Origin: Carboxylicivirga linearis
GTDB taxonomy: Bacteria; Bacteroidota; Bacteroidia; Bacteroidales; Marinilabiliaceae
Direction of reading: 5' to 3'
NCBI RefSeq assembly: GCF_018271995.1
Contig: NZ_JAGUCO010000012.1
Coordinates: 62,001-126,000, forward strand
DNA length: 64,000 nucleotides
Below the pieces are notes generated by a model. It was not told where the DNA came from. It ran no database searches and saw only the letters and a program-made list of their open reading frames with translations. The position numbers and the translations under genes were made by a program. Shown piece by piece: positions 1 through 64,000 of the stretch (the first letter of the stretch is position 1; each line of letters starts with the position of its first letter).

Positions 1-2
1 TA

Positions 3-716
3 CTGCGTGTAGGTAAAGAAGGGGTGTTCGACACCGAAGTAATTGCTGCCATCAATCCCGATGTTATTTTTGTTTCGCCTTTTAAAACGGGAGGTTACAA
101 TATGATTAAAAATATGGGTATTCCTTTGGTTCCGATGGCTGCTTACTCAGAGCATTTACCTTTAGGCCGTGCCGAATGGATTAAATTCATGTCGTTATTT
201 GTTGATCAAAAGCCCAAAGCTGATTCCATCTTCTCGGATATTGCCAATAACTATAACCACCTTAAATCCTTAACTAAAAATATTAAAACCCGACCAACGG
301 TTTTTAGCGGTAAAATGAAGGGGAGTGCCTGGTATGTGGCTGGTGGTGATAGTTTTTTTGCACAGTTATTTACCGATGCCGGAGCTGATTATGTAATCAA
401 AGATAATAAGACTGGAGCCTCACCAATGGACTTCGAATCGGTATATGCATTGGCGCATAATGCTCAATATTGGCGTGTTTTAACCAGTTCGCCTCATGGC
501 TTTGGCAAAAAAATGCTTAAAGAAGAAGATGAGCGATATGCCGATTTTGATGCTTTTAAAACCGGAAATGTGTTGGTGTGTAATTTAAGAGATATTCCTT
601 ATCGCGAGGAATCAGGATTATGTCCTCAAGTTTTATTAGCTGATTATATTCACCATTTTCATCCCAATTTGCTACCTGATTATAAACCTGTTTACTGGAA
701 AAAGATTGGAGAATAA
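3..716 (+). CDS. btuF: Corrinoid/iron ABC transporter substrate-binding protein, BtuF-like (5' truncated by window)
   Basis: Periplasmic binding protein of the TroA/BtuF-like fold that delivers a metal chelate, probably a corrinoid, to the BtuC/BtuD pair encoded next. The reading frame is open to the first base (codons run from position 3), so the GTG at 24 is internal and the N-terminus with any signal peptide lies upstream. The visible part begins near the middle of the N-lobe, with the INPDVIFVSP stretch typical of this family, and runs through the linker helix and C-lobe. The stop codon overlaps the next gene by 11 bases, so the two are translationally coupled. The role is assigned from the permease, ATPase and cobalamin genes downstream; a siderophore or haem ligand cannot be excluded from this fragment alone. 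Confidence 0.8.
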   Translation: MRVGKEGVFDTEVIAAINPDVIFVSPFKTGGYNMIKNMGIPLVPMAAYSEHLPLGRAEWIKFMSLFVDQKPKADSIFSDIANNYNHLKSLTKNIKTRPTVFSGKMKGSAWYVAGGDSFFAQLFTDAGADYVIKDNKTGASPMDFESVYALAHNAQYWRVLTSSPHGFGKKMLKEEDERYADFDAFKTGNVLVCNLRDIPYREESGLCPQVLLADYIHHFHPNLLPDYKPVYWKKIGE

Positions 717-1761
717 TAATTTAAAAACAAACACTACGCTACTGAAGCTTTTGGCTGGAGTGGTATTGGTAATCATTCTATTTTTGATGAACCTGGCTTG
801 GGGCTCGGTTCATATTCCGTTTAAAGGAGTATTGCAGGTATTGTTTGATAGCGATACACCAAATGTTGTGTGGAGCAATATACTTATACGTACCCGATTA
901 CCACAAGCCTTAGTTGCTTTAGCAGCCGGATGTGCTTTAAGTATATCAGGCTTACTGATGCAAACGCTATTCAGAAATCCTTTGGCAGGTCCATCTGTTT
1001 TGGGTATTTCGTCAGGTGCCAGTTTAGGTGTCGGATTTGTAGTGTTGATAGCCGGTAATCTTTTCGGGTATTCCTTAAGTAGTGTTGGATTAGTAGGCGA
1101 TATGGCAGTGCTGATTGCGGCCTTTGTCGGAGCGTTGGGTATCCTGCTTATTATTCTAATGGTTGCTCGTCACGTGGGTGGTACACTCTCCGTTTTAATT
1201 ATGGGAGTGATGATTGGTTACCTTAGTAATTCGCTGGTTAGTATTATGAAGTTTTATAGCCTCGAAGAAGATATTCATTCGTATGTTATTTGGGGATTGG
1301 GTAATTTTGGTAAGTTGTCGTTAGATCGTGCCAACTACTTCCTGCTGTTTACACTTGCTGTATCATTGTTAAGCCTGTTTTTGGGTAAATGGTTGAATAT
1401 GCTTTCGCTGGGCGATAATTATGCACGTAACCTTGGATTACGAATCGAACGGTCTCGTTTTCTGATTATTATGTTATCAGGAGTTTTAACTGCCACTGTA
1501 ACTGCTTCTTGTGGCCCTATTATTTTTATTGGTATGGCTGTGCCTCATCTGGCAAAGATGGTTTCTAAAACTTCCAATCATTATATACTAATACTTAATA
1601 GTGCTATTCTGGGTTCGGCAACAGCTTTACTATGCAATTTAATTGCACGACTACCCGGATTCGACGGAGCGCTACCCATCAACTCAGTAACTGCTTTTGT
1701 GGGAGCGCCGGTAGTTATTTCAGTAATCTGGCGTCGTCGTCGCGATCAATTATCTGTTTAA
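706..1761 (+). CDS. btuC: Corrinoid/iron ABC transporter permease (BtuC/FecCD family)
   Basis: Inner-membrane permease of about 351 residues with many hydrophobic segments, the usual size of BtuC/FecCD proteins, which have 10 helices. Family features include the LIRTRLPQALVALAAGCALS stretch near residue 65, the GLLMQTLFRNPLAGPSVLG segment before residue 105, and the GMAVPHLAK loop near residue 275 that contacts the ATPase. The predicted start is a TTG at 706 that overlaps the end of the binding-protein gene. No ATG lies upstream in frame before the first helix, and the next ATG (about codon 28) would delete most of helix 1. It works with the ATPase starting at 1776 and the upstream binding protein. 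Cobalamin as ligand is inferred from the downstream cbi genes. Confidence 0.87.
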   Translation: MENNNLKTNTTLLKLLAGVVLVIILFLMNLAWGSVHIPFKGVLQVLFDSDTPNVVWSNILIRTRLPQALVALAAGCALSISGLLMQTLFRNPLAGPSVLGISSGASLGVGFVVLIAGNLFGYSLSSVGLVGDMAVLIAAFVGALGILLIILMVARHVGGTLSVLIMGVMIGYLSNSLVSIMKFYSLEEDIHSYVIWGLGNFGKLSLDRANYFLLFTLAVSLLSLFLGKWLNMLSLGDNYARNLGLRIERSRFLIIMLSGVLTATVTASCGPIIFIGMAVPHLAKMVSKTSNHYILILNSAILGSATALLCNLIARLPGFDGALPINSVTAFVGAPVVISVIWRRRRDQLSV

Positions 1762-1775
1762 ATCAATTTGTATCG

Positions 1776-2804
1776 ATGAAGCAATCCATCCAAATAGAAA
1801 ACCTATCAACCGGTTATCGTTCCTCAAAAGGAGGTAAAGTTGTGGCATTTCAGCTAAATGCCGGGCTTAACAATGGCGAATTAACTTGTTTATTGGGAGC
1901 AAACGGAACCGGTAAAAGTACCTTGATCAAAACCATTAGCGGTTTCCTTAAATCGATAGAGGGTAGGGTTACCATTAATGGTTCTGCTATTGAAGCGATG
2001 AATGAGAAAGATTTGGCTAAACAGGTTGCAGTTGTTCTTACTGAAAAAATTAATGTACCAAACGCAACGGTATACGAGCTGGTAGCGTATGGGCGTAGTC
2101 CGCATACAGGATTTTTAGGACGATTAAGTTCTGACGATAAACAAATAATTGAGCAGGCTATTGAGCAATGTGGTATTGCTGATAAACGAAACAGATTGGT
2201 TAGTTCGCTTAGCGATGGTGAACGACAAAAAGCCACTATTGCTAAAGCATTGGCACAGGATACGCCTATTATTATTTTGGATGAGCCAACAGCATTTCTC
2301 GATTTACCTGCACGTGTAGAAGTCATGCAGTTGTTACGCAAACTAGCAGTACAAACGGGCAAATCCATTTTAATGTCGACTCACGATTTAGATTTAGCCT
2401 TGCAAATGGCCGATCGCTTGTGGTTGTTGCAGACGGAGGCTATTATATCAGGAACTCCCGAAGACTTGCTTCTGCAAAATGCTTTTCAATCGATGTTTAA
2501 GAAGGATAAGATTGAATTTGATAATAAAACGGGTATGTTTAAAGTGGCTCATCAATATAATGTAACGGTTCCGGTTGCTGGTCATGGGTTTGAGTACGTA
2601 CTTTTGCGCCGTGCTTTAATGCGAAAAGGAATTAAGCCGGTAAAAGCTAATGAGATTGAAGATTTTCATATTCGCATTATTAACGATTCGGATCAACCTT
2701 TTGAATTTTGGTGTAATCAGTTAAAAGCAGTTACAACCGATAAGGTCGAAGATATCGTAACGGAGATAATGCGTGTTGTATCTCATCAAAACATTTACAA
2801 TTAA
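1776..2804 (+). CDS. btuD: Corrinoid/iron ABC transporter ATP-binding protein with C-terminal extension
   Basis: Cytoplasmic ATPase that powers the BtuC permease, about 342 residues. Walker A (GANGTGKST), the signature (LSDGERQKATIAKAL), Walker B (IIILDEPTAFLD) and the H-loop (STHD) are all present. The start was set at the ATG at 1776, 14 bases after the btuC stop. The open frame extends upstream to 1632, but that part lies inside btuC and is not family-like. After the ATPase core, at about residue 260, there is an extra domain of about 85 residues of unknown role. BtuD-CbiZ fusions exist in other organisms, but I do not recognise CbiZ here. It is followed after 2 bases by the amidohydrolase gene. 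Confidence 0.87.
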   Translation: MKQSIQIENLSTGYRSSKGGKVVAFQLNAGLNNGELTCLLGANGTGKSTLIKTISGFLKSIEGRVTINGSAIEAMNEKDLAKQVAVVLTEKINVPNATVYELVAYGRSPHTGFLGRLSSDDKQIIEQAIEQCGIADKRNRLVSSLSDGERQKATIAKALAQDTPIIILDEPTAFLDLPARVEVMQLLRKLAVQTGKSILMSTHDLDLALQMADRLWLLQTEAIISGTPEDLLLQNAFQSMFKKDKIEFDNKTGMFKVAHQYNVTVPVAGHGFEYVLLRRALMRKGIKPVKANEIEDFHIRIINDSDQPFEFWCNQLKAVTTDKVEDIVTEIMRVVSHQNIYN

Positions 2805-2806
2805 AG

Positions 2807-3652
2807 ATGATGGATACAGCTAAATCAACAATGAAGGTTGCAGCCGTATGTTCGTGGATGGAAACATTGGCCGCTGAACAAAACATCCGTTGTATTGAGA
2901 GCTTCTTACAAGAGTTAGAAAAGCAACATGTTGAGTATGCACTCTTTCCCGAACTTTCAGTCTCAGGTTATATCAATAACACCATTGATCTTGACTCATT
3001 CTTTTCTGTTGCTGATGATGCGATTTTACAGTTAAAACAACTTTCGAAGCAGTATTTATTGGCATTTTCGGTGGGGATGCCAATGATGATTGGTAATGCA
3101 TCAACGATTGCACAACTAACTTTTTGGGATGGAAACATTATTCATCAACACAGTAAAACACATTTGTCGGTTCACGAAAAAGAAGTATTTGAATTTGGCA
3201 AGGAGTTGGAATTATTATCACTGAACCATTCTAAAATTGGGATGCATCTCTGTCTCGAAAGTCATTATCCTGAATTGAGTTTACAATATCAACAACAAGG
3301 TGCCAATTTGTTGGCTTTTGCTTTTGCATCGCCACGCGAAACACCCGAAGAAAAGATGGAACGCTTTCAGATGATGTTGAAATGCCGTGCCTACGACAAT
3401 GCTTGTTTTGTGATGGCATGCAACGCAACAGGAACTACTCCAACAAAGAAAAATTACGCTGGTGTATCAACGATTATTTCACCGCGCGGTAAAGTATTAG
3501 CCCAATATAAAGGCATGGAACCTGGATACTGTATGGCTGAAATAGACTTTAACGATATCAGGAAGATCAAAGATAGTTTGATGTCTGATTTTCCATCTTA
3601 TAGAACCACAACCCTAAACCTAACTTTTAAAGAAAAAATCGATGAAGAATAA
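2807..3652 (+). CDS. Carbon-nitrogen hydrolase (nitrilase superfamily) in corrinoid operon
   Basis: A 281-residue cytoplasmic protein of the nitrilase superfamily, which hydrolyses amide or nitrile C-N bonds. The catalytic triad is visible: Glu49 in FPELSVSG, Lys117 in SKTHLS and Cys149 in HLCLESHYPE, with the expected spacing. Two in-frame ATGs occur at 2807 and 2810, and a third (codon 9) begins the conserved MKVAAVCSW strand. The true start is therefore uncertain by a few residues. It sits between the transporter ATPase (2-base gap) and cbiL (11-base overlap), so it is almost certainly co-transcribed and translationally coupled. No step of the known corrin-ring pathway needs this fold. A role in hydrolysing a corrinoid side-chain amide during salvage is an inference. 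Confidence 0.82.
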   Translation: MMDTAKSTMKVAAVCSWMETLAAEQNIRCIESFLQELEKQHVEYALFPELSVSGYINNTIDLDSFFSVADDAILQLKQLSKQYLLAFSVGMPMMIGNASTIAQLTFWDGNIIHQHSKTHLSVHEKEVFEFGKELELLSLNHSKIGMHLCLESHYPELSLQYQQQGANLLAFAFASPRETPEEKMERFQMMLKCRAYDNACFVMACNATGTTPTKKNYAGVSTIISPRGKVLAQYKGMEPGYCMAEIDFNDIRKIKDSLMSDFPSYRTTTLNLTFKEKIDEE

Positions 3653-4337
3653 ATATCCTATAACAGGTGTGGCTTTAGGGCCAGGCGATCCTGATTTGAT
3701 AACCGTAAAAGGGTTGAAGGCACTGCATAATGCTGACGTGATCTATTATGCTGCAACACCCAAAGGAGAGCGTACCATTAGCTTTTCTAAGCGAATCTTA
3801 GATCATTACAACCTTGATGTGGTTTGCAAGCCCTTGATGTTTCCAATGACAGGTGAAAACCGAGATCAGTTTTATCAGCAGGCTTTCGATATTCTGCAAG
3901 CCGATTATCAAACAGGATTGAAAGTGGTGATGGTAACCGAGGGAGATTTGAGTTTTTACAGCACCTTTGGTTATATCATGAAATTGGCTAAACAGAACGA
4001 TGTTCCGGTGGTGTCTATAGCCGGAGTTCCTGCTTTTTTGGCTGGTATAGCGCAAACATCAATGCCTTTGGTTGATGGTAATCACAGCTTTCTTAACATT
4101 GCTCGCCCCGATTCATTTGAGCAGATTCAGAAATCAATAGATGAATCGAATGCAGTGGTTGTAATGAAAATGAATGTGCTGAAAGGATGGTATGACTTCT
4201 TAAAAAGAAATAATCGTTCATTTGTTTATGTTGAAAAAGTGGGAACAGATGAGCAATTTATATCTACCAATTTTGAGGATCTGGAAGAAAGAAAGATACC
4301 TTATTTTTCATTAATTATTTTTCCTGGCGTTGAATAA
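3642..4337 (+). CDS. cbiL: Precorrin-2/cobalt-factor II C20-methyltransferase
   Basis: SAM-dependent methyltransferase that adds the C20 methyl group to (cobalt-)precorrin-2, the first dedicated ring methylation. It is 231 residues long, normal for CbiL/CobI. The N-terminal glycine-rich motif GVALGPGDPDLITVKG, the central EGDLSFYSTFGY segment and the GVPAFLAG substrate loop are class III (tetrapyrrole) methyltransferase hallmarks. The DVIYYAATPKGERTISFSKR region is characteristic of the CbiL branch. The gene overlaps the amidohydrolase upstream by 11 bases and precedes the CbiH-CbiC fusion by 24 bases. Operon context favours the cobalt-early anaerobic pathway because CbiD, CbiG and CbiJ are present and no oxygen-dependent CobG/CobZ is visible. 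Confidence 0.9.
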   Translation: MKNKYPITGVALGPGDPDLITVKGLKALHNADVIYYAATPKGERTISFSKRILDHYNLDVVCKPLMFPMTGENRDQFYQQAFDILQADYQTGLKVVMVTEGDLSFYSTFGYIMKLAKQNDVPVVSIAGVPAFLAGIAQTSMPLVDGNHSFLNIARPDSFEQIQKSIDESNAVVVMKMNVLKGWYDFLKRNNRSFVYVEKVGTDEQFISTNFEDLEERKIPYFSLIIFPGVE

Positions 4338-4361
4338 CAGAGAATTACGAATAAAACAAAG

Positions 4362-5762
4362 ATGAATAAAATATATAGTATTGGCATTGGTCCTGGTGGA
4401 AAAGAGTATATGACTGCTCAAGCCTTAGAAGCCTTGAATAAATCAGACGTAGTTATTGGATACAAGTTTTACATTCAGCTGGTAGCCGATTTAATTGCAG
4501 ATAAAGAGGTTTTTGATACCGGAATGAAGAAAGAGCAGAAGCGTAGTCGCGAGGCTTTTCGATTGGCACAAATGGGCAAAACCGTTGCAGTAATTAGCAG
4601 TGGCGATTCAGGTGTGTACGGAATGGCTTCCTTACTGTGGGAGATGAAAGGCAAGGAAAACTACGATACCGAAGTGGAAGTAATTCCGGGTATTAGTGCC
4701 ATGATGGCAGCTGCCGCTAAAATGGGAGCACCCTTAGGTCACGATTTTTGCTCGGTGTCGATGAGCGATTTGCTTACGCCATGGGAAACCATAGAAAAAC
4801 GTATAAAAGCAGCTGCCAAAGGCGATTTTATTACAGCGGTTTATAATCCTAAGAGTAACGAACGCTTCTGGCAGTTGGCTCGTCTTCGCGAAGTGTTTTT
4901 GCAATACCGAAGCGCCGATACTCCGGTTGGAATTGCCCGTCAGGTTGGTCGCGAAGAAGAAAGCTATACAACAACTACCTTGGGTGCTTTGGATATTAGT
5001 GTTGTTGATATGTTTACCATCGTTATTATTGGTAACTCTCAATCGTACATTTATAACGATAAGGTAGTAACGCCGCGCGGATATTATAGCGGTAAAAAAG
5101 AGAGTACTCAAAAGATTGGACGCCAGATTATGAACGAGAGTTTCCGAACTATTCTTCAATCGCTCGATGCTGATAAATATTCGCCAGAACACTTGTGGGT
5201 GGCTTTGCATGCGGTACATACAACAGCAGATTTCTCTGTTGCCGATTTACTGGAAGTTTCAGATGGTATTGTTGAAAAACTAAACAATGCATTTTATTCA
5301 GGTAAACCACCGGTTATTGTAACCGATGTAAATATGGTGACGCGGGGTATTCGCAAAGCCTTGGTTCAAAAGTTGGGAATTGAAGTAAAGTGTTATCTCG
5401 ATGATGAAAGAACCGAAGCATTAGCTGCAGAGAAAGGGATCACCCGCACACAAGCCGGTATTCGTATCGCAGTGCAGGAGCATCCCGATGCTTTATATGC
5501 TTTTGGAAATGCTCCAACCGCTTTGATCGAATTGGTCAAATTTATTCGTAAAGGAACGGCTAATCCAATTGGAGTGATTGGTGCTCCGGTGGGGTTTGTT
5601 AATGTTCGCGAATCAAAATGGCAGTTAAAGCATGGTTGTAGCCAAACGCCGCATATTATTGTTAGTGGTCGTAAAGGCGGAAGTAATCTTGCTGCAACTA
5701 TCATTAACGCTGCTCTTTCGTGGAGCGATTTAAAAAATATGAATCCGGGAGAAGGACTCTAA
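4362..5762 (+). CDS. cbiHC: Fusion: precorrin-3B C17-methyltransferase (CbiH) + precorrin-8X methylmutase (CbiC)
   Basis: A 466-residue bifunctional protein. Residues 1 to about 243 are a CbiH/CobJ C17-methyltransferase, the ring-contraction enzyme, with the motifs SIGIGPGGKEYMT, SSGDSGVYGMA and EVIPGISAMMAAAAKMGAPL. Residues from about 259 to the end are a CbiC/CobH methylmutase, which moves the C11 methyl to C12 to give cobyrinate. Its likely catalytic His286 lies in ALHAVHTTAD, and the C-terminal GAPVGFVNVRESK and IIVSGRKGGSN segments are typical. The two enzymes are non-consecutive pathway steps, so the fusion suggests co-expression rather than direct channelling. The lengths equal the sum of two complete stand-alone enzymes, and no frameshift is seen. 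Confidence 0.9.
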   Translation: MNKIYSIGIGPGGKEYMTAQALEALNKSDVVIGYKFYIQLVADLIADKEVFDTGMKKEQKRSREAFRLAQMGKTVAVISSGDSGVYGMASLLWEMKGKENYDTEVEVIPGISAMMAAAAKMGAPLGHDFCSVSMSDLLTPWETIEKRIKAAAKGDFITAVYNPKSNERFWQLARLREVFLQYRSADTPVGIARQVGREEESYTTTTLGALDISVVDMFTIVIIGNSQSYIYNDKVVTPRGYYSGKKESTQKIGRQIMNESFRTILQSLDADKYSPEHLWVALHAVHTTADFSVADLLEVSDGIVEKLNNAFYSGKPPVIVTDVNMVTRGIRKALVQKLGIEVKCYLDDERTEALAAEKGITRTQAGIRIAVQEHPDALYAFGNAPTALIELVKFIRKGTANPIGVIGAPVGFVNVRESKWQLKHGCSQTPHIIVSGRKGGSNLAATIINAALSWSDLKNMNPGEGL

Positions 5763-5771
5763 CTGAAAGTT

Positions 5772-6965
5772 ATGAAACCTCAAAAAATAGTTGTAATCGG
5801 ATTAAATGATCAGGCCTTAGAATTGAATGAAGAGCTGCAAAAAATTGTGGATTCAACCATTTGCTTCTGTGGAGGTGTGCGTCATTATAATCTGGTAAAT
5901 AAGATCCTACCACTTAACGCTCAATGGTATAATATTACTGTGCCTTTGAGTGGTATATTATCAGTGATGAAGGAAAGCCATAATGATTGGGTGGTTTTTG
6001 CTTCAGGCGATCCTTTGTTCTTCGGAATGGCAAACACGCTTATTCGTGAATTTCCTGAGGCAGATGTACAGGTTTACCCAACTTTTAATTCACTGCAGGT
6101 TTTGGCTCATAGATTAAAAATTAACTATGGCGAATACAAAACAGTTACGCTAACGGGTCGGCCTTGGGAAGAGTTTGATAAGGCATTAATACATAACGAA
6201 GCCAAACTCGCAGTTTTAACCGATAGGAAGAAAACACCAGGTGTAATAGCTCAACGTATGGTGGACGCAGGAATTAGCTATTACAAAATGTTTGTGGGTG
6301 AATGCATGGGAGGCGAAAAGGAGAGAGTAACTAATTGGAATCTTGATGAAGTAGTTTTCGAAACTTTTGAAGTTCCCAACTGTCTTTTTCTGGAGCAAAC
6401 CGAAAGCAAGCCTGTTCAAAAAGGAATTGACGAAAAGCAGTTAACAACGCTTCCTGGTCGTCCGAACATGATAACAAAGATGCCCATACGCATGGCTACT
6501 TTGGCTTATTTGAATCTTCATAACAAGAAGGTATTTTGGGATATAGGGGCATGTTCGGGTAGTGTATCCATCGATGCTAAATTAAATTATCCTCATCTTG
6601 AGGTGGTGTCATTCGAAAAACGTCCGGAGTGTGAGGAAATTATACAATCCAACATCCAAAAGTTCAGAGCACCGGGCATAACATTACGAATGGGTGATTT
6701 TGCAGAATTGGATAAAACAGATTTACCTCTTCCGGATGTAGCTTTTTTAGGCGGATATGGCGGGCGAATGGATGAAATACTTGATCAAACCAATAACGTT
6801 TTAGCAACTAACGGAATAATTGGATTTAACTCGGTAAGTATCAAAAGTGCCGATTCGTTTATTAACTGGGTGAATTCGCATTCATATACGCTGCTGACAA
6901 ATACATTGCTAACCGTTGATGACCATAATCCTATACGTATTTTGGTTGCTCAAAAAATGAATTAA
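5772..6965 (+). CDS. cbiET: Fusion: precorrin-6B C5,15-methyltransferase/decarboxylase (CbiE-CbiT, CobL-like)
   Basis: A 397-residue protein equivalent to CobL. The N-terminal half (about 1-205) is the CbiE class III methyltransferase, with FASGDPLFFGMANTL as the characteristic motif. The C-terminal half (from about 230) is the CbiT Rossmann-type methyltransferase and decarboxylase, with SAM motif I in FWDIGACSGSVSID near residues 255-268. Together they methylate C5 and C15 and remove the C12 acetate carboxyl of (cobalt-)precorrin-6B. The start ATG lies 9 bases after the previous stop. The next gene begins with ATG directly after this stop, so the operon is tightly packed. Confidence 0.9.
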   Translation: MKPQKIVVIGLNDQALELNEELQKIVDSTICFCGGVRHYNLVNKILPLNAQWYNITVPLSGILSVMKESHNDWVVFASGDPLFFGMANTLIREFPEADVQVYPTFNSLQVLAHRLKINYGEYKTVTLTGRPWEEFDKALIHNEAKLAVLTDRKKTPGVIAQRMVDAGISYYKMFVGECMGGEKERVTNWNLDEVVFETFEVPNCLFLEQTESKPVQKGIDEKQLTTLPGRPNMITKMPIRMATLAYLNLHNKKVFWDIGACSGSVSIDAKLNYPHLEVVSFEKRPECEEIIQSNIQKFRAPGITLRMGDFAELDKTDLPLPDVAFLGGYGGRMDEILDQTNNVLATNGIIGFNSVSIKSADSFINWVNSHSYTLLTNTLLTVDDHNPIRILVAQKMN

Positions 6966-8750
6966 ATGAAACACGAAAATATACATATCATAACTCACTC
7001 CAATGAAGGCGAAAAGTTAGCCCAACGTTTGGTTAAAGAAGGAATTCATGCAAATATTCATCGCAATAGTTCAAATATCGATGAGCTTTGGAAAACGGCT
7101 GATGCTTTGATTTATATTGGAGCTTTGGGTATTTGCGTTCGCACCATTGCACCTTTGTTGGTTGATAAACACACCGATCCTGCTGTTATTAATATGGATG
7201 CCAATGGAAGTTTTGTTCAGTCGGTGGTATCGGGTCATGTGGGTGGTGCCAATCAGCTATGCTCACAAATAAGCAATATTTTGGGAGCTCAGCCCGTCAT
7301 TACAACTGTTAGCGATACTTCTGGCTTATGGGCTTTAGATATGTTGCCATCTCAATACAATTGGCAGATGGAAACAACTCAGCCATTAACTCAGATTATC
7401 TCCCTTTTTGTTAATCGTAAGCCTACTGCTTTGCTGCTTCAATCGCGAGATAGAGGAACCTTGGTACTCGAAACAGAAATACCTGATTTTGTTACTGTTT
7501 TTACTGAGGAAAAGGATATTAACGAGGATCAGTTTGATTTAATAATTGCGGTTACACCTTTTGTCCATCAGTTTACTAAACCAACTATTTTCTATCGTCC
7601 TCAAATGATAAATTTAGGAGTTGGATGCCAGCGAGATATTGATTCAGAACTTTTTTCAAAAGAGTTAGATAGACTATTGGAAAAGAATAAGATATCAAAA
7701 CTATCCATTGCCAATATTGGAACCATTGAATTAAAAGCTGATGAAAAAGCATTGAATGATTATGCGAACAGTTTAAATCAGTCATTAAAAGTTTTTTCCG
7801 ACCAGCAATTAGATGCTGTCACTATTCCTAATCCTTCCGAAAAGGTGGAGAGTGTAACCGGGTCATCAAGTGTTGCGGAAGCATCGGCCATGTTGTTATC
7901 CGAAAATAATCTTTGGCTTGAAAAGGTGAAAGCAAAGGCTGGAGACAAATATTTTACCTGTGCGGTGGCCATTAATGCTGTCAATCAACGAAAAGGAATG
8001 GTTGAGATTGTGGGTGCCGGGCCCGGTGATCCGGAGCTTGTTTCGGTTCGAGGAAAACGCTTGTTGCAATCGGCCGATTTGATTTTGTATGCAGGAAGTC
8101 TGGTTCCTAAAGAACTAACGTATTATGCCAAACCAGGCTGTGTGGTTAAGAGTTCTGCGGGTATGGATTTGCAAACGCAGATTGATACCATGAAACCTTT
8201 TTACGATCGTGGTTTGTTGGTGGTGCGTTTGCACACTGGCGATCCTTGTATCTATGGTGCTATTCAGGAGCAAATGGCTAAGATGGATGAGTTGAAGATG
8301 GATTATCGTATAACGCCGGGTATTTCATCGTTTCAGGCAGCTGCAGCAGCACTTAAATCTCAGTTTACCATTCCTGAAGAAATTCAGAGCATAATTTTAA
8401 CGAGAGGAGAAGGGCGCACTCCAATGCCAGAGAAGGAACAACTGCATAAATTGGCTCAGTCGCAAAGTACCATGTGTATTTACCTGAGTGCTTCAATTGC
8501 AGAAAAAGTTCAGAGCGAGCTAATGGTTCATTATCCGGCAGAAACTCCCGTGGCCATTTGTTATAAATTAACCTGGAAGGATGAAAAAATATGGAGAACC
8601 ACTCTTGAAAATTTGGCACAGACAGTGAATGAAAACAATCTGTCGATGACCACCATGATTGTGGTAGGCAAATCCATTGGTAACCGAAGTGGAGAATCAA
8701 AACTATATCACAAACAGTTTACTCATGCCTTCAGAAAAGGGGAGGAATAA
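6966..8750 (+). CDS. cbiGF: Fusion: cobalt-precorrin-5A hydrolase (CbiG) + precorrin-4 C11-methyltransferase (CbiF)
   Basis: A 594-residue bifunctional protein. Residues 1 to about 340 match CbiG, which opens the delta-lactone and releases acetaldehyde from cobalt-precorrin-5A. The segments ALIYIGALGICVRTIAP and VVSGHVGGAN are typical of the CbiG N-terminal and central domains. Residues from 345 are CbiF/CobM, the C11-methyltransferase, starting at MVEIVGAGPGDPELVSVRGK and including HTGDPCIYGAIQEQM and TPGISSFQAAAAAL. CbiF makes the substrate on which CbiG acts, so these are consecutive steps and channelling is plausible. CbiG is specific to the anaerobic pathway, which supports that route for the whole operon. 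A 52-base gap separates it from the next gene. Confidence 0.9.
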   Translation: MKHENIHIITHSNEGEKLAQRLVKEGIHANIHRNSSNIDELWKTADALIYIGALGICVRTIAPLLVDKHTDPAVINMDANGSFVQSVVSGHVGGANQLCSQISNILGAQPVITTVSDTSGLWALDMLPSQYNWQMETTQPLTQIISLFVNRKPTALLLQSRDRGTLVLETEIPDFVTVFTEEKDINEDQFDLIIAVTPFVHQFTKPTIFYRPQMINLGVGCQRDIDSELFSKELDRLLEKNKISKLSIANIGTIELKADEKALNDYANSLNQSLKVFSDQQLDAVTIPNPSEKVESVTGSSSVAEASAMLLSENNLWLEKVKAKAGDKYFTCAVAINAVNQRKGMVEIVGAGPGDPELVSVRGKRLLQSADLILYAGSLVPKELTYYAKPGCVVKSSAGMDLQTQIDTMKPFYDRGLLVVRLHTGDPCIYGAIQEQMAKMDELKMDYRITPGISSFQAAAAALKSQFTIPEEIQSIILTRGEGRTPMPEKEQLHKLAQSQSTMCIYLSASIAEKVQSELMVHYPAETPVAICYKLTWKDEKIWRTTLENLAQTVNENNLSMTTMIVVGKSIGNRSGESKLYHKQFTHAFRKGEE

Positions 8751-8802
8751 ATTTTTAGGTAATTTTTGACTTTGAATTTAATCCTTTTGACTTAAATTTA
8801 TT

Positions 8803-10617
8803 TTGAAACAAAAAGCTAAAATACTCATATTCGGTGGTAACACCGAAGGGAAAAAAGCTGCATGGTTGCTCGATGCTATTGGTGAATCATATATCTATTC
8901 AACCAAAACCAACAGTAATCATACGGTAATGGGCAAACAGGTTAATGGTGCCATGAATTCGGAAGATATCGTTCGATTTTGTACTGATTATGAGATAAAA
9001 TTGGTGATTGATGCGGCCCATCCTTTTGCCACCGAATTGCATCAGAACATACTGTTGGCTACTGAATCAATGAGTATCGAAACAATCCGTTTCGAAAGAA
9101 TTTTTACTGATTTAAGTCAAAATAAAAATGTTCGATTATTCCATAGTTTTGAAGAACTAAGCAAGGTAGTTTGCGAATCTCAATTCAATAATATTCTGGC
9201 TTTGACCGGAACACAAACCATCGACAAGCTAAAAGTGGTTTGGCAACAAAAGCATTGTGTATTTCGCATTTTGCCAACGCAATTGTCATTAGATATTGCA
9301 TTGAGGAGTGGTATCGATCAAGATAAAGTGATTCAGGGATCGCCAGAAAAAGATGTGGCAAGTTTTTGTAAGCTAATGTTACATACCAAAGCCGAATTGG
9401 TATTAACCAAAGAAAGTGGAGAATCTGGTTTCTTTAACGAAAAGCTAGAAGCTGCCAAGGAGTTAGGTGTGCCCGTTTGGGTGGTTTCCAAACCATCTTT
9501 TCAAGGCTATACTTATACTGTAGATTCTCAAGAAACACTTCAATCTTTAATCTATCAATTACGAAAATCGATATTAAAAGAAGGTACTGAATTAAAACAT
9601 GGTTATACTACAGGAAGCTGCGTTACAGCAGCAGCCAAGGGTGCATTTTTAACCTTGTTCGATGAATGGCCACCACAGAAAGTAACTATTCAGATACCCA
9701 AAGGAGAGATTGTTGAATTTGTTACTTATTGCACTAAGATTTCACCAACTGTAGCTGTTTGTTCTGTAATTAAAAATGCCGGAGATGATCCGGATATAAC
9801 GCATGGTGAAGAAGTAGGATGTAGAATAAGTTTGCAGTCAGAAGCTGGAATAAAAATAAAAGGAGGTAAAGGAATAGGCGAAGTAACTTTACCGGGTTTG
9901 GCTGTTCCGGTTGGTGAAGCGGCCATTAATCCGGTACCCAGACAGATGCTAACTAATATTCTAAGTTATCTGAAGGGTGAGTATGAATATGATGGAGGAG
10001 TGCTTGCCGAACCGTTTGTAACCAGGGGAGAAGAACTGGCAGAAAAAACCTTCAATCCCCGAATTGGAGTAATTGGGGGCATTTCTATATTGGGTACAAC
10101 CGGGCGTGTTGAACCCTATTCGAATGAAGCTTTTATAGCTTCCATCAAAAAGCAAATTCAGGTGGCTAAGGCACTTAATTGTACAAGTATTGTTTTAACA
10201 TCAGGTTTGCGAAGCGAGAATAAGATGAAGACTTTGCTTCCCGAGCAACCTCAGCAGGCTTATATTCATTTTGGTAATCTGGTGGGCGATACGCTTGAAT
10301 TGTGTGAGCAGGAAGGTATTGAAAAAGTATATATTGGTTTGATGATTGGCAAAGCTATTAAGCTGGCCGAAGGACATTTGAATACACACAGTAAAAAGGT
10401 TCAGTTCAATGCTGATTTTGCTTCTAAGTTAGCTTGTAAGGCAGAATATTCAGAACTAATAATTGAGCAGATAAAAGAATTTAAATTGGCAAATGCCATC
10501 ACCGGAATTATTCCTCTTACTAATGATGAACCCTTTTATAAAGAAGTTATTGCTCTTTGTAAAAAGCACTGTGCAACCCGATTCAAGAAAGAGATACAAT
10601 TTTATTTATTGCCATAA
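8803..10617 (+). CDS. cbiJD: Fusion: cobalt-precorrin-6A reductase (CbiJ) + cobalt-precorrin-5B C1-methyltransferase (CbiD)
   Basis: A 604-residue bifunctional protein. Residues 1 to about 255 are CbiJ/CobK, the NAD(P)H-dependent reductase of cobalt-precorrin-6A, with the N-terminal ILIFGGNTEG nucleotide loop and the VIDAAHPFATE motif. Residues from about 262 are CbiD, the C1-methyltransferase, starting at the diagnostic HGYTTGSCVTAAAKGA segment. The start is a TTG at 8803: an in-frame TGA lies at 8788-8790, and no ATG or GTG lies between it and the conserved first strand. CbiD acts immediately before CbiJ, so this fusion joins consecutive steps. It is the last gene of the operon and is followed by a hairpin at 10653. 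Confidence 0.9.
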   Translation: MKQKAKILIFGGNTEGKKAAWLLDAIGESYIYSTKTNSNHTVMGKQVNGAMNSEDIVRFCTDYEIKLVIDAAHPFATELHQNILLATESMSIETIRFERIFTDLSQNKNVRLFHSFEELSKVVCESQFNNILALTGTQTIDKLKVVWQQKHCVFRILPTQLSLDIALRSGIDQDKVIQGSPEKDVASFCKLMLHTKAELVLTKESGESGFFNEKLEAAKELGVPVWVVSKPSFQGYTYTVDSQETLQSLIYQLRKSILKEGTELKHGYTTGSCVTAAAKGAFLTLFDEWPPQKVTIQIPKGEIVEFVTYCTKISPTVAVCSVIKNAGDDPDITHGEEVGCRISLQSEAGIKIKGGKGIGEVTLPGLAVPVGEAAINPVPRQMLTNILSYLKGEYEYDGGVLAEPFVTRGEELAEKTFNPRIGVIGGISILGTTGRVEPYSNEAFIASIKKQIQVAKALNCTSIVLTSGLRSENKMKTLLPEQPQQAYIHFGNLVGDTLELCEQEGIEKVYIGLMIGKAIKLAEGHLNTHSKKVQFNADFASKLACKAEYSELIIEQIKEFKLANAITGIIPLTNDEPFYKEVIALCKKHCATRFKKEIQFYLLP

Positions 10618-10652
10618 TAAACAGAATTAAGTGTGGAGATGTACTTAAAATA

Positions 10653-10690
10653 AAAATGCCCGTAAGCAATGGCCTATGGGCATTTTGTTA
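10653..10690 (+). terminator. Hairpin terminator of the corrinoid operon
   Basis: AAAATGCCC (10653-10661) pairs perfectly with GGGCATTTT (10678-10686) across a 16-base loop, 36 bases after the cbiJD stop. The downstream arm ends in a T-run, giving a plausible intrinsic terminator. The T-tract beyond the stem is short, so efficiency is uncertain. Confidence 0.6.
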
Positions 10691-10804
10691 TGTTTGATTT
10701 GTCTAGTCCTGAAATAGCATCTCACAAAACACAGGTTTCTTTGATAAGCTTGATCTTTTATTTATAGCCAGAGAAAAGTACCATACCTTTAAGATCCAAA
10801 AAAA

Positions 10805-10847
10805 GTCCAGTTTATTTACTAAAAAACTGGACAAATATCTATATTTG
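10805..10847 (+). promoter_or_regulatory. Promoter and inverted-repeat operator of the abiE pair
   Basis: GTCCAGTTT (10805-10813) and AAACTGGAC (10824-10832) form a perfect 9-base inverted repeat with a 10-base spacer. Eight bases further is TATATTTG (10840-10847), a perfect match to the Bacteroidota -7 consensus TAnnTTTG, 16 bases before the ATG at 10864. The repeat covers the place where RNA polymerase would contact the -33 element. Negative autoregulation by AbiEi antitoxins binding inverted repeats at their promoter is established for AbiE systems. That this repeat is the site is inferred. Confidence 0.65.
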
Positions 10848-10863
10848 CAATATAAATGTATGT

Positions 10864-11586
10864 ATGAAAACAGCTGAATATATTGCTTATACGATAGACA
10901 GGTTTCCCAATGGATATGTATTCACCTATGCAGATTTTGTTACTGAGGTGAATAAAAAGGAAGCTGTTATTAAAGCTTTAAATAGAATGGTGGCATCTGG
11001 TAAGATTGAAAAACTGTCAAAAGGCAAGTATTATAAACCAGAAGCAACTCCCTTTGGTAATTTGCAGCCATCACAAAAACAGATTGTTAAAGATCTTTTA
11101 GAAGATAATGGGAAAGTAACTGGTTATCTAACTGGCTTTAGTATTTATAATACGTTAGGATTAACCACTCAGGTAGGTAATATTATCCAAATTGGGAAAA
11201 ATGTAATTCGTCCAGATTTTAAAAGAGGAAGTTATAAGATTTCATTTATTCGGCAGAAGAATACAATTACTAAGGATAATATCCCGCTGTTTCAGATATT
11301 GGATTCAATCAGGTATGTAAAAAGAATTCCTGATACAACGATAGAAGCTTCAGCTAAACGGATACAGTCAATTATCAAAGAACTTTCAGACGCTGATGTC
11401 AATACAATTATAAGACTGGCTTTAAAATATCCTCCATCAACAAGGGCTTTACTGGGTGCTATATTGGAAAATATTCAGGTTGGAAATATTGATCAACTTT
11501 ATAAATCGCTCAACCCGATTACAAAATACAAACTTGGTAGTTTAGAAAGCATTCTTCCAGGTGTTGATAAATGGAACATCGTATGA
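10864..11586 (+). CDS. AbiEi-type antitoxin (type IV toxin-antitoxin system)
   Basis: A 240-residue protein resembling the AbiEi antitoxin family (DUF6088-like in Bacteroidota). Residues 1 to about 60 form a winged-helix segment that ends in ASGKIEKLSKGKYYKPE, the typical wing of AbiEi DNA-binding domains. Residues from about 70 match the following antitoxin domain, including TGYLTGFSIYNTLGLTTQ and a C-terminal helical region with LALKYPPSTRALLGAIL. In known systems the protein blocks the toxin's effect without binding it directly and represses its own operon. It overlaps the toxin gene by 16 bases. The ATG at 10864 follows the promoter described just upstream. Confidence 0.82.
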   Translation: MKTAEYIAYTIDRFPNGYVFTYADFVTEVNKKEAVIKALNRMVASGKIEKLSKGKYYKPEATPFGNLQPSQKQIVKDLLEDNGKVTGYLTGFSIYNTLGLTTQVGNIIQIGKNVIRPDFKRGSYKISFIRQKNTITKDNIPLFQILDSIRYVKRIPDTTIEASAKRIQSIIKELSDADVNTIIRLALKYPPSTRALLGAILENIQVGNIDQLYKSLNPITKYKLGSLESILPGVDKWNIV

Positions 11587-12563
11587 AGTTACATGAGAAT
11601 AAAAAACTATTCAGGCAAGCAATTGAGTTTACAGCTCAAAAAAATGGGATATTGCCTATTTATGTTGAAAAAGACTACTGGGTTACATATGCCCTAAATC
11701 TAATATTCAAAGATGATATTGGTAAAGATACCGTATTCAAAGGAGGAACAGCACTGTCAAAATGCTTTAATGCGATAGAGCGGTTTTCTGAAGATATTGA
11801 TTTAGTCGTACTCAAGAAAGGTGATGAAACTGGCAATCAGCTTTCCAATAAAATTAAAAAGATGGGTAGGGTTGTCAGTAAAGTTCTTCCAGAAGTAGAT
11901 GTGGAAGGGTTAACTCATAAAATGGGAATGAACCGAAAAACGGCTCATGCTTATAGTAAAGAGTTTAAGGGGGAGTTTGGTCAAATCAGGGATACAATTG
12001 TTATTGAGGCCACTTGGCTTGGAAATTCGGAGCCATACACAAGTAAACAGATTTGTTCTATGGTTGGAGAGATGATGCTGAGTACTGGTCAGGAAATAAT
12101 TGCACAAGAGAATGGTTTAATGCCTTTTGAGGTGAGGGTGTTAGATCCGAAACGAACGATTTGTGAGAAGATAATGAGCCTTGTCAGGTTTTCTTATGGG
12201 GAGAACCCGATTACTGACTTGAAGAATAAAATCAGGCACACATATGATTTGCACCAACTACTAAAGGAAAAAGAATTCTTTGATTTCTTGAACTCTCCTG
12301 AGTTTGATGAAATGCTTCTAAAAGTTGCGAATGATGATGTGGCAAGTTTTAAGAATAATAATGCATGGCTTGTTAATCATCCAAAAGATGCCCTAGTATT
12401 TGATAAGTTGGAAGAATCATGGGAAGAGTTGAGAACTGCTTATAACGGTGACTTTAAAAAATTGGTGTATGGTGATTTGTCAAAAGAAAGTGATGTATTA
12501 GAGACTTTAAAACTGATTAAAAAGAGGTTGGCTAGTGTGAAATGGAAAATAAATTTTACATAA
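11571..12563 (+). CDS. AbiEii/AbiGii-type nucleotidyltransferase toxin
   Basis: A 330-residue DNA polymerase beta-fold nucleotidyltransferase of the AbiEii family, the bacteriostatic toxin of type IV toxin-antitoxin pairs and a known phage-abortive factor. The active-site signature is intact: GGT (58-60), Ser63 and the metal-binding Asp75 and Asp77 in SEDIDLV. A later conserved motif, LDPKRTICEKIMSLVRFSY, near residue 200 is also typical of the family. The start ATG lies inside the antitoxin gene and a second ATG follows four codons later. Because the catalytic residues are intact, the toxin is probably functional rather than a remnant. It converges on the integrase gene with a 50-base gap. 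Confidence 0.85.
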   Translation: MEHRMKLHENKKLFRQAIEFTAQKNGILPIYVEKDYWVTYALNLIFKDDIGKDTVFKGGTALSKCFNAIERFSEDIDLVVLKKGDETGNQLSNKIKKMGRVVSKVLPEVDVEGLTHKMGMNRKTAHAYSKEFKGEFGQIRDTIVIEATWLGNSEPYTSKQICSMVGEMMLSTGQEIIAQENGLMPFEVRVLDPKRTICEKIMSLVRFSYGENPITDLKNKIRHTYDLHQLLKEKEFFDFLNSPEFDEMLLKVANDDVASFKNNNAWLVNHPKDALVFDKLEESWEELRTAYNGDFKKLVYGDLSKESDVLETLKLIKKRLASVKWKINFT

Positions 12564-12613
12564 ATGACTTTGAAATTTCTAAATAGGTAGCTTCTGAAGT
12601 TAATGATTGAAAA

Positions 12614-13834
12614 TCATATCATAGAGATAACCTTGTCATTGTAATTATCTATAACTTTTTTGTTTAAGCTTGCTAAGTAAATTTGAGTTGTACTTAACTT
12701 TTGATGCCCTAACATTTGACTTATAGCAGTCACGGGAATTGCTAAGTTATTAGCGAGAGAAGCAAAAGTGTGACGTGCTACATATGATGTTAACTGGGTG
12801 TCAATTTCAGCATCTTCAGCAATTAAACGTAGACGTTTATTGTATTTTTTCCTGGCTCTAACTATGTGCTTATATTGCTCTTTTGAGTCTTTGCTTCGAA
12901 TGACTGGCAAGATGTAATCTTCTTTTGTCTTTCCTTGTGTGTAATAATCTAAAATAGGTTGAAGTTGCGGGGATATTTTAATATCGTAATGCTTTCCTGT
13001 TTTTTGTCTTTTATATTGAACTCTGCCATCAACTATATTTTTTAGTTGAAGGTGTGCAAGGTCGGTAAATGAAGCCCCCATTAAATAAAAACTCAACATA
13101 AAATAATTGCGAGACTTAAAAAGTGCAGAGCTAGGTTTATATTTAAGGTTAGCTATTTTTTGAATTGATTCTAAGCTTATTGCTCTTTTCTTTGTAGGTT
13201 CTGTTCTAATTGTAAATCTATCAAATGGATATCCATCTTTTTCAGCAACACCATCTTTGATTGCCTTATTGTAAATGGCACGTACTGTTCGCATAAATGA
13301 AGCAAAGCCATTTAGACTATATCCATTCTTTAGAAAATATGCTTCGTAGTTTTGCAGAAATCTATAGTTGAGTTCATTAAAAGTAAAGTCTTTTTGGTTA
13401 CGAAATTTCTTTACAGAATTAACAGCTGTCTTATAACTACGAGCTGTTCCAATTCTGTTTTGCTCTATTAATGATTCAATTAGGTGTTCTGAATAACAGA
13501 AAAATGTTTCATAATTCTTTTTGGGAGAAAGCTTGTTCTTTATCTCCTGTATTGATAGATAAGCAAGTTCTTTCTTATCTTTTAATACGGTTATCTTATC
13601 TATATAATTTGCTTTTTCCTTCTCAAGGAAATTGTTTACACGCATAACATTTGAAATGCCCTTGTAACTGGATTTTATACGTCTGTTATTTTCATCCCAG
13701 TACTTTTTTGGAACACTATAGCCTGTTGATATGGGAATAGTTTTTTGATTGTGGCAAAGCCGAAAAATAATTGGGTAAGTACCATCTTTTTTCTCTCTCC
13801 GTGTATCCAATGTGATGACAATACTTGTATTCAT
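12614..13834 (-). CDS. Tyrosine recombinase/integrase, IntDOT-like
   Basis: A site-specific recombinase of about 406 residues of the Bacteroidota mobile-element type. It has an N-terminal arm-binding domain (TYPIIFRLCHNQKTIPISTGYSV), a SAM-like core-binding domain, and a C-terminal catalytic domain. Visible catalytic residues are the beta-strand Lys in KRQKTGKHY, Arg354 in SYVARHTFAS, His377 in MLGHQKLS and the nucleophile Tyr386 in TTQIYLAS. The usual first Arg is replaced by Ser in MGASFTDLAHL, as in the CTnDOT integrase. The start was placed at the ATG at 13834; a GTG at 13864 in the same frame would add ten residues and overlap a tandem repeat. It is transcribed away from the tRNA fragment 140 bases upstream, the usual arrangement at the integrase end of an element. 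Confidence 0.87.
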   Translation of the reverse strand: MNTSIVITLDTRREKKDGTYPIIFRLCHNQKTIPISTGYSVPKKYWDENNRRIKSSYKGISNVMRVNNFLEKEKANYIDKITVLKDKKELAYLSIQEIKNKLSPKKNYETFFCYSEHLIESLIEQNRIGTARSYKTAVNSVKKFRNQKDFTFNELNYRFLQNYEAYFLKNGYSLNGFASFMRTVRAIYNKAIKDGVAEKDGYPFDRFTIRTEPTKKRAISLESIQKIANLKYKPSSALFKSRNYFMLSFYLMGASFTDLAHLQLKNIVDGRVQYKRQKTGKHYDIKISPQLQPILDYYTQGKTKEDYILPVIRSKDSKEQYKHIVRARKKYNKRLRLIAEDAEIDTQLTSYVARHTFASLANNLAIPVTAISQMLGHQKLSTTQIYLASLNKKVIDNYNDKVISMI

Positions 13835-13844
13835 AAGGCTCAAA

Positions 13845-13897
13845 AATTTGCACTTAATTTGCACTTACTTGTTTGATTTCATTTGAAATCATTTGAA
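13845..13897. repeat. Short direct repeats upstream of the integrase (candidate arm-type sites)
   Basis: AATTTGCACTT occurs twice in tandem (13845-13855 and 13856-13866). CATTTGAA occurs twice with a 10-base period (13880-13887 and 13890-13897). GATTTCA and TGAAATC (13875-13881 and 13884-13890) form a perfect inverted repeat. Such phased short repeats between an integrase gene and its att core are typical arm-binding or regulatory sites. The assignment is inferred from position only. Confidence 0.45.
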
Positions 13898-13973
13898 TAC
13901 AAAGATAATGTAAAATACACATACACAGTATATATCAAATCAAACCAATTTAATATAAATTGTATTTTGGACA

Positions 13974-14019
<46 letters not shown>

Positions 14020-14028
14020 TCTGTAAGA

Positions 14029-14063
14029 AGCAGTTACATCGATAAGGTGTAGCTGCTTTTTTT
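14029..14063 (+). terminator. Terminator behind the tRNA fragment
   Basis: AGCAGTTACA (14029-14038) pairs with TGTAGCTGCT (14048-14057), with one G-T pair and a 9-base loop, followed by seven T residues. It is probably the original terminator of the tRNA gene. This places the ancestral chromosome on the right side of the tRNA fragment. Confidence 0.7.
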
Positions 14064-14072
14064 GTGCTTCCC

Positions 14073-14111
14073 AATAATAAAACCACCAATAACTGAGAAG
14101 CTATTGGTGGT
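14073..14111 (-). terminator. Terminator of the GH42-GH127 unit
   Basis: ACCACCAATA (14082-14091) and TATTGGTGGT (14102-14111) form a perfect 10-base stem with a 10-base loop. Read on the minus strand, the stem is followed by a TTTTATTATT tract. It lies about 40 bases after the stop of the large GH127 gene. Confidence 0.75.
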
Positions 14112-14153
14112 ATACTGCCAGGCAAGTGGCTTCAGTGATCTAATACTTATTTT

Positions 14154-17100
14154 TTATCTTATAATAACTTTACGAATTACTTCATTATTAATTTTAACAA
14201 TTTTAATTCCAGGATTTAATTCAATTTCAAAATTCTCTTGTTGCAGATCTTTGCTCACAAGCAATCTGCCTTGTATATCGTATATACTGATAGTTGAATT
14301 TTTAGGTAAATGTTCAATAAACAAATGATTATTGATTGTGTAAGTGTTTATTATAGAATTATATGCGCCTGGTATAGCAGTTGCTTCAGATGATACTGAT
14401 ACATTGAAAACAAATACTACTCTCTTTTTATCTCCATCTTCCGGAGAATAGGTTAAAGCCTGCATTACTTTATAGCTTTCACTATCATGGCATGCATCAG
14501 GATACTGACCAACATAGAATTCAAAATTATTTAGTTTAAGCTCAGAAAAGATGTAAGAGTTATTACTCCATGTTGTTACGTTACCATTGTTATCAAACCA
14601 ATGTCCAGGGTGTCCTGCAGTTGAATTTATATCGATGGTACCATTTCTATTAATGGCTGAATACTGGATCGAATTGTCAAAAAGTGAAGTTAAGTCTGCC
14701 TGACTGATTCCAAAGAATGATAATACACGTTGCAGATCAGCTTTTATAATATCATATGGATAGACAGTACTTGTTCCTCCAACAAATGGCTCTTGAGTTA
14801 AGTAATATGTAATGGTATCGTTTTCAGATATCGCAGCAGGTAATGGAGTTGCAGAATCTTTGGTGCGTGGAATCCAAACGGCCATTTCACCAATGCCTCG
14901 GTTATCCCATGAATAATAAGGAATGGCTTTGAGCGTTTCATCATTTAATATTACGTCACTTGAAGTTGTTTCTCTGGCAACTTTACCTTCAATATTTAAG
15001 CATAATACACCATTAAGAAGATCAGGTTCGTTTACAGTTGTAATAGTAGCTTCATCTTCAATTACCGAACTAAAAACTGAGTTGTTATCAGGCCATTCCA
15101 TACAGTATAATAGGGGACCGCGTTCCAGTGCTACTTTTCCATCATTTTCAGTAACCATATCATTAGAAATGGTTCGATGAATATCCATTGGCAGATTGAC
15201 AGTTATTACATCTCTGGGGTTCCAATCCCTTGATAAAACAATATAACCTTTGTCTGTTTGATAAGTAGAAAGCTCCTGTCCATTGAGCTTGATTATTACG
15301 TCATCAAATGTCGTTTCCAGATAAGAGTATAAATCTCCGGGAACCGGTTGTCCTTTAGCCCAACCCGGAATACGTATCAATACATTAAAATTTTGAGTAG
15401 ATTCCGGATCAATGTTTATTTCTATATCACCATCCCATGGGTAATTGGTAGTTTGTGAAATATTTACAGAGTCTGTTCCAATACCCAATTTTGTCTCTCC
15501 TTCAACAAAAAGGTTTATATAAACGCTATCGCTTTTTTGAGCATAGATATACCCTGGCATGGATGGAATAAATCGACATAAATTACTTGGACAACAGGCA
15601 CAACCAAACCATTCTTGGCGAGTATTAGAACCATGATTAAATAGATATTTACCATCGGACGCCAAAGGATTAGGATAAAAGAAATGGTCTCCAGACAGAC
15701 TAATTCCCGATATTACACCATTGTATAGAGTTCGTTCGATAATATCGTAATACTTTGAATCACCTTGCTGTAAGAACATGCGATGGTTCCAATAAACGTT
15801 ACCAATAGAAGCACAAGTTTCACAATATGCTGTATGGTTGGGCAATTCGTAGTTTACACCAAAAGCTTCACCATCATGCCTGGCCCCAATACCTCCATTG
15901 ATGTAATATTTTTTATCTACTACATTGTGCCAGATGGTATCTATTGCATGCATATAAGCTTCATTCCCGGTTAAAGCTGCAACATCAGCCATACCCGAAT
16001 ACATGTAAACTGCGCGAACTGAATGACCGACAGCTTCATCCTGATATACCACTGGCTTGTGCGACTGACTGTATTCTTTGCGCATCACCCCTTGATTACC
16101 TCTTAAGTCAAGGAAATATTTTGCTAAATTTATGTAATCCTGATTACCGGTAACTCTGGACATTTTAACTAATCCCATTTCAACAATTTGATGTCCCGGT
16201 TCATAGGTTAAACCTTCTTTTAGGTAGACATCTACCAATAGATCAGCACTTTTTATTGCAATGTCCAGAAGGTTTGTTTTACCTGTTGCCTGGTAATGAG
16301 CTACAGCTGCTTCATATAAATGCCCGCAATTATATAATTCATGACTCAGGTCGGGTGTTTTTTCCCAGCGATTAACCCCTACCCATGAATGAAAATTCCC
16401 AGGTTCACCTGCAGTTCTGGCTGTGTATAAGTATCCGTCCTCTTCCTGCGCAAGACCAATGTATTCAATTAATTTATCCATTTCAGCTTCTAGTTCCTCA
16501 TTAGGAAACATTTGAACAGAATAGGACATTCCTTCTAAAATTTTATATATATCAGTATCATCAAAAGTGTATTCGGTGTTAAAATAGCCATCCATCAAGC
16601 CGGCTGCTTTTAAAAAGTTATCTACCCTTCCGGTACTGTAGCATTGATCCAGCGCAATAGGAATGGTCACATCCTGGTTTTGCTGAATGCGGGGAGCCCA
16701 AAATTGATCTGAAAGCTTTACTTTGTTAAAGGTGATAGGTTGTATAGGATAATCTTTATTTCCAGTAGTTTCTGAAGATTGCATAGCTACATCATATACT
16801 TGCCAATTATCCAGATAAACTTCAGTTGCCGTTTTGCTTCTGTCGTTATTGATCCAACATACGCCGCTTGCCGAACTACCAACATTAAAACTATACTCAA
16901 AATACTGCCAAGCTCCGTTTGTATTAGGAATTAAAAAGTTAATTGAATTGCCACCGGTTAATTCTGCTTTTGATGTTTCAGAACTGCTTAAATTACTACC
17001 TGAATCATATACTCCTGTTTCAAAAGTGCCGTTGGTTTTAATCCATCCGGTAATTTTATACTCTCCTTTGGCAAAGAATCTGTTCTGCACTTCAATGCCT

Positions 17101-18140
17101 GATTTTGAACCTTCGAATAACAGACATGTTGCCCCACATTTAACATCAACTCCATCTAAAATGGATACTACTTTGGGGCTGGTCTCCCATATGCCTAATC
17201 CGTTTAAAGAGTAAAAGCTTGGGTCAGGAACTACATTTGCTTCCGCTTCAACCAGACATTCGGAGTCGCCAGAAATAGCAACATTAATACTTTCTGTTAC
17301 GGAACCGCATATTAAAGTTATATTACCGGTAGATGTAGTGGCTGGCATAGAAGTTAATTCAATAGCGACTTCGAATCCATCTGCAGATTCTGCTTCATTT
17401 TGAGGTATTGTTGTTGTAGATAGCTTAACTTCGGTTAATTCACTCCCCAATTCAATCGTTATATCATCGGTCAAATTTACACCTTTCACTGTAAAATGGT
17501 CTATTCGTTTCTTCAAGTCCGACAGGATAATATAAGGACGATTCCATGAAATGATAGGATCACTAATCAATGAATAAACTTCCCATTCAGTAACTCCTAA
17601 TGCTGCATAAGTTGCTCCATCGGTGGAAGCATCCATTACCACCTGCAACTTGGTTGTAGAAATATTATTAAATTCTACTGTGTTGGGAGCATCAATGTTG
17701 AGTGGGTAGAATTGACCATCCAGAAGAGTAACATCTACCCAACTTGACGTTGAATCGTCCCAATACTGAATTTTCCAGCTTGAAGGAAGAGCTACTCCAT
17801 TACCAGCGGACGAACTGGCATTGTCGCACCAAAAGTAAATAGATACCTTATTAATGTCGTATTTGTTAGACCATTCATAAGTTAATGACTGAGATACCGG
17901 ACGATTTTCACTCCAACTGCCCCAAGTCTCTTCATTCCCGAGTACAGGCGTACCTCCTCCTGCCAGACCATAACCAACCGTTTGATTATTGACAGCAAAT
18001 AGGTTATTCCATGCTGCGGTGTAGGATGCCTCAACAGATGAAGCGTTAGGTGCAATATTAACAGCACTCTGAGCATTTGTAGTCAGAGGTATTATTGTTA
18101 TAAATAATACCCACATACACTTTAATAGATTTTTTTTCAT
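14154..18140 (-). CDS. Multidomain GH127 beta-L-arabinofuranosidase with T9SS sorting domain
   Basis: Secreted enzyme of about 1328 residues. Order of parts: signal peptide; discoidin-like domain (about 25-165); Ig-like segment (to about 265); CBM4/9-like domain (about 275-440); GH127 catalytic region (about 460-1090); DUF4859-like domain (about 1110-1240); and a short C-terminal domain with the SIYDIQGRLL pattern and a final KVIIR, typical of type IX secretion type A sorting signals. The GH127 metal-thiolate site is intact: Cys773, Glu774 and Cys776 in AYCETCAS, and Cys847, Cys849 and Cys850 in GCACCPSN. GH127 enzymes release beta-L-arabinofuranose with a Cys nucleophile. The start was placed at the ATG at 18140, where the signal peptide begins; an ATG at 18173 would overlap the upstream gene. 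It is the only protein here with a visible T9SS signal, so it is probably extracellular or cell-surface. Confidence 0.87.
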   Translation of the reverse strand: MKKNLLKCMWVLFITIIPLTTNAQSAVNIAPNASSVEASYTAAWNNLFAVNNQTVGYGLAGGGTPVLGNEETWGSWSENRPVSQSLTYEWSNKYDINKVSIYFWCDNASSSAGNGVALPSSWKIQYWDDSTSSWVDVTLLDGQFYPLNIDAPNTVEFNNISTTKLQVVMDASTDGATYAALGVTEWEVYSLISDPIISWNRPYIILSDLKKRIDHFTVKGVNLTDDITIELGSELTEVKLSTTTIPQNEAESADGFEVAIELTSMPATTSTGNITLICGSVTESINVAISGDSECLVEAEANVVPDPSFYSLNGLGIWETSPKVVSILDGVDVKCGATCLLFEGSKSGIEVQNRFFAKGEYKITGWIKTNGTFETGVYDSGSNLSSSETSKAELTGGNSINFLIPNTNGAWQYFEYSFNVGSSASGVCWINNDRSKTATEVYLDNWQVYDVAMQSSETTGNKDYPIQPITFNKVKLSDQFWAPRIQQNQDVTIPIALDQCYSTGRVDNFLKAAGLMDGYFNTEYTFDDTDIYKILEGMSYSVQMFPNEELEAEMDKLIEYIGLAQEEDGYLYTARTAGEPGNFHSWVGVNRWEKTPDLSHELYNCGHLYEAAVAHYQATGKTNLLDIAIKSADLLVDVYLKEGLTYEPGHQIVEMGLVKMSRVTGNQDYINLAKYFLDLRGNQGVMRKEYSQSHKPVVYQDEAVGHSVRAVYMYSGMADVAALTGNEAYMHAIDTIWHNVVDKKYYINGGIGARHDGEAFGVNYELPNHTAYCETCASIGNVYWNHRMFLQQGDSKYYDIIERTLYNGVISGISLSGDHFFYPNPLASDGKYLFNHGSNTRQEWFGCACCPSNLCRFIPSMPGYIYAQKSDSVYINLFVEGETKLGIGTDSVNISQTTNYPWDGDIEINIDPESTQNFNVLIRIPGWAKGQPVPGDLYSYLETTFDDVIIKLNGQELSTYQTDKGYIVLSRDWNPRDVITVNLPMDIHRTISNDMVTENDGKVALERGPLLYCMEWPDNNSVFSSVIEDEATITTVNEPDLLNGVLCLNIEGKVARETTSSDVILNDETLKAIPYYSWDNRGIGEMAVWIPRTKDSATPLPAAISENDTITYYLTQEPFVGGTSTVYPYDIIKADLQRVLSFFGISQADLTSLFDNSIQYSAINRNGTIDINSTAGHPGHWFDNNGNVTTWSNNSYIFSELKLNNFEFYVGQYPDACHDSESYKVMQALTYSPEDGDKKRVVFVFNVSVSSEATAIPGAYNSIINTYTINNHLFIEHLPKNSTISIYDIQGRLLVSKDLQQENFEIELNPGIKIVKINNEVIRKVIIR

Positions 18141-18159
18141 AGAATTGGATTTAGTGGAT

Positions 18160-20253
18160 TTAATCTTCTTCAATTATTATTACTCCCCAGGGATTTATTT
18201 GAAGAGTTTGTTGTTTCTTTATTTTTGTATTTGTCAGCAGTTCAATGCCTTTCTCATAAGGGAAATTGAATTCTTTAGTGCCAGATGAATAGTTATAATA
18301 ATAGTGAATGGTTTTGCCATCAGTATTAATACCTGATTTAGTTATTAATGGCCAGTGAAGTTCCTGATCGGGTGAAGTAAGTCCAAGTTCTTCTATTTCA
18401 CTCATAAGTATCTTTTCCTGAATAGCATCAGATACCATACAACCTTCGTATATCAATTTTCCTTTGCCATAGTCATTGGATGTGATGGCAGGATACTCAT
18501 CAAAATACCTGTAGTCATAGTATGCTAAGGGTTTGGCTGTTTCAGGAATAATATATTCGGCCCAGGTATGTACTATATTATTCCCTTCACCGACAGCAAA
18601 TGGGTCTCCTTTTAATTTCATCTCCCCGATATTCGAAAATTCCTGGTAGTAAAATCCACAGGCCTCTCGCAGTGGCCCTGGTGCCAAAACCGGACGAACC
18701 ATCGAATTGTCATCACAGAAACCACTCTTAAACTGTAAAATCACATGTCCGCCATTTTTAATGTAATTATTTATTTTCTCTAGTAATTCATCACTGGCTA
18801 TGTAAAGAGAAGGAATGATAAGTAGTTTGTATTCATCGTAATCAAGTGTGTCAGGAAAGACAAAATCGACGCCTACATTATTTCGGTATAAAACATTGTG
18901 AAATTGCCATGTTAAACCCCAATTGTAATAGTTATTATGATCTGGTCCCCAGCCGTTGCCTCCTTTATTAAAAGGCATAAAATTAAGACCCGAGTTAGAA
19001 TCATGGCTAAACAGAATAGCCACTTTATTTTCTTTCTTCAGATTAACCAGTTTCTTTCCAATTTTCTTGAGTTCATGGGCTGTTTTTGACATCTCACGAT
19101 AGGCCCTGTTCGGTTTTAAATCGTGTGATAAAATACCTTTCCAGTAAGTTTCCTGGCCGTAATGAATAGAATGCCAGTGCCAATATTCCACCATATTAGC
19201 GCCGGAACCTAAATGAGCGTATACATTTTGCCTCAATTGTCCCGGGTATGGTGGGCGCTGGATGCGTGAATTCCAGCCCATTGTTTGGGCATTGGTTTCC
19301 ATCACCAGGTAGTTTTGATGTTTAACCGAACGAAAATAATCGCCTGCTAAAGCAATCTCTCGGCCAGTCAGGTGATCTTGTTGATCGTGGTATACATTCA
19401 CACCCATCACATCCATCAATTCGGAGCTTGTAGCCTGATCAACCTCTTCAAAAGCTGTCATGAAACAATGTGTGACAAATTGATCCTCTCTTTTATATTC
19501 GCGAACAATTGCCGATTGCCATTTAAGAAAGTCAGCTACCTCTTTTCGTTTATAACGATCCCACTCCAACTTATAACCTGTATTTGAAATTCCATCACGT
19601 GGGGGTAACTCTTCCCATCCGTCGATATTCATGCCCCAATAATTTAAACCCCAGGTTTTATTGAGATTTTCCGTTGTTTTGAATTTCTTTTTCAGATGAT
19701 TTATGAAACCAACCTGAAAGTCATAATTATTAACTCCTCTGTCGGTGGTTTCATTATCTACCTGAAATCCGATTATTGCAGGATGCTGTACATAATGCTC
19801 CATCAGTTTGCGTATAATACGCTCTGAATAAAAAAGGTAGGTTGGATTGGTCAGGTCCATATTTTGTCTCATACCATAATAAGCCTTGCCTCCTTTTTGA
19901 TATTCCAGCAATACTTCGGGGTGTTTATGCCATAGCCATGCAGGAATAGAATAGGTTGGAGTACCTAGTATGACTTTAATTCCAGCTTGGTGCATTTTAT
20001 CAATGATACGATCCATCCAGGCAAATTCAAACTCACCTTCCCGCGGTTCAAAAAGGCTCCAGGTAGATTCACCCAATCTAACCAGATTGATTCCGGATTC
20101 TTTCATCATGCGGATGTCCTCATCTAACCGTTCTTGGGGCATATACTCATGATAATAAGCGACTCCGTATAATATTTCATCAAATTTTTGGGATTGACTT
20201 TTTCCAATTAAGGAAAATGAAGCTATACAGATCAGTGTAAGGATATATTTCAT
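18160..20253 (-). CDS. GH42 family beta-galactosidase/alpha-L-arabinopyranosidase-like, exported
   Basis: A 697-residue exported protein. It begins with a signal peptide (MKYILTLICIASFSLIGKSQ), followed by a GH42 TIM barrel starting at YGVAYYHEYMPQERLDEDI. The expected catalytic pair is present: Asn167-Glu168 (VDNET, acid/base) and Glu319 (VMETNAQ, nucleophile). A trimerisation-type Rossmann domain follows from about residue 410 and a small C-terminal sandwich ends the protein. Known GH42 activities are beta-galactosidase and alpha-L-arabinopyranosidase, so removal of terminal galactose or arabinopyranose from arabinogalactan-type chains fits this locus. It lies 19 bases upstream of the large GH127 gene and forms a unit with it. 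Family assignment is firm; substrate is inferred. Confidence 0.87.
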   Translation of the reverse strand: MKYILTLICIASFSLIGKSQSQKFDEILYGVAYYHEYMPQERLDEDIRMMKESGINLVRLGESTWSLFEPREGEFEFAWMDRIIDKMHQAGIKVILGTPTYSIPAWLWHKHPEVLLEYQKGGKAYYGMRQNMDLTNPTYLFYSERIIRKLMEHYVQHPAIIGFQVDNETTDRGVNNYDFQVGFINHLKKKFKTTENLNKTWGLNYWGMNIDGWEELPPRDGISNTGYKLEWDRYKRKEVADFLKWQSAIVREYKREDQFVTHCFMTAFEEVDQATSSELMDVMGVNVYHDQQDHLTGREIALAGDYFRSVKHQNYLVMETNAQTMGWNSRIQRPPYPGQLRQNVYAHLGSGANMVEYWHWHSIHYGQETYWKGILSHDLKPNRAYREMSKTAHELKKIGKKLVNLKKENKVAILFSHDSNSGLNFMPFNKGGNGWGPDHNNYYNWGLTWQFHNVLYRNNVGVDFVFPDTLDYDEYKLLIIPSLYIASDELLEKINNYIKNGGHVILQFKSGFCDDNSMVRPVLAPGPLREACGFYYQEFSNIGEMKLKGDPFAVGEGNNIVHTWAEYIIPETAKPLAYYDYRYFDEYPAITSNDYGKGKLIYEGCMVSDAIQEKILMSEIEELGLTSPDQELHWPLITKSGINTDGKTIHYYYNYSSGTKEFNFPYEKGIELLTNTKIKKQQTLQINPWGVIIIEED

Positions 20254-20314
20254 AGATTTTGAATTTGGGTATTGAACTAGTTAGAATTAAAGCAGATGGC
20301 TCTTGAACGGAAAT

Positions 20315-20340
20315 TAGGACAGCTGTTAATAGCTGTCCTA
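20315..20340. terminator. Strong hairpin between the GH127-like and GH42 genes
   Basis: TAGGACAGCT (20315-20324) and AGCTGTCCTA (20331-20340) form a perfect 10-base stem with a 6-base loop. On the minus strand it follows the GH127-like stop by 18 bases but is followed only by AATTTCC, so it is a weak intrinsic terminator. It could instead be a processing or stability hairpin that separates expression of the two genes. The better T-run is on the plus strand, where there is no gene. Confidence 0.5.
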
Positions 20341-20358
20341 TTTTACTCCCATCAAAAC

Positions 20359-22416
20359 CTATTTATTAAAAGAAGTATCATACAACCAAATTCCATAAGA
20401 GTATGCTTTCGAGTGCTTATCAGGTTTAGGACCGTCTTTTCTGTACCACTGGCCTATGTTGGCAAATGGAGTTAAATTTACTTTTACATCTTTACCTTTA
20501 TAAGTTGCTTTTGCTTCATATACAGGGCCCAGCATTTTGTTATCAGGTTTACTTTCCATTGTTGGATGTTCAGATGTGTTTATTCTCAAATCATTTTCTA
20601 AGTTGATATTATCCTCTTCTAATTGAGGATTCCAAACCATATCAACTGCGTAAACTAACGGTCCACGGGTAAAAGCGGATGGAATTCTGTCTGTTGCTGT
20701 TTCTTTGTACATATGTTCACCACCAGGTAAATAGTACATAGAGTATTCGCTATGGTTTTCTCTTTTAATCCATTTTTCTTCCATTGGGAATGTTATATCA
20801 ATAACATCGTGCTTCATCCACTTATTTGAAAGTGTAAGGTATGAACCCGGCTTTATGTCATTAATCTCTTTTCCTTTAACTTTAACTATTGGATGTTTAC
20901 ACCACGAAGGGATCCTAAGAAGTAAATCCTTTTTTACTGGTTTTTCAGTTGTAATTGTCAATTTAATATTCTCAGATTCGGGATATTTGGTTTCTATTGT
21001 AAACTGTAGATCTTTACCTTCATATTCCGATTCCAGATACTGGTTGATAAAGAATGCCGATCCATTTTCGGCATAAGCAAATGTTGGAATGAGCGAGATA
21101 ATTCTATGACCACTGGCAGTACAGCAATCAGGGCCATGGAAGAAGCCTGCTGGCTTAGTTCCATTCGGAGCCGTATGATACCTGCAAAGTCCCTCATCAA
21201 TATCTTGTGCAGCAAATACGTGGTTAATCATTAAACGTTCAATGGCATCAGCATATTTTACATCGCCGGTTATTTCAAGTAACATTTGAGTTAGTTGCAT
21301 CCATGACATGGTTGCACATGTTTCCACAATATTACCTGACAGCGGTTTTACATATCCAAGTTCGTAGTGTTCTGCAACACTTACCCCACCTGTTATATAC
21401 ATTTGTCTTTCTCTGATGTCATCCCATGCACCTTTTACTTTTCGAAGCAAAGTAGTGTCTCCTGTAATGAGATAAAGTCTTAAAAAGCCCATGAAGTTCA
21501 TATGGAAGGCGTGAGAGTGCACATAAGGTTGAAGTTCACCTACGCCCAATTTGCCATCGGCCACAGAGTCCAATCTTGAAAAAGAATCCCAACCACTCCA
21601 TTTGTCAATGTTGCTTACTACCCATTTACTCCAATCCAGGTATTTTTCTTTTCCGGTAAGTTCATACAAACGAGCAACAGGATCTGCAAGTAATGTTCCT
21701 TCCCATGAATAATGTACACTATGACCGGCTGATTGTGAGGTGCCCGCTAGTTTCTTGTGTTTGTTTTGGGGATATCTTAGATCAGATGGCCAGAATCCCA
21801 ATTTATCAGGACCAAAATATTCCAGAAAATAGTCGGCTAATTTCTCAACAGCCACCAAAGCTTTTTCATTGCCTGTTTCTTCATAAACAGTTATAAATGC
21901 ATGAAATACAAAATACAACTCATAAGGATCCATACCTCTTACAGGTCTTTCGGGTGTGCGAAATGATTTTGATGTGGCACCAACATACCCACTTTCTTCC
22001 TGTGAGTCAATAATGCGATCTAAGATAGTCTGTGCTTTTGCTAATAATTGCTGGTCTTCAGCCTGAATGGCAGATAAATAAGCCGACTCTAACCATTTTC
22101 CATGTTGTTCAGCCTTTGTCCAGTTCCATTCTGTATGTTCTCGTTTTACAATAAAATCAACGTATTTGTCTATCGGGAAATTCTTGAGGTATTGATCACG
22201 GTTTACTTTCATTCTGTCTCCGAAAAATCCGGATATGTTTTTAACGGATGAGATCTTTACTGGTTTTTCGGTCAGCTTAATTTTTGTATGCTCTGTTTCC
22301 CCATTACTGCATGATGATAGACTAAAGATTAAACTCCAGATAAAAAAGAATAGATATTCTCTTTTATTTGGAAGTCGGCTACAAGAGACTGATGCCTGTA
22401 ATAAATTCCTTTTCAT
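20359..22416 (-). CDS. Divergent GH127-superfamily (beta-L-arabinofuranosidase-like) lipoprotein
   Basis: A 685-residue protein with an (alpha/alpha)6-barrel pattern like GH127 (AYLSAIQAEDQQLLAKAQTI, DRIIDSQEESGYVGA) followed by beta-sandwich domains. The N-terminus has a hydrophobic segment ending in the lipobox-like SLSSC, so a lipid anchor is likely. The presumed metal site is only partly like GH127: Glu365 and Cys367 in VETCATM, and Cys431-Cys432 in PDCCTAS. The first Cys of CETC and the first Cys of GCACC are missing. The gene lies downstream of the kinase-less regulator, with 227 bases between them, and upstream of GH42. Substrate may differ from arabinofuranose; the family is recognised but the activity is not. 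Confidence 0.75.
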   Translation of the reverse strand: MKRNLLQASVSCSRLPNKREYLFFFIWSLIFSLSSCSNGETEHTKIKLTEKPVKISSVKNISGFFGDRMKVNRDQYLKNFPIDKYVDFIVKREHTEWNWTKAEQHGKWLESAYLSAIQAEDQQLLAKAQTILDRIIDSQEESGYVGATSKSFRTPERPVRGMDPYELYFVFHAFITVYEETGNEKALVAVEKLADYFLEYFGPDKLGFWPSDLRYPQNKHKKLAGTSQSAGHSVHYSWEGTLLADPVARLYELTGKEKYLDWSKWVVSNIDKWSGWDSFSRLDSVADGKLGVGELQPYVHSHAFHMNFMGFLRLYLITGDTTLLRKVKGAWDDIRERQMYITGGVSVAEHYELGYVKPLSGNIVETCATMSWMQLTQMLLEITGDVKYADAIERLMINHVFAAQDIDEGLCRYHTAPNGTKPAGFFHGPDCCTASGHRIISLIPTFAYAENGSAFFINQYLESEYEGKDLQFTIETKYPESENIKLTITTEKPVKKDLLLRIPSWCKHPIVKVKGKEINDIKPGSYLTLSNKWMKHDVIDITFPMEEKWIKRENHSEYSMYYLPGGEHMYKETATDRIPSAFTRGPLVYAVDMVWNPQLEEDNINLENDLRINTSEHPTMESKPDNKMLGPVYEAKATYKGKDVKVNLTPFANIGQWYRKDGPKPDKHSKAYSYGIWLYDTSFNK

Positions 22417-22643
22417 AATTACGTAGTTTTATTTTTCTGTTTCTATATGTATCAGTACAAAAAATCAAATGCATGAGAACCCTTAACTTTGCTCTTTAAG
22501 CATATTTACAACAAAAGAAGGAATTTGTAAATAGTATTGATTTGGTATATAAATCAACTATATGGGGTGTTTTAATCTTAGTCAGATTGACTAAAAAAAC
22601 CAATCATTTGAAGAAAAAAACTAACGAAATTGAGTGAATGGAA
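22417..22643 (-). promoter_or_regulatory. Intergenic control region upstream of the GH127-like gene
   Basis: This 227-base region separates the kinase-less regulator from the GH127-like gene. It contains a perfect inverted repeat TTGATTT / AAATCAA (22537-22543 and 22551-22557), which extends with one extra base to ATAGT / ACTAT. It also contains a second perfect repeat TTAGTCA / TGACTAA with a 3-base spacer (22578-22584 and 22588-22594). No convincing -7 box was found. These are candidate operators for the adjacent AraC-type regulator; the link is inferred. Confidence 0.4.
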
Positions 22644-25490
22644 TTATGATTTTGCGTTTTTCTGGTATTCACTGGGAGAAACTCCATAGATGCTTTTGAA
22701 AGAATTGGTGAAACTTTTGTAGTCATTATATCCTAAAGCAATCATTACATCGTTAATGGTAGCTGTTTTACTTTCCAGTAATTGACAAGCCTGATGCATT
22801 TTAATTTGTTTTATAAAATCAAAGGCAGTTTTTCCGGTGATCAGTTTTATTTTTCTTGATAAAGTAGAGCGTGACATATTCATAGATTCTGCCAAAGTTT
22901 CAACATTGAATTTGGAGTCGCCCAAATGCTCCAATACAGCTTTAGTAGCTTTGTCAATCAACATCTGATCCAGTTCTTTAAATTCATGTGATTGCTGATT
23001 CTTATTTTGTTCCAGATATTGGTGCATTTTAACTAGCTCAGCGCTATCTGCCCACTTTTTTCTACTTTGAAGTTCAATTCGTTTACGATTTATATAAATG
23101 ATATAACCCAATATTGCAGTTGCTAGAAAGATATATATTAGATATGCCCAGCTCGATTCGTACCAAAACGGAAGGCGAATAATGGTTAGTTCTGTTATCT
23201 CATTACTCCATAATCCATGTTTGTCGGTAGCTTTTACCTGAAATGTATAAGTGCCTTTTGGCAGCTTGTTATAAAAAGCAGTATTTTTTCCTTCGTTCAG
23301 AATTACCCATTCATTGTCTATACCCTTCAGCCGATATGCATAACGAACTTGTTCCAAATTATGAAAGTCAAGAGAGGAAAAAGCAATTTCAATATTCTGA
23401 TCTTGTGGATCAATAACGATGCCATTATTCGTAAATTTTGTTTTTGTAGTATCGTTCAAAATGCTTTTATCCATTACTTTAACGTCGGTAATATATGTTA
23501 TTACATGTTCCGGTATTCCTTCCAATTGTTGTGAAGGAGAAATAGAAACAATACCTGAAATACCTCCAAAAAAGATCTTTTCTCTTTGATTGTAGAATAC
23601 CGCCTTGGGGAGTAAACGGTCTAATAAAAAATCAGGGTTTCGCGTATTAAATACTCGATAAGCCGAGTTATTGGGGTTGTATTCTTTAATAAGCTGATTC
23701 GTTATTATCCAAAGGTGGTTATATTCATCAACTACAATGTTGTTAATGATATCACCTTTCATTCCGCAAGGTATGCTATAGTCTTCTATATTTCCATTCT
23801 CAGAATTAAATTTCAGAATTTCACCTTGAGCAGTGCCAATCCAGAGTATTCCATCACTGGTTGCATCGATGCAAACAAAATCTTTGGAAGCAGGATATAT
23901 TTTGGTTTGTATTTCTGAGTTGACATGACATATCCCTTTATTTTTAATGGCTACCCAAATATTTTCTTCACTGGTTTGTGAAATCCCGGAAATATACCCC
24001 AGATCCTTTGATACAATGCTTAATTTCTTTGAAGGGATATGATATTTAAATAGACTGTTAGAGGTGCCTATCCAGAGGTTGTTTTTGGAATCTTCATAAA
24101 GAGTAGTTGGCCTTCCTGCATTTTCAATTGCATCATGAAGCTGGATTTTAATATCAACTTTTATATCCATATTTTCTTGACGCAAACCATAGATGGTTTC
24201 ATTCATTGCAATTGTCCAAACCCTGTTTGAGGTTTTAGATTGATTAAATGCTATTACATCCCAGAAAGGAAGGTTCTTCGTGTCTTCACATTGTTGATAG
24301 TGTTTAATTTTATTTTCTTTTAGGTCGTAAGTGCAAAGACCATAACGTTCTTGTGAGAACCAAAGCATATCTTTTTTGTCAAAACATAAGGCGGTAACCG
24401 ATGGATTTGCCATAATTTGTTGACGTAAGGCAGTAAGGGGGTACTCCTTAGTTATATGTTTTCGGATATCAACTATAAAGCTCTTATTGTCAAATGCTGA
24501 AACCCAAAGTTTACCTTCTTTATCTTTGATTATTTCATATAGTATTTTATTCTCTGCGGGAAGAAAAGGAGAGGTGTCTACTTGTTCCAGATTTCCATCT
24601 TCTTTGATACGGAAAGCAAAAAGATTCTTCTGAGTCGTCACCCATAGATAGTTTAATACATCATCCTGCACCATATGGAATAGGTTGCCTGTTGGATTTC
24701 CAAGTATATCAACAGGTAATGGTTGAGGTGTATATGGTTGATTTTGGTTTGTTGGGTCAAAACGAATAATTCCATGTCCCCATGTTCCCAGCCAGTAACA
24801 GTTGTGTGTCTCATACCATATTATTCTTTCAATATATTTGTATTGCGGATGAGGAAAGTATGGTTCGAAAGAGTCTTTTTCTTTATTGAATTTATAGAGT
24901 CCACCGGGAGGTATCGAGATTAGTAAATCTCCGGCTTTATCTTCATATACTAAATAAACAAAATCGGGTTGGTTGTTATACTCAATGATATGCTTCCTGA
25001 TTAATGTTCCGTCGGATTTAAACTGCAGTAAAGCTCCTTTTACACTAATCCATATAGAGCCATCTTTTGTAACATTTATGGTGAATACGTTTTTATCGGT
25101 GATGCCTTCCAGATTAACCGGGGTGATATGGAAGGTTGACTTATCAAGAATATAAGCTCCTTTTAAAGTTCCAAACCATATATGTTTTTCATGATCCTCA
25201 ATAATATAAGTAATGTAGTTGTCGGCCAGTAAGTTGGGGTGCTTAAAGTCCGAACGGATTGTTTTAATGTTATATCCATCATATCTGCATAAACCGTTGA
25301 ATGTTCCGTACCACATATATCCATCACTATCCTGATAAATACGGTGAATAGCATTAACGGGTAATTTATCTAATGAGGGTATTTCTCTTAAATTAATCTC
25401 TTGTGCAAATGAGTTTACATTAATAATAACTAATAGAATGATTAGTAGTAATGAGCGGTGCTTTTTATGAATTTGCAGAGATTGTAACAT
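22644..25490 (-). CDS. Membrane-tethered propeller sensor fused to an AraC-type DNA-binding domain (no kinase, no receiver)
   Basis: A 948-residue regulator. A signal segment (LLLIILLVIINVNSFAQ) is followed by repeated propeller blades (for example SDGYMWYGTFNGLCRYDG) to about residue 690, and a Y_Y_Y beta-sandwich with YRLKGIDNEWV and LPKGTYTFQVKATDKHG. One transmembrane helix (YLIYIFLATAILGYIIYI) lies near residue 780. A short linker and an AraC family HTH (about 850-948, VETLAESMNMSRSTLSRKI and CQLLESKTATINDVMIALGY) end the protein. Histidine-kinase, ATPase and receiver domains of a normal HTCS are absent with no sign of a frameshift, so this is a one-component transmembrane regulator. It probably senses an oligosaccharide in the periplasm and controls the GH127-like, GH42 and large GH127 genes next to it. 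Confidence 0.87.
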   Translation of the reverse strand: MLQSLQIHKKHRSLLLIILLVIINVNSFAQEINLREIPSLDKLPVNAIHRIYQDSDGYMWYGTFNGLCRYDGYNIKTIRSDFKHPNLLADNYITYIIEDHEKHIWFGTLKGAYILDKSTFHITPVNLEGITDKNVFTINVTKDGSIWISVKGALLQFKSDGTLIRKHIIEYNNQPDFVYLVYEDKAGDLLISIPPGGLYKFNKEKDSFEPYFPHPQYKYIERIIWYETHNCYWLGTWGHGIIRFDPTNQNQPYTPQPLPVDILGNPTGNLFHMVQDDVLNYLWVTTQKNLFAFRIKEDGNLEQVDTSPFLPAENKILYEIIKDKEGKLWVSAFDNKSFIVDIRKHITKEYPLTALRQQIMANPSVTALCFDKKDMLWFSQERYGLCTYDLKENKIKHYQQCEDTKNLPFWDVIAFNQSKTSNRVWTIAMNETIYGLRQENMDIKVDIKIQLHDAIENAGRPTTLYEDSKNNLWIGTSNSLFKYHIPSKKLSIVSKDLGYISGISQTSEENIWVAIKNKGICHVNSEIQTKIYPASKDFVCIDATSDGILWIGTAQGEILKFNSENGNIEDYSIPCGMKGDIINNIVVDEYNHLWIITNQLIKEYNPNNSAYRVFNTRNPDFLLDRLLPKAVFYNQREKIFFGGISGIVSISPSQQLEGIPEHVITYITDVKVMDKSILNDTTKTKFTNNGIVIDPQDQNIEIAFSSLDFHNLEQVRYAYRLKGIDNEWVILNEGKNTAFYNKLPKGTYTFQVKATDKHGLWSNEITELTIIRLPFWYESSWAYLIYIFLATAILGYIIYINRKRIELQSRKKWADSAELVKMHQYLEQNKNQQSHEFKELDQMLIDKATKAVLEHLGDSKFNVETLAESMNMSRSTLSRKIKLITGKTAFDFIKQIKMHQACQLLESKTATINDVMIALGYNDYKSFTNSFKSIYGVSPSEYQKNAKS

Positions 25491-25501
25491 AGAAAATGGA
25501 T

Positions 25502-25519
25502 ATCAGCTGATCAAATATA
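25502..25519 (-). promoter_or_regulatory. Candidate promoter of the kinase-less regulator
   Basis: On the minus strand, TATATTTG (25512-25519) matches the Bacteroidota -7 consensus 21 bases before the ATG at 25490. It is followed directly by the 10-base palindrome ATCAGCTGAT (25502-25511) near the expected transcription start. Further upstream, ACATGCA / TGCATGT (25600-25606 and 25609-25615) is another perfect inverted repeat. Autoregulation is plausible but inferred. Confidence 0.5.
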
Positions 25520-25623
25520 TAAATTATAAATTTCTCACTTCACAGAGGTTACAAGAGTTTATCTTCCCAATTAAATGGATTTGAGACGATGATTACAGAA
25601 CATGCATTTGCATGTAGGATTAT

Positions 25624-25665
25624 TGGGCAAAAAAAAGCAGCTACTTCATTAAGTAACTGCTTTTT
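25624..25665 (-). terminator. Terminator of the DUF6055-GH97 unit
   Basis: Stem arms 25632-25646 and 25651-25665 pair over 15 bases with one mismatch around a 4-base loop. On the minus strand the stem runs into eight T residues. It lies 16 bases after the GH97 stop, and is a strong intrinsic terminator. Confidence 0.82.
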
Positions 25666-25680
25666 GTAATTCAACTATTC

Positions 25681-27624
25681 CTATTTAGTTAATCTAATGA
25701 CAAATCCACCACCTTTTTTCATGGTTACCGTTAGTACATCTTTATTTGTTGCATTCTTTTGAATAGATTGATAATCTTCGGCATTTCTGTTAGCATTTAC
25801 TCCGTCAATTAGTAAAGAAGCTTTGTAATTATCCTCATCTAGTATCTGGGAAAGATTTATTTTAACTTCACGTTCTGTCCAGTTATTTAAACCACCTATA
25901 TACCAATCTTCACCTTTTTTACGAGCTATTACAACATATTCACCTACTTCGCCTTCAATGGCTTTTGTTTCATCCCATGTGGTTGGAACTTCACTCAGAA
26001 ATTGCAGAATATCGGGGTATTTCTCATAAGCCGTTGGAGCGTCGCATAACATCTGTAGAGGTGCATAATAGGCAACAAACATACCCAATTGGTGGCATCT
26101 TGTTCCCATACTTTTGGGATTATAATAACTCACATGGTAATCACCTTGCGTTGAATTACTCATTGCTCCGGGGGTATAATCAATTGGCCCGGCCATCATA
26201 CGTGTAAAAACCAAATCAACATTATGTGAAGGTGTTTGCTCATTATTGAATTTGTTGTATTCGCCACCATGAACCCCTTCATAATTGATCAGGTTTGGAT
26301 AGGTACGATGCATTCCGGTTGGTTTGCTGCATCCATGATAATCGATTAATAAATGATGTTTGGCGGCTTCTTTTACCATACGTTCGTAGAACTCAATGGC
26401 AATTTGATCATCGCGATCGATAAAATCAATTTTAACTCCTGCTATTCCCCATCTTTCAAAGAGTTCAAAAGCTTCTTTGTATTGTTTATCAATAGTGTGC
26501 CAAACAGCCCATAATATTAATTTAACACCTTTGTCCTTCGCATATTGAGTAAGATGTTCCATATCAATCATAGGTGTAGGAAGCAGAACATCAAACTGAT
26601 CGGACCAGCCTTCATCCATTATTACATACTCGATATTGTTGCGAGCCGCAAAATCAATGAAGTATTCATATGTTTTATCGTTAATACCGGTTTCAAAATC
26701 AACTCCCTGAAGATTTAATGCATTCCACCAATCCCAGGCTACTTTACCTGGTTTCACCCAACTGGCATCAATCTGTGAAGGACGAGCCAATTTGTACACT
26801 AGATCGGAGTCGGCCATTTCAATGTCCGATCTGGCAATGGAAATTGCTCTCCAGGGGAAAACTCGTGTTCCTGTTGTTTTGGCAATGTAGTTGGCACGTT
26901 CAGTAATTTTTAAGCGGAAATTGTTCTGAACCCATTCGGTTGGGTATTTGGCAAATTTTGCTGTTAAATAAGAACGATGTGCATGATTGATTGACTTGGA
27001 AAGGTACATTCCCGGATAATTGAAAAGATCTGATTCCAGAACAGTTAGCCTAATATTATCAGCTATAATAGCACTTGGCAAACTGATCAGATTATCCGGT
27101 GTAACTTCTCTTAATGTCTGACGGGTATAAAGCTTTTCAAAAGAGGTTGTATACGAATCAACAACATGACTTAGCATCTTATGATTTTCCCAGAAACGGT
27201 ATTCCACTTCTTCGTCATACACAATTAAATCTCCTTTCAGCGATGTTTTAAATCGATAAGCAATTCCATCGTTGTACATTCTGAAAATAAGCGAGTAGCC
27301 GCCTTTAAAATCAAGGGTCAACTCATTATATTGATCTTTCACTTCGGAGCGAATACCCCAAACCGTTTTAATGGTTTTGTCTTCTGATGTGGTAGATTGT
27401 TTTAGAAGAGTAGGATTGTGACCTAAAATACCTTTGTCAGTCGTCATTGAGATAGGAGAATACCACATGGTTTCAACTCCATCAACCACTAAATCGTAAT
27501 ATATACGATCGGTAATTTTTACATTTACTTTTATAGATTCATCGGGTGATGAAACGGTGGCAACCTGTGAAAGCATGTTCGCAGAGAGTGCGAATAACAC
27601 TGCAAAAAGAAGCTTAATTTTCAT
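25681..27624 (-). CDS. GH97 alpha-glycosidase (SusB-like fold), exported
   Basis: A 647-residue exported GH97 enzyme. It has a signal peptide (MKIKLLFAVLFALSANMLSQ), an N-terminal super-beta-sandwich (about 25-290), a TIM barrel from about residue 295 (WDWWNALNLQGVDFETG), and a C-terminal sandwich. Asp400 in GVKIDFIDRDDQ occupies the position of the nucleophile in retaining GH97 alpha-galactosidases, so alpha-galactosidase or a related retaining activity is more likely than the inverting SusB alpha-glucosidase. This call rests on one remembered motif. It follows the DUF6055 gene with a 7-base gap, is co-transcribed with it and ends at a strong terminator. It may remove alpha-linked galactose caps from the target glycan. 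Confidence 0.87.
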   Translation of the reverse strand: MKIKLLFAVLFALSANMLSQVATVSSPDESIKVNVKITDRIYYDLVVDGVETMWYSPISMTTDKGILGHNPTLLKQSTTSEDKTIKTVWGIRSEVKDQYNELTLDFKGGYSLIFRMYNDGIAYRFKTSLKGDLIVYDEEVEYRFWENHKMLSHVVDSYTTSFEKLYTRQTLREVTPDNLISLPSAIIADNIRLTVLESDLFNYPGMYLSKSINHAHRSYLTAKFAKYPTEWVQNNFRLKITERANYIAKTTGTRVFPWRAISIARSDIEMADSDLVYKLARPSQIDASWVKPGKVAWDWWNALNLQGVDFETGINDKTYEYFIDFAARNNIEYVIMDEGWSDQFDVLLPTPMIDMEHLTQYAKDKGVKLILWAVWHTIDKQYKEAFELFERWGIAGVKIDFIDRDDQIAIEFYERMVKEAAKHHLLIDYHGCSKPTGMHRTYPNLINYEGVHGGEYNKFNNEQTPSHNVDLVFTRMMAGPIDYTPGAMSNSTQGDYHVSYYNPKSMGTRCHQLGMFVAYYAPLQMLCDAPTAYEKYPDILQFLSEVPTTWDETKAIEGEVGEYVVIARKKGEDWYIGGLNNWTEREVKINLSQILDEDNYKASLLIDGVNANRNAEDYQSIQKNATNKDVLTVTMKKGGGFVIRLTK

Positions 27625-27631
27625 TTATGTT

Positions 27632-28978
27632 TTAATTAATAGTTTGTTGTTCATTAAAGATACTTGTTCCAGATAGGCGAATTTGATAGGGCCATTGCTC
27701 ATCATTTTCTGGTTTAAAATCCATTTCATGAATCCAATGCTCTGTTGGAGCTCCGCAAACCATCAACCAAAGATTAGCTGTATTATCTGGAACTGTAAAT
27801 GTAACAGTATCTGTGTTATTAGAGAAGATTGGACTATAAATACGCTCATTATTTTTTAGTTCAGCAATAAAACCATATTTCCATCCGGCTTTATCTGATT
27901 GAATATTATTGTAGCCATCTGCATCAGTTAGTCCTTTAAACTCCATTGATATTTCTGTTTCTGTGCTAGGAACATTTAACCGTATGCCATTATACCCATA
28001 GTTTTGAGGACAATTCTCTTCTGATATTTGATACCAGCCATTCTTCTTTTCGATCAATTGGGAGGTATGTTTATTGGCAAATTCACTCGCAATTGTTCTA
28101 ATACGATCCATGTCCCAGGTCATAAATTTCAGATATGCATCAGCTATTTCATTATTGAAGGCTTCTTGATCCATTTCCTGAATGCGTTTATAAGTCATTA
28201 CCGGATCTTCTCCCTTTTTTGCATTTCTCCAAAGCTTGCCAATAAACTCTCTTCCGTATTTATTCGACCAGTACTCCAAAACATAAGGGGAGCAGTACAT
28301 ATTATCTTCATGCAAAAATGCTTTATGTGTATTCTTCATAAAGTTATCAAAATGATAGGTTTCCAGCTGCATCCAGTTCGGATAAAATTGAAAAAGCATG
28401 TATTGCGAAGTCATTTCATAGATAGATCCCGGATCGAAACCATCATTACCGTCGGCCGCAACCTGATACTGAAAAGCATGTCCCATCTCATGAGCCATGG
28501 CTGCATATGGTTTTTGTTGAATGCGGTTGGGCGATAGCCACATAATACCAATTGAGTCTTTTTCACCTCCGCCATAAACCGTACCATCATCGTTGTGATA
28601 GGCAAAAATCAGCATTCGAATACTATCGGTTAGAGATTGTCCTTTTTCTATGAATTGTAAGCTATCGCGATAAAACACAAACATCTTTTCACTTTCTTCC
28701 ATCAAATCATGCATCTGAAATCGATATTTCTCATCGCTTGTAGTTGACGGATCTTCACCAAATGCCTTCTCCCATAAAATTGCCAGGTTAGCAGTTTCTT
28801 TCATTCGATATCGGCTAAGTTGAGCCAGGCTATCCGAAAAATCATTCCCTTTTTCCACCTTCCATATCTCGGATGGGAAATAAGTTATTTTTTCAACATC
28901 ACTTATATTGTTGTTGATACAAGAAACAAGTAATGCAGAAGAAAGGAGGCCGGATAGTATTTTAGAAATTCTATTCAT
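27632..28978 (-). CDS. HExxH metallopeptidase-like lipoprotein (DUF6055-type)
   Basis: A 448-residue lipoprotein with lipobox (SSALLVSC). The central region has the zinc-binding motif AHEMGHAFQYQ (His163, Glu164, His167), followed downstream by aromatic-rich helices (YMLFQFYPNWMQLETYHF and SPYVLEYWSNKYG). A C-terminal beta-sandwich-like part ends in WPYQIRLSG. A paralogue sharing these blocks lies at 49376-51418, immediately downstream of the SusCD genes. The family matches DUF6055 as I remember it; its biochemical function is not established. The zinc motif and a glycan locus suggest a peptidase or glycopeptidase on the glycoprotein substrate, which is inference. It is expressed with GH97 from the regulatory region at 28979-29168. 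Confidence 0.72.
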   Translation of the reverse strand: MNRISKILSGLLSSALLVSCINNNISDVEKITYFPSEIWKVEKGNDFSDSLAQLSRYRMKETANLAILWEKAFGEDPSTTSDEKYRFQMHDLMEESEKMFVFYRDSLQFIEKGQSLTDSIRMLIFAYHNDDGTVYGGGEKDSIGIMWLSPNRIQQKPYAAMAHEMGHAFQYQVAADGNDGFDPGSIYEMTSQYMLFQFYPNWMQLETYHFDNFMKNTHKAFLHEDNMYCSPYVLEYWSNKYGREFIGKLWRNAKKGEDPVMTYKRIQEMDQEAFNNEIADAYLKFMTWDMDRIRTIASEFANKHTSQLIEKKNGWYQISEENCPQNYGYNGIRLNVPSTETEISMEFKGLTDADGYNNIQSDKAGWKYGFIAELKNNERIYSPIFSNNTDTVTFTVPDNTANLWLMVCGAPTEHWIHEMDFKPENDEQWPYQIRLSGTSIFNEQQTIN

Positions 28979-29168
28979 GCTGGTTTTATTAGTACAGTTT
29001 ATTCCAACATAAAGAAAGCTAAAACACGCTCGAGCGTTTAGTAGTAATGTTTATAAAACCAGCATAAATGTTCATTACTACACATAAAACAACTGAACTT
29101 TCAATATTCATGTTAGAAAACCTTTGGCCGAGTAAAGCAATAGGGCACTTCTGTTTTTTTAAGTTAAA
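28979..29168 (-). promoter_or_regulatory. Regulatory region of the DUF6055-GH97 unit with nested palindromes
   Basis: This 190-base gap lies between the HTCS stop and the DUF6055 gene. GTAGTAATG (29041-29049) and CATTACTAC (29073-29081) are perfect inverted arms that enclose a copy of the shared motif (29058-29072, 12 of 15 bases equal to ACTTGCACAAATGTT). The perfect 12-base palindrome ACGCTCGAGCGT lies at 29026-29037. On the minus strand TAGCTTTC (29014-29021) is a 7-of-8 match to the -7 box. The layout suggests an activator site upstream of a weak promoter. Confidence 0.55.
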
Positions 29169-32100
29169 TCACTTTCCAAAGTACTCACGTGGTGATTTGC
29201 CATAGAATTCGCGGAATCGACGGGTGAAATAAGTTGGACTTGAAAACCCAGTTTCGTAGGCTGCTTCAGAAAAATTGCATTTACCACTGGAAATTAGTTT
29301 TACCGCCTCTTTTAATCTGATAGCCCTGATAAACTCTGTACTTGAACATCCCAATAATCCTTTCAGTTTTAGATGAAGAAGTGATCGGCTTACACCCATT
29401 TGTTTCATTATGAAACTCACATCCATATCAGGATTGCTGATGTTTTGCTTTACAATTTCGGTTAGTTTTTCGATGAATTGTTTATCTGATTCGGAACAGG
29501 CGATGTCCTCAGCTTTAACATCTTCATCGCTTTTAAATTTATCAATTAAAAGCTTACGAGTATTAATGATGTTTTCAACATATTTTTCAAGAATGGCCGG
29601 ATAAAAAGGCTTAGCCATATAATAATCAGCGCCACAATTTAGTCCATGAAGTTTATCCTCAACGCTATCTTTGGCTGTAAGCAATATCAATGGAATATGT
29701 GAATAATTAATATCCTTCTTTAGGTTTTTAGTCAATTCAATGCCATCCATTACGGGCATCATAATATCGCTGATAATCAAATCGGGGCGATCTTTTTCTA
29801 AAGTATCAAGTGCCTCTTTACCGTTAAAAGCTGTTATTACGTTATACTTTGCTTCCAGATTCTCTTTCATAAATTGAACCAGTTCCACATTATCCTCTAC
29901 TACCAAAACAGATGGCTTGGATGATAGAGCATCGACATTAATCAAATCGGCTTTAGTGAAATTTGACTCGACTTCTTCTTCAATTATATATTGTGATTGG
30001 GGGGAGTTAGCTATGGTTGATATTTCTTTATTATTGTAATCATCACGACTGACAGGGATAACAATCTTAAACTTAGTTCCACTTCCGATCTCACTGTCTA
30101 CTGAAATTTTACCTTTATGCAATTGCACCAGACTTTTTACATAGGCTAATCCAATACCCGATCCGCCTTCATTCTTGGATTCATCTTCGATTTGGAAGAA
30201 ACGATCGAATACTTTATTTAGTAGTTCAGGTTCAATTCCTTTACCTGAATCAGAAACCTTGATAATCAAATCATATAGCTCTGGTACATGCTTCCCTTTT
30301 CTTTTTTTTGTTTTGAGCGAAAACTCTATCAGTCCACCTTCAGGAGTGAATTTGAATGCATTGGAAAGAAGATTACAAAAGATTTTATCCATTTTGTTTT
30401 TGTCAATCCAAACAACTTCATTTGTTGAGGTTAAGTGCGTAGAGAGTTCAATACCTTTTGTTTCGGCAATGCTGTTGAAAGAATAGGTTACATCATTTAT
30501 TAATTCTTCTAAACTAGTAGGGGACACTTCCAGTTTTTCTTTACCTGTTTCAATTTTTCTAAACTCCAAAAGTTGGTTAATAAGTTGGAACAGTCGATTA
30601 GCATTGCGTTCAATACCAAGTAATCTCTTCCTGAAAGCTGGTGTTATTTGCTCTTCACTCATAATTTTACTCAAGGGGCCTAAAATAAGCGTAAGAGGTG
30701 TTTTAAGCTCATGCGATATGTTGGTGAAGAATTCGAGCTTTACGCGATTGATTTCTTCGGCATGCACCTTTTCGCGATGCTCCATTTGAGCCAGGGCTTT
30801 TGATTTTTCGATGTTTTTACCAACACGGAATACAACCAAAAAGATAATGAGTACAATAAATACATAAATTGCATATGCCCAGCCTGTCAACCAAAAAGGA
30901 GGTAGTACTTCAATAAGTAGTTGCCGCTCTTCAATATCTATTTGTCTTTCGTTATAAACAGCCTTTATGTGTAAAGTATAGGTTCCGGGACTAATATTAG
31001 TGTAAGTAGCAAAATTTCGATTACCCACATTGTTCCAGTCTGTTTCTAAACCTTCTAAATAGTACTTGTACTGGCATCTTCCGCCGGTTGAATAACTAAA
31101 AGCTGAGAACTCAATAGTAAATACGTTTTGGTTATGTTTTAATCTAAGTTTATCTAATTTATTAATGGATTGATTGAGTACTTTACAACCAGGTTGAAGT
31201 GATTCGTTAAACAGTTGAATATCGGTTAAGGCAATGGGTAGATGCTGCTTTTTAGGAATATCAATTTCTTCGTTAAACGATACCATACCACTATTTCCGC
31301 CAAAGTAAATATTACCGTTACTATCTGTAAACGAAGCCCGATAATTAAACTGATTGAAAGGTATACCCGAATTACTATCAATAAGTGTAAATATCTCTTG
31401 TTCGGGTGAAAAATGAATTAATCCTTTATCTGTACTTACCCAAAACCAACCGTTTAACCCTTCTTCTAAACTAAAAATCCATGAAGCAGGAAAATGATTT
31501 GATTTATTGAATTTTTGAATAGTGCCATTCATGGGGTTATACATGCATAATCCATCGTAGCAATCTCCTATCCATAATCTGCCTTTAGAATCTGTTTTGA
31601 CAAAATTGATGTTTGTGTAATCCGGGATCTGATCAAAAGTATATAACGAATCTTTTTCCGGATTATATTGATATATCTTACTTGCGGAGGAGAACCATAG
31701 AATTCCATCATTGGTACTTGCTATACTTTCAAACTGAATGGATCTTAGTAAATCTGGTCTGAGAGCAATAAACTCTTTTTGTTTGATATTATAATAGGTA
31801 ATCCCTTCAGAAGTGGCAATATAAATGGTATCACCTACTTTTTTAAATTGATAAATAACATCAGAAAGAGTCTCATCCTCATCATTGCGATGGTAGTAGC
31901 TGAAAGTGTTTGTTTGGGTATTTAAAACATTAATACTTCCGGTATAGGTGGCAATCCATAATTCATCGTCGTTTACAAAAAGTAAATCATGAAGGTTATC
32001 GTAGGATAAACCTTTTTGGCCTGATTCTGATGAATAGTGCACCATTTTACCGGTCTCAACATCTAATTTATTTAAACCTTTATCTTCAAACCCTATCCAT

Positions 32101-33233
32101 AAATTACCATCCAAATCTTCCTCAAAACAACTCACTACACGACCATTAATCTGCCACTTTCTAAAACCAGGAGTCCATGTTCTGAAGAATTTTTGTTCAC
32201 CACTCCAAAAGTTAATTCCGCCAAAATAAGAGCCCAGCCACATATTTCCTTCCATATCACAAAAAGCATCGTAAATAGGGTCGGTGTTTAGCCCTTGGGG
32301 ATTTGATAGTCTACTCTTTATTAACCTCAGTTTGTCCGATGTTGGATAATAAATGGCTAAACCGGCTTCTGTTCCAAGCCAAACTCTTCCTAGTTGATCT
32401 TCAGAAAAGGCATGAACAAGGTTATGGGGTAAGCGGTAGGCATCATTGCGGTTGGTTGTATAATGACTGTAATGTTTATTTACAAGGTTTAAATTCGCAA
32501 TTCCAGATGTTGAAGTAGAGATCCACAGGTTATTGTGGCTATCAATAAATCTTAAATCATAATCCTCAACATTAAATACCTGTGGTAATAAAAGTTCGTT
32601 TATTTTTAGTGTTGATTTATTATAAGAATAGATAATGCCTGAGGTGGTTGAAAAAACAAGCCATTGATCATTTTCAACCAGATCATGAAAAACCGTTTTT
32701 CTATCTATGTTTTGGATTTCTAGTTTTGACAGAATATCCGTTTTATTGCCGTTTGATTTATCAACAAAATAGATGGTATTATTCTTACAGATCCAAAATC
32801 CATTATTGGATGGAGTAACAGAAGTTGTTGTACCTAGCGATGTCAGTAAATCATAGGGATAGAAGCATTCCAGATTATCATCGTAATAAAAGTATTCTTC
32901 ATCATTGGTTCTACAAATAAGCATTGAGTCTTTTGTGAAGAACAACTTATTACAATACATCTGAACCAATTCGTGATTATGGTTATAACTCGGGAAATCA
33001 CGAAAAGTCTTTCCATCGAACCGAACTACCGACATGCGGGTTGCCGCCCATATAAATCCATCAGCATCTTGAACAATGCTTTTTACATAAGTTGAGGGCA
33101 ATCCATCCTCATTGGTATAATGACTAAAATAAAGTGGTTCTTCTTCAGAAATTTCTGCCTGAATAGTTGCGATACCGATTATCGATACCAGAATATTTAT
33201 CAACAGATACTTAGCTAAAAACACTTTATTCAT
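29169..33233 (-). CDS. Hybrid two-component system sensor/regulator (HTCS)
   Basis: A 1354-residue single-polypeptide two-component regulator. An N-terminal membrane or signal segment is followed by about fourteen propeller blades (about 35-735) and a Y_Y_Y domain ending near GTYTLHIKAVYNE. A transmembrane helix (YAIYVFIVLIIFLVVF), a HisKA domain with His841 (NISHELKTP), and a HATPase with N box (NLLSNAFKF) and G boxes (DSGKGIEPE, GGSGIGLAYV) come next. A receiver with Asp1156 (DLIISDIMMP) and a C-terminal AraC HTH (last 100 residues) end it. All catalytic motifs are intact. It is encoded 97 bases after GH43, inside the locus it presumably controls, and a possible -7 box TATATTTT lies at 33286-33293. 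The 15-base motif found before several units is the best candidate for its binding site. Confidence 0.93.
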   Translation of the reverse strand: MNKVFLAKYLLINILVSIIGIATIQAEISEEEPLYFSHYTNEDGLPSTYVKSIVQDADGFIWAATRMSVVRFDGKTFRDFPSYNHNHELVQMYCNKLFFTKDSMLICRTNDEEYFYYDDNLECFYPYDLLTSLGTTTSVTPSNNGFWICKNNTIYFVDKSNGNKTDILSKLEIQNIDRKTVFHDLVENDQWLVFSTTSGIIYSYNKSTLKINELLLPQVFNVEDYDLRFIDSHNNLWISTSTSGIANLNLVNKHYSHYTTNRNDAYRLPHNLVHAFSEDQLGRVWLGTEAGLAIYYPTSDKLRLIKSRLSNPQGLNTDPIYDAFCDMEGNMWLGSYFGGINFWSGEQKFFRTWTPGFRKWQINGRVVSCFEEDLDGNLWIGFEDKGLNKLDVETGKMVHYSSESGQKGLSYDNLHDLLFVNDDELWIATYTGSINVLNTQTNTFSYYHRNDEDETLSDVIYQFKKVGDTIYIATSEGITYYNIKQKEFIALRPDLLRSIQFESIASTNDGILWFSSASKIYQYNPEKDSLYTFDQIPDYTNINFVKTDSKGRLWIGDCYDGLCMYNPMNGTIQKFNKSNHFPASWIFSLEEGLNGWFWVSTDKGLIHFSPEQEIFTLIDSNSGIPFNQFNYRASFTDSNGNIYFGGNSGMVSFNEEIDIPKKQHLPIALTDIQLFNESLQPGCKVLNQSINKLDKLRLKHNQNVFTIEFSAFSYSTGGRCQYKYYLEGLETDWNNVGNRNFATYTNISPGTYTLHIKAVYNERQIDIEERQLLIEVLPPFWLTGWAYAIYVFIVLIIFLVVFRVGKNIEKSKALAQMEHREKVHAEEINRVKLEFFTNISHELKTPLTLILGPLSKIMSEEQITPAFRKRLLGIERNANRLFQLINQLLEFRKIETGKEKLEVSPTSLEELINDVTYSFNSIAETKGIELSTHLTSTNEVVWIDKNKMDKIFCNLLSNAFKFTPEGGLIEFSLKTKKRKGKHVPELYDLIIKVSDSGKGIEPELLNKVFDRFFQIEDESKNEGGSGIGLAYVKSLVQLHKGKISVDSEIGSGTKFKIVIPVSRDDYNNKEISTIANSPQSQYIIEEEVESNFTKADLINVDALSSKPSVLVVEDNVELVQFMKENLEAKYNVITAFNGKEALDTLEKDRPDLIISDIMMPVMDGIELTKNLKKDINYSHIPLILLTAKDSVEDKLHGLNCGADYYMAKPFYPAILEKYVENIINTRKLLIDKFKSDEDVKAEDIACSESDKQFIEKLTEIVKQNISNPDMDVSFIMKQMGVSRSLLHLKLKGLLGCSSTEFIRAIRLKEAVKLISSGKCNFSEAAYETGFSSPTYFTRRFREFYGKSPREYFGK

Positions 33234-33330
33234 AGATTCAATTTTATGAGAAACGATTTAGCCAGGGATGATTTTAAGGTTTTTGAAAATATATAAACTT
33301 AATCAAAATTTAATGTATTGAAGTGAATTT

Positions 33331-35469
33331 TTATTTAAGCCCTTTGGGTTTTGATTGTATAAAAAGGTTTGAAATCTCTTCAGAATTCATGCTGATATCA
33401 TACAGCTGTACTTTGGCAATGAATCCTTTAAAGTTCTCCATTTCAAAGCCTGAACTACCAATAAGCACCGTGTCGCTTTCAACAAAAAGCATTAGAGGCA
33501 ACTCTCTGTCCAGTTTACCATCAACGTAAACACTTTCTTTCATACCATCGAAAGTGATGGCAATATGATGCCATTGATTGGCTGAAGGAGTTTCTTTGAA
33601 TCCCATATCAACCGATCCGTCTCCATGAGCGATGGCACCAAACGGGCCGCTTCCGAACATCATTGCTGCGTAAGAAGATTGTAGCATATTATCGCGTGAG
33701 TTCCATTTAAGAATACAATCACCATTTTGTAACTCAGGTACGTTCACCCATGCTGATGCCGTAAATGGAGAATTCCAGTTCAGACTTTTGGCAGGTGAGG
33801 CAGTTAATTCATAATATCCTTTTCCCTCCAATTGAACGGCTTTAACACCGTCTATAGTGGATAATGAAGCATCTCCATGTAAGACAAAATCACCATCCAT
33901 CAAACCTTTATTTTTAAACTGCTTGATCTTCTTGGCTTTTAGCTTTTGAACATCAAAATCAACCAATAGTCCCTTTTGAGCGGTACTGCCGGCTTCAATT
34001 GTTTGAATATGATGATTTAGTTCTGGTGTTTCAAACAAATCATCATATACTTTTACATTCCAAATTGCTGCATACATACCAGCTTTCTCGGTTCCGGTTA
34101 CTGTAATCTTAACATATCTGGCATCGGCATTATTATCATCGATTATTGGACATCCACTCTGTTTGTTTTGAGTTCGATCAGTGAATATATTCCAGTTAAT
34201 ACTATCAGCCGAAGTCTCAATTCTATATTGATAGAAATATGTGGAATATTCAAACTCAGTCATTACTCTTTTGATGGATTGTTTCTTGGCTAAATCGATT
34301 ACCAATGATTGAGGTAAAGAGCCGCTTGAAGCCTTCCAAATAGTTCCGTTATTATCGTCGGTTGCCAGTAGAGGAAGGTACTTGTAATCCGTTTCTTTTT
34401 CGGTATATCGGTTGACTTCAGCTTGTAAGTGGTAATACGAAGTTGCTGATGCTTTAGCCTCCAAAGCCAGGTTCTTAGGTTGCTTTTTATTTTTATTGAC
34501 ACATACGCCTTCGTGACTTGCATCAATCTTTTCAATGGTATAAGGATCGGAAAATACCATTCGATCCATACATGTCTGGCGGAATTCGCCTCCTGAACTG
34601 TGTGGGTTATCATGGCGGTGATAGAAAATATAGTACTCACCATTTTCTTCTAACACAGAATGATGTCCGGGAGAATGGATCAGGCCATCTTCAGATGTTT
34701 CCAAAATAGGATTATTCTTTCCATAGTTCCAGGGACCTTTTGGTGATCGTGACCATGCATAATGAACTGAATAGGTACTTAAACGACAATCGCCGGCCGA
34801 ATACATCAAAAAGTAAATGCTATCTTTTTTAAGTGGATAAGCTGCTTCAAAAGCATGCGGAATCTGTTCAATGGGAATAAATCCTTCCTCCTCAATGGTG
34901 AACATATCATCCTGATTGATTTTAACCCATCCCATGCCTTTAAACGATGTACACCAAGTTCCGAAATAGCTATATAGTGATCCGTCATCATCTTTAAAAA
35001 ATTGTGCATCCAGAGCTGGTAAATACTCTTTACTGGTTCCAACAGGAATAACAGCTTTACCATCGTTAACCGGTTTCCATGGTCCGGTTGGCGAATCAGA
35101 AACATAGCCATAGATATTACATCCAAACTGGCAATTACCCATGTAGTAGTAATATTTTCCGTTATCGCCTTTAACCACATCCGGTGCCCAGCAGTTGGTT
35201 AATCCTTCCGGCAAATCCAGGGTCATCTCCTGATTATACCAATTAACTAAATCCTTACTTATCCAAACCGATGGCTCGCCCGAAGCCAATTTTACTCCAT
35301 CGCTGGTTGCATAAATGTAATAGGTGTCATCAAACTTTTTGATGGTTGGATCGGCAAAATATCCGGGTAGGAGAGGGTTGCCATTTTCGGAGTTCATATG
35401 GGGTGATTGCGCCTGAGCAACAGCCGAAATAATTACAAATACAATAAGTTGGATGAAGTGCTTATTCAT
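33331..35469 (-). CDS. GH43 arabinosidase/xylosidase-like enzyme with discoidin and LamG domains
   Basis: A 712-residue exported protein. It has a signal peptide (MNKHFIQLIVFVIISAVAQA), then a GH43 five-bladed propeller (about 30-325) with Asp40 (FADPT, base), Asp154 (ALDAQFF, pKa modulator) and Glu208 (AFEAAYP, acid). A discoidin (F5/8 type C) domain (about 340-480) and a concanavalin-like LamG domain (about 500-705) follow. GH43 enzymes mostly remove alpha-L-arabinofuranose or beta-D-xylose, and some are galactan beta-1,3-galactosidases; the subfamily was not determined. It is 41 bases downstream of a GH146 gene, so the pair would remove both alpha- and beta-linked arabinose. The accessory domains suggest binding to polymeric substrate. 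Confidence 0.85.
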   Translation of the reverse strand: MNKHFIQLIVFVIISAVAQAQSPHMNSENGNPLLPGYFADPTIKKFDDTYYIYATSDGVKLASGEPSVWISKDLVNWYNQEMTLDLPEGLTNCWAPDVVKGDNGKYYYYMGNCQFGCNIYGYVSDSPTGPWKPVNDGKAVIPVGTSKEYLPALDAQFFKDDDGSLYSYFGTWCTSFKGMGWVKINQDDMFTIEEEGFIPIEQIPHAFEAAYPLKKDSIYFLMYSAGDCRLSTYSVHYAWSRSPKGPWNYGKNNPILETSEDGLIHSPGHHSVLEENGEYYIFYHRHDNPHSSGGEFRQTCMDRMVFSDPYTIEKIDASHEGVCVNKNKKQPKNLALEAKASATSYYHLQAEVNRYTEKETDYKYLPLLATDDNNGTIWKASSGSLPQSLVIDLAKKQSIKRVMTEFEYSTYFYQYRIETSADSINWNIFTDRTQNKQSGCPIIDDNNADARYVKITVTGTEKAGMYAAIWNVKVYDDLFETPELNHHIQTIEAGSTAQKGLLVDFDVQKLKAKKIKQFKNKGLMDGDFVLHGDASLSTIDGVKAVQLEGKGYYELTASPAKSLNWNSPFTASAWVNVPELQNGDCILKWNSRDNMLQSSYAAMMFGSGPFGAIAHGDGSVDMGFKETPSANQWHHIAITFDGMKESVYVDGKLDRELPLMLFVESDTVLIGSSGFEMENFKGFIAKVQLYDISMNSEEISNLFIQSKPKGLK

Positions 35470-35510
35470 ATGCTTTGGATGATTGATGATTTTTATTGGT
35501 TAATTGGCGA

Positions 35511-37883
35511 TTATGATCTAATGGTTCTAACAGCAAAAACCGGTCCTGCTCGATGCCCATCGTGAGGCAACAACTCTACTTTGATTTTGCTTTTATTCTC
35601 TATCAGGTTCTCCGGAAGATCATAGGTTACATTGATAAATTTCCCAGGAGCCATATTGGTAATGTTTTCGGTGGCAATAATAGTGCCTTCTACTGCAATA
35701 TCAAAGGTGTGACTTCCGGCAAACCCACCCCAATATTCAAAAACCAACGAATTGGTTTGCGATGGATCAATAGCCATTTCAAACGAGGCAAAACCTTCCT
35801 TTGGTATTTCGCGGTATTTTCTCGATTTATATTCACCTACCCACGATGCTTCTTCTTTGAAGTTATGGTCGCGCTCCGGCTGCATCTCTCCCAATCGAAA
35901 CAGATCAATGGTTTTTAGTTCCAGTTCTTTCTTTTTAGCCTGTTCTTCTTTGTATTTCTTTTGCTGATGCTTCCATTCGTTTGGTGTGTACGAATCCCAA
36001 TAAACAGTGTAAGTGCAATTATGGGTGCGATAGAATGGTTGCAATTCCACAGCTCTTGGCTGAGCTATATCAGTTAATTTAAATGCATTAAAATCCTTTT
36101 TTGATTCTAGTAACCAGCTGGCAGGATCGGCATCTTTGGTCATTAAAACCGGCACATATAAAGGATCTGCAATTTTTGGATCATTCTCAGGTCCAAGAAC
36201 TCCAGCTAATAAAACAGGTCCATTGAAGATGGCAATTCTGTTTTTGTTGTCCGGCATCGATTCGGTATGCAAGTTAAATGGCATATCAATTTTAATCAGG
36301 TCGCCATTTTTCCATGTATCTCCCAAATTAATAAATGATCCGGGTTGAGCTTCAATTGCCAATGTCTTGCCATTAATGCTGATATTAAATCCTTCAGTTG
36401 CCCATGCAGGGTAACGAACTTTTATTGAAGTGTTTTTAATTTCATGCTTATCAGACAGTATCTCTAATGTTGTTCCTTCTTCCTCAGGGAACAAAGTAGA
36501 TTGTTTTAAGCTAAAACCTTTTTCCTTCCAGTTAACTTCCGAGGCAATGAATTGTCCAACAAATAATTCATCTTGAGAATGATAATAAATATTTTGGGCA
36601 TACTTGGCATGATTCTCCATTCCTGAACCTACACAACAAGTAAAACCATGTGGATCTTCGTAAACCTTATAACCTCCCATGTCGAGGGATAAATGGTAAA
36701 TAACGCGTCCATCCTCAGGATTTTGTGATGATAAGATGTGGTTAATCAAAGCTCTTTCGTAGTAATCAAGCACCTCGGCTGAAGGGTTCCATTGGAAAAG
36801 ATGCCTTGATAACTTAAGCATATTGTACACACAGCATGTTTCAGCTGTATTATTACTTAACTGATCGTTTAATTGATCGGGCTCGTACAAATATTCGTAA
36901 TTATCAAAATCACCTGCCACATATGCATGATGATGAACCATCATATTCCAGAAGTTGACAGCTCCACTGTAATCGTTGGTATCGCCTGTTAACTCATAGC
37001 TTCGAGCCAAAGCCAAAAATTTAGGTATTTGTGTATTACAATGTTTACCGGCTAATACATCGTGGTTTTCGATGATTGGATCAACAATGGCTTTATGTCT
37101 GAATTTGTTTGAATACTCAAGATAGGTAGGATCGCCAGTTTCGCCATACAAATCAAGAAATGTTTCAGGGATGCCTCCAAACTCGCAATGTAGCATCTCT
37201 TGTAATTGCTCATCATTTAATTCTTTTACGATTTGTCCAACCCATAGGGCTAAATTTTTATCAATTTCAAGAGCTTTCTTATTATCACATAGCTTATAAA
37301 CATGAAACAAGCCATCCATTATTTTATGAATGGTGTAAAATGGCGACCATAATCCGTTAAGGTTAAATCCCTGGGCTTTAATTTTCCCTTTGGCAACTTC
37401 TTCTGTTAATACCTTCTCGGTATCTTTAAAAGCTCCGATAAAGCCGGTTGAGCTTTGAGCCTGGCATAAAGCCAATTCATCCACAATGTAATTAGCGCGA
37501 TTCAAAAACTCTTCGTCGCCGGTGGTCTGATACATTTGACTTAAAGCTGTCATGTAATGCCCCAAACTATGACCAGCCAATGATTCTCCTTCCCAGCCTC
37601 CATAATGATCCGCCTTAGGTTCTAATCCTGCATTGGTTCTAAATCGGGCCAAAAAACGATCGGGTTCATAAGCCAACAGAGTCTTTTCTCCCAATTCAGT
37701 AGCTTTATAAAAAGGACCATCCAGAAGTTTTACATCTTTAATTGAAAACAGCTCAACTTTAGGTTTCACAGTGTCTATCTCTTTGGTTTTTTCATTATTG
37801 CAAGACATCATGATGAATGTTAAAAAAGTAGCAGTAAGCAAAGATGACTTCTTAATTATTTGGGTTGGCGAAAATTTGTGCAT
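35511..37883 (-). CDS. GH146-type beta-L-arabinofuranosidase, lipoprotein (copy 1)
   Basis: A 790-residue enzyme with a probable lipobox (FIMMSCNN). The N-terminal region LFSIKDVKLLDGPFYKAT and the barrel segments WEGESLAGHSLGHYM and CEFGGIPETFLDLY are typical of GH146, the family founded on the B. thetaiotaomicron beta-L-arabinofuranosidase BT0349. The zinc-thiolate site is Glu348 and Cys350 in AETCCVYNM, with Cys416-Cys417 in FTCCVGSG. A C-terminal beta-sandwich of about 130 residues (from LGEMQPERDHNF) ends in RAGPVFAVRTI and resembles DUF6805. The paralogue at 39902-42265 shares the architecture throughout. It heads the GH146-GH43 unit downstream of a copy of the 15-base motif. Confidence 0.85.
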   Translation of the reverse strand: MHKFSPTQIIKKSSLLTATFLTFIMMSCNNEKTKEIDTVKPKVELFSIKDVKLLDGPFYKATELGEKTLLAYEPDRFLARFRTNAGLEPKADHYGGWEGESLAGHSLGHYMTALSQMYQTTGDEEFLNRANYIVDELALCQAQSSTGFIGAFKDTEKVLTEEVAKGKIKAQGFNLNGLWSPFYTIHKIMDGLFHVYKLCDNKKALEIDKNLALWVGQIVKELNDEQLQEMLHCEFGGIPETFLDLYGETGDPTYLEYSNKFRHKAIVDPIIENHDVLAGKHCNTQIPKFLALARSYELTGDTNDYSGAVNFWNMMVHHHAYVAGDFDNYEYLYEPDQLNDQLSNNTAETCCVYNMLKLSRHLFQWNPSAEVLDYYERALINHILSSQNPEDGRVIYHLSLDMGGYKVYEDPHGFTCCVGSGMENHAKYAQNIYYHSQDELFVGQFIASEVNWKEKGFSLKQSTLFPEEEGTTLEILSDKHEIKNTSIKVRYPAWATEGFNISINGKTLAIEAQPGSFINLGDTWKNGDLIKIDMPFNLHTESMPDNKNRIAIFNGPVLLAGVLGPENDPKIADPLYVPVLMTKDADPASWLLESKKDFNAFKLTDIAQPRAVELQPFYRTHNCTYTVYWDSYTPNEWKHQQKKYKEEQAKKKELELKTIDLFRLGEMQPERDHNFKEEASWVGEYKSRKYREIPKEGFASFEMAIDPSQTNSLVFEYWGGFAGSHTFDIAVEGTIIATENITNMAPGKFINVTYDLPENLIENKSKIKVELLPHDGHRAGPVFAVRTIRS

Positions 37884-37929
37884 ATGTTCTTGTTTCCTGG
37901 ATTACTGATTTTTTCTCAATGTGAAGAAG

Positions 37930-38004
37930 AAAAATTATTCCGGTAACGGCTGTCATTAGCGTTTAAATAACTTGCACAAATGTTCAGACTAAGACAACCG
38001 TTAC
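37930..38004 (-). promoter_or_regulatory. Regulatory site of the GH146-GH43 unit
   Basis: ACTTGCACAAATGTT (37970-37984, ACATTTGTGCAAGT on the minus strand) is identical to the copy upstream of susC. It lies between the arms of an inverted repeat, GTAACGGCTGTC (37943-37954) and GACAACCGTTAC (37993-38004), which pair at 11 of 12 positions. On the minus strand TAATTTTT (37930-37937) is a 7-of-8 match to the -7 box. The enclosed position suggests a regulator site; the large loop makes a simple terminator unlikely. Confidence 0.55.
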
Positions 38005-38025
38005 TGATAATGAGTTAAGAAGCTG

Positions 38026-39804
38026 TTAAATGACTTGAGTTATTTCTTTCAAAAATGTGCTTTCAGCTTCATTCAGTTCAGGAGCAAGTTTATCGTAGCA
38101 TTGCTGATGATATTGATTAATCCACTCAACTTCGGCATCGGTTAACAAACTTTTCTCAATTAATTTTGTATCGATGGGGCAGAGGGTGAGCGTTTCAAAT
38201 TGTAGAAAGCGTCCATATTCATTTGTCACCCATTCTTTACAAACCATCACATTTTCTGTTCTGATGCCATATAAACCTTCACGATAAAAAGCCGGTTCGT
38301 CAGACATTACCATTCCGGGTTCAATAACTCGATCGTTAAATTCCTGACGGATGCTCATTGGGCCTTCATGCACATTCAGGAAAAAACCAATTCCGTGCGC
38401 AGTTCCGTGTCCGTAGTTTCTTGCTGTTTGCCACATAGCATGACGGGCAGCTAAATCGAGGTTGCAACCTAAGGTATTGGCCGGAAACTTCAACTCTGCC
38501 AGACCAATAGTGCCTTTTAAAGTTATTGTAAAATCTTCCTTGGCTAATTCAGTAGGATTCCCCAAACAAACAGTACGAGTTATGTCTGTGGTACCTTCTA
38601 AATACTGACCTCCAGAATCAAATAATAGAATACCATCATTGGTGATAGAAGCAGCGGTTTCTGGAGTTACAGAACGATGAACTACCGCTCCGTTTCCGTT
38701 AAAACCAACAATGGAATGAAAGCTGGCCCCCATAAAATTTTCTTGCTGAGCCCTGAATTCTTTTAATTTCAAAAGAACATCATATTCAGTAATATTCTCA
38801 ACACCTGCTGTTTGATTGAGCCAGTAAAGAAACTTCACCATGGCAACACCATCTTTTTGCATGGCAATTTCAAACATTTTTATTTCTTGTTCTGATTTAA
38901 TGGCTTTAAGGATAGCTGCAATTGATAAGGTGTATTCAACTTTGGCGTCTTTGCTTAATGCATTTTTTAAAGCGTAATTAATCCGGTCGGGATCAATTAG
39001 AATTTTACCTTTAATATTACTTACATCGCTATAAATATCCTGATAAGGTAACAGGTTGATGCCTTCGCTTTGCAATTTATCTTTTAATGAATCCGATAGT
39101 TTAGCCTGATTGACAAACAAGGTGCACGATGTTTTACTGATAAGTGCAAATGATATAAAAACAGGGTTGAAGTCAACATCGTTTCCACGAAGGTTAAAGG
39201 TCCAGGCAAGATCATCCAGGGCACTTAAGAGAATAGAGTCTGCTTTCTTTTCAGTCAGATGATTTCTAATCTGATCAATCTTTTCAGCGCGTGAATAGCC
39301 AGCATAATTAACCTCGTGTTCAAATATTGGATTCATCGGTAAGTCTGGGCGATCCGTCCAGAAAGAAGAAAGTAAATCACCACAATCAGTAAGCTTAATT
39401 TCATATTCTGATAGTTCCGCCTGTAATGATTCAAAAGCAGATACTGAAATACATGTAGCATCGGTTCCAGCCAATTGATCGGATGTTATTTGACTGCTGA
39501 TCCATTGTGCAGGGCTGGGAGTACCTTCAATCCTGAATTTCATTAATTGAATACCGGTTCCTTCCAGTTGGCTTGCAGCCTGTAGAAAATATCTCGAATC
39601 GGTCCATAAAGCGGCATCATTTAAAGTAACTACCATAAAGCCCATAGAACCATTAAAGCCACTGATAAACTCACGAATCTGCCAATGGTTGGGCATGTAT
39701 TCGCTTTGGTGAGGATCGTAACCCGACATATACCAGGCAGCGATTCCTTTGTTTTTCATTTCAGTTCTAAGCTCTTGCAGACGAATCTTTATAATATTTT
39801 CCAT
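38026..39804 (-). CDS. pepP: Xaa-Pro aminopeptidase (aminopeptidase P, M24B)
   Basis: A 592-residue cytoplasmic three-domain aminopeptidase P, similar in length to eukaryotic-type XPNPEP1. It has two creatinase-like N-terminal domains and a C-terminal pita-bread metallopeptidase domain. Metal ligands are visible: two Asp in LFDSGGQYLEGTTDITR, His in GTAHGIGF, Glu in MVMSDEPAF and Glu in YGIRTENVMV. It releases the N-terminal residue before proline. No signal peptide is present. The gene lies alone between two units of the polysaccharide locus, with a strong terminator upstream of it. It may be a housekeeping gene trapped there, or it may process proline-rich peptides from the substrate; the sequence does not decide. 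Confidence 0.92.
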   Translation of the reverse strand: MENIIKIRLQELRTEMKNKGIAAWYMSGYDPHQSEYMPNHWQIREFISGFNGSMGFMVVTLNDAALWTDSRYFLQAASQLEGTGIQLMKFRIEGTPSPAQWISSQITSDQLAGTDATCISVSAFESLQAELSEYEIKLTDCGDLLSSFWTDRPDLPMNPIFEHEVNYAGYSRAEKIDQIRNHLTEKKADSILLSALDDLAWTFNLRGNDVDFNPVFISFALISKTSCTLFVNQAKLSDSLKDKLQSEGINLLPYQDIYSDVSNIKGKILIDPDRINYALKNALSKDAKVEYTLSIAAILKAIKSEQEIKMFEIAMQKDGVAMVKFLYWLNQTAGVENITEYDVLLKLKEFRAQQENFMGASFHSIVGFNGNGAVVHRSVTPETAASITNDGILLFDSGGQYLEGTTDITRTVCLGNPTELAKEDFTITLKGTIGLAELKFPANTLGCNLDLAARHAMWQTARNYGHGTAHGIGFFLNVHEGPMSIRQEFNDRVIEPGMVMSDEPAFYREGLYGIRTENVMVCKEWVTNEYGRFLQFETLTLCPIDTKLIEKSLLTDAEVEWINQYHQQCYDKLAPELNEAESTFLKEITQVI

Positions 39805-39830
39805 GGATCAAATACTTATCTTGTTAAAAA

Positions 39831-39864
39831 AATAAAAGTCAAAGATGATACTTTGACTTTTATT
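39831..39864 (-). terminator. Terminator of the GH127-GH127-HExxH-GH146 unit
   Basis: AATAAAAGTCAAAG (39831-39844) and CTTTGACTTTTATT (39851-39864) form a perfect 14-base stem with a 6-base loop. On the minus strand it continues into a T-run. It lies 37 bases after the second GH146 stop and separates that unit from the aminopeptidase gene. Confidence 0.85.
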
Positions 39865-39901
39865 GAATCTAATTTAGCACTAAATATTAACTATAAACCT
39901 G

Positions 39902-42265
39902 TTATCTTTTAATGGTACGAACACTAAATACAGGTCCCGCTCTGTGACCTTCGTGAGGTACCAATTTTACTTTTACTTTGCCGCCGTTTACCGTTAAGTT
40001 ATCCGGAAGTTCATATATCTGATAGAAGAATTCTCCCGGACGTTTATTCTTCAGATTTTCAGTAACCAGTTTATGGTCATTTACAAAAATATCGAAGGTT
40101 AATGACCAAGGGAATCCGCCCCAGTATTCAAATACCAATGCCATTGGCTGGCCCGAATAAACAGTCATATCAAACGAGAACCATCCGCCACGATCGGCCT
40201 GGCGATATCTTCGTTGTTTAAACTGATCAACAAACACTTTTTCACCATCGTAATTATGATCTCTTTCCGGCTGCATCTCGCCCAACTGGAAGAAATCAAT
40301 CGTCATGTTATCAATCTTCTTCTTTTGCTCTTGCTTTGCACGGTATTCAGCTTGTTGCTGATCCCAGTCTGCCTGATCAAATAAGTCGAAATAAACAGAG
40401 TATCTTCTTTCGTGAGTTTGATAAAATGGTTTGAAAACCACATCGCGAGGACGACCCACATCATGCGTTTTAAAAGTATTTGGCTTACCAGCAACGGGCT
40501 CCATCCAGTCAGATGGACTGCGCGATTCACTCATTAAAACAGGAACATACATCAACTCACTTACTTTAGGATCGTTTTCAGGACCTAAATCACCTGCCAA
40601 CACCAAAGGACCATACATAATGGCTACTCTGTTTGAATCATCAGGCATGGTTTCTAAGCGAAGGTCAAAAGGCATTTTCAGCTTAACTACATCACCATCT
40701 TTCCAGTCGCGATTGATGCTTACAAAGCTTCCCGGCTTTTGATTTACTGTAATGGCTTTATCATTTACAGTAATTTCAATGCCTGACTTTGCCCAATAAG
40801 GATAGCGCAATAACAGATTAAATTGCTTGGCTTTATCTGCTTTGATTGTTAGTTGAGTGCCTTGCTCATCAGGATATTGAGTTTTCTGAATGATTTTAAC
40901 GCCTTGATCTTTCCAGTTTAATTCCGATGCTATGTATTGACTTACATATAATTCATCGTTGTTATGATAGTAGATATTGCGACCATACTTCGAGTGATTC
41001 TCCATACCCGTTCCCACACAGCAAGTAAACCATTGAGGGTCCTGATAAATCTTATGACCACCCATCTCCAGCGAAAGGTTATAAATTACCCTTCCATCCT
41101 CGGGATGTTGAGAAGATAGAATATGGTTGAAGAGAGCACGCTCGTAAAAGTCTGCCACTTCAGGTTGTGCCTCCCAACTAAACATATGGCTCGAAAGCTT
41201 AAGCATGTTGTAAACATTACATGTTTCGGTGGTTCCATCACTCAGTTGATCGCGTAACGAATCCGGAGCTCCAAAATACTCGTGATTACAATGTCCTCCG
41301 GTAACGTAGGAGTGATGATTTACTACTCTGTCCCAGAAAAATTCTGCAGCATCACGGTCCTTTTGATTCCCTGTTAATTCATAGATACGAGCTAAACCAA
41401 CCAGTTTAGGAACCTGCGTATTGGCATGCTTTCCAGGTAAAATATCTTCATGGTTGGACAAAGGATCTAATATTGATTTATGATAGAATGCATCGGTCAT
41501 TTTCATGTAAGTAGTATCGCCTGTAACGGCATATAATTCAGCCAAAGCCTCGTTGATACCACCATATTCGCAATTCAGCATTTTTTGTATTTGCTCGTCA
41601 TTCAAATCTTTCACAACGGTTAGCAACCAATCGGCAAACTTTTTATTGATCTCCAAAGCTTTTTGATTGCCGCATAATTCATAGGCATCCATCAAACCCA
41701 TCATTACTTTATGCTGAGTATAATAGGGAACCCAGATTCCATTCAGGTCGAAACCCTGAGAGCGGATATCACCTTTGGCTACTTCCTCTTCCAGAATTCT
41801 TTTCCCATCGGGGAAAGCTCCAATGTATCCTTCTCCATCACTATTCTGACATTCTTCCAATTGATCAACAATGTAGTTGGCCCGATTCAGAAATTCTTCA
41901 TTGCCGGTTGATTTATACATCATACAAATGGCAGAGAGATAGTGGCCCAAACTATGACCAGCAATGGTGTTATCTTCCCAACCATGGTAATGCTCAGCTT
42001 TGGGTTCTAATCCAGCCTCAGAACGAAATTTGGCTAATAGACGATCTGGTTCATAATTTAAGAGCGATTGTACATTTAGCTCTGTAGCATGTTTGAAAGG
42101 ACCGTCCAACAGTTTCACATCTTCCAAAGGGAAAGTGAGTACTTTGAAATCAACCACTTCACGACCGTCAGCCTCAATTCTTGATTCTTTAGGTGAGCAA
42201 CATGCCATTACGGAGCATGTTAGGCCTAAAACAACAGTGTTTTTTATAAGGGATTTTAATTGCAT
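39902..42265 (-). CDS. GH146-type beta-L-arabinofuranosidase, lipoprotein (copy 2)
   Basis: A 787-residue paralogue of the enzyme at 35511-37883, with the same order of parts: lipobox (GLTCSVMACCS), KVLTFPLEDVKLLDGPFKHA start, (alpha/alpha)6 barrel, sandwich domains and the C-terminal domain beginning at LGEMQPERDHNY. The metal site is Glu347 and Cys349 in TETCNVYNM, with Cys415-Cys416 in FTCCVGTG. Copy 1 has a second Cys after the ETC motif (ETCC) where this copy has Asn. Two copies in different units suggest division of labour on different linkages. It is the last gene of a four-gene unit and follows the HExxH lipoprotein gene after 15 bases. Confidence 0.85.
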   Translation of the reverse strand: MQLKSLIKNTVVLGLTCSVMACCSPKESRIEADGREVVDFKVLTFPLEDVKLLDGPFKHATELNVQSLLNYEPDRLLAKFRSEAGLEPKAEHYHGWEDNTIAGHSLGHYLSAICMMYKSTGNEEFLNRANYIVDQLEECQNSDGEGYIGAFPDGKRILEEEVAKGDIRSQGFDLNGIWVPYYTQHKVMMGLMDAYELCGNQKALEINKKFADWLLTVVKDLNDEQIQKMLNCEYGGINEALAELYAVTGDTTYMKMTDAFYHKSILDPLSNHEDILPGKHANTQVPKLVGLARIYELTGNQKDRDAAEFFWDRVVNHHSYVTGGHCNHEYFGAPDSLRDQLSDGTTETCNVYNMLKLSSHMFSWEAQPEVADFYERALFNHILSSQHPEDGRVIYNLSLEMGGHKIYQDPQWFTCCVGTGMENHSKYGRNIYYHNNDELYVSQYIASELNWKDQGVKIIQKTQYPDEQGTQLTIKADKAKQFNLLLRYPYWAKSGIEITVNDKAITVNQKPGSFVSINRDWKDGDVVKLKMPFDLRLETMPDDSNRVAIMYGPLVLAGDLGPENDPKVSELMYVPVLMSESRSPSDWMEPVAGKPNTFKTHDVGRPRDVVFKPFYQTHERRYSVYFDLFDQADWDQQQAEYRAKQEQKKKIDNMTIDFFQLGEMQPERDHNYDGEKVFVDQFKQRRYRQADRGGWFSFDMTVYSGQPMALVFEYWGGFPWSLTFDIFVNDHKLVTENLKNKRPGEFFYQIYELPDNLTVNGGKVKVKLVPHEGHRAGPVFSVRTIKR

Positions 42266-42280
42266 AAATATCGTATTTGG

Positions 42281-43114
42281 TTACTCTGTATAAAGATTTT
42301 GAGCACTATGACAGGAAGGGCTTTCTTTGAAATCGGAAAAATACTTACTGACCAGTTTATAAAGATCAGGGTCGTACTTTTTCATATCCTCACGCGTATT
42401 CACCCAATTGTGCTTACCATCCGGCTCAGCTACCTCGGCATTAACATTAAACCAGTTTTGAACAGCTTCAGCCCAGTATTCATATAGATTAGTAGCGGCA
42501 TAGGTGTTTTTGTATTTACCTTCGGCCATTGCTTTATCTAACATTTTTTGAAGCGTATCGTTAAAAGTATCATCAATTGGAGCAATACCAATCAAGTGAA
42601 TTGCATGAGCAAATTCGTGAATGGTAATATCCTCGGCATGATACTTATCAATCTGATAGCAAAGCAGATTTTCTTCAGCACAAGTGGTTAAAGGTAAATT
42701 CATATCACCACCTAAACCCCGGGCACGAACATCCCAGTTTATGGTTGTGTCGTTAGCCAAATCGGCATGTTCCGGTATATCAGTTGTGCCTTCGTAACGA
42801 GCCATAATACCTAAACGAGCACCTACTTTTACCATTTGATTTAATACATCATCAGGTAAATCACCTGTCATAAAATCGATGATTTCACAAGCCTTGACAA
42901 AAGCTGAATCGGGCACCCGCCACGAACTCATAATTTGAATCCCATTTACATTGGCATATTTCTTATAAAAAGGATCGCGATTTAGTGATGCGGGTGGCGC
43001 TGTTATGGTATATTTATTCGAAGCGCATTCACATTTCTTTTTGTTATTAGCACATGACGATGACACCAAAACAGTCATCATCACACCTAAAAGTAAAATC
43101 GATTTTATATTCAT
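42281..43114 (-). CDS. HExxH zinc-metallopeptidase-like lipoprotein
   Basis: A 277-residue lipoprotein (lipobox VSSSC) with a Cys-rich start. The motif TIHEFAHAIH (His166, Glu167, His170) is a canonical zincin site. A probable third ligand Glu follows in YEYWAEAVQNWF, about 50 residues later, as in gluzincin-type enzymes. It is unrelated in sequence to the two DUF6055-type proteins in this locus apart from the zinc motif. The gene sits between GH127 and GH146 genes with 44- and 15-base gaps, so it is co-expressed with beta-arabinofuranosidases. Proteolysis of a glycosylated protein backbone is the natural guess; the substrate is unknown. Confidence 0.72.
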   Translation of the reverse strand: MNIKSILLLGVMMTVLVSSSCANNKKKCECASNKYTITAPPASLNRDPFYKKYANVNGIQIMSSWRVPDSAFVKACEIIDFMTGDLPDDVLNQMVKVGARLGIMARYEGTTDIPEHADLANDTTINWDVRARGLGGDMNLPLTTCAEENLLCYQIDKYHAEDITIHEFAHAIHLIGIAPIDDTFNDTLQKMLDKAMAEGKYKNTYAATNLYEYWAEAVQNWFNVNAEVAEPDGKHNWVNTREDMKKYDPDLYKLVSKYFSDFKESPSCHSAQNLYTE

Positions 43115-43158
43115 TCTTCTCTACATTAAAAATGGTTAGTGATGTTGCGTTGTACTAA

Positions 43159-45561
43159 CTATTTTATTTTCCACTCTAAAATACCGCCTGATTCGCCTTC
43201 CTGTAATTGTGCTTTAATGCGTATTGCAGTTGTTTTAACCGGTTTAAAGTTGACTGTATTATACTGATCTAAAGCCACACCATATTCGTCGCTTGTTTCA
43301 ACATCAGCCCATTCTCCTGCTTTGTTTTTATATAGCAAACTCCAGTGCTCAGGTACACGGTAATTGCCATCGTAATGATCCATATTTAACCAATAAACAG
43401 AAGATTGAGCAATGGTAACAGGAGATTCGAATACGTAATCAACGGTTTCTTCACTTCCTTCTTTCAGCCACCAATAGAAATACGACTTATCTACATCGCC
43501 CGAATTTTTAGGTTCAAAACCATCGTTTAATCCCGGAGCCCATCCGCTTGAAGCTTCAGGTGTTGCTTTTGAAGCCAATGATGCTGCTGGTTTTGCAATA
43601 GCTGTTTGCTTGTTGTCTGGTAACCAAACCAACATGTTGGATGTTCCTCTGTTGTTCCATGCATAGTAAGGTATTGCAGTTAATTCGGTTGGTTCAGTCG
43701 ATTCTTTCCCGTCTTTTGAAGTTACTTGATTTGCTCCCATGGTAAGTTTAACCACACCACCCAATAATGAAGCATCAAATTCGTCTGTTACTTCAGCATC
43801 TTCCGGTGCATAGTTGTTAAACATGAAGCCATCGTTGTTGTCTTTATCTTCGAAACAGAATACAACAGGTCCTCTTTGATAAGCTATCTTACCCTGATCG
43901 TAGGTGGCTTTTTCATTGGCTATTACTTTTCGAACCGGCATTGGAAAATTAATGGTGATTTTATCACCAGGCTTCCATGTGGTATCTAATACAACGTAAC
44001 CTTCATTGGTTTTAACTGATTGTTTTTTGCCATTGATACTTATTGTGTATGCATCTTTTATCTCTTTGGCAAAATGATATAAATCAGATGGTACAGGTTG
44101 GTTATGTGCCCATCCCGGAATTCTGATTTTAAGTTCCATTTTGGTTGATGAAGGCTCATCAATGGTGATGTTAACCTTGCCTTCCCAAGGGTATTTGGTT
44201 TCCTGACTAATACCTACTGTTTCGTCTCCAAAAGGAATTTTGGCGGTACTTTGTGCGAACAGGTTTACGTAAACCGTATGCTTATCTGTTGCATACATAT
44301 ATCCTGGAACAGAGGCCATAAAGCGAGTGATATTACCCGGACAACAAGCACATCCAAACCATGGAGCTCTGTCGTGGTTATGAGCTGATTCCAACGGATT
44401 ATCGTAAAAGAATTTATCACCACTCAACGAAACACCGGAAATCACTCCGTTGTAAAGAGTACGTTCCAATACATCGTAATATTTGGCATCGTGTTCATTC
44501 AAGAACAAGCGATAATTCCAGTAAACATTAGATATTGAAGCGCATGTTTCGCAATACGAAGTCATGTTGTTTAACTCGTAATTAGGGCCAAAACCTTCGC
44601 CCTGAGCACGAGATCCAATTCCGCCTGTGATGTAAAGTTTTTTAGTAACCACATTATCCCAAACTCGTTTGGTGGCTTCCATCAAATGTTGGTCGTGCAG
44701 CAACGAAGCCACATCAGTTACACCCGAATACATGTATCCTAAACGAACAGCATGACCTACAGCTTCTTCCTGTTCAACAATTGGCTTGTGATCCTGGCTA
44801 TAGGCATTTAATTTATGACCATCCGTTCCTCTACCTGTCTCTTCCACAAAATAATGAGCCAGATCGAGATATTTTTTATCGTTAGTTACTCGGTACAATT
44901 TAACCAAAGCCATCTCGATAATAGGATGACCTGATGGAACATGTTTTTGTCCTTCATTAGGGCCGAACTCCTCATTTACCAGATTGGCATTTTTAATGGC
45001 AATATCTAATAAACTTCTTTTACCAGTAGCCTGGTAATGTGCTACAGCGGCTTCGTACAAGTGGCCGCTGTTGTATAGTTCATGACTGTTTAAACGATCC
45101 CAACGACCTTTTCCGTACCAACCGGTTAAACGCTCGCATTTGTTGGTTACACAGGTTGTAAGATATCCGTCATCCTCTTGTCCGGCAGCAATTAGGGTAA
45201 TTACACTATCAAGGTAATGATCCAAATCGGCATCGTATTGAGCGGCCAACGAGTAAGATGCTCCTTCCAATACTTTGTAAATATCGGTATCATCAAAAGG
45301 AAAATCGCCCTGATGCTCGCCTTCTATTAAACCGCCGGCTAACGCAAAATTGTCTAATCTGCCTGTTTCTTCACATTTACCAAAAGCCGATGGAATTGAA
45401 ACGGTTCTGTTTGTCTCAATTTTAGGAGCCCAAAAGCTATCGGTAAACTTAACAGAAGTAAAAGGCACAGGGGTTAAAGGTTCCTTTCGACCTTCTTTAC
45501 TGGTGCAAGAGAAGGCCAAAAGGGTAAGAATTGAGGAATATATTAAATGTCTTATTTTCAT
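43159..45561 (-). CDS. GH127 beta-L-arabinofuranosidase, lipoprotein
   Basis: An 800-residue enzyme with a lipobox (LTLLAFSC). The catalytic region starts at PFTSVKFTDSFWAPKIETN and keeps the full GH127 site: Cys337, Glu338 and Cys340 in SYCETCASI, and Cys404, Cys406 and Cys407 in GCACCPGN. In the characterised enzyme HypBA1 the equivalents are Glu338, Cys340, Cys417 (nucleophile) and Cys418. A C-terminal discoidin-like domain of about 140 residues follows (from ASLASKATPEASSGW). HypBA1 hydrolyses beta-1,2-linked arabinofuranose of hydroxyproline-rich glycoproteins. It is preceded by a GH127 paralogue with a 28-base gap, which looks like a tandem duplication. Confidence 0.88.
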   Translation of the reverse strand: MKIRHLIYSSILTLLAFSCTSKEGRKEPLTPVPFTSVKFTDSFWAPKIETNRTVSIPSAFGKCEETGRLDNFALAGGLIEGEHQGDFPFDDTDIYKVLEGASYSLAAQYDADLDHYLDSVITLIAAGQEDDGYLTTCVTNKCERLTGWYGKGRWDRLNSHELYNSGHLYEAAVAHYQATGKRSLLDIAIKNANLVNEEFGPNEGQKHVPSGHPIIEMALVKLYRVTNDKKYLDLAHYFVEETGRGTDGHKLNAYSQDHKPIVEQEEAVGHAVRLGYMYSGVTDVASLLHDQHLMEATKRVWDNVVTKKLYITGGIGSRAQGEGFGPNYELNNMTSYCETCASISNVYWNYRLFLNEHDAKYYDVLERTLYNGVISGVSLSGDKFFYDNPLESAHNHDRAPWFGCACCPGNITRFMASVPGYMYATDKHTVYVNLFAQSTAKIPFGDETVGISQETKYPWEGKVNITIDEPSSTKMELKIRIPGWAHNQPVPSDLYHFAKEIKDAYTISINGKKQSVKTNEGYVVLDTTWKPGDKITINFPMPVRKVIANEKATYDQGKIAYQRGPVVFCFEDKDNNDGFMFNNYAPEDAEVTDEFDASLLGGVVKLTMGANQVTSKDGKESTEPTELTAIPYYAWNNRGTSNMLVWLPDNKQTAIAKPAASLASKATPEASSGWAPGLNDGFEPKNSGDVDKSYFYWWLKEGSEETVDYVFESPVTIAQSSVYWLNMDHYDGNYRVPEHWSLLYKNKAGEWADVETSDEYGVALDQYNTVNFKPVKTTAIRIKAQLQEGESGGILEWKIK

Positions 45562-45589
45562 TATATTCTGTTATTGAGTTCTATTTGTT

Positions 45590-47986
45590 CTATTCAATCT
45601 CCCACTCGAAAAGACCTGCAGCATTATCATCAGGAAGTTGAACTTCAATTTTTACTGCGGTTGTTTTAACGGGTTTAAACGTGATGGTATTAACCGTTCC
45701 TTTTTTAATTGGATATTCGGTGTCGTTTTCTACTGGAGCCCAGTTTCCATCGCTGTTTTTGTAGTAAATTTTCCATGCTTTTGGAATTCGGCAACCACCC
45801 CATGGAGCATCATCATACCAAATTACTGAAGAGCTTGAAACAGTATTAGCTTCAGGAAATTCGTAAGATATAAACTCGGTAGTGCCTTGTTTAGGCCACC
45901 AGTGGTAATAAGGTACTGAACGGTCGTTTTCATTTTTTGGAAGTAAACGGTCGTTAACAGCACTGATGGCTTTTACCATATGCGAAGCTTCAACTTTACT
46001 TTCGGAAGCTAAGGTAGGTTGTTGAACTGCTCTAGTTGAACGCAGTTCGTTAGAGAACCAAACAGCCATTTCGCCACTTCCACGATGAGCCCATGCATAG
46101 TAAGGAATCAGGTTCAGTTTTACATCTTCAACATCAATCTTACCTTGTTTATTGTAAGCTAATAATTGAGCATCTGTCTGAATCATGTTGATTCCGTATA
46201 GCATATCAGGCTTTTCAGTTACTTTAAATTCAGGTTTTTGAGGAATAAAAGCGCTCAATACACTAAAGTCATTATCAGGCCACTCTGCACAATAAACAAT
46301 TGGCCCACGCTCGAATGATACTTTACCTTGATCAGCTTCCACCAATGGATGCGCTTTTACTACGCGGGTTTCCATATCGAAGTGAACTTCTACTTTATCA
46401 CCTTTCGACCATTTTCGAGCCACGGTGAAATAGCCATTCTTTAATTGACTTTCAACAGGCTTACCATTTACAGTAATTTTGTATGATAGACGTTCTTTGT
46501 CTGCGAATGAATATAAATCACTTGGAACGACATCTCCAAGAACCCATCCCGGAACGCGGATTTTTAAGTTGAAGTTTTGTTTTTTCTCTGGATTCACTTC
46601 AATGGAAATATCGCCATTCCATGGGTAAGATGTTTTTTGCGTTAAGCTTACTTTTTTATTGTTTATATCTAAAGTTGACGTGTTAGACATAAACAGATTC
46701 ACGTATAAATCGCTGTTGTGCACGGCATAAATATATCCGGGAACCGAAGGAATAAAACGTGAAACATTTGAAGGACAACAAGCACATCCGAACCATGCCT
46801 GACGTTGATGCTGACCGATTGATTCCAATGGGTTAGGGTAGAAGAATCCGTCACCTTCTAACGAAACACCACTTATTAATCCGTTATAAAGGGTACGCTC
46901 CAATACATCATAGTATTTTGATTCTCCATGAAGAAGGAACAATCTGTAATTCAAATAAACATTACCAATGGCAGCACAAGTCTCGCAATACGCCGACATA
47001 TTCGGTAATTCGTAATTCTTACCGAATGCTTCGCCATGGTTGGTAGCACCAATTCCGCCCGTTACATAAAGCTTTTTGCCAACAATATTGTCCCAGATTC
47101 GATCAATAGCATGTATGTACGAAGTATCACCTGTTAAGGCAGCCACATCAGCCATGCCTGAATACATATAAGCTGCACGAACAGCATGTCCTACCGCTTC
47201 ATCCTGCTCTAAAACAGGCTTGTGCGATTGACTATATTCTGTTTTGATGGTGGTATAACCTCTCTTATCCAATAAAAATTTGGCAAAATCAAGGTATTTC
47301 TTTTCGCCTGTTACCACATATAATTTGGCTAATGCCATTTCTGCTATTTGGTGACCCGGAACAACACAAGTCTGATCGGGACCATCACCTACTTCGCGAA
47401 CAGCACAATCTGCATAAGCTTTAGCAATATCCAGGAAAGAAGTTTTACCTGTTGCCTGATAATGAGCAATGGCACCTTCTACCATGTGCCCCAGGTTGTA
47501 TAATTCATGGCTTAAGTCTTCCACTTTTTCCCAGCGTTTCGAACCAGCCCATTCATGCGGATGTTTCGGGTTCATGGTGCGGCTTGTATACAAGTAACCA
47601 TCAGGTTCCTGTGCAGCTTTTACAATCACTAAAATGCTATCGATGTAATGATCTAATTTGGCATCGGGGAAAGTCTGCATTGAGTAGCTGGCGCCTTCAA
47701 TGGTTTTATACACATCAGTATCGTCAAAAGATAAACCACCCACCTTGATGGTATCACTTGGATGGGCAGCATTGATAAAGTTTTGATAACGACCTGTTTC
47801 TTCGCATTTACTAAATGCCAATGGGATGGTTACTTCGCGGCTTGCTTTCAGGCGTTGACCCCAAAAAGCATCATTTACTTTTACTGAAGTGAACGGAACC
47901 GGTGTAATTGGATATCCGCTGTTTTTATCTTGTGCAAAGCTTGAGATAGCAAAGCAGGAGAGGAGTAGTAAGGCAATTTTCTTCAT
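45590..47986 (-). CDS. GH127 beta-L-arabinofuranosidase, exported
   Basis: An enzyme of about 798 residues with a cleavable signal peptide (KKIALLLLSCFAISSFAQ) rather than a clear lipobox. The start was placed at the ATG at 47986 because eight extra residues before it are not signal-like. The active site is intact: Cys334, Glu335 and Cys337 in AYCETCAAI, with Cys401, Cys403 and Cys404 in GCACCPSN. A C-terminal discoidin-like domain matches that of the downstream paralogue. It heads the unit GH127-GH127-HExxH lipoprotein-GH146. A -7-like TACTTTTA and a copy of the shared 15-base motif lie upstream. Its closest match in the window by eye is the large secreted GH127 at 14154. Confidence 0.88.
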   Translation of the reverse strand: MKKIALLLLSCFAISSFAQDKNSGYPITPVPFTSVKVNDAFWGQRLKASREVTIPLAFSKCEETGRYQNFINAAHPSDTIKVGGLSFDDTDVYKTIEGASYSMQTFPDAKLDHYIDSILVIVKAAQEPDGYLYTSRTMNPKHPHEWAGSKRWEKVEDLSHELYNLGHMVEGAIAHYQATGKTSFLDIAKAYADCAVREVGDGPDQTCVVPGHQIAEMALAKLYVVTGEKKYLDFAKFLLDKRGYTTIKTEYSQSHKPVLEQDEAVGHAVRAAYMYSGMADVAALTGDTSYIHAIDRIWDNIVGKKLYVTGGIGATNHGEAFGKNYELPNMSAYCETCAAIGNVYLNYRLFLLHGESKYYDVLERTLYNGLISGVSLEGDGFFYPNPLESIGQHQRQAWFGCACCPSNVSRFIPSVPGYIYAVHNSDLYVNLFMSNTSTLDINNKKVSLTQKTSYPWNGDISIEVNPEKKQNFNLKIRVPGWVLGDVVPSDLYSFADKERLSYKITVNGKPVESQLKNGYFTVARKWSKGDKVEVHFDMETRVVKAHPLVEADQGKVSFERGPIVYCAEWPDNDFSVLSAFIPQKPEFKVTEKPDMLYGINMIQTDAQLLAYNKQGKIDVEDVKLNLIPYYAWAHRGSGEMAVWFSNELRSTRAVQQPTLASESKVEASHMVKAISAVNDRLLPKNENDRSVPYYHWWPKQGTTEFISYEFPEANTVSSSSVIWYDDAPWGGCRIPKAWKIYYKNSDGNWAPVENDTEYPIKKGTVNTITFKPVKTTAVKIEVQLPDDNAAGLFEWEIE

Positions 47987-48022
47987 TGTATTTAATTTTT
48001 GATGATTCAAAGTTTATGAAGG

Positions 48023-48085
48023 TAAAAGTAGATGAGGTCTGGTATTTTTTATGTCACGTTTTCATTATTATCTAGTACAAATGTT
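48023..48085 (-). promoter_or_regulatory. Promoter and activator-site candidate of the GH127 unit
   Basis: A 12-of-15 match to ACTTGCACAAATGTT lies at 48071-48085, overlapping the last base of the CotH gene. TACTTTTA (48023-48030, minus strand) is a 7-of-8 match to the -7 box. The 40 bases between them equal the spacing found upstream of susC, which supports both calls. Confidence 0.55.
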
Positions 48086-49368
48086 TATTTGATGCCTGCA
48101 GGATAATTGTTTATAACATCAGATAGGTAATTGACTCTCTTTTCAATCCAATTTTCCATTCTGTTAATTTCAGTAATGTTATCCTTATCAATTGGCCATC
48201 TTTCATTTTCTCTTTCCATTGCAATTTTAAATTCGTCAGCATAGAGAAGGGTACTTGCCCAATATTCAGAGATGATTTTATCTTTAATTTCAAGCCAACG
48301 CTGTTTGTATTTATTTACAAATTGTTGGTTTTTGAATAAGTCTGTGAAGAATGAAGGCACATGGTAGCCTCCCGTGTGAGAAACAGGTGATGTTCCTAAC
48401 ACCAATTCCTGATAGCTATTAAAATAATTATGACCGGTGTACATTGTTCCCCAATCAAAGTCAAAACCAGCATCAAAATCCCAGAGTGGACCCATCGTCC
48501 ATTTGCCATTTTTATTTTTATGGATGTAGATACTTCTGGGAGCATCAACTTCCACATTGTAAACAAGTTCTTGTATTATCATGAAGTCAATAAACGACGC
48601 GATATCTAAGAGAGATTCAACCTCTGAATAAACAGCATTATTGATGGCATTTTCAAATAGGGCAAATTCATTTTTGATTTCAAGTAGTTTATCTTCGGTG
48701 ATGATTTTTGGATTTTTAATGCACACTGGCATATGGTATTTTTCTGACCAAAAGTTATCAGTTTCATCCGGCGCAAGATAGGGGCCGTCGTCTGCATCAA
48801 GCGATAGTAATATTCCTTCATCCTCCAGAATGGCTACCCTGTTTGTTCCTTGTTCAATTTGCTCGGTAAGTTGATATAATCCTATATATTCATCATTTAG
48901 AGTTACTTCCACGTAACGGGAGTGGTTAGGGAATGGTATTCTCAGGTTTTTGCCAACGGTAAATACAAAAGTATTCATTAGGTGAGTGGGGTCACGGTAG
49001 TTGGATAATAGGACCCAATCTTTATCAGCCGGTAGTCCAAGTATAGGAGCTTTTGTGTTAAGCTTAATACGGTAAGGTTTTTTGGGGTACCAAAGCCAGG
49101 TAGAGTTTCCTCTGCCTCTTATTCTTGCATCGGCTGTGTAATTCCAATTTTCATTATCAGATTCGAATTGAACAATACAATTTAGGTACCTTTCTTTGGA
49201 AGTTATTTCAGTTTGATTTTCTGTGGTAATATAAAGCTTAGCAACCTGATAGTTTTCTTCCACAATCTCATCATCCTTTTTTTGCTTCAAAGGAATATCA
49301 TCTTTTCTGCAACTCGAAAGAATAAAGACTATCGTGCAAAAGAAAACTATCAGGTGTTTTAGCTTCAT
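48085..49368 (-). CDS. CotH kinase family lipoprotein
   Basis: A lipoprotein of about 427 residues (lipobox FILSSC) of the CotH family, whose Bacillus founder phosphorylates spore-coat proteins with an atypical protein-kinase fold. Recognisable blocks are RIRGRGNSTWLWYPKKPYRIKL, WVLLSNYRDPTHLMNTFVF, the YIGLYQLTEQIEQGTNRV segment, and the metal-binding GPLWDFDAGFDFDW. The start was set at the ATG at 49368, which begins the signal peptide and follows the upstream stop by 7 bases. It is the last gene of the susC-susD unit. CotH-like proteins recur in Bacteroidota surface operons, but their role there is not established. Confidence 0.82.
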   Translation of the reverse strand: MKLKHLIVFFCTIVFILSSCRKDDIPLKQKKDDEIVEENYQVAKLYITTENQTEITSKERYLNCIVQFESDNENWNYTADARIRGRGNSTWLWYPKKPYRIKLNTKAPILGLPADKDWVLLSNYRDPTHLMNTFVFTVGKNLRIPFPNHSRYVEVTLNDEYIGLYQLTEQIEQGTNRVAILEDEGILLSLDADDGPYLAPDETDNFWSEKYHMPVCIKNPKIITEDKLLEIKNEFALFENAINNAVYSEVESLLDIASFIDFMIIQELVYNVEVDAPRSIYIHKNKNGKWTMGPLWDFDAGFDFDWGTMYTGHNYFNSYQELVLGTSPVSHTGGYHVPSFFTDLFKNQQFVNKYKQRWLEIKDKIISEYWASTLLYADEFKIAMERENERWPIDKDNITEINRMENWIEKRVNYLSDVINNYPAGIK

Positions 49369-49375
49369 CAATCTT

Positions 49376-51418
49376 TTATTGAATAGTAATATTAAATACA
49401 AATGTTATTATATACTCAGTTCCATCCTTTGTATAAACAAAAGCTTCTTTAATAGTATAAGTATCATTAGCAGAACTTTTACCTGGGAACTGACCGATAG
49501 AGAATTGCATGTTAGCAGGATCAAATTCCGAAAATACCTTACTATCATTATCTGATCCCCATCCAATGACAGCACCATTACTGTCGAACCAGAAACCATA
49601 TCCATTGGCTGTGGTTTCGTAATTCAATGATTCATCAGGTTCAATGGCAGCAAAAGCAATTTTACCTTCAGCTGGAGTTGATTTAGCATCTAACATATTA
49701 GAGGCAATGGCTGAAGGTTGCATTGATAGAGCCTGAGCTACCTTTGAAATATCTCCGTTGGTATTCAGGTTAACAGTTGTTCCGGTGTAATTAACGCCAT
49801 CGGCTGGAAACTCAACATTATATGTCAATGTGATACTTTCCGGATCTTGATTTGGATCTACGGTAACATTGCCTAATAAATCGGTGTTGGTAAACTTAAC
49901 CTTGTAAGGCCATTGATCATCATTGCTTTCTTTTTCATCCCAAGGATGCGCCTCGTAAGTGGCCGGTGCTCCTAAAACAACTAACCAGAGTCTTTCGCAA
50001 TTGGCAGGTACCACAAATTCAATGTCAGCAGATGTTTTTCGGTTCATATCACCGTATACTCTTGTACCATCAGACAATAACGCAACATAGCCATATCTCC
50101 AACCAGCTCTTGTTTGAGAACTTGCATTATAGTTAGTTGTGGTTAGTGTTGTTTCTTCATCTGAGTAGGTACCTGGATCATCAGGAGCTAAAGCTGAACC
50201 TGGTGTTAAGGCTGTAAATGAAGTAACAATGGTTGTGCCTGCTTCGGGTACATTCAGAGGTACTACATTATAGCCAGTTGAACCCGGACAGTTACTATAG
50301 GCTACCTGATAACTTCCGTCATTTAGTTGGTAGAACTTATATTTAAACTGACCTATAAAGTTTTCACCATTGGCTCGAATTGCATCAATATCCCAGGTTA
50401 CCATTTTGGCTGCAGCTTCATATAATTCTGCATTTAAATCACTTACGCTTAATCCATAAATTCGCATATATGCTTCCAGTGGATCTTCCGGACTTGCCGA
50501 TTCTCTCCATACTTTGGCCAAGGCATCAATACCATGTTTATCAGTCCAGTAATATTGCAACCAGTAACTAGCATACCGTTGGTGTTCATGACAAAAATGG
50601 CGATGATAATTTTCAGAATAGACAGAGAAATTATAGGATGTAAAAGCTTCCATAGGATAACTCTGGAAAGATTGCCATTGAGCACATTGTTCCCAAAATG
50701 CATTACCTCCATTACCTCCAAATCCATATCTGAATCCACGTGTAAAATCGTTGGTGATACCACCATAAGCCAATAAATCGGCATACACCTGATACTGGAA
50801 GCTATGACCAATTTCGTGAGCTATAGTTGAACCAACAGGTTTACAAGTAGAAGGATTGACCCAAAGGGCACCTATTACATCATCGTATCCGGCTCCATAT
50901 GCCATCCATTCGGTTGTATAATGCAAATAGATCTGCATTTTATACTTATCCAGATTGGATGTTGAAGTTCCGAGATCAGCAAACTTTAATGTATTAATAT
51001 TAATGGCAAAAAACTCTTCGGCCTTTTCCAATAAATCATCTACATCAATTCTTAAAGCTGCTTCAATATCTGTTGAATTAGGATTATCGCCAAAACCTTC
51101 TTCCCAGAAAACAAAGAAATGTTCAGACTGCTTGCTTCGCACAAAAGACCATTTACTGTCGCTGCGCAACATATCCATATTATTGAATTCATTGGGCTTA
51201 TAGTATTTGTCGAAATCTGCTACATCGTCTTCCGATAAGATGATTACATCCGATGTAACATCCGTTGTATCTGATGGTTCAGGTTCGGGATCGGGTGTTT
51301 GTGCAACAATGGAATTGTTCTTTCCACATGACGCAAATAGCAGTAAAATTAGGATTGTAGGTATGAAGCAAAAGCCGGCATACACCGGCTTTTGTTTATT
51401 TAAAATTTTGAAATTCAT
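49376..51418 (-). CDS. HExxH metallopeptidase-like lipoprotein with DUF6055- and DUF4859-type domains
   Basis: A 680-residue lipoprotein (LLLFASCGK). The central block contains AHEIGHSFQYQ (His201, Glu202, His205) and aligns by eye with the shorter paralogue at 27632-28978 through conserved features such as YWLQYYWTDKHG, WRYGYVALLSDG and WPYKVKF. Residues from about 535 form a DUF4859-like domain (GFWFDSNGAVIGW, FSIGQFPG, FVFNI), shared with the next protein and with the C-terminus of the large GH127. Its place directly after the SusD/SGBP genes suggests outer-membrane surface exposure. A surface zinc hydrolase with a glycan-binding module is the working interpretation; no activity is known. 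Confidence 0.75.
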   Translation of the reverse strand: MNFKILNKQKPVYAGFCFIPTILILLLFASCGKNNSIVAQTPDPEPEPSDTTDVTSDVIILSEDDVADFDKYYKPNEFNNMDMLRSDSKWSFVRSKQSEHFFVFWEEGFGDNPNSTDIEAALRIDVDDLLEKAEEFFAININTLKFADLGTSTSNLDKYKMQIYLHYTTEWMAYGAGYDDVIGALWVNPSTCKPVGSTIAHEIGHSFQYQVYADLLAYGGITNDFTRGFRYGFGGNGGNAFWEQCAQWQSFQSYPMEAFTSYNFSVYSENYHRHFCHEHQRYASYWLQYYWTDKHGIDALAKVWRESASPEDPLEAYMRIYGLSVSDLNAELYEAAAKMVTWDIDAIRANGENFIGQFKYKFYQLNDGSYQVAYSNCPGSTGYNVVPLNVPEAGTTIVTSFTALTPGSALAPDDPGTYSDEETTLTTTNYNASSQTRAGWRYGYVALLSDGTRVYGDMNRKTSADIEFVVPANCERLWLVVLGAPATYEAHPWDEKESNDDQWPYKVKFTNTDLLGNVTVDPNQDPESITLTYNVEFPADGVNYTGTTVNLNTNGDISKVAQALSMQPSAIASNMLDAKSTPAEGKIAFAAIEPDESLNYETTANGYGFWFDSNGAVIGWGSDNDSKVFSEFDPANMQFSIGQFPGKSSANDTYTIKEAFVYTKDGTEYIITFVFNITIQ

Positions 51419-51423
51419 ATGTT

Positions 51424-52431
51424 TTATTCAAGTTTAGCATTTATAATAAACCTAAAGAATTTGGTATCATCAGTTGTATCTCTATAACCAACGCAGAGAT
51501 TGAATTCAAGTCCTGAAGCAAGTTCTGGAGCTCTACCAATATATAGAACTTTATCATTTAAGTTTGTTTCTGCATATAGTGAGAAACCTGCATCTCCCCA
51601 AAAGCAAACTTTCATTTGATCATCGAGCCAGTAACCAGGAGGATTGGCAGTGTAATCACTTGTTAAATCCCATATTGGATTTGCTGCGTCAGTAATATCA
51701 ACCATATTCATATGCATTGTGCCGCCATCATTGTGATCAAAACTATTAACGAAATCATCCAGTGGCATTCCGATATTGTACTCTATAATATCGGCATATT
51801 GAGTTAAGTCAATTCCAAAGCTAGCATAGTCTCCTGTAGGAATACTAATTGAGGTGATAATTATGGATGGATCTGTTACAGAAACATTAAAAACAAAACG
51901 TACGTAATTATCGTAATCAGGTCCATCAACCGCAAAACCAACATTAACTTGAAAAACTGTTCCTGCAGTTGCATCATCCATTACATCAACGATTAATGAT
52001 TTGGAGTTGGTGTCTATTTCTACTGAAGCTGTTAGTCTTTCATCTCCTTCTGAAGAAATTACACCAGAAGTATTATAGTACCAGCCGGTTGAGCCTTTTG
52101 TTTTAGCTGCTTTATTCCAAACATTTTTACTTAGATTAATATTGTAGAATAAAACACTTCCATTGTTTAGACCACTAATAACCTCATCGACTGTCATTCC
52201 CATTTGAGATTCAAATACTTCAGCGTAATCTTCGAGTGGTATAGTGTAAGCTTCAAATCGGCCGACTTCAAATTCAGTTTCAGTTGTAATAGTGGCATCT
52301 CCATCCACTCTTAAATAGGGATTTTCATCAGCTGTATAGACATGTTTAGATGAAAAATCATCGTAGTCTTCGCAGCTATATAGGCCTATTAAAAAGCAGG
52401 TTATTAGAAAATATATATTTATCTTTTTCAT
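51424..52431 (-). CDS. Surface lipoprotein with two DUF4859-like domains (candidate surface glycan-binding protein)
   Basis: A 335-residue lipoprotein (GLYSCED) made almost entirely of two related domains, about 55-190 and 195-335. Each ends with a strand like RFVFNVSV or FFRFIINAK and contains a GWYY or GYWLDD aromatic turn. The pattern resembles DUF4859. The gene occupies the position after susD where SusE/SusF-type surface glycan-binding proteins are normally encoded, 21 bases downstream of it. A non-enzymatic, glycan-binding role in the SusCD complex is inferred from position and lipidation. Confidence 0.7.
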   Translation of the reverse strand: MKKINIYFLITCFLIGLYSCEDYDDFSSKHVYTADENPYLRVDGDATITTETEFEVGRFEAYTIPLEDYAEVFESQMGMTVDEVISGLNNGSVLFYNINLSKNVWNKAAKTKGSTGWYYNTSGVISSEGDERLTASVEIDTNSKSLIVDVMDDATAGTVFQVNVGFAVDGPDYDNYVRFVFNVSVTDPSIIITSISIPTGDYASFGIDLTQYADIIEYNIGMPLDDFVNSFDHNDGGTMHMNMVDITDAANPIWDLTSDYTANPPGYWLDDQMKVCFWGDAGFSLYAETNLNDKVLYIGRAPELASGLEFNLCVGYRDTTDDTKFFRFIINAKLE

Positions 52432-52452
52432 GTGTTACTTTTTAAATAAGAA

Positions 52453-54111
52453 TTAGTATCCAGGATTTTGAACCAACTTAGAATTTGAATCTAGGAAGTC
52501 TTGCGGAATTGGGAATATATTTTTTTGAGGATTGTTATGTGCATCAAAGCAGAATCGTGATTTTCCAGTATACACATTATTCCCGTTTGTTAATTGGAAT
52601 CGAATCAGATCCTGACGACGATGATGTTCACCAACAAACTCCCAGGCAAGATCGTCTAATAAACCTCCAAATTCGATATCAGCTCCACCTTCTTCTGTAA
52701 TGATCCAGTTATCATCTTCTCCTTCTAAAGCTGTATTTTCCTGATGACCGTAATTATAGACACTAGGACCTTTTAATTGCTCTACTGTACGTGTTGCTTT
52801 TTCTGGGTTTGATTTAAAAGCTCTTTGGCGTATCATGGTTACAATTTCAGCTGCTGTTTGTTCCGTTTCTCCATTGTATCCCCCCAAGCGTAACAGGCAC
52901 TCTGCTTTAATCATGTAAGCATCTGTAAGTCTAAAAAATGGTACATCATCTCCATAAGTTCCTTCTTCACCAGAAACAATTTCATATTTCTTGAAGCGTG
53001 CGCCTTCCATTTGGTATGCGCCAGGGTTGTCAATACTGTGTACACTCTGGCTATAATTCAATGGAGTACCTTCAATTGTTATCGGAGAACCTCCCTGATC
53101 AACTTGAGGTCCCATTAGCCATGTATCAGTAAATCTGGAATCATCTGGATCGTAAGTGTCGATAAATTGAGGAACACCACAACTACCATTCCAAGGTGCT
53201 GCTTTCAGGCCAAAGGTGGCACTACTTGCACCATGAAGAGCTTTGTTAGATAAGTAATTACCGGTAGCTCCATATTGAAAGCTATAAACAATTGAATAAA
53301 TAACCTCAGGGCATGATGATCCATCAGCCATAAACGGTTCGGTGTATGATGCTGAAAGAGAAAATGCTCCATCGTTAATTATTTCACTTACTTCTTCGTA
53401 AGCTTTTTGGTAATATGTATTATCATCTGTTCCAAACCATGCATTATAGTTTAAATACATTTTTGCCAAAACCATACAGGCAGCATAATAGTTAAACTGA
53501 CCGTATTCTATTTCCTGGTCCTTAAGAGCACTTTTTACAAATTGCATTTCTTGTTCAACAAAGTCAAAAACAACTTGTGGATCCTCTTGGTCTGGAATAA
53601 AACCTGGCTCGTGTGTAAAAACGGTATCCATAGGAACGTTTCTGAAGTTATCTAAAAGAAGGTAATATGCTAACCCTCTAACTCCCCTTAATTCAGCCGA
53701 TGAGGTTGCAGACTCTTTTACTAGATCATATTCTAATAATTGATTACAACTACTTATGGTACGGTACGAATGGTTCCAAACAGTCCAAAAGTGACCTGTT
53801 GTTGGGGTGTATGTATGTTTATGCATAGTTACATATAAGTCTCCCCATCCAACCCCAATACGAAGAGGTGTCATTATTAAGTCTGAAGATTCCTCATATA
53901 TATCAAAAGTACCGTTCCATCCCCAGTATAACCATCTTAGTTCTTGGTAGACAGAACCAAACATGGCTCTTATATCTTCATCCTGAAATTCATAATCGTC
54001 TTCAGGAATTTCGCTATATAGTTTCTCATCCAAATTGGTACATGCAGTAATGCTTACCAAAATAAGTATCAGAGAAGCTAAAACTTTGTTGATTTTAATA
54101 TGTAGTTTCAT
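52453..54111 (-). CDS. susD: SusD/RagB family outer-membrane glycan-binding lipoprotein
   Basis: A 552-residue SusD homologue with lipobox (LVSITACTN). It has the early helical region EDIRAMFGSVYQEL, the HSYRTISSCNQLLEY motif, tetratricopeptide-like helices and a C-terminal segment (EHHRRQDLIRFQL and IFPIPQDFLDSNSKLVQNPGY) that closes the family. It forms the lid on the SusC barrel and binds oligosaccharides at the cell surface. It is 38 bases downstream of the susC gene. Specificity cannot be read from SusD sequence; neighbours suggest arabinose-rich glycans. Confidence 0.95.
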   Translation of the reverse strand: MKLHIKINKVLASLILILVSITACTNLDEKLYSEIPEDDYEFQDEDIRAMFGSVYQELRWLYWGWNGTFDIYEESSDLIMTPLRIGVGWGDLYVTMHKHTYTPTTGHFWTVWNHSYRTISSCNQLLEYDLVKESATSSAELRGVRGLAYYLLLDNFRNVPMDTVFTHEPGFIPDQEDPQVVFDFVEQEMQFVKSALKDQEIEYGQFNYYAACMVLAKMYLNYNAWFGTDDNTYYQKAYEEVSEIINDGAFSLSASYTEPFMADGSSCPEVIYSIVYSFQYGATGNYLSNKALHGASSATFGLKAAPWNGSCGVPQFIDTYDPDDSRFTDTWLMGPQVDQGGSPITIEGTPLNYSQSVHSIDNPGAYQMEGARFKKYEIVSGEEGTYGDDVPFFRLTDAYMIKAECLLRLGGYNGETEQTAAEIVTMIRQRAFKSNPEKATRTVEQLKGPSVYNYGHQENTALEGEDDNWIITEEGGADIEFGGLLDDLAWEFVGEHHRRQDLIRFQLTNGNNVYTGKSRFCFDAHNNPQKNIFPIPQDFLDSNSKLVQNPGY

Positions 54112-54149
54112 GTATTATCTTTTTTAAAGTTTTTAATTACCTGTTATTA

Positions 54150-57110
54150 TTAGAAGGTAACATTAAGTCCTACCGTAAATGATCGGATAGAAGGATATTT
54201 ATCTCTATCATCCATTCCAGCGCTAAAAAAGTTTGTTGCTAACTCAGGATCCAATCCTGAATATTTAGTTAATACAAATGCGTTTTCAACTGAAGCATAG
54301 ATTCTCAGTTTAGATAAATATTGGTTAGGAGTAAATGTATATCCTAATGTTATATTATCCATTTTCATATAATCTCCATCTTCAAGATAGTGGCTAACGA
54401 AGGTTTGAGTTAAGTTGCTAGCCAGTGGAGCTACTCCATATACATCATCGGCAGCTGTTTTTAAGCGGTTGTAAGCAATAGAGTTGTTTTCATAAAACAT
54501 ACGTTGTCCGTTTAATATTTTATGACCAAATTGACCACTCATTTGCATTACTAAATCAAGCTTCTTGTAAGTAAAAGTATTATTCCAACCAATACTTACT
54601 TTTGGTAAACCTGATCCAAGGTATTGTCGATAGTCCTCATCGGCTTTAACGTCATCATCAAATTTAACTGATTCTCCTGTTTCAGGATTTTCAATTAACC
54701 AGAAGCCATCCTCTGTTAATCCTACAGATTTCATACCCCAGAATTGCCCCATTGACATGCCTATTTCAACTCTATGTGTTGGCAGTGAGATAGGATCTGT
54801 TGCATAGTTCGTAAGAAGGAAATTTTCTGATTCGTAAAGGTCATTTGACAAACTCACAAGTTCGTTTTTATTATGTGTAGCTGTCACTATAGTTTGCCAT
54901 TTAAAATGTCCTACTTGAACAGGAATAGCATTAACAGAAATGTCGAATCCTTCGTTTTTCATTTCACCAACATTCGCTAATGTTTGAGTAAAGCGGTTTG
55001 GAGGAACTGGAACATTATACCAATACAACATATCAGTTGTTGTTTTCCAATAATAGTTACCGGAAACACTTAAGCGATTGTTAATAACAGATAGATCAAG
55101 ACCTACATTATATTCCTTCGAAACCTCCCATTTTAAATCAGGGTTTGGATTAGATTTAATTGCTAATCCTTTAGCCCAGTCAGTACCATTAAAATAGCTA
55201 CCTCCATCATATCCGTATCTAACTAATGATTGATAAGGATCGTTTGGTATTACACCGGTTACACCATAACCAGCTCTTAGTTTCAGGTTATTTAACCAAT
55301 CGAATGATTGCATAAAGCTTTCATTACTTAATGTCCAACCTAAAGAAACAGATGGAAAATTACCCCATTTATAATTATCACCAAACTTTGATGATCCCTC
55401 ATGACGGATACTGGCTAGTACATTATATTTGTTTTTGTAGCCATAGCTAACTCTTCCAAAAAATCCAATCAATGTATCTTCTCTTTTGTCGCTATCCATC
55501 CCGGCATTACCATCGTTTAAAGCTGTACCAACACCCATTCTGTTGTATAAATAGTAATCAGTTGGAAATCCATAGTTAGATGCCCAGAAACTTTCTTGCA
55601 TATGGTCTTGATAACTATAGCCACCTAAAGCTGATATACGATGTTCATTTACATTTTTTTCATAGTTAGAAGTCAGTTCTAAATAATCGTTTTGATCATT
55701 GTATGAACTTTGATAAGCCTCTCCAACACGGTTGTTTGTTTGTGCTGTATAAAAGCTTGATGTTGTATAAGTCTTATTATTTGAAAAACTTCTGTGGGTG
55801 GCTAACATTAAGTTTGTTTTCCATCCCTCAATAGGTTCAATTGTTATATTACCAGTAAGTCGTGTATATTCACCTCTGTTTTCGCCAATTTTTTCATCTA
55901 AAATAGCAACAGGGTTGTAATATTGAAGTACTGTGAAATCCTCTCTATAAGAACCATCTTCATTGTAAACAGGTAAAGTTGGATTTCGTATTAAAGCTTG
56001 ACGATAAGCGTAGGAAGGATCAGAAATTTCATTTGATCTAAAACCTTTAACTAGGTTTAAATTAAGTTTTAACATATCATCCAGAAAATACTGATTGATA
56101 TCAAAATTAACTCTTAATTGATCGTTTCCAGTTGATTTAATAATACCTTGCTCTTCTCGATAGGTGATATTTGCAGCATATGTTGCATTATCTGTTCCAC
56201 CTGAAACGCTAACGCTATGGTTTTGAGTAAAAGCATTTTGAGAGATTCCTTTTAACCAGTCGGTATCGTATCCTGCATCTTTAAAGGCTGTTAATCCATT
56301 TCTAATGTCTTCTGGACCCATAAATTCAGCCTTTTTATAAAATTCAGAAGCAGTATAATAACCATCATAAGTTACGACAGCTTTGCCTTGGCGTTGGCCA
56401 CCTTTTGTAGTAATGATAATTACGCCTGCTGCACCTCGTGTTCCATAGATCGCTGCTGCTGATGCATCTTTTAATACATCAATTGAAGCAATATTTTCAG
56501 GAGCTACTGTGTTCAGGCTTCCCGGTATACCATCAACTAATACTAAAGGTGAAGAATTACCTTCTAAAGATACCATACCTCTAATATTAATACTTGAAGA
56601 AGCATTCGGATCACCAGATGCTTTAGTGATTACTAAACCAGCTACCTGACCTTTAATTAAATCAGCTGCATTCTGGACATTACCAGCTAAGAAGTCTTCT
56701 GATTTAACACTTGAGATGGCACTTGTTACATCTCCTTTTTTCTGTGTACCGTAACCGATAGCAACAATTTCATTCAGACCAACAGATTCTGGTTCCAGAT
56801 TGATGGTAATAAAGGATTGATCGCCGACTGTTATTTCAAAGTCCTCGTATCCTATAAAAGACACCACTAAAACATCGGTTTCACTAACATCAATACTAAA
56901 CTTACCTTCGATATCGGTAATAGTTCCGTCTGAAGTTCCTTTAATCATTATTGCCGCCCCGGGCAATGGAGTTTTGGTCTCATCATAAATTACACCTTCA
57001 ACTCTATTTTGAGCAAATAGCGTTGATGAAGTAAACAAGAAACCCAGTACCAATAAAATTGATATAGGGTTACAACATGACCTTGTAGATCGTTTGATTT
57101 TGTCATTCAT
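54150..57110 (-). CDS. susC: SusC/RagA family TonB-dependent outer-membrane transporter
   Basis: A SusC-like transporter of about 986 residues. It has a signal peptide (ISILLVLGFLFTSSTLFAQ), a carboxypeptidase-like regulatory domain (VEGVIYDETKTPLPGAAI), a plug with the family motif SASVDVLKDASAAAIYGTRGA-like segment (here IDVLKDASAAAIYGTRGAAG), and a 22-strand barrel ending in FTVGLNVTF. The start was set at the ATG at 57110. A more upstream ATG at 57149 is in frame, but it would add 13 residues before the signal peptide and overlap the predicted -7 box. It imports oligosaccharides across the outer membrane with the SusD partner. It is the first gene of a five-gene unit. Confidence 0.95.
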   Translation of the reverse strand: MNDKIKRSTRSCCNPISILLVLGFLFTSSTLFAQNRVEGVIYDETKTPLPGAAIMIKGTSDGTITDIEGKFSIDVSETDVLVVSFIGYEDFEITVGDQSFITINLEPESVGLNEIVAIGYGTQKKGDVTSAISSVKSEDFLAGNVQNAADLIKGQVAGLVITKASGDPNASSSINIRGMVSLEGNSSPLVLVDGIPGSLNTVAPENIASIDVLKDASAAAIYGTRGAAGVIIITTKGGQRQGKAVVTYDGYYTASEFYKKAEFMGPEDIRNGLTAFKDAGYDTDWLKGISQNAFTQNHSVSVSGGTDNATYAANITYREEQGIIKSTGNDQLRVNFDINQYFLDDMLKLNLNLVKGFRSNEISDPSYAYRQALIRNPTLPVYNEDGSYREDFTVLQYYNPVAILDEKIGENRGEYTRLTGNITIEPIEGWKTNLMLATHRSFSNNKTYTTSSFYTAQTNNRVGEAYQSSYNDQNDYLELTSNYEKNVNEHRISALGGYSYQDHMQESFWASNYGFPTDYYLYNRMGVGTALNDGNAGMDSDKREDTLIGFFGRVSYGYKNKYNVLASIRHEGSSKFGDNYKWGNFPSVSLGWTLSNESFMQSFDWLNNLKLRAGYGVTGVIPNDPYQSLVRYGYDGGSYFNGTDWAKGLAIKSNPNPDLKWEVSKEYNVGLDLSVINNRLSVSGNYYWKTTTDMLYWYNVPVPPNRFTQTLANVGEMKNEGFDISVNAIPVQVGHFKWQTIVTATHNKNELVSLSNDLYESENFLLTNYATDPISLPTHRVEIGMSMGQFWGMKSVGLTEDGFWLIENPETGESVKFDDDVKADEDYRQYLGSGLPKVSIGWNNTFTYKKLDLVMQMSGQFGHKILNGQRMFYENNSIAYNRLKTAADDVYGVAPLASNLTQTFVSHYLEDGDYMKMDNITLGYTFTPNQYLSKLRIYASVENAFVLTKYSGLDPELATNFFSAGMDDRDKYPSIRSFTVGLNVTF

Positions 57111-57475
57111 AAATTTGGTGGTTTTTTGTGAACAATCATTTAAGCTCAAATTTATGGCAGAAGAGGTTATTTGGCTTTCACATATGGTTATTATACTTGC
57201 ACAAATGTTTAATGTTAAAAAGTGCTAATGAGCGGAAAAACAAGCATTAAGAAGTATTTAGGTGAATATTTATATGCTTAATAATGGTGTAATTAGTGTA
57301 AATGTATAAAAATGTAAAAATACATTAATTCAACCTTAGTCTTTTGTTTTGCATTGTTTGAGTAATGTTTTCATTATGTCGTAAAGAATTATTAGTAATT
57401 TGTAACGAATTAAATTTTCGGTCGTAAACATTTCGGAAAGAGAAAAATGCCTGAATTATTCTTTTAAAAATTTAG
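57111..57475. promoter_or_regulatory. Divergent control region between susC and the sensor kinase
   Basis: On the minus strand TAAATTTG (57147-57154) is a perfect TAnnTTTG -7 box, 36 bases before the susC ATG. No -33 TTTG is present at the right distance, as expected for an activator-dependent promoter. The motif ACTTGCACAAATGTT (57195-57209) lies 40 bases further upstream. The remaining sequence to 57475 is AT-rich and should hold the kinase promoter, but I could not identify a convincing box for it. Confidence 0.6.
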
Positions 57476-59149
57476 ATGCGGACCTTTGTATACATTTTAC
57501 TGTTAGTTTTTGTAGTGCCCAAAGTTAGTGCTATGGGGCAGTATAATGTTATGGTCAGTCACAACTATCCACCCTATCATTTTTATAACTCAGAAGGAGA
57601 AATGGTAGGTTTTAATATTGATATTATAAATGCAATTAATAATATCTATGATGATAGAATTAAAATATCGGTAGGAAATTGGGAAGAAATTGTACAATCT
57701 CTGAATAGTGGAGAAATACAGGCGGTTGCTGGAGTACATTATCCAGGTACGTCAGATGAGAAATTTTTTTATACCCGATCAGTAATTAGCACCAGCCATT
57801 GCTTTTTTTATAATAGCGATATTCATTCAAAGCTTTCTGTTGAAAAAATTAGAACCGAACAACGACCTAAAATAGTTATTTGGGAGAACGATGTGTTAGA
57901 GCACTATATGTTAACGTTGAACCCCAATACCACTTTTATTTTTGTAAATAGCTACGATGAGTTATTTAAGGCATTAAAGCAACCGGATGTTACTTGTGCC
58001 ATTGCTCAAAAGATCGGAGGAAAATATTACATCAAGCAAAATGGTTTTGACTTTGTAGAATCTTTAAATGAGGTGTTTCTTGAGCGGAATATGGGATTTA
58101 AAGTCAGTAGTGATTTTCCCGAGTTAGCAGAAATACTTAATAATGGTCTTGAGATCATTATGGCTAACGGATCTTACCAAGATATTTATGATAAGTGGAT
58201 AAAAGAATATGATGAACCACCACACAATTGGCGTTACTACCTCAAAGATATTCTTGTATGGGGATGCATAATTAGTTTGGTTATTGGTATTCTTTTGTTT
58301 TTTAACCGATTATTAAAAAAGCAGATTCGGCAGAAGACAAAACATTTACAACATCAGCTTGAGATTAATAATATAATTCGTCAGGAGTTGGAAATAGCTA
58401 AAGTTCGTGCTGAAGTAAGCGATCAGATGAAATCGGCTTTTTTAGCGAATATGAGCCATGAAATTAGAACCCCAATGAACGGGATTTTAGGCTTTTCTGA
58501 ATTACTTAAGTCGGCCGAATACGGATCTGAAGAACAAGAATATTACATAAGCCTGATTCAAAAGAGCGGTTCAAGAATGCTTTCTACCATTAATAATATT
58601 ATCGATATTTCAAAGATTGAATCCGGAGCTGAAAAGTTGATTCTGAAAGAGGTTGACCTGACAAAAATGATTGATGAAATCTACGAGTTTTTTAAGGTTG
58701 AAGCCAATGAAAAAGGAATTCAACTGTTAATGGAGAAAGGAGAATGCGAAAATCCTTGCGTTATAAAATCAGATGAATACAAGTTACATTCCATATTAAC
58801 CAATCTTTTAAAGAACGCAATCAAATTTACCTACAATGGGAGTGTTACTATATCATATTCCATAAGCAATTCGTTTGCTAAATTTGCCATTAAAGATACT
58901 GGGATTGGTATTAATAAGGACAAGCAAGATGTAATTTTTAATCAGTTTGTACGTGCCGATATTTCTTATTCAAGTGAATTTGAAGGATCGGGATTGGGTC
59001 TATCTATCTCAAAAGAGTATGTGAAAATGCTTGGAGGTATTATTTGGCTTGAATCGGAACCAGAAAAAGGCAGTATTTTTTATATTGATATTCCTTGCAG
59101 ACAATTGGATGCAAAGCAGGAAGAGTTAGAAGTTAAGATGCAGAACTAG
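57476..59149 (+). CDS. Sensor histidine kinase with periplasmic SBP3-type ligand domain
   Basis: A 557-residue membrane kinase. It has a signal peptide, a periplasmic family 3 solute-binding domain (about 22-245, starting YNVMVSHNYPPYHFYN), a transmembrane helix (DILVWGCIISLVIGILLFF), a coiled linker, and a HisKA domain with His328 in NMSHEIRTPMNG. A HATPase follows with NLLKNAIKF, DTGIGI and GSGLGLSIS motifs. Unlike BvgS/EvgS-type sensors it has no receiver or HPt domain, and no response-regulator gene lies beside it. It diverges from susC across a 365-base region. SBP3 domains usually bind amino acids, so it might sense peptides or amino acids from the substrate; that link is inferred. Confidence 0.88.
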   Translation: MRTFVYILLLVFVVPKVSAMGQYNVMVSHNYPPYHFYNSEGEMVGFNIDIINAINNIYDDRIKISVGNWEEIVQSLNSGEIQAVAGVHYPGTSDEKFFYTRSVISTSHCFFYNSDIHSKLSVEKIRTEQRPKIVIWENDVLEHYMLTLNPNTTFIFVNSYDELFKALKQPDVTCAIAQKIGGKYYIKQNGFDFVESLNEVFLERNMGFKVSSDFPELAEILNNGLEIIMANGSYQDIYDKWIKEYDEPPHNWRYYLKDILVWGCIISLVIGILLFFNRLLKKQIRQKTKHLQHQLEINNIIRQELEIAKVRAEVSDQMKSAFLANMSHEIRTPMNGILGFSELLKSAEYGSEEQEYYISLIQKSGSRMLSTINNIIDISKIESGAEKLILKEVDLTKMIDEIYEFFKVEANEKGIQLLMEKGECENPCVIKSDEYKLHSILTNLLKNAIKFTYNGSVTISYSISNSFAKFAIKDTGIGINKDKQDVIFNQFVRADISYSSEFEGSGLGLSISKEYVKMLGGIIWLESEPEKGSIFYIDIPCRQLDAKQEELEVKMQN

Positions 59150-59159
59150 CAAAGATTAG

Positions 59160-60398
59160 CTATCCAAAGAATAAATAAGCCAACCAGATAGAAGCGATTA
59201 TACCAGCTAAATCGGCTATTAATCCACATCCAACCGCATGCCTGGTTCGTTTTACTCCTACTGATCCAAAATAAACAGCCAACACATAAAAAGTAGTATC
59301 AGTTGATCCCTGAATAGTACTGGCCACTTTACCAACAAATGAATCTACACCGAAATTTGAGTTTGATAATATTTCTACCATCATTCCTCGGGCAGCACCT
59401 CCACTCAATGGTTTCATAAAGGCTGTTGGAAGAGCATCAACAAATCGGGTATCAAATCCAAAGAATGCAACAACATTTCTAATTCCATCAACGATAAAAT
59501 CCATGGTGCCTGATTCGCGAAAAACAGCAATGGCAACTAATATGGCTACTAAGAAAGGGATTATTTTAATAGCTATACCAAAGCCTTCTTTAGCACCTTC
59601 AATAAAAGCATCGTATACGTTTTCTTTTTTACGAAGAGCCATTACAATAAATGCAATAATTATCGAGAACAATAGCAGATTAGCGCCAAGTAATGATATG
59701 GTATTAACCATCTCTCGTGATAAGGTTGAAAGATACCAGATGAAGCCACCAATAAGAGCCGTAAAACCTCCAAGATAGGCCAGGATTACTCTATCAAACA
59801 AATTAATTTTCTGAACAATTGAAACAGATACAATTCCTACCAGAGTACTAAAGAATGTTGCCAGAAGTATTGGAAGAAAAATATCTGATGGGTTAACAGC
59901 TCCTTCCGTTGCTCTTATGGCCATTACACTTATAGGTATAATGGTTAGTCCACTGGTGTTTAATACCAAAAACATTATTTGGGCATTGGAGGCAGTGTCT
60001 TTATTGGGGTTTGATTCCTGCAACTCTTTCATTGCCTTAAGCCCTACAGGTGTTGCTGCATTATCTAGTCCCAGCATGTTGGCTGCTATGTTCATCATCA
60101 TACTTCCGTAGGCGGGATGATTTTTGGGTAACTCAGGAAACAAACGGCTAAAAAATGGACCAATGGCTCGCGACATCAACTGAACCATTCCACCTTTCTC
60201 ACCAACTTTCATTAATCCCATCCAAAGAGTTAAGGCCCCTGTTAAGCCTAAAGAAATATTAAATCCTGTTTTGGCACTATCAAATGTGGCATTCATCATA
60301 TCCGGGAACACTTCTAAATCGCCGAATACAATTAAGCGTACCAGTCCGACAACAAAAGCAATTAAAAAGAAGGCTATCCACAAATAGTTAAGTGCCAT
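59160..60398 (-). CDS. SpmA-SpmB-like nucleoside-recognition (Gate) domain membrane protein fusion
   Basis: A 412-residue integral membrane protein that joins two Gate-type domains, corresponding to the separate spore maturation proteins SpmA (about 1-200) and SpmB (about 225-412) of Bacillus. The conserved motifs are MMMNIAANMLGLDNAATPVG in the first half and KPLSGGAARGMMVEI plus GSTDTTFYVLAVYFG in the second. At least nine hydrophobic segments are visible. Transport substrate is unknown; related Gate-domain proteins carry nucleosides or other small solutes. No spore gene is near. It converges on the sensor kinase with a 10-base gap and follows the lectin-fold gene by 9 bases. Confidence 0.85.
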   Translation of the reverse strand: MALNYLWIAFFLIAFVVGLVRLIVFGDLEVFPDMMNATFDSAKTGFNISLGLTGALTLWMGLMKVGEKGGMVQLMSRAIGPFFSRLFPELPKNHPAYGSMMMNIAANMLGLDNAATPVGLKAMKELQESNPNKDTASNAQIMFLVLNTSGLTIIPISVMAIRATEGAVNPSDIFLPILLATFFSTLVGIVSVSIVQKINLFDRVILAYLGGFTALIGGFIWYLSTLSREMVNTISLLGANLLLFSIIIAFIVMALRKKENVYDAFIEGAKEGFGIAIKIIPFLVAILVAIAVFRESGTMDFIVDGIRNVVAFFGFDTRFVDALPTAFMKPLSGGAARGMMVEILSNSNFGVDSFVGKVASTIQGSTDTTFYVLAVYFGSVGVKRTRHAVGCGLIADLAGIIASIWLAYLFFG

Positions 60399-60407
60399 AG
60401 AAAGAGA

Positions 60408-61100
60408 TTAGAATATGGTTGATGAGTTTTTGGTATAATCTGTGGCCATCAGTTTAATATTATCAACTTTTAATGCACTATTGGTTGAACCAAACCCAAT
60501 ATAACCCGATGTGATAGAATCTTCATTGGTTTGAAGAATTAGTTCATCGTTAAAATATACTTTCAATGATTGATTACTTGTGTTTCGAACCACTTTAACT
60601 TTATGCCACTCATCAACTCCCCAACGTATTCCTTTGTCTTTTTTGTCGCATAAGCGTTGAGGTTTAGCAGCATCCACCTGAAAAATATTATGTGTGCTTT
60701 TATCGGCATGACCGGCAATTTGGGCATATGAGTAATGCAGACTATCCTTAATTCCGTAAAAAATACAGAAATCAAGTAAGTCGAAATTCTTACCATTTTG
60801 CTGCACCAATAGCTCAAGTTCAAAATCCTTGACCTCAATATTTTTTAAAATGGCCATAATAGATGGTCCACCATTAACATCGATATATTGTCCTTTACCC
60901 AGGCATTTTAGTGATTTACCTGATTTACCTTTTTTGCTGATTAACCATTTAGAAGCATCAGAATATTCAAAATCACCGGTGCTTTTATCGCTATTAAAGC
61001 CTTGTGAGTAAATGGTTTTTACTTTGCTCTCTTTTTTAGATTGAGCAAAACTTACAAAAACAAAAATAGAAACAGATAACAACAAAAAGGCTTTCTTCAT
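60408..61100 (-). CDS. Exported protein with concanavalin/LamG-like (DUF1080-related) fold
   Basis: A 230-residue exported protein with a clear signal peptide (KKAFLLLSVSIFVFVSFAQ). The rest is beta-rich, with segments such as FELELLVQQNGKNFDLLDF, WGVDEWHKVKVVRN and GYIGFGSTNSALKVDNIKL. These resemble the jelly-roll of LamG or the DUF1080 (3-keto-disaccharide hydrolase-like) family. No catalytic residues could be assigned. It lies upstream of the SpmAB-like gene by 9 bases and may be co-transcribed with it. It is not clearly part of the polysaccharide locus. Confidence 0.6.
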   Translation of the reverse strand: MKKAFLLLSVSIFVFVSFAQSKKESKVKTIYSQGFNSDKSTGDFEYSDASKWLISKKGKSGKSLKCLGKGQYIDVNGGPSIMAILKNIEVKDFELELLVQQNGKNFDLLDFCIFYGIKDSLHYSYAQIAGHADKSTHNIFQVDAAKPQRLCDKKDKGIRWGVDEWHKVKVVRNTSNQSLKVYFNDELILQTNEDSITSGYIGFGSTNSALKVDNIKLMATDYTKNSSTIF

Positions 61101-61164
61101 AAAGCGTAACTCTGAGGTTTGTAATTCAAATATAAAAGCTTGGTTGATCTAAAACAAATAGCTA

Positions 61165-61689
61165 TTACTTGTTTTTAGGATGGTTCTTCAACTCATCGAT
61201 ATTACGTTTTAGGCGATATTCGTCATGAGGAGCACCAAATTCTTTACAGGATACATTGTCCATTGGTACCTTCCAGATTTTAACATTACGCACAGCAGGA
61301 TCGTTGTATTTGAACTCTTTGTCGCTGTATGTCTTCATTAAAATGTTAAGTGCTTCGCGCTTTTCATCCATGTCATCAATAAACTCAACCTGTCCTTCAA
61401 TAACCACACTTTTTGATTTCATGCGATAACTGCATGCAACTTCAGGGTGTTGAAAAACCAACTCATTATCTGTTGAGAAAGTGATGCATATGTGATTGTT
61501 ATTTTCAATAATATCGATTAACCTTCCTTCGGGAGCAGAGTGCAGATAAATGGCTTTGTCTTTATAGCCATAGTTCATCGGAAGCACGTATGGTTTATTG
61601 TCGGCAGTTACTACTCCGATAAAACAAATATCGCATTTGCGTATAATCGCTTCAATAACTTCAATGTCTGTGTGGTTAAGTGTTTGCAT
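61165..61689 (-). CDS. Pyridoxamine 5'-phosphate oxidase-fold flavin-binding protein
   Basis: A 174-residue protein of the FMN-binding split-barrel superfamily (NimA/PNPOx-like). Typical pieces are CFIGVVTADNKPYVLPMNYGY, the IYLHSAPEGRLIDII strand-helix where flavin phosphate binds, and VVIEGQVEFI. Members include putative nitroimidazole reductases and flavin-dependent detoxification enzymes; the specific reaction is not evident. It is located 12 bases downstream of dnaG, so it is probably co-transcribed with it. The ATG at 61689 starts just before the first helix of the fold. Confidence 0.82.
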   Translation of the reverse strand: MQTLNHTDIEVIEAIIRKCDICFIGVVTADNKPYVLPMNYGYKDKAIYLHSAPEGRLIDIIENNNHICITFSTDNELVFQHPEVACSYRMKSKSVVIEGQVEFIDDMDEKREALNILMKTYSDKEFKYNDPAVRNVKIWKVPMDNVSCKEFGAPHDEYRLKRNIDELKNHPKNK

Positions 61690-61701
61690 TTTATATGTGT
61701 T

Positions 61702-63645
61702 TTAAACGATGGTTCTTCCGCCTAACTCTTTTGATATATGAGCCAGAACTTTCTGCCAGGTATTAATTTCCTGCATCAGTTCCATTAATTGTTCTTCATT
61801 TCCATTGGATCCGAGCTGTTGTAACTGCGCTCGTTTTTCTTTTAATACAATTTTTACCTTCTTCCACTTTAGCTCAGCAACAATCTTTATTACCAGTTCC
61901 TGATAAATTTCTTCCTCGTGAGTTACCTTACCAAATTTTTCGTGGATGCGGCTTAGCTGATATTCTTTTCCAATAAGATCGGATGCCAATTGGCTAAGGT
62001 CAGTGTTGGCATTATTAACGAAAAACTTCTGAGACACCACATTTGCATCGTGACAAACGGGTTCGTAAACCTCCATCATCTTATTATAAAGTGGATTGAT
62101 ACTCAAAAGATCATCTTGCTTCAATTCATGAATGATATATTGACCGACAGTAACTTGTTGGCCGTCTTCAGTTAAATCAGAAAGCAACTTTTCGCCATGT
62201 TTAACCATAAACCGAAGTACTTCTCTTTCTTCCAGTTCAAAAGGATTTGCTGTACTTTGGTTTTGTTGAGGTGCAGATTGTTGATAATTAACTGGTCGCT
62301 CATTACTGGTAGTATTACGTCGGAAGTTTTCTTCTGACTTTTTCCGTTGAAGCTTGCCAATCTCCTGCACCAAAACACGCTCATCAACTTTAAGCAAACT
62401 ACTACATTCTTTCATGTAAACAGAACGAATAATAGAGTCGGGGATGGTGGAAATACTTCGAACGATATCCTGAATGAGCTGGGCTCTTTTAATTGGATCG
62501 TTTTGGGCATCCTCTAAAAGCAAAGAAGTCTTAAACTTGATAAAATCCTTTTGGTTATCCTGAATATATTGAGTCAGCTCTTCTTCACTACGTTCTTTGG
62601 CAAAAGTATCCGGATCTTCACCATCAGGTAAAAGTAAAACTTTAACGTTCATCCCTTCTGCCAAAACCAGGTCAATTCCTCTTAATGATGCTTTAATACC
62701 TGCCGGGTCGCCATCGTATATGATGGTGATGTTTTTAGTGAATCGGGCAATCAGTCTGATCTGATCTGGTGTTAATGCTGTACCTGATGAGGCCACAACA
62801 TTACTGATGCCTGCCTGGTGAAACGATAGTACATCGGTATAACCCTCCACCAGGTAACACATATCATGACGTGTAATCTCTTGCTTGGCCTGAAAAATAC
62901 CATAAAGAACACGGCTCTTATGATAGATTTCCGATTCCGGCGAATTCAGGTATTTGGCGGTTTTTACATCTGTCTTTAGAATTCTGCCACCGAATGCTAT
63001 TACCTTACCGGCAAGGCTGTGAATCGGAAACATCACACGTCCTCTGAAACGATCGGCTTTGTAATCATCACGAACAATGGTTAGGCCGGTCTTTTCAAGA
63101 TACTCGAGTTTATATCCTTGTTTAGTGGCTTCGTTCGTTAGAGCATCTTTTTTCTCCGGCGAATAACCTAGATCGAACTTATGAATGATATCGTCGCGGA
63201 AACCACGACTACGGAAATAACCTAAGCCAACCGATTTACCTTCATCTGTTTCGTTAAGCATTTTGGTAAAATACTTACCGGCAAACTCACTTACCAGCAT
63301 CATGCTTTCGCGCTCGTTTCTCTGCTTTTGCTGTTCGGGAGAATACTCTTCTTCGGCAACTTCAATGTTGAACTTTTTACCTAGAGCTTTGATTGCTTCA
63401 ACAAACGAAAGCTGATCGTGCTTCATAATAAAGTTGAGCGCATTTCCTCCTTCGCCACAACCAAAACATTTAAATATACCTTTGTGGGGCGAAACAGTAA
63501 AGGATGGAGTTTTCTCGTTATGAAACGGACAATTACCTAAATAATTGATACCGCGACGGCGCAAGGTAACATAGTCTGATACCACCTCAATAATTTGGCT
63601 ATTGGCGGTTTCAAGGACTTTATCTATGGTTACCTGATCAATCAT
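61702..63645 (-). CDS. dnaG: DNA primase DnaG
   Basis: A 647-residue bacterial primase that makes RNA primers at the replication fork. The N-terminal CHC2 zinc finger is complete (Cys39, His42, Cys60, Cys63). The TOPRIM core follows, with LVEGYTDVLSFHQ holding the catalytic Glu, the SSGTALTPDQ segment, and IIYDGDPAGIKA with the metal-binding Asp residues. A C-terminal helicase-interaction domain begins at about residue 470 after a low-complexity Gln/Asn-rich linker. Length and order are normal. It begins a minus-strand group that includes the PNPOx-fold gene. Confidence 0.96.
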   Translation of the reverse strand: MIDQVTIDKVLETANSQIIEVVSDYVTLRRRGINYLGNCPFHNEKTPSFTVSPHKGIFKCFGCGEGGNALNFIMKHDQLSFVEAIKALGKKFNIEVAEEEYSPEQQKQRNERESMMLVSEFAGKYFTKMLNETDEGKSVGLGYFRSRGFRDDIIHKFDLGYSPEKKDALTNEATKQGYKLEYLEKTGLTIVRDDYKADRFRGRVMFPIHSLAGKVIAFGGRILKTDVKTAKYLNSPESEIYHKSRVLYGIFQAKQEITRHDMCYLVEGYTDVLSFHQAGISNVVASSGTALTPDQIRLIARFTKNITIIYDGDPAGIKASLRGIDLVLAEGMNVKVLLLPDGEDPDTFAKERSEEELTQYIQDNQKDFIKFKTSLLLEDAQNDPIKRAQLIQDIVRSISTIPDSIIRSVYMKECSSLLKVDERVLVQEIGKLQRKKSEENFRRNTTSNERPVNYQQSAPQQNQSTANPFELEEREVLRFMVKHGEKLLSDLTEDGQQVTVGQYIIHELKQDDLLSINPLYNKMMEVYEPVCHDANVVSQKFFVNNANTDLSQLASDLIGKEYQLSRIHEKFGKVTHEEEIYQELVIKIVAELKWKKVKIVLKEKRAQLQQLGSNGNEEQLMELMQEINTWQKVLAHISKELGGRTIV

Positions 63646-63731
63646 TAATAATGGTATTATTTTTGAATACTAGCAGAAGCAGTCGTCAAAGATAACAATA
63701 AAACGGGTTTGATGGGAATAGAAAACCTTTA

Positions 63732-63762
63732 CAGGATCATTTAAATATAGGTTTGGATCCTG
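63732..63762 (+). promoter_or_regulatory. Candidate promoter of the symporter gene
   Basis: TAGGTTTG (63748-63755) matches the Bacteroidota -7 box TAnnTTTG. It is bracketed by the perfect inverted arms CAGGATC (63732-63738) and GATCCTG (63756-63762), 55 bases before the ATG at 63818. The repeat could be an operator or a chance palindrome. Confidence 0.45.
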
Positions 63763-63817
63763 AATTATCGCTACGATCTTATGCGTCAATTAAAAAACAA
63801 ATCATATAAAATAAAGG

Positions 63818-64000
63818 ATGACTTTTAAAAAGCTTATTAAGAATTTAGGATTTCAGATTTTAGTAGCCATGAGTATCGGGGTGGCTGTTGGAATATTCAT
63901 GGGACCAGATGCCTCCATTTTCTCACCATTAGGCGATGTTTTTATTCAACTAATAAAGATGTTAGTGGTGCCATTGGTAGCAGTATCAATTATTTCAGGG
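63818..64000 (+). CDS. Dicarboxylate/amino acid:cation symporter (N-terminal part, truncated by window)
   Basis: The first 61 codons of a DAACS/GltP-type sodium- or proton-coupled symporter. The start ATG at 63818 follows an AAAGG ribosome-binding-like sequence. The visible protein has the first helix (FQILVAMSIGVAVGIFMGP) and the highly conserved FIQLIKMLVVPLVAVSIISG segment of helix 2. The gene runs off the right edge of the window. Substrate (glutamate, aspartate, C4-dicarboxylates) cannot be told from this part. Confidence 0.87.
   Translation, partial: MTFKKLIKNLGFQILVAMSIGVAVGIFMGPDASIFSPLGDVFIQLIKMLVVPLVAVSIISG

What the first reader, a model, noticed from the sequence alone, without database searches (positions are those of the whole stretch)
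14154..57110. Locus with six Cys/Zn beta-L-arabinofuranosidase-type enzymes plus peptidase-like proteins: candidate hydroxyproline-rich glycoprotein utilization system
The sequence shows three GH127, one divergent GH127-like and two GH146-type genes in one 43-kb stretch, with GH43, GH42 and GH97. It also shows three lipoproteins with zincin HExxH motifs and an Xaa-Pro aminopeptidase. Known biology: GH127 HypBA1 removes beta-L-arabinofuranose from extensin-type Hyp-linked oligosaccharides, and aminopeptidase P cleaves before proline. Inference: the locus degrades both the arabinosylated glycan and the Pro/Hyp-rich backbone of plant or algal glycoproteins, rather than pectic arabinan alone. A glycan locus that also digests the protein part would be unusual. 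No GH121 (HypBA2-type) enzyme is visible, which weakens a strict extensin reading.
Basis: partly seen in the sequence, partly recalled or inferred. Interest (0 to 1): 0.75.

Follow-up and report, generated by a model that had tools for sequence, protein, structure and literature searches.

The report
Gene cluster for eating plant extensin
A bacterium of the family Marinilabiliaceae carries one gene cluster that appears built to strip the sugars from extensin-like plant cell-wall proteins and then to cut up the proline-rich protein itself.

Summary
Observation confirmed. A 43-kb minus-strand polysaccharide utilization locus (PUL) holds six GH127/GH146 genes, GH43, GH42, GH97, three secreted HExxH proteins and a cytoplasmic Xaa-Pro aminopeptidase. 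The interpretation, use of hydroxyproline-rich glycoprotein (HRGP), is well supported. The 277-aa HExxH protein (no Pfam match) models at pLDDT 89.9; all nine PDB hits with E<=0.001 are Pro-Pro endopeptidases, and the catalytic His-Glu-His/Tyr/Glu set is invariant in 70 sequences. The two DUF6055 proteins are distant relatives of Svx, a peptidase reported to cleave extensin. Related loci in other genera also carry DPP-IV, GH27 and HypD hydroxyproline dehydratase. Around 80 zincin relatives, DPP-IV occurs in 34, M24 in 23, HypD in 14, P5C dehydrogenase in 13; around 40 zincin-free GH127/146 loci in 2, 0, 0, 0. One relative fuses the zincin to GH97. Against: the window's own HypD is unlinked, 29 of 80 zincin loci hold none of these genes, and in a phylum sample five of six zincin carriers lack HypD. 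No activity was tested.

The parts
54150..57149 (-). SusC/RagA outer-membrane transporter
   Evidence: TIGR04056 725.5 bits, over cut-off
52453..54111 (-). SusD-type lipoprotein
   Evidence: PF07980
51424..52431 (-). DUF4859 protein directly after SusD; proposed surface substrate-binding protein
   Evidence: PF16151; position; role inferred
49376..51418 (-). Svx-like gluzincin peptidase (DUF6055 + C-terminal DUF4859), likely lipoprotein
   Evidence: PF19527 543.6 bits; NF040510 Svx 71.3 bits, below its cut-off; HExGH
48085..49401 (-). CotH-like protein, likely lipoprotein; absent from the two same-genus loci; role unknown
   Evidence: PF08757
45590..48010 (-). GH127 beta-L-arabinofuranosidase-type enzyme (GH127c)
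   Evidence: PF07944; best PDB relative 6ex6, 1091.7 bits; ETC and CC motifs
43159..45561 (-). GH127 enzyme (GH127b)
   Evidence: PF07944
42281..43114 (-). 277-aa secreted zincin with Pro-Pro-endopeptidase (M34-like) fold
   Evidence: AF2 pLDDT 89.9; PPEP-1/2/3 hits; invariant H166 E167 H170 Y205 E212
39902..42265 (-). GH146 enzyme (GH146b)
   Evidence: PF07944; best PDB relative 5opj, 517.6 bits
38026..39804 (-). Xaa-Pro aminopeptidase (M24) without signal peptide, PUL-resident paralogue
   Evidence: PF00557/PF16188; N-terminus; second copy elsewhere in the genome, 45% identical
35511..37883 (-). GH146 enzyme (GH146a)
   Evidence: PF07944 + DUF6805
33331..35469 (-). GH43 with F5/8-type-C and laminin-G modules; proposed alpha-L-arabinofuranosidase
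   Evidence: PF04616; subfamily not determined
29169..33233 (-). hybrid two-component regulator (HTCS)
   Evidence: Reg_prop, Y_Y_Y, HisKA, Response_reg, HTH_18
27632..28978 (-). Svx-like gluzincin peptidase (DUF6055), likely lipoprotein
   Evidence: PF19527 460.8 bits; NF040510 65.8 bits, HExxH at residue 163 within the matched stretch 130-289
25681..27624 (-). GH97, retaining alpha-galactosidase type
   Evidence: best PDB relatives 3a24/5e1q alpha-galactosidase; Asp kept where the 5e1q sequence has Gly
22644..25490 (-). Reg_prop/Y_Y_Y/AraC regulator; start of a side cassette not found next to GH97 in the same-genus loci
20359..22416 (-). divergent GH127-like enzyme (side cassette)
   Evidence: PF07944 in two pieces; ETC and CC kept
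18160..20253 (-). GH42 (side cassette)
   Evidence: PF02449
14154..18173 (-). GH127 with N-terminal extension and C-terminal DUF4859 (side cassette)
   Evidence: PF07944, PF16151

Best explanation
The locus is a Bacteroidota PUL for extensin-type hydroxyproline-rich glycoprotein, with both glycan and backbone as targets. Proposed sequence (all enzyme steps inferred): the DUF4859 protein and SusD hold the glycoprotein at the surface; GH43 removes the terminal alpha-Araf, GH127/GH146 trim the beta-Araf chain down to the Hyp, and GH97 removes alpha-Gal from Ser; the DUF6055 (Svx-like) peptidases cut the still glycosylated chain, and the PPEP-like zincin cuts between adjacent Pro/Hyp residues once they are bared; SusCD imports sugars and glycopeptides; the cytoplasmic Xaa-Pro aminopeptidase trims the peptides. 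Released Hyp enters metabolism through HypD (dehydratase) and P5C enzymes, which lie elsewhere in this genome but beside the zincin in several relatives. The core is 25681-57149; 14154-25490 is a side cassette with its own regulator.
For: (1) Gene content matches extensin chemistry: Ser-alpha-Gal and Hyp carrying 1-5 beta- or alpha-linked Araf (PMC5371791 abstract) against GH97 of alpha-galactosidase type, GH43 and GH127/146; a locus of another genus has a GH27 alpha-galactosidase. (2) Small zincin: all nine PDB hits with E<=0.001 are Pro-Pro endopeptidases; H, E, H, Y, E invariant in 70 sequences, Tyr-to-Glu spacing 7 as in PPEP-3 (Tyr190, Glu197). (3) DUF6055 a/b match Svx NF040510 at 3.1e-18 and 6.3e-20; recombinant Svx degraded an extensin preparation but not mucin or concanavalin A (PMC13164431 Results section). 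(4) Zincin neighbourhoods, 80 loci vs 40 zincin-free GH127/146 loci vs 20 arbitrary loci: DPP-IV 34/2/1, M24 23/0/0, HypD 14/0/0, HypD activase 18/0/0, DUF6055 13/0/1; P5C dehydrogenase 13/0/0. (5) In the family, all 9 zincin-bearing genomes of 71 have HypD against 15 of 62 others (Fisher 1.8e-5; outside the window's genus 6 of 6 vs 5 of 51, 1.3e-5); 4 of 9 carry it within 15 kb of the zincin, and all 9 carry an M24 or DPP-IV gene within 15 kb of a zincin copy. (6) GH97-zincin fusion in an orthologous PUL. (7) DUF6055 lies within 10 kb of GH127/146 in 7 of 25 cases (two of them the window's own) against 1.0 expected (P 3.5e-5; distances read by hand, test).
Against: No activity or expression was tested. 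The window's own HypD is on another contig (C100) with none of the PUL genes around it except a distant M24 relative, and HypD over the cut-off is in 13 of 14 genomes of its genus, with or without the zincin. In 395 Bacteroidota genomes only 1 of 6 zincin matches (two of the six weak) coincides with HypD. 29 of 80 zincin loci hold none of the Pro/Hyp genes and 48 of 80 hold no GH127/146 (loci reach at most 10 kb each way and many are cut by contig ends), so the zincin family may be wider than extensin PULs. Its sequence-level link to known M34 peptidases is weak (7 of 70 members hit PF07737, 8 hit M90 weakly). GH127c resembles 6ex6 most, which from recall is the B. thetaiotaomicron GH127 of an arabinogalactan PUL. 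The 80 loci are phylogenetically dependent and the controls were picked by hand, mostly from other genomes, so the Fisher values are optimistic.
Confidence: 0.74

Rival explanations
1. A type II arabinogalactan (AGP glycan) PUL in which GH127/146 remove terminal beta-Araf and the peptidases only loosen the protein core.
For: GH127c's best solved relative is 6ex6 (its identity with BT3674 of the BT3674-87 arabinogalactan PUL is recalled, not checked). [quoted passage not shown] PMC3243724 passages list BT3674-87 as an arabinogalactan PUL. GH42 could be a galactosidase.
Against: None of the 19 ORFs scanned matches GH16, GH35, GH2, GH105 or GH30 over a cut-off (weak sub-cut-off GH88/105 matches fall on the GH127 genes), and the only candidate for a beta-1,3-galactanase is the single GH43, whose subfamily is undetermined. 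GH42 lies in the side cassette missing beside GH97 in the same-genus loci. A sugar-only reading does not predict DPP-IV, M24, HypD or P5C dehydrogenase as neighbours of the zincin.
Confidence: 0.13
2. A pectic arabinan PUL with extra beta-arabinofuranosidases; the peptidases are incidental.
For: GH146b is most like 5opj, which by recall is BT0349; BT0349 is described as acting on arabinan-derived oligosaccharides (PMC10850190 passage).
Against: No GH51 match, and the one GH43 scores 51 bits against a cut-off of 480 for the endo-arabinanase AbnA model. 40 zincin-free GH127/146 loci contain no M24, HypD or DUF6055.
Confidence: 0.06
3. The zincin/DUF6055 peptidases serve general Pro/Hyp-rich proteins (for example animal collagen or secreted bacterial proteins), and their place in a beta-arabinofuranosidase PUL is one of several unrelated contexts.
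For: 29 of 80 zincin loci lack all the Pro/Hyp genes and 48 of 80 lack GH127/146. In several Bacteroidales MAGs (some labelled rumen) and in Phocaeicola oris the zincin sits beside P5C dehydrogenase and HypD, in six of these seven also M24, with no GH127/146 in the stretch held (L143, L148, L153, L159, L167, L168, L170). PPEP-1 is described as cleaving adhesion proteins (PMC11460543 abstract start).
Against: In the window and the two same-genus loci the zincin is embedded between GH127 and GH146 genes, in the six other family genomes it is next to GH146, and one relative fuses it to GH97.
Confidence: 0.07

Closest known systems
Bifidobacterium longum HypAA/HypBA1/HypBA2 cluster (beta-L-arabinooligosaccharides of HRGPs)
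   Same: GH43 plus GH127/GH146 enzymes against Hyp-linked beta-arabinofuranosides (PMC7263609 abstract start; PMC10850190 passages)
   Different: No GH121; SusCD instead of an ABC transporter; peptidases and an Xaa-Pro aminopeptidase are added
Xanthomonas euvesicatoria XCV2724/2728/2729 (hypBA1/BA2/AA homologues)
   Same: A GH146 enzyme reported to act on Araf-beta-Hyp (PMC6085000 abstract start; PMC10850190 passages)
   Different: The listing names three glycan enzymes only; that paper was not read, so its gene neighbourhood is unknown to me
Svx gluzincin peptidases
   Same: DUF6055 proteins match the Svx model, one of them over its HExxH region; HExxH followed by a Glu
   Different: Score about a tenth of the Svx cut-off; C-terminal DUF4859 (one of two) where Svx is reported to have an acyltransferase-like domain; encoded inside a PUL
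Pro-Pro endopeptidases PPEP-1/-2/-3
   Same: Fold (E down to 3.1e-6, probability 1.00) and catalytic residue set with the same Tyr-Glu spacing
   Different: Only 16-19% identity in the nine structural alignments with E<=0.001; in a Bacteroidota sugar locus; specificity unknown
B. thetaiotaomicron arabinogalactan PUL BT3674-87
   Same: A PUL with an HTCS and a GH127 (PMC3243724 and PMC10850190 passages)
   Different: No galactanase-type family recognised here; peptidases present; the BT locus itself was not fetched, so no gene-by-gene comparison was made

Membership tests
Bacteroidota polysaccharide utilization locus | adjacent SusC and SusD genes | tested here: met
   TIGR04056 over cut-off; SusD PF07980
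Bacteroidota polysaccharide utilization locus | co-located glycoside hydrolases and a dedicated regulator | tested here: met
   GH127, GH146, GH43, GH97, GH42 and HTCS
Bacteroidota polysaccharide utilization locus | conservation as a unit in other species | tested here: met
   SusC to GH97 syntenic in G215 and G203 (CotH missing in both); larger or smaller subsets in G200, G243, G245, G248; only zincin plus GH146 in the stretches held of G226 and G235
GH127/GH146 retaining beta-L-arabinofuranosidases | PF07944 domain with ExC and CC zinc/nucleophile motifs | tested here: met
   six of six; the meaning of the motifs is recalled
GH127/GH146 retaining beta-L-arabinofuranosidases | release of beta-Araf from Hyp-linked chains | not testable with these tools
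   needs assay
Bifidobacterial HypAA/BA1/BA2 system | GH121 beta-L-arabinobiosidase | tested here: not met
   18 of the 19 ORFs of the locus are assigned to other Pfam families and the remaining one is the 277-aa zincin; GH121 was not searched for with a model of its own
Pro-Pro endopeptidase (M34) | PPEP fold | tested here: met
   model pLDDT 89.9; all nine hits with E<=0.001 are PPEPs
Pro-Pro endopeptidase (M34) | HExxH, catalytic Tyr and third-ligand Glu seven residues apart | tested here: met
   H166 E167 H170 Y205 E212 invariant in 70 against PPEP-3 His153 Glu154 His157 Tyr190 Glu197 (PMC12828418 passages)
Pro-Pro endopeptidase (M34) | detectable sequence homology | tested here: inconclusive
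   7 of 70 members reach PF07737 at E<=0.01, window member none; the only PDB match of the profile at E<=1 is an M34 domain at E 0.025
Pro-Pro endopeptidase (M34) | cleavage between two prolines | not testable with these tools
   needs peptide assay
Svx peptidase | score over the curated Svx cut-off (NF040510, 625 bits) | tested here: not met
   65.8 and 71.3 bits: relatives, not members
Svx peptidase | gluzincin HExxH with a downstream Glu | tested here: met
   HEMGH and HEIGH with a Glu in the following stretch; the pattern HE.GH was found in 27 of 30 DUF6055 ORFs examined, missing in G143, G032a, G032b
Svx peptidase | domain that recognises extensin arabinose chains | tested here: inconclusive
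   DUF4859 follows the peptidase domain in one of two; what it binds is unknown
Type II arabinogalactan PUL | galactan-backbone enzymes | tested here: inconclusive
   no GH16, GH35, GH2 or GH30 match in the 19 ORFs, but the GH43 subfamily was not determined

The most novel reading that the evidence does not exclude
A widespread Bacteroidota family of PPEP-like zincins is a Hyp-Hyp/Pro-Pro endopeptidase for plant HRGPs; with Svx-like peptidases, beta-arabinofuranosidases, DPP-IV/Xaa-Pro peptidases, HypD and P5C dehydrogenase it forms a complete extensin-to-arabinose-plus-glutamate pathway: PULs that feed on the glycan and on the protein of a cell-wall glycoprotein, deglycosylation licensing backbone cleavage.
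Probability: 0.42. Interest if true: 0.88.

Novelty: new variant of a known kind. Interest (0 to 1): 0.77.

Why it matters
Extensin backbones (Ser-Hyp4 repeats) are covered with arabinose, and bonds between adjacent Pro/Hyp residues are hard to cut (general knowledge). A locus that pairs arabinose-stripping enzymes with a predicted Pro-Pro-type endopeptidase, with links to hydroxyproline catabolism in relatives, would be a testable whole route for this substrate. It also gives a candidate substrate class to an unnamed zincin family found from Marinilabiliaceae to rumen- and gut-labelled Bacteroidales MAGs, a family setting for DUF6055, and a candidate binding role for DUF4859. Ten full-text searches listed no paper whose title or shown abstract start describes a Bacteroidota extensin PUL or a PUL-linked Pro-Pro endopeptidase; the library is open-access only, the lists were capped, and most listed papers were not opened.

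Tried and rejected
Considered and set aside: pectic arabinan, arabinogalactan and general-protein readings (see rivals). HypD co-occurrence was tested at two scales: it holds in the family but not in a phylum sample, so HypD is treated as a recurrent partner, not a required one; the zincin search of that sample scored only up to six candidates per genome (the HypD search up to two), so genes may be missed. The first zincin model (9 sequences, pLDDT 67.7) gave weaker PPEP hits and none at E<=0.001. GH43 subfamily and the GH146 sub-branch could not be assigned. CotH role remains unexplained.

Rows and dropped items: of 165 relatives in genome contigs the tool kept 80; A2 uses 69 of the 81 zincin ORFs found plus the window protein (long ORFs, one fragment and near-duplicates left out). 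In 1 of the 80 loci (L154) no zincin ORF was recognised. One of the 34 DPP-IV loci (L172) rests on a 22%-identical S9 protein. HypD was counted only at >=42% identity over >=300 aa, activase at >=35% (one search used 40% and gave 13). Neighbour categories were chosen from proteins seen in zincin loci, which favours them; M24 and S9 are broad families, though, with 4-6 and 2-6 matches per genome in the nine family genomes. The 40 GH127/146 controls were picked by hand from the listed part, the 20 arbitrary stretches by hand; one of the 40 (L192) gave no GH127/146 hit with my reference proteins. The GH127/146 list was cut, so the 7 of 25 may be an undercount.
Full report
What is there. The window is positions 62001-126000 of contig C33 in a 6.05-Mb genome. 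A same-genus genome in the sample (G203) matches in contig length and zincin position the record 'Marinilabiliaceae bacterium A049' (JAFMVE010000001.1), so the host belongs to that family of Bacteroidota. On the minus strand, 57149 down to 14154, lie 19 large ORFs: SusC, SusD, a DUF4859 protein, DUF6055+DUF4859, CotH, two GH127, a 277-aa HExxH protein, GH146, M24 aminopeptidase, GH146, GH43, HTCS, DUF6055, GH97, and then a cassette of an AraC-type regulator, a divergent GH127-like gene, GH42 and GH127+DUF4859. All six GH127/146 genes keep the ExC and CC motifs. Six of the genome's eight GH127/146 genes lie here.

Core and side cassette. In two same-genus genomes (G215, G203) the block from SusC to GH97 is kept at 73-95% identity, without CotH. 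In about 20 kb beyond GH97 of each, tblastn with all 19 window proteins finds only the end of GH97 itself; G215 and G203 do have further GH127-type genes elsewhere. So 25681-57149 is the conserved PUL; 14154-25490 looks like an addition, next to a phage-type integrase at 12614-13864.

The 277-aa zincin. It has no Pfam or NCBIfam match at E<=0.01. Relatives were found in 9 of 71 genomes of the family and as 165 tblastn-confirmed stretches in the named genome collection, 80 kept. With 70 sequences AlphaFold2 gives pLDDT 89.9, pTM 0.84. Foldseek against the PDB gives nine hits at E<=0.001, all Pro-Pro endopeptidases (PPEP-2 3.1e-6, PPEP-3 8.6e-6, PPEP-1 8.8e-5). H166, E167, H170, Y205 and E212 are invariant; in PPEP-3 the corresponding set is His153, Glu154, His157, Tyr190, Glu197 (PMC12828418, passages), with the same spacing of seven from Tyr to Glu. 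At sequence level 7 of 70 members reach PF07737, a Pfam family of an M34 peptidase (by recall), and 8 reach M90 weakly. The fold and the catalytic set rest on prediction and comparison; Pro-Pro specificity is inferred.

The DUF6055 proteins. Both match the Svx model NF040510 (3.1e-18 and 6.3e-20), far below its equivalog cut-off, with the HExxH of DUF6055a inside the matched stretch. Svx is a gluzincin reported to degrade a carrot extensin preparation but not mucin or concanavalin A, and to need a second domain said to recognise the arabinose chains (PMC13164431, abstract and Results section read). In 198 genomes of the order DUF6055 is rare (16 genomes over the cut-off). Of 25 strong hits 7, two of them in the window, lie within 10 kb of a GH127/146 gene; about 1.0 is expected from gene counts and genome sizes (P 3.5e-5; distances read by hand).

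What travels with it. Loci of other genera in the family keep SusC/D, DUF6055, GH43, GH127, zincin and GH146 in varying subsets (G226 and G235 only zincin and GH146 in the stretches held). They add proteins which Pfam and NCBIfam identify as DPP-IV-type S9 peptidase, M24 peptidases of two further kinds, GH27 alpha-galactosidase, an MFS/POT-type transporter, DUF5695, and a glycyl radical enzyme over the curated cut-off for trans-4-hydroxy-L-proline dehydratase HypD (two scanned: 1189.6 and 1193.7 against 1100), best PDB match 6vxc HypD at 4.5e-287, with a radical-SAM activase whose best model is the HypD activase but below that model's cut-off (one scanned). Thus proline peptidases of different families occupy the same neighbourhood.

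Counts with controls. For 80 zincin-centred loci, 40 hand-picked GH127/146-centred loci from the order-level list (none holds the zincin) and 20 hand-picked arbitrary loci: DPP-IV 34, 2, 1; M24 23, 0, 0; HypD 14, 0, 0; HypD activase 18, 0, 0; DUF6055 13, 0, 1; GH27 13, 1, 1; GH127/146 32, 39, 0. The commonest neighbour not in my reference list turned out to be L-glutamate gamma-semialdehyde (P5C) dehydrogenase, its representative over the TIGR01236 cut-off: 13, 0, 0. 51 of 80 zincin loci hold at least one of these Pro/Hyp genes; 29 hold none. All 32 full-length DPP-type proteins of the zincin loci carry a GxSxGG serine motif. SusC, SusD and GH43 are not significantly commoner in zincin loci than in the GH127/146 controls, and GH97 is commoner in the controls (4 of 40 against 1 of 80). 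The loci are related to one another and the controls come mostly from other genomes, so the P values in those calls are rough.

Co-occurrence. In the family, HypD over the cut-off is present in 24 of 71 genomes and in all 9 that carry the zincin (Fisher 1.8e-5). Outside the window's genus it is 6 of 6 against 5 of 51 (1.3e-5). Four of the nine have it within 15 kb of the zincin; all nine have an M24 or DPP-IV gene within 15 kb of a zincin copy. Against this, in 395 genomes of the phylum only the window's genome among six zincin carriers has HypD. In the window's own genome HypD lies on another contig in surroundings without PUL genes apart from a distant M24 relative, and the PUL itself has no DPP-IV.

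A fusion. In G165 (same order) an orthologous PUL reads HTCS, GH127, SusC, SusD, DUF6055, a 906-aa protein, GH43, GH127, DPP-IV. The 906-aa protein is GH97 (residues 33-663) followed by the zincin domain (668-903, E 8e-93). The window's GH97 is closest to alpha-galactosidases. Since extensin carries alpha-Gal on Ser beside arabinosylated Hyp (PMC5371791, abstract), a galactosidase joined to a Pro-Pro-type peptidase fits that substrate well. G165 has no HypD match at 1e-250.

How it probably works, and what is not shown. See the best explanation. Supported by sequence or structure comparison: the gene families, conserved catalytic motifs, synteny, the fusion and the neighbourhood enrichments. 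Inferred: every substrate, the order of steps, surface location of the DUF4859 protein and the link to Hyp metabolism in this particular host. GH121 is not seen, but GH146 enzymes XeHypBA1 and Bll4HypBA1 are reported to act on Araf-beta-Hyp (PMC10850190, passages), so exo-trimming could replace it; another GH146, Bll3HypBA1, hardly acts on Hyp-linked Araf (same passages), so family alone does not settle specificity.

Verdict. As a kind it is a PUL, hence a new variant of a known kind, with an unnamed PPEP-like peptidase family as its most unusual part. Searches of the open-access library listed no description of such a PUL; DUF4859 appeared in no paper and DUF6055 in one paper, on an Aspergillus degradome (listing only).

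Noticed in passing
L042:18674 to L043:1391 (G165:C1 about 843674-846391): GH97-zincin fusion protein of 906 aa inside an orthologous PUL.
   Followed up: yes
L143, L148, L150, L153, L155, L159, L167, L168, L170, L176: In several Bacteroidales MAGs (some labelled rumen or omasum) and Phocaeicola oris the zincin gene sits near P5C dehydrogenase, in many with M24 and HypD/activase, sometimes with CotH or a ~1092-aa 2Fe-2S/FAD oxidoreductase, without GH127/146 in the stretch held: apparently a Pro/Hyp peptide catabolic cluster.
   Followed up: partly
L144:7289-10741, L145:3157-6606: ORFs of about 1150 aa that match the zincin by BLAST and Sortilin/BNR beta-propeller families by Pfam, in two MAGs.
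   Followed up: partly
window 48085-49401: CotH-like ORF overlaps the DUF6055b gene and recurs in 9 of 80 zincin neighbourhoods, yet is missing from the two same-genus loci; role unknown.
   Followed up: partly
window 14154-18173, 49376-51418, 51424-52431: DUF4859 occurs in three proteins of the locus (a GH127, a peptidase and the protein after SusD), which suggests a shared substrate-binding module.
   Followed up: no
L119, L158, L160, L165: Xylose isomerase- and xylulokinase-type genes lie near the zincin in a few loci (representatives in L165 and L119 scanned; clusters).
   Followed up: partly
window 11571-12563 and 12614-13864: AbiEii-type toxin gene and a phage-type integrase next to the low end of the side cassette, beside cobalamin biosynthesis genes.
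   Followed up: no
G000:C148:129582-130853: A third DUF6055 gene in the genome (1083-aa ORF) on a contig without any GH127/146 match.
   Followed up: partly
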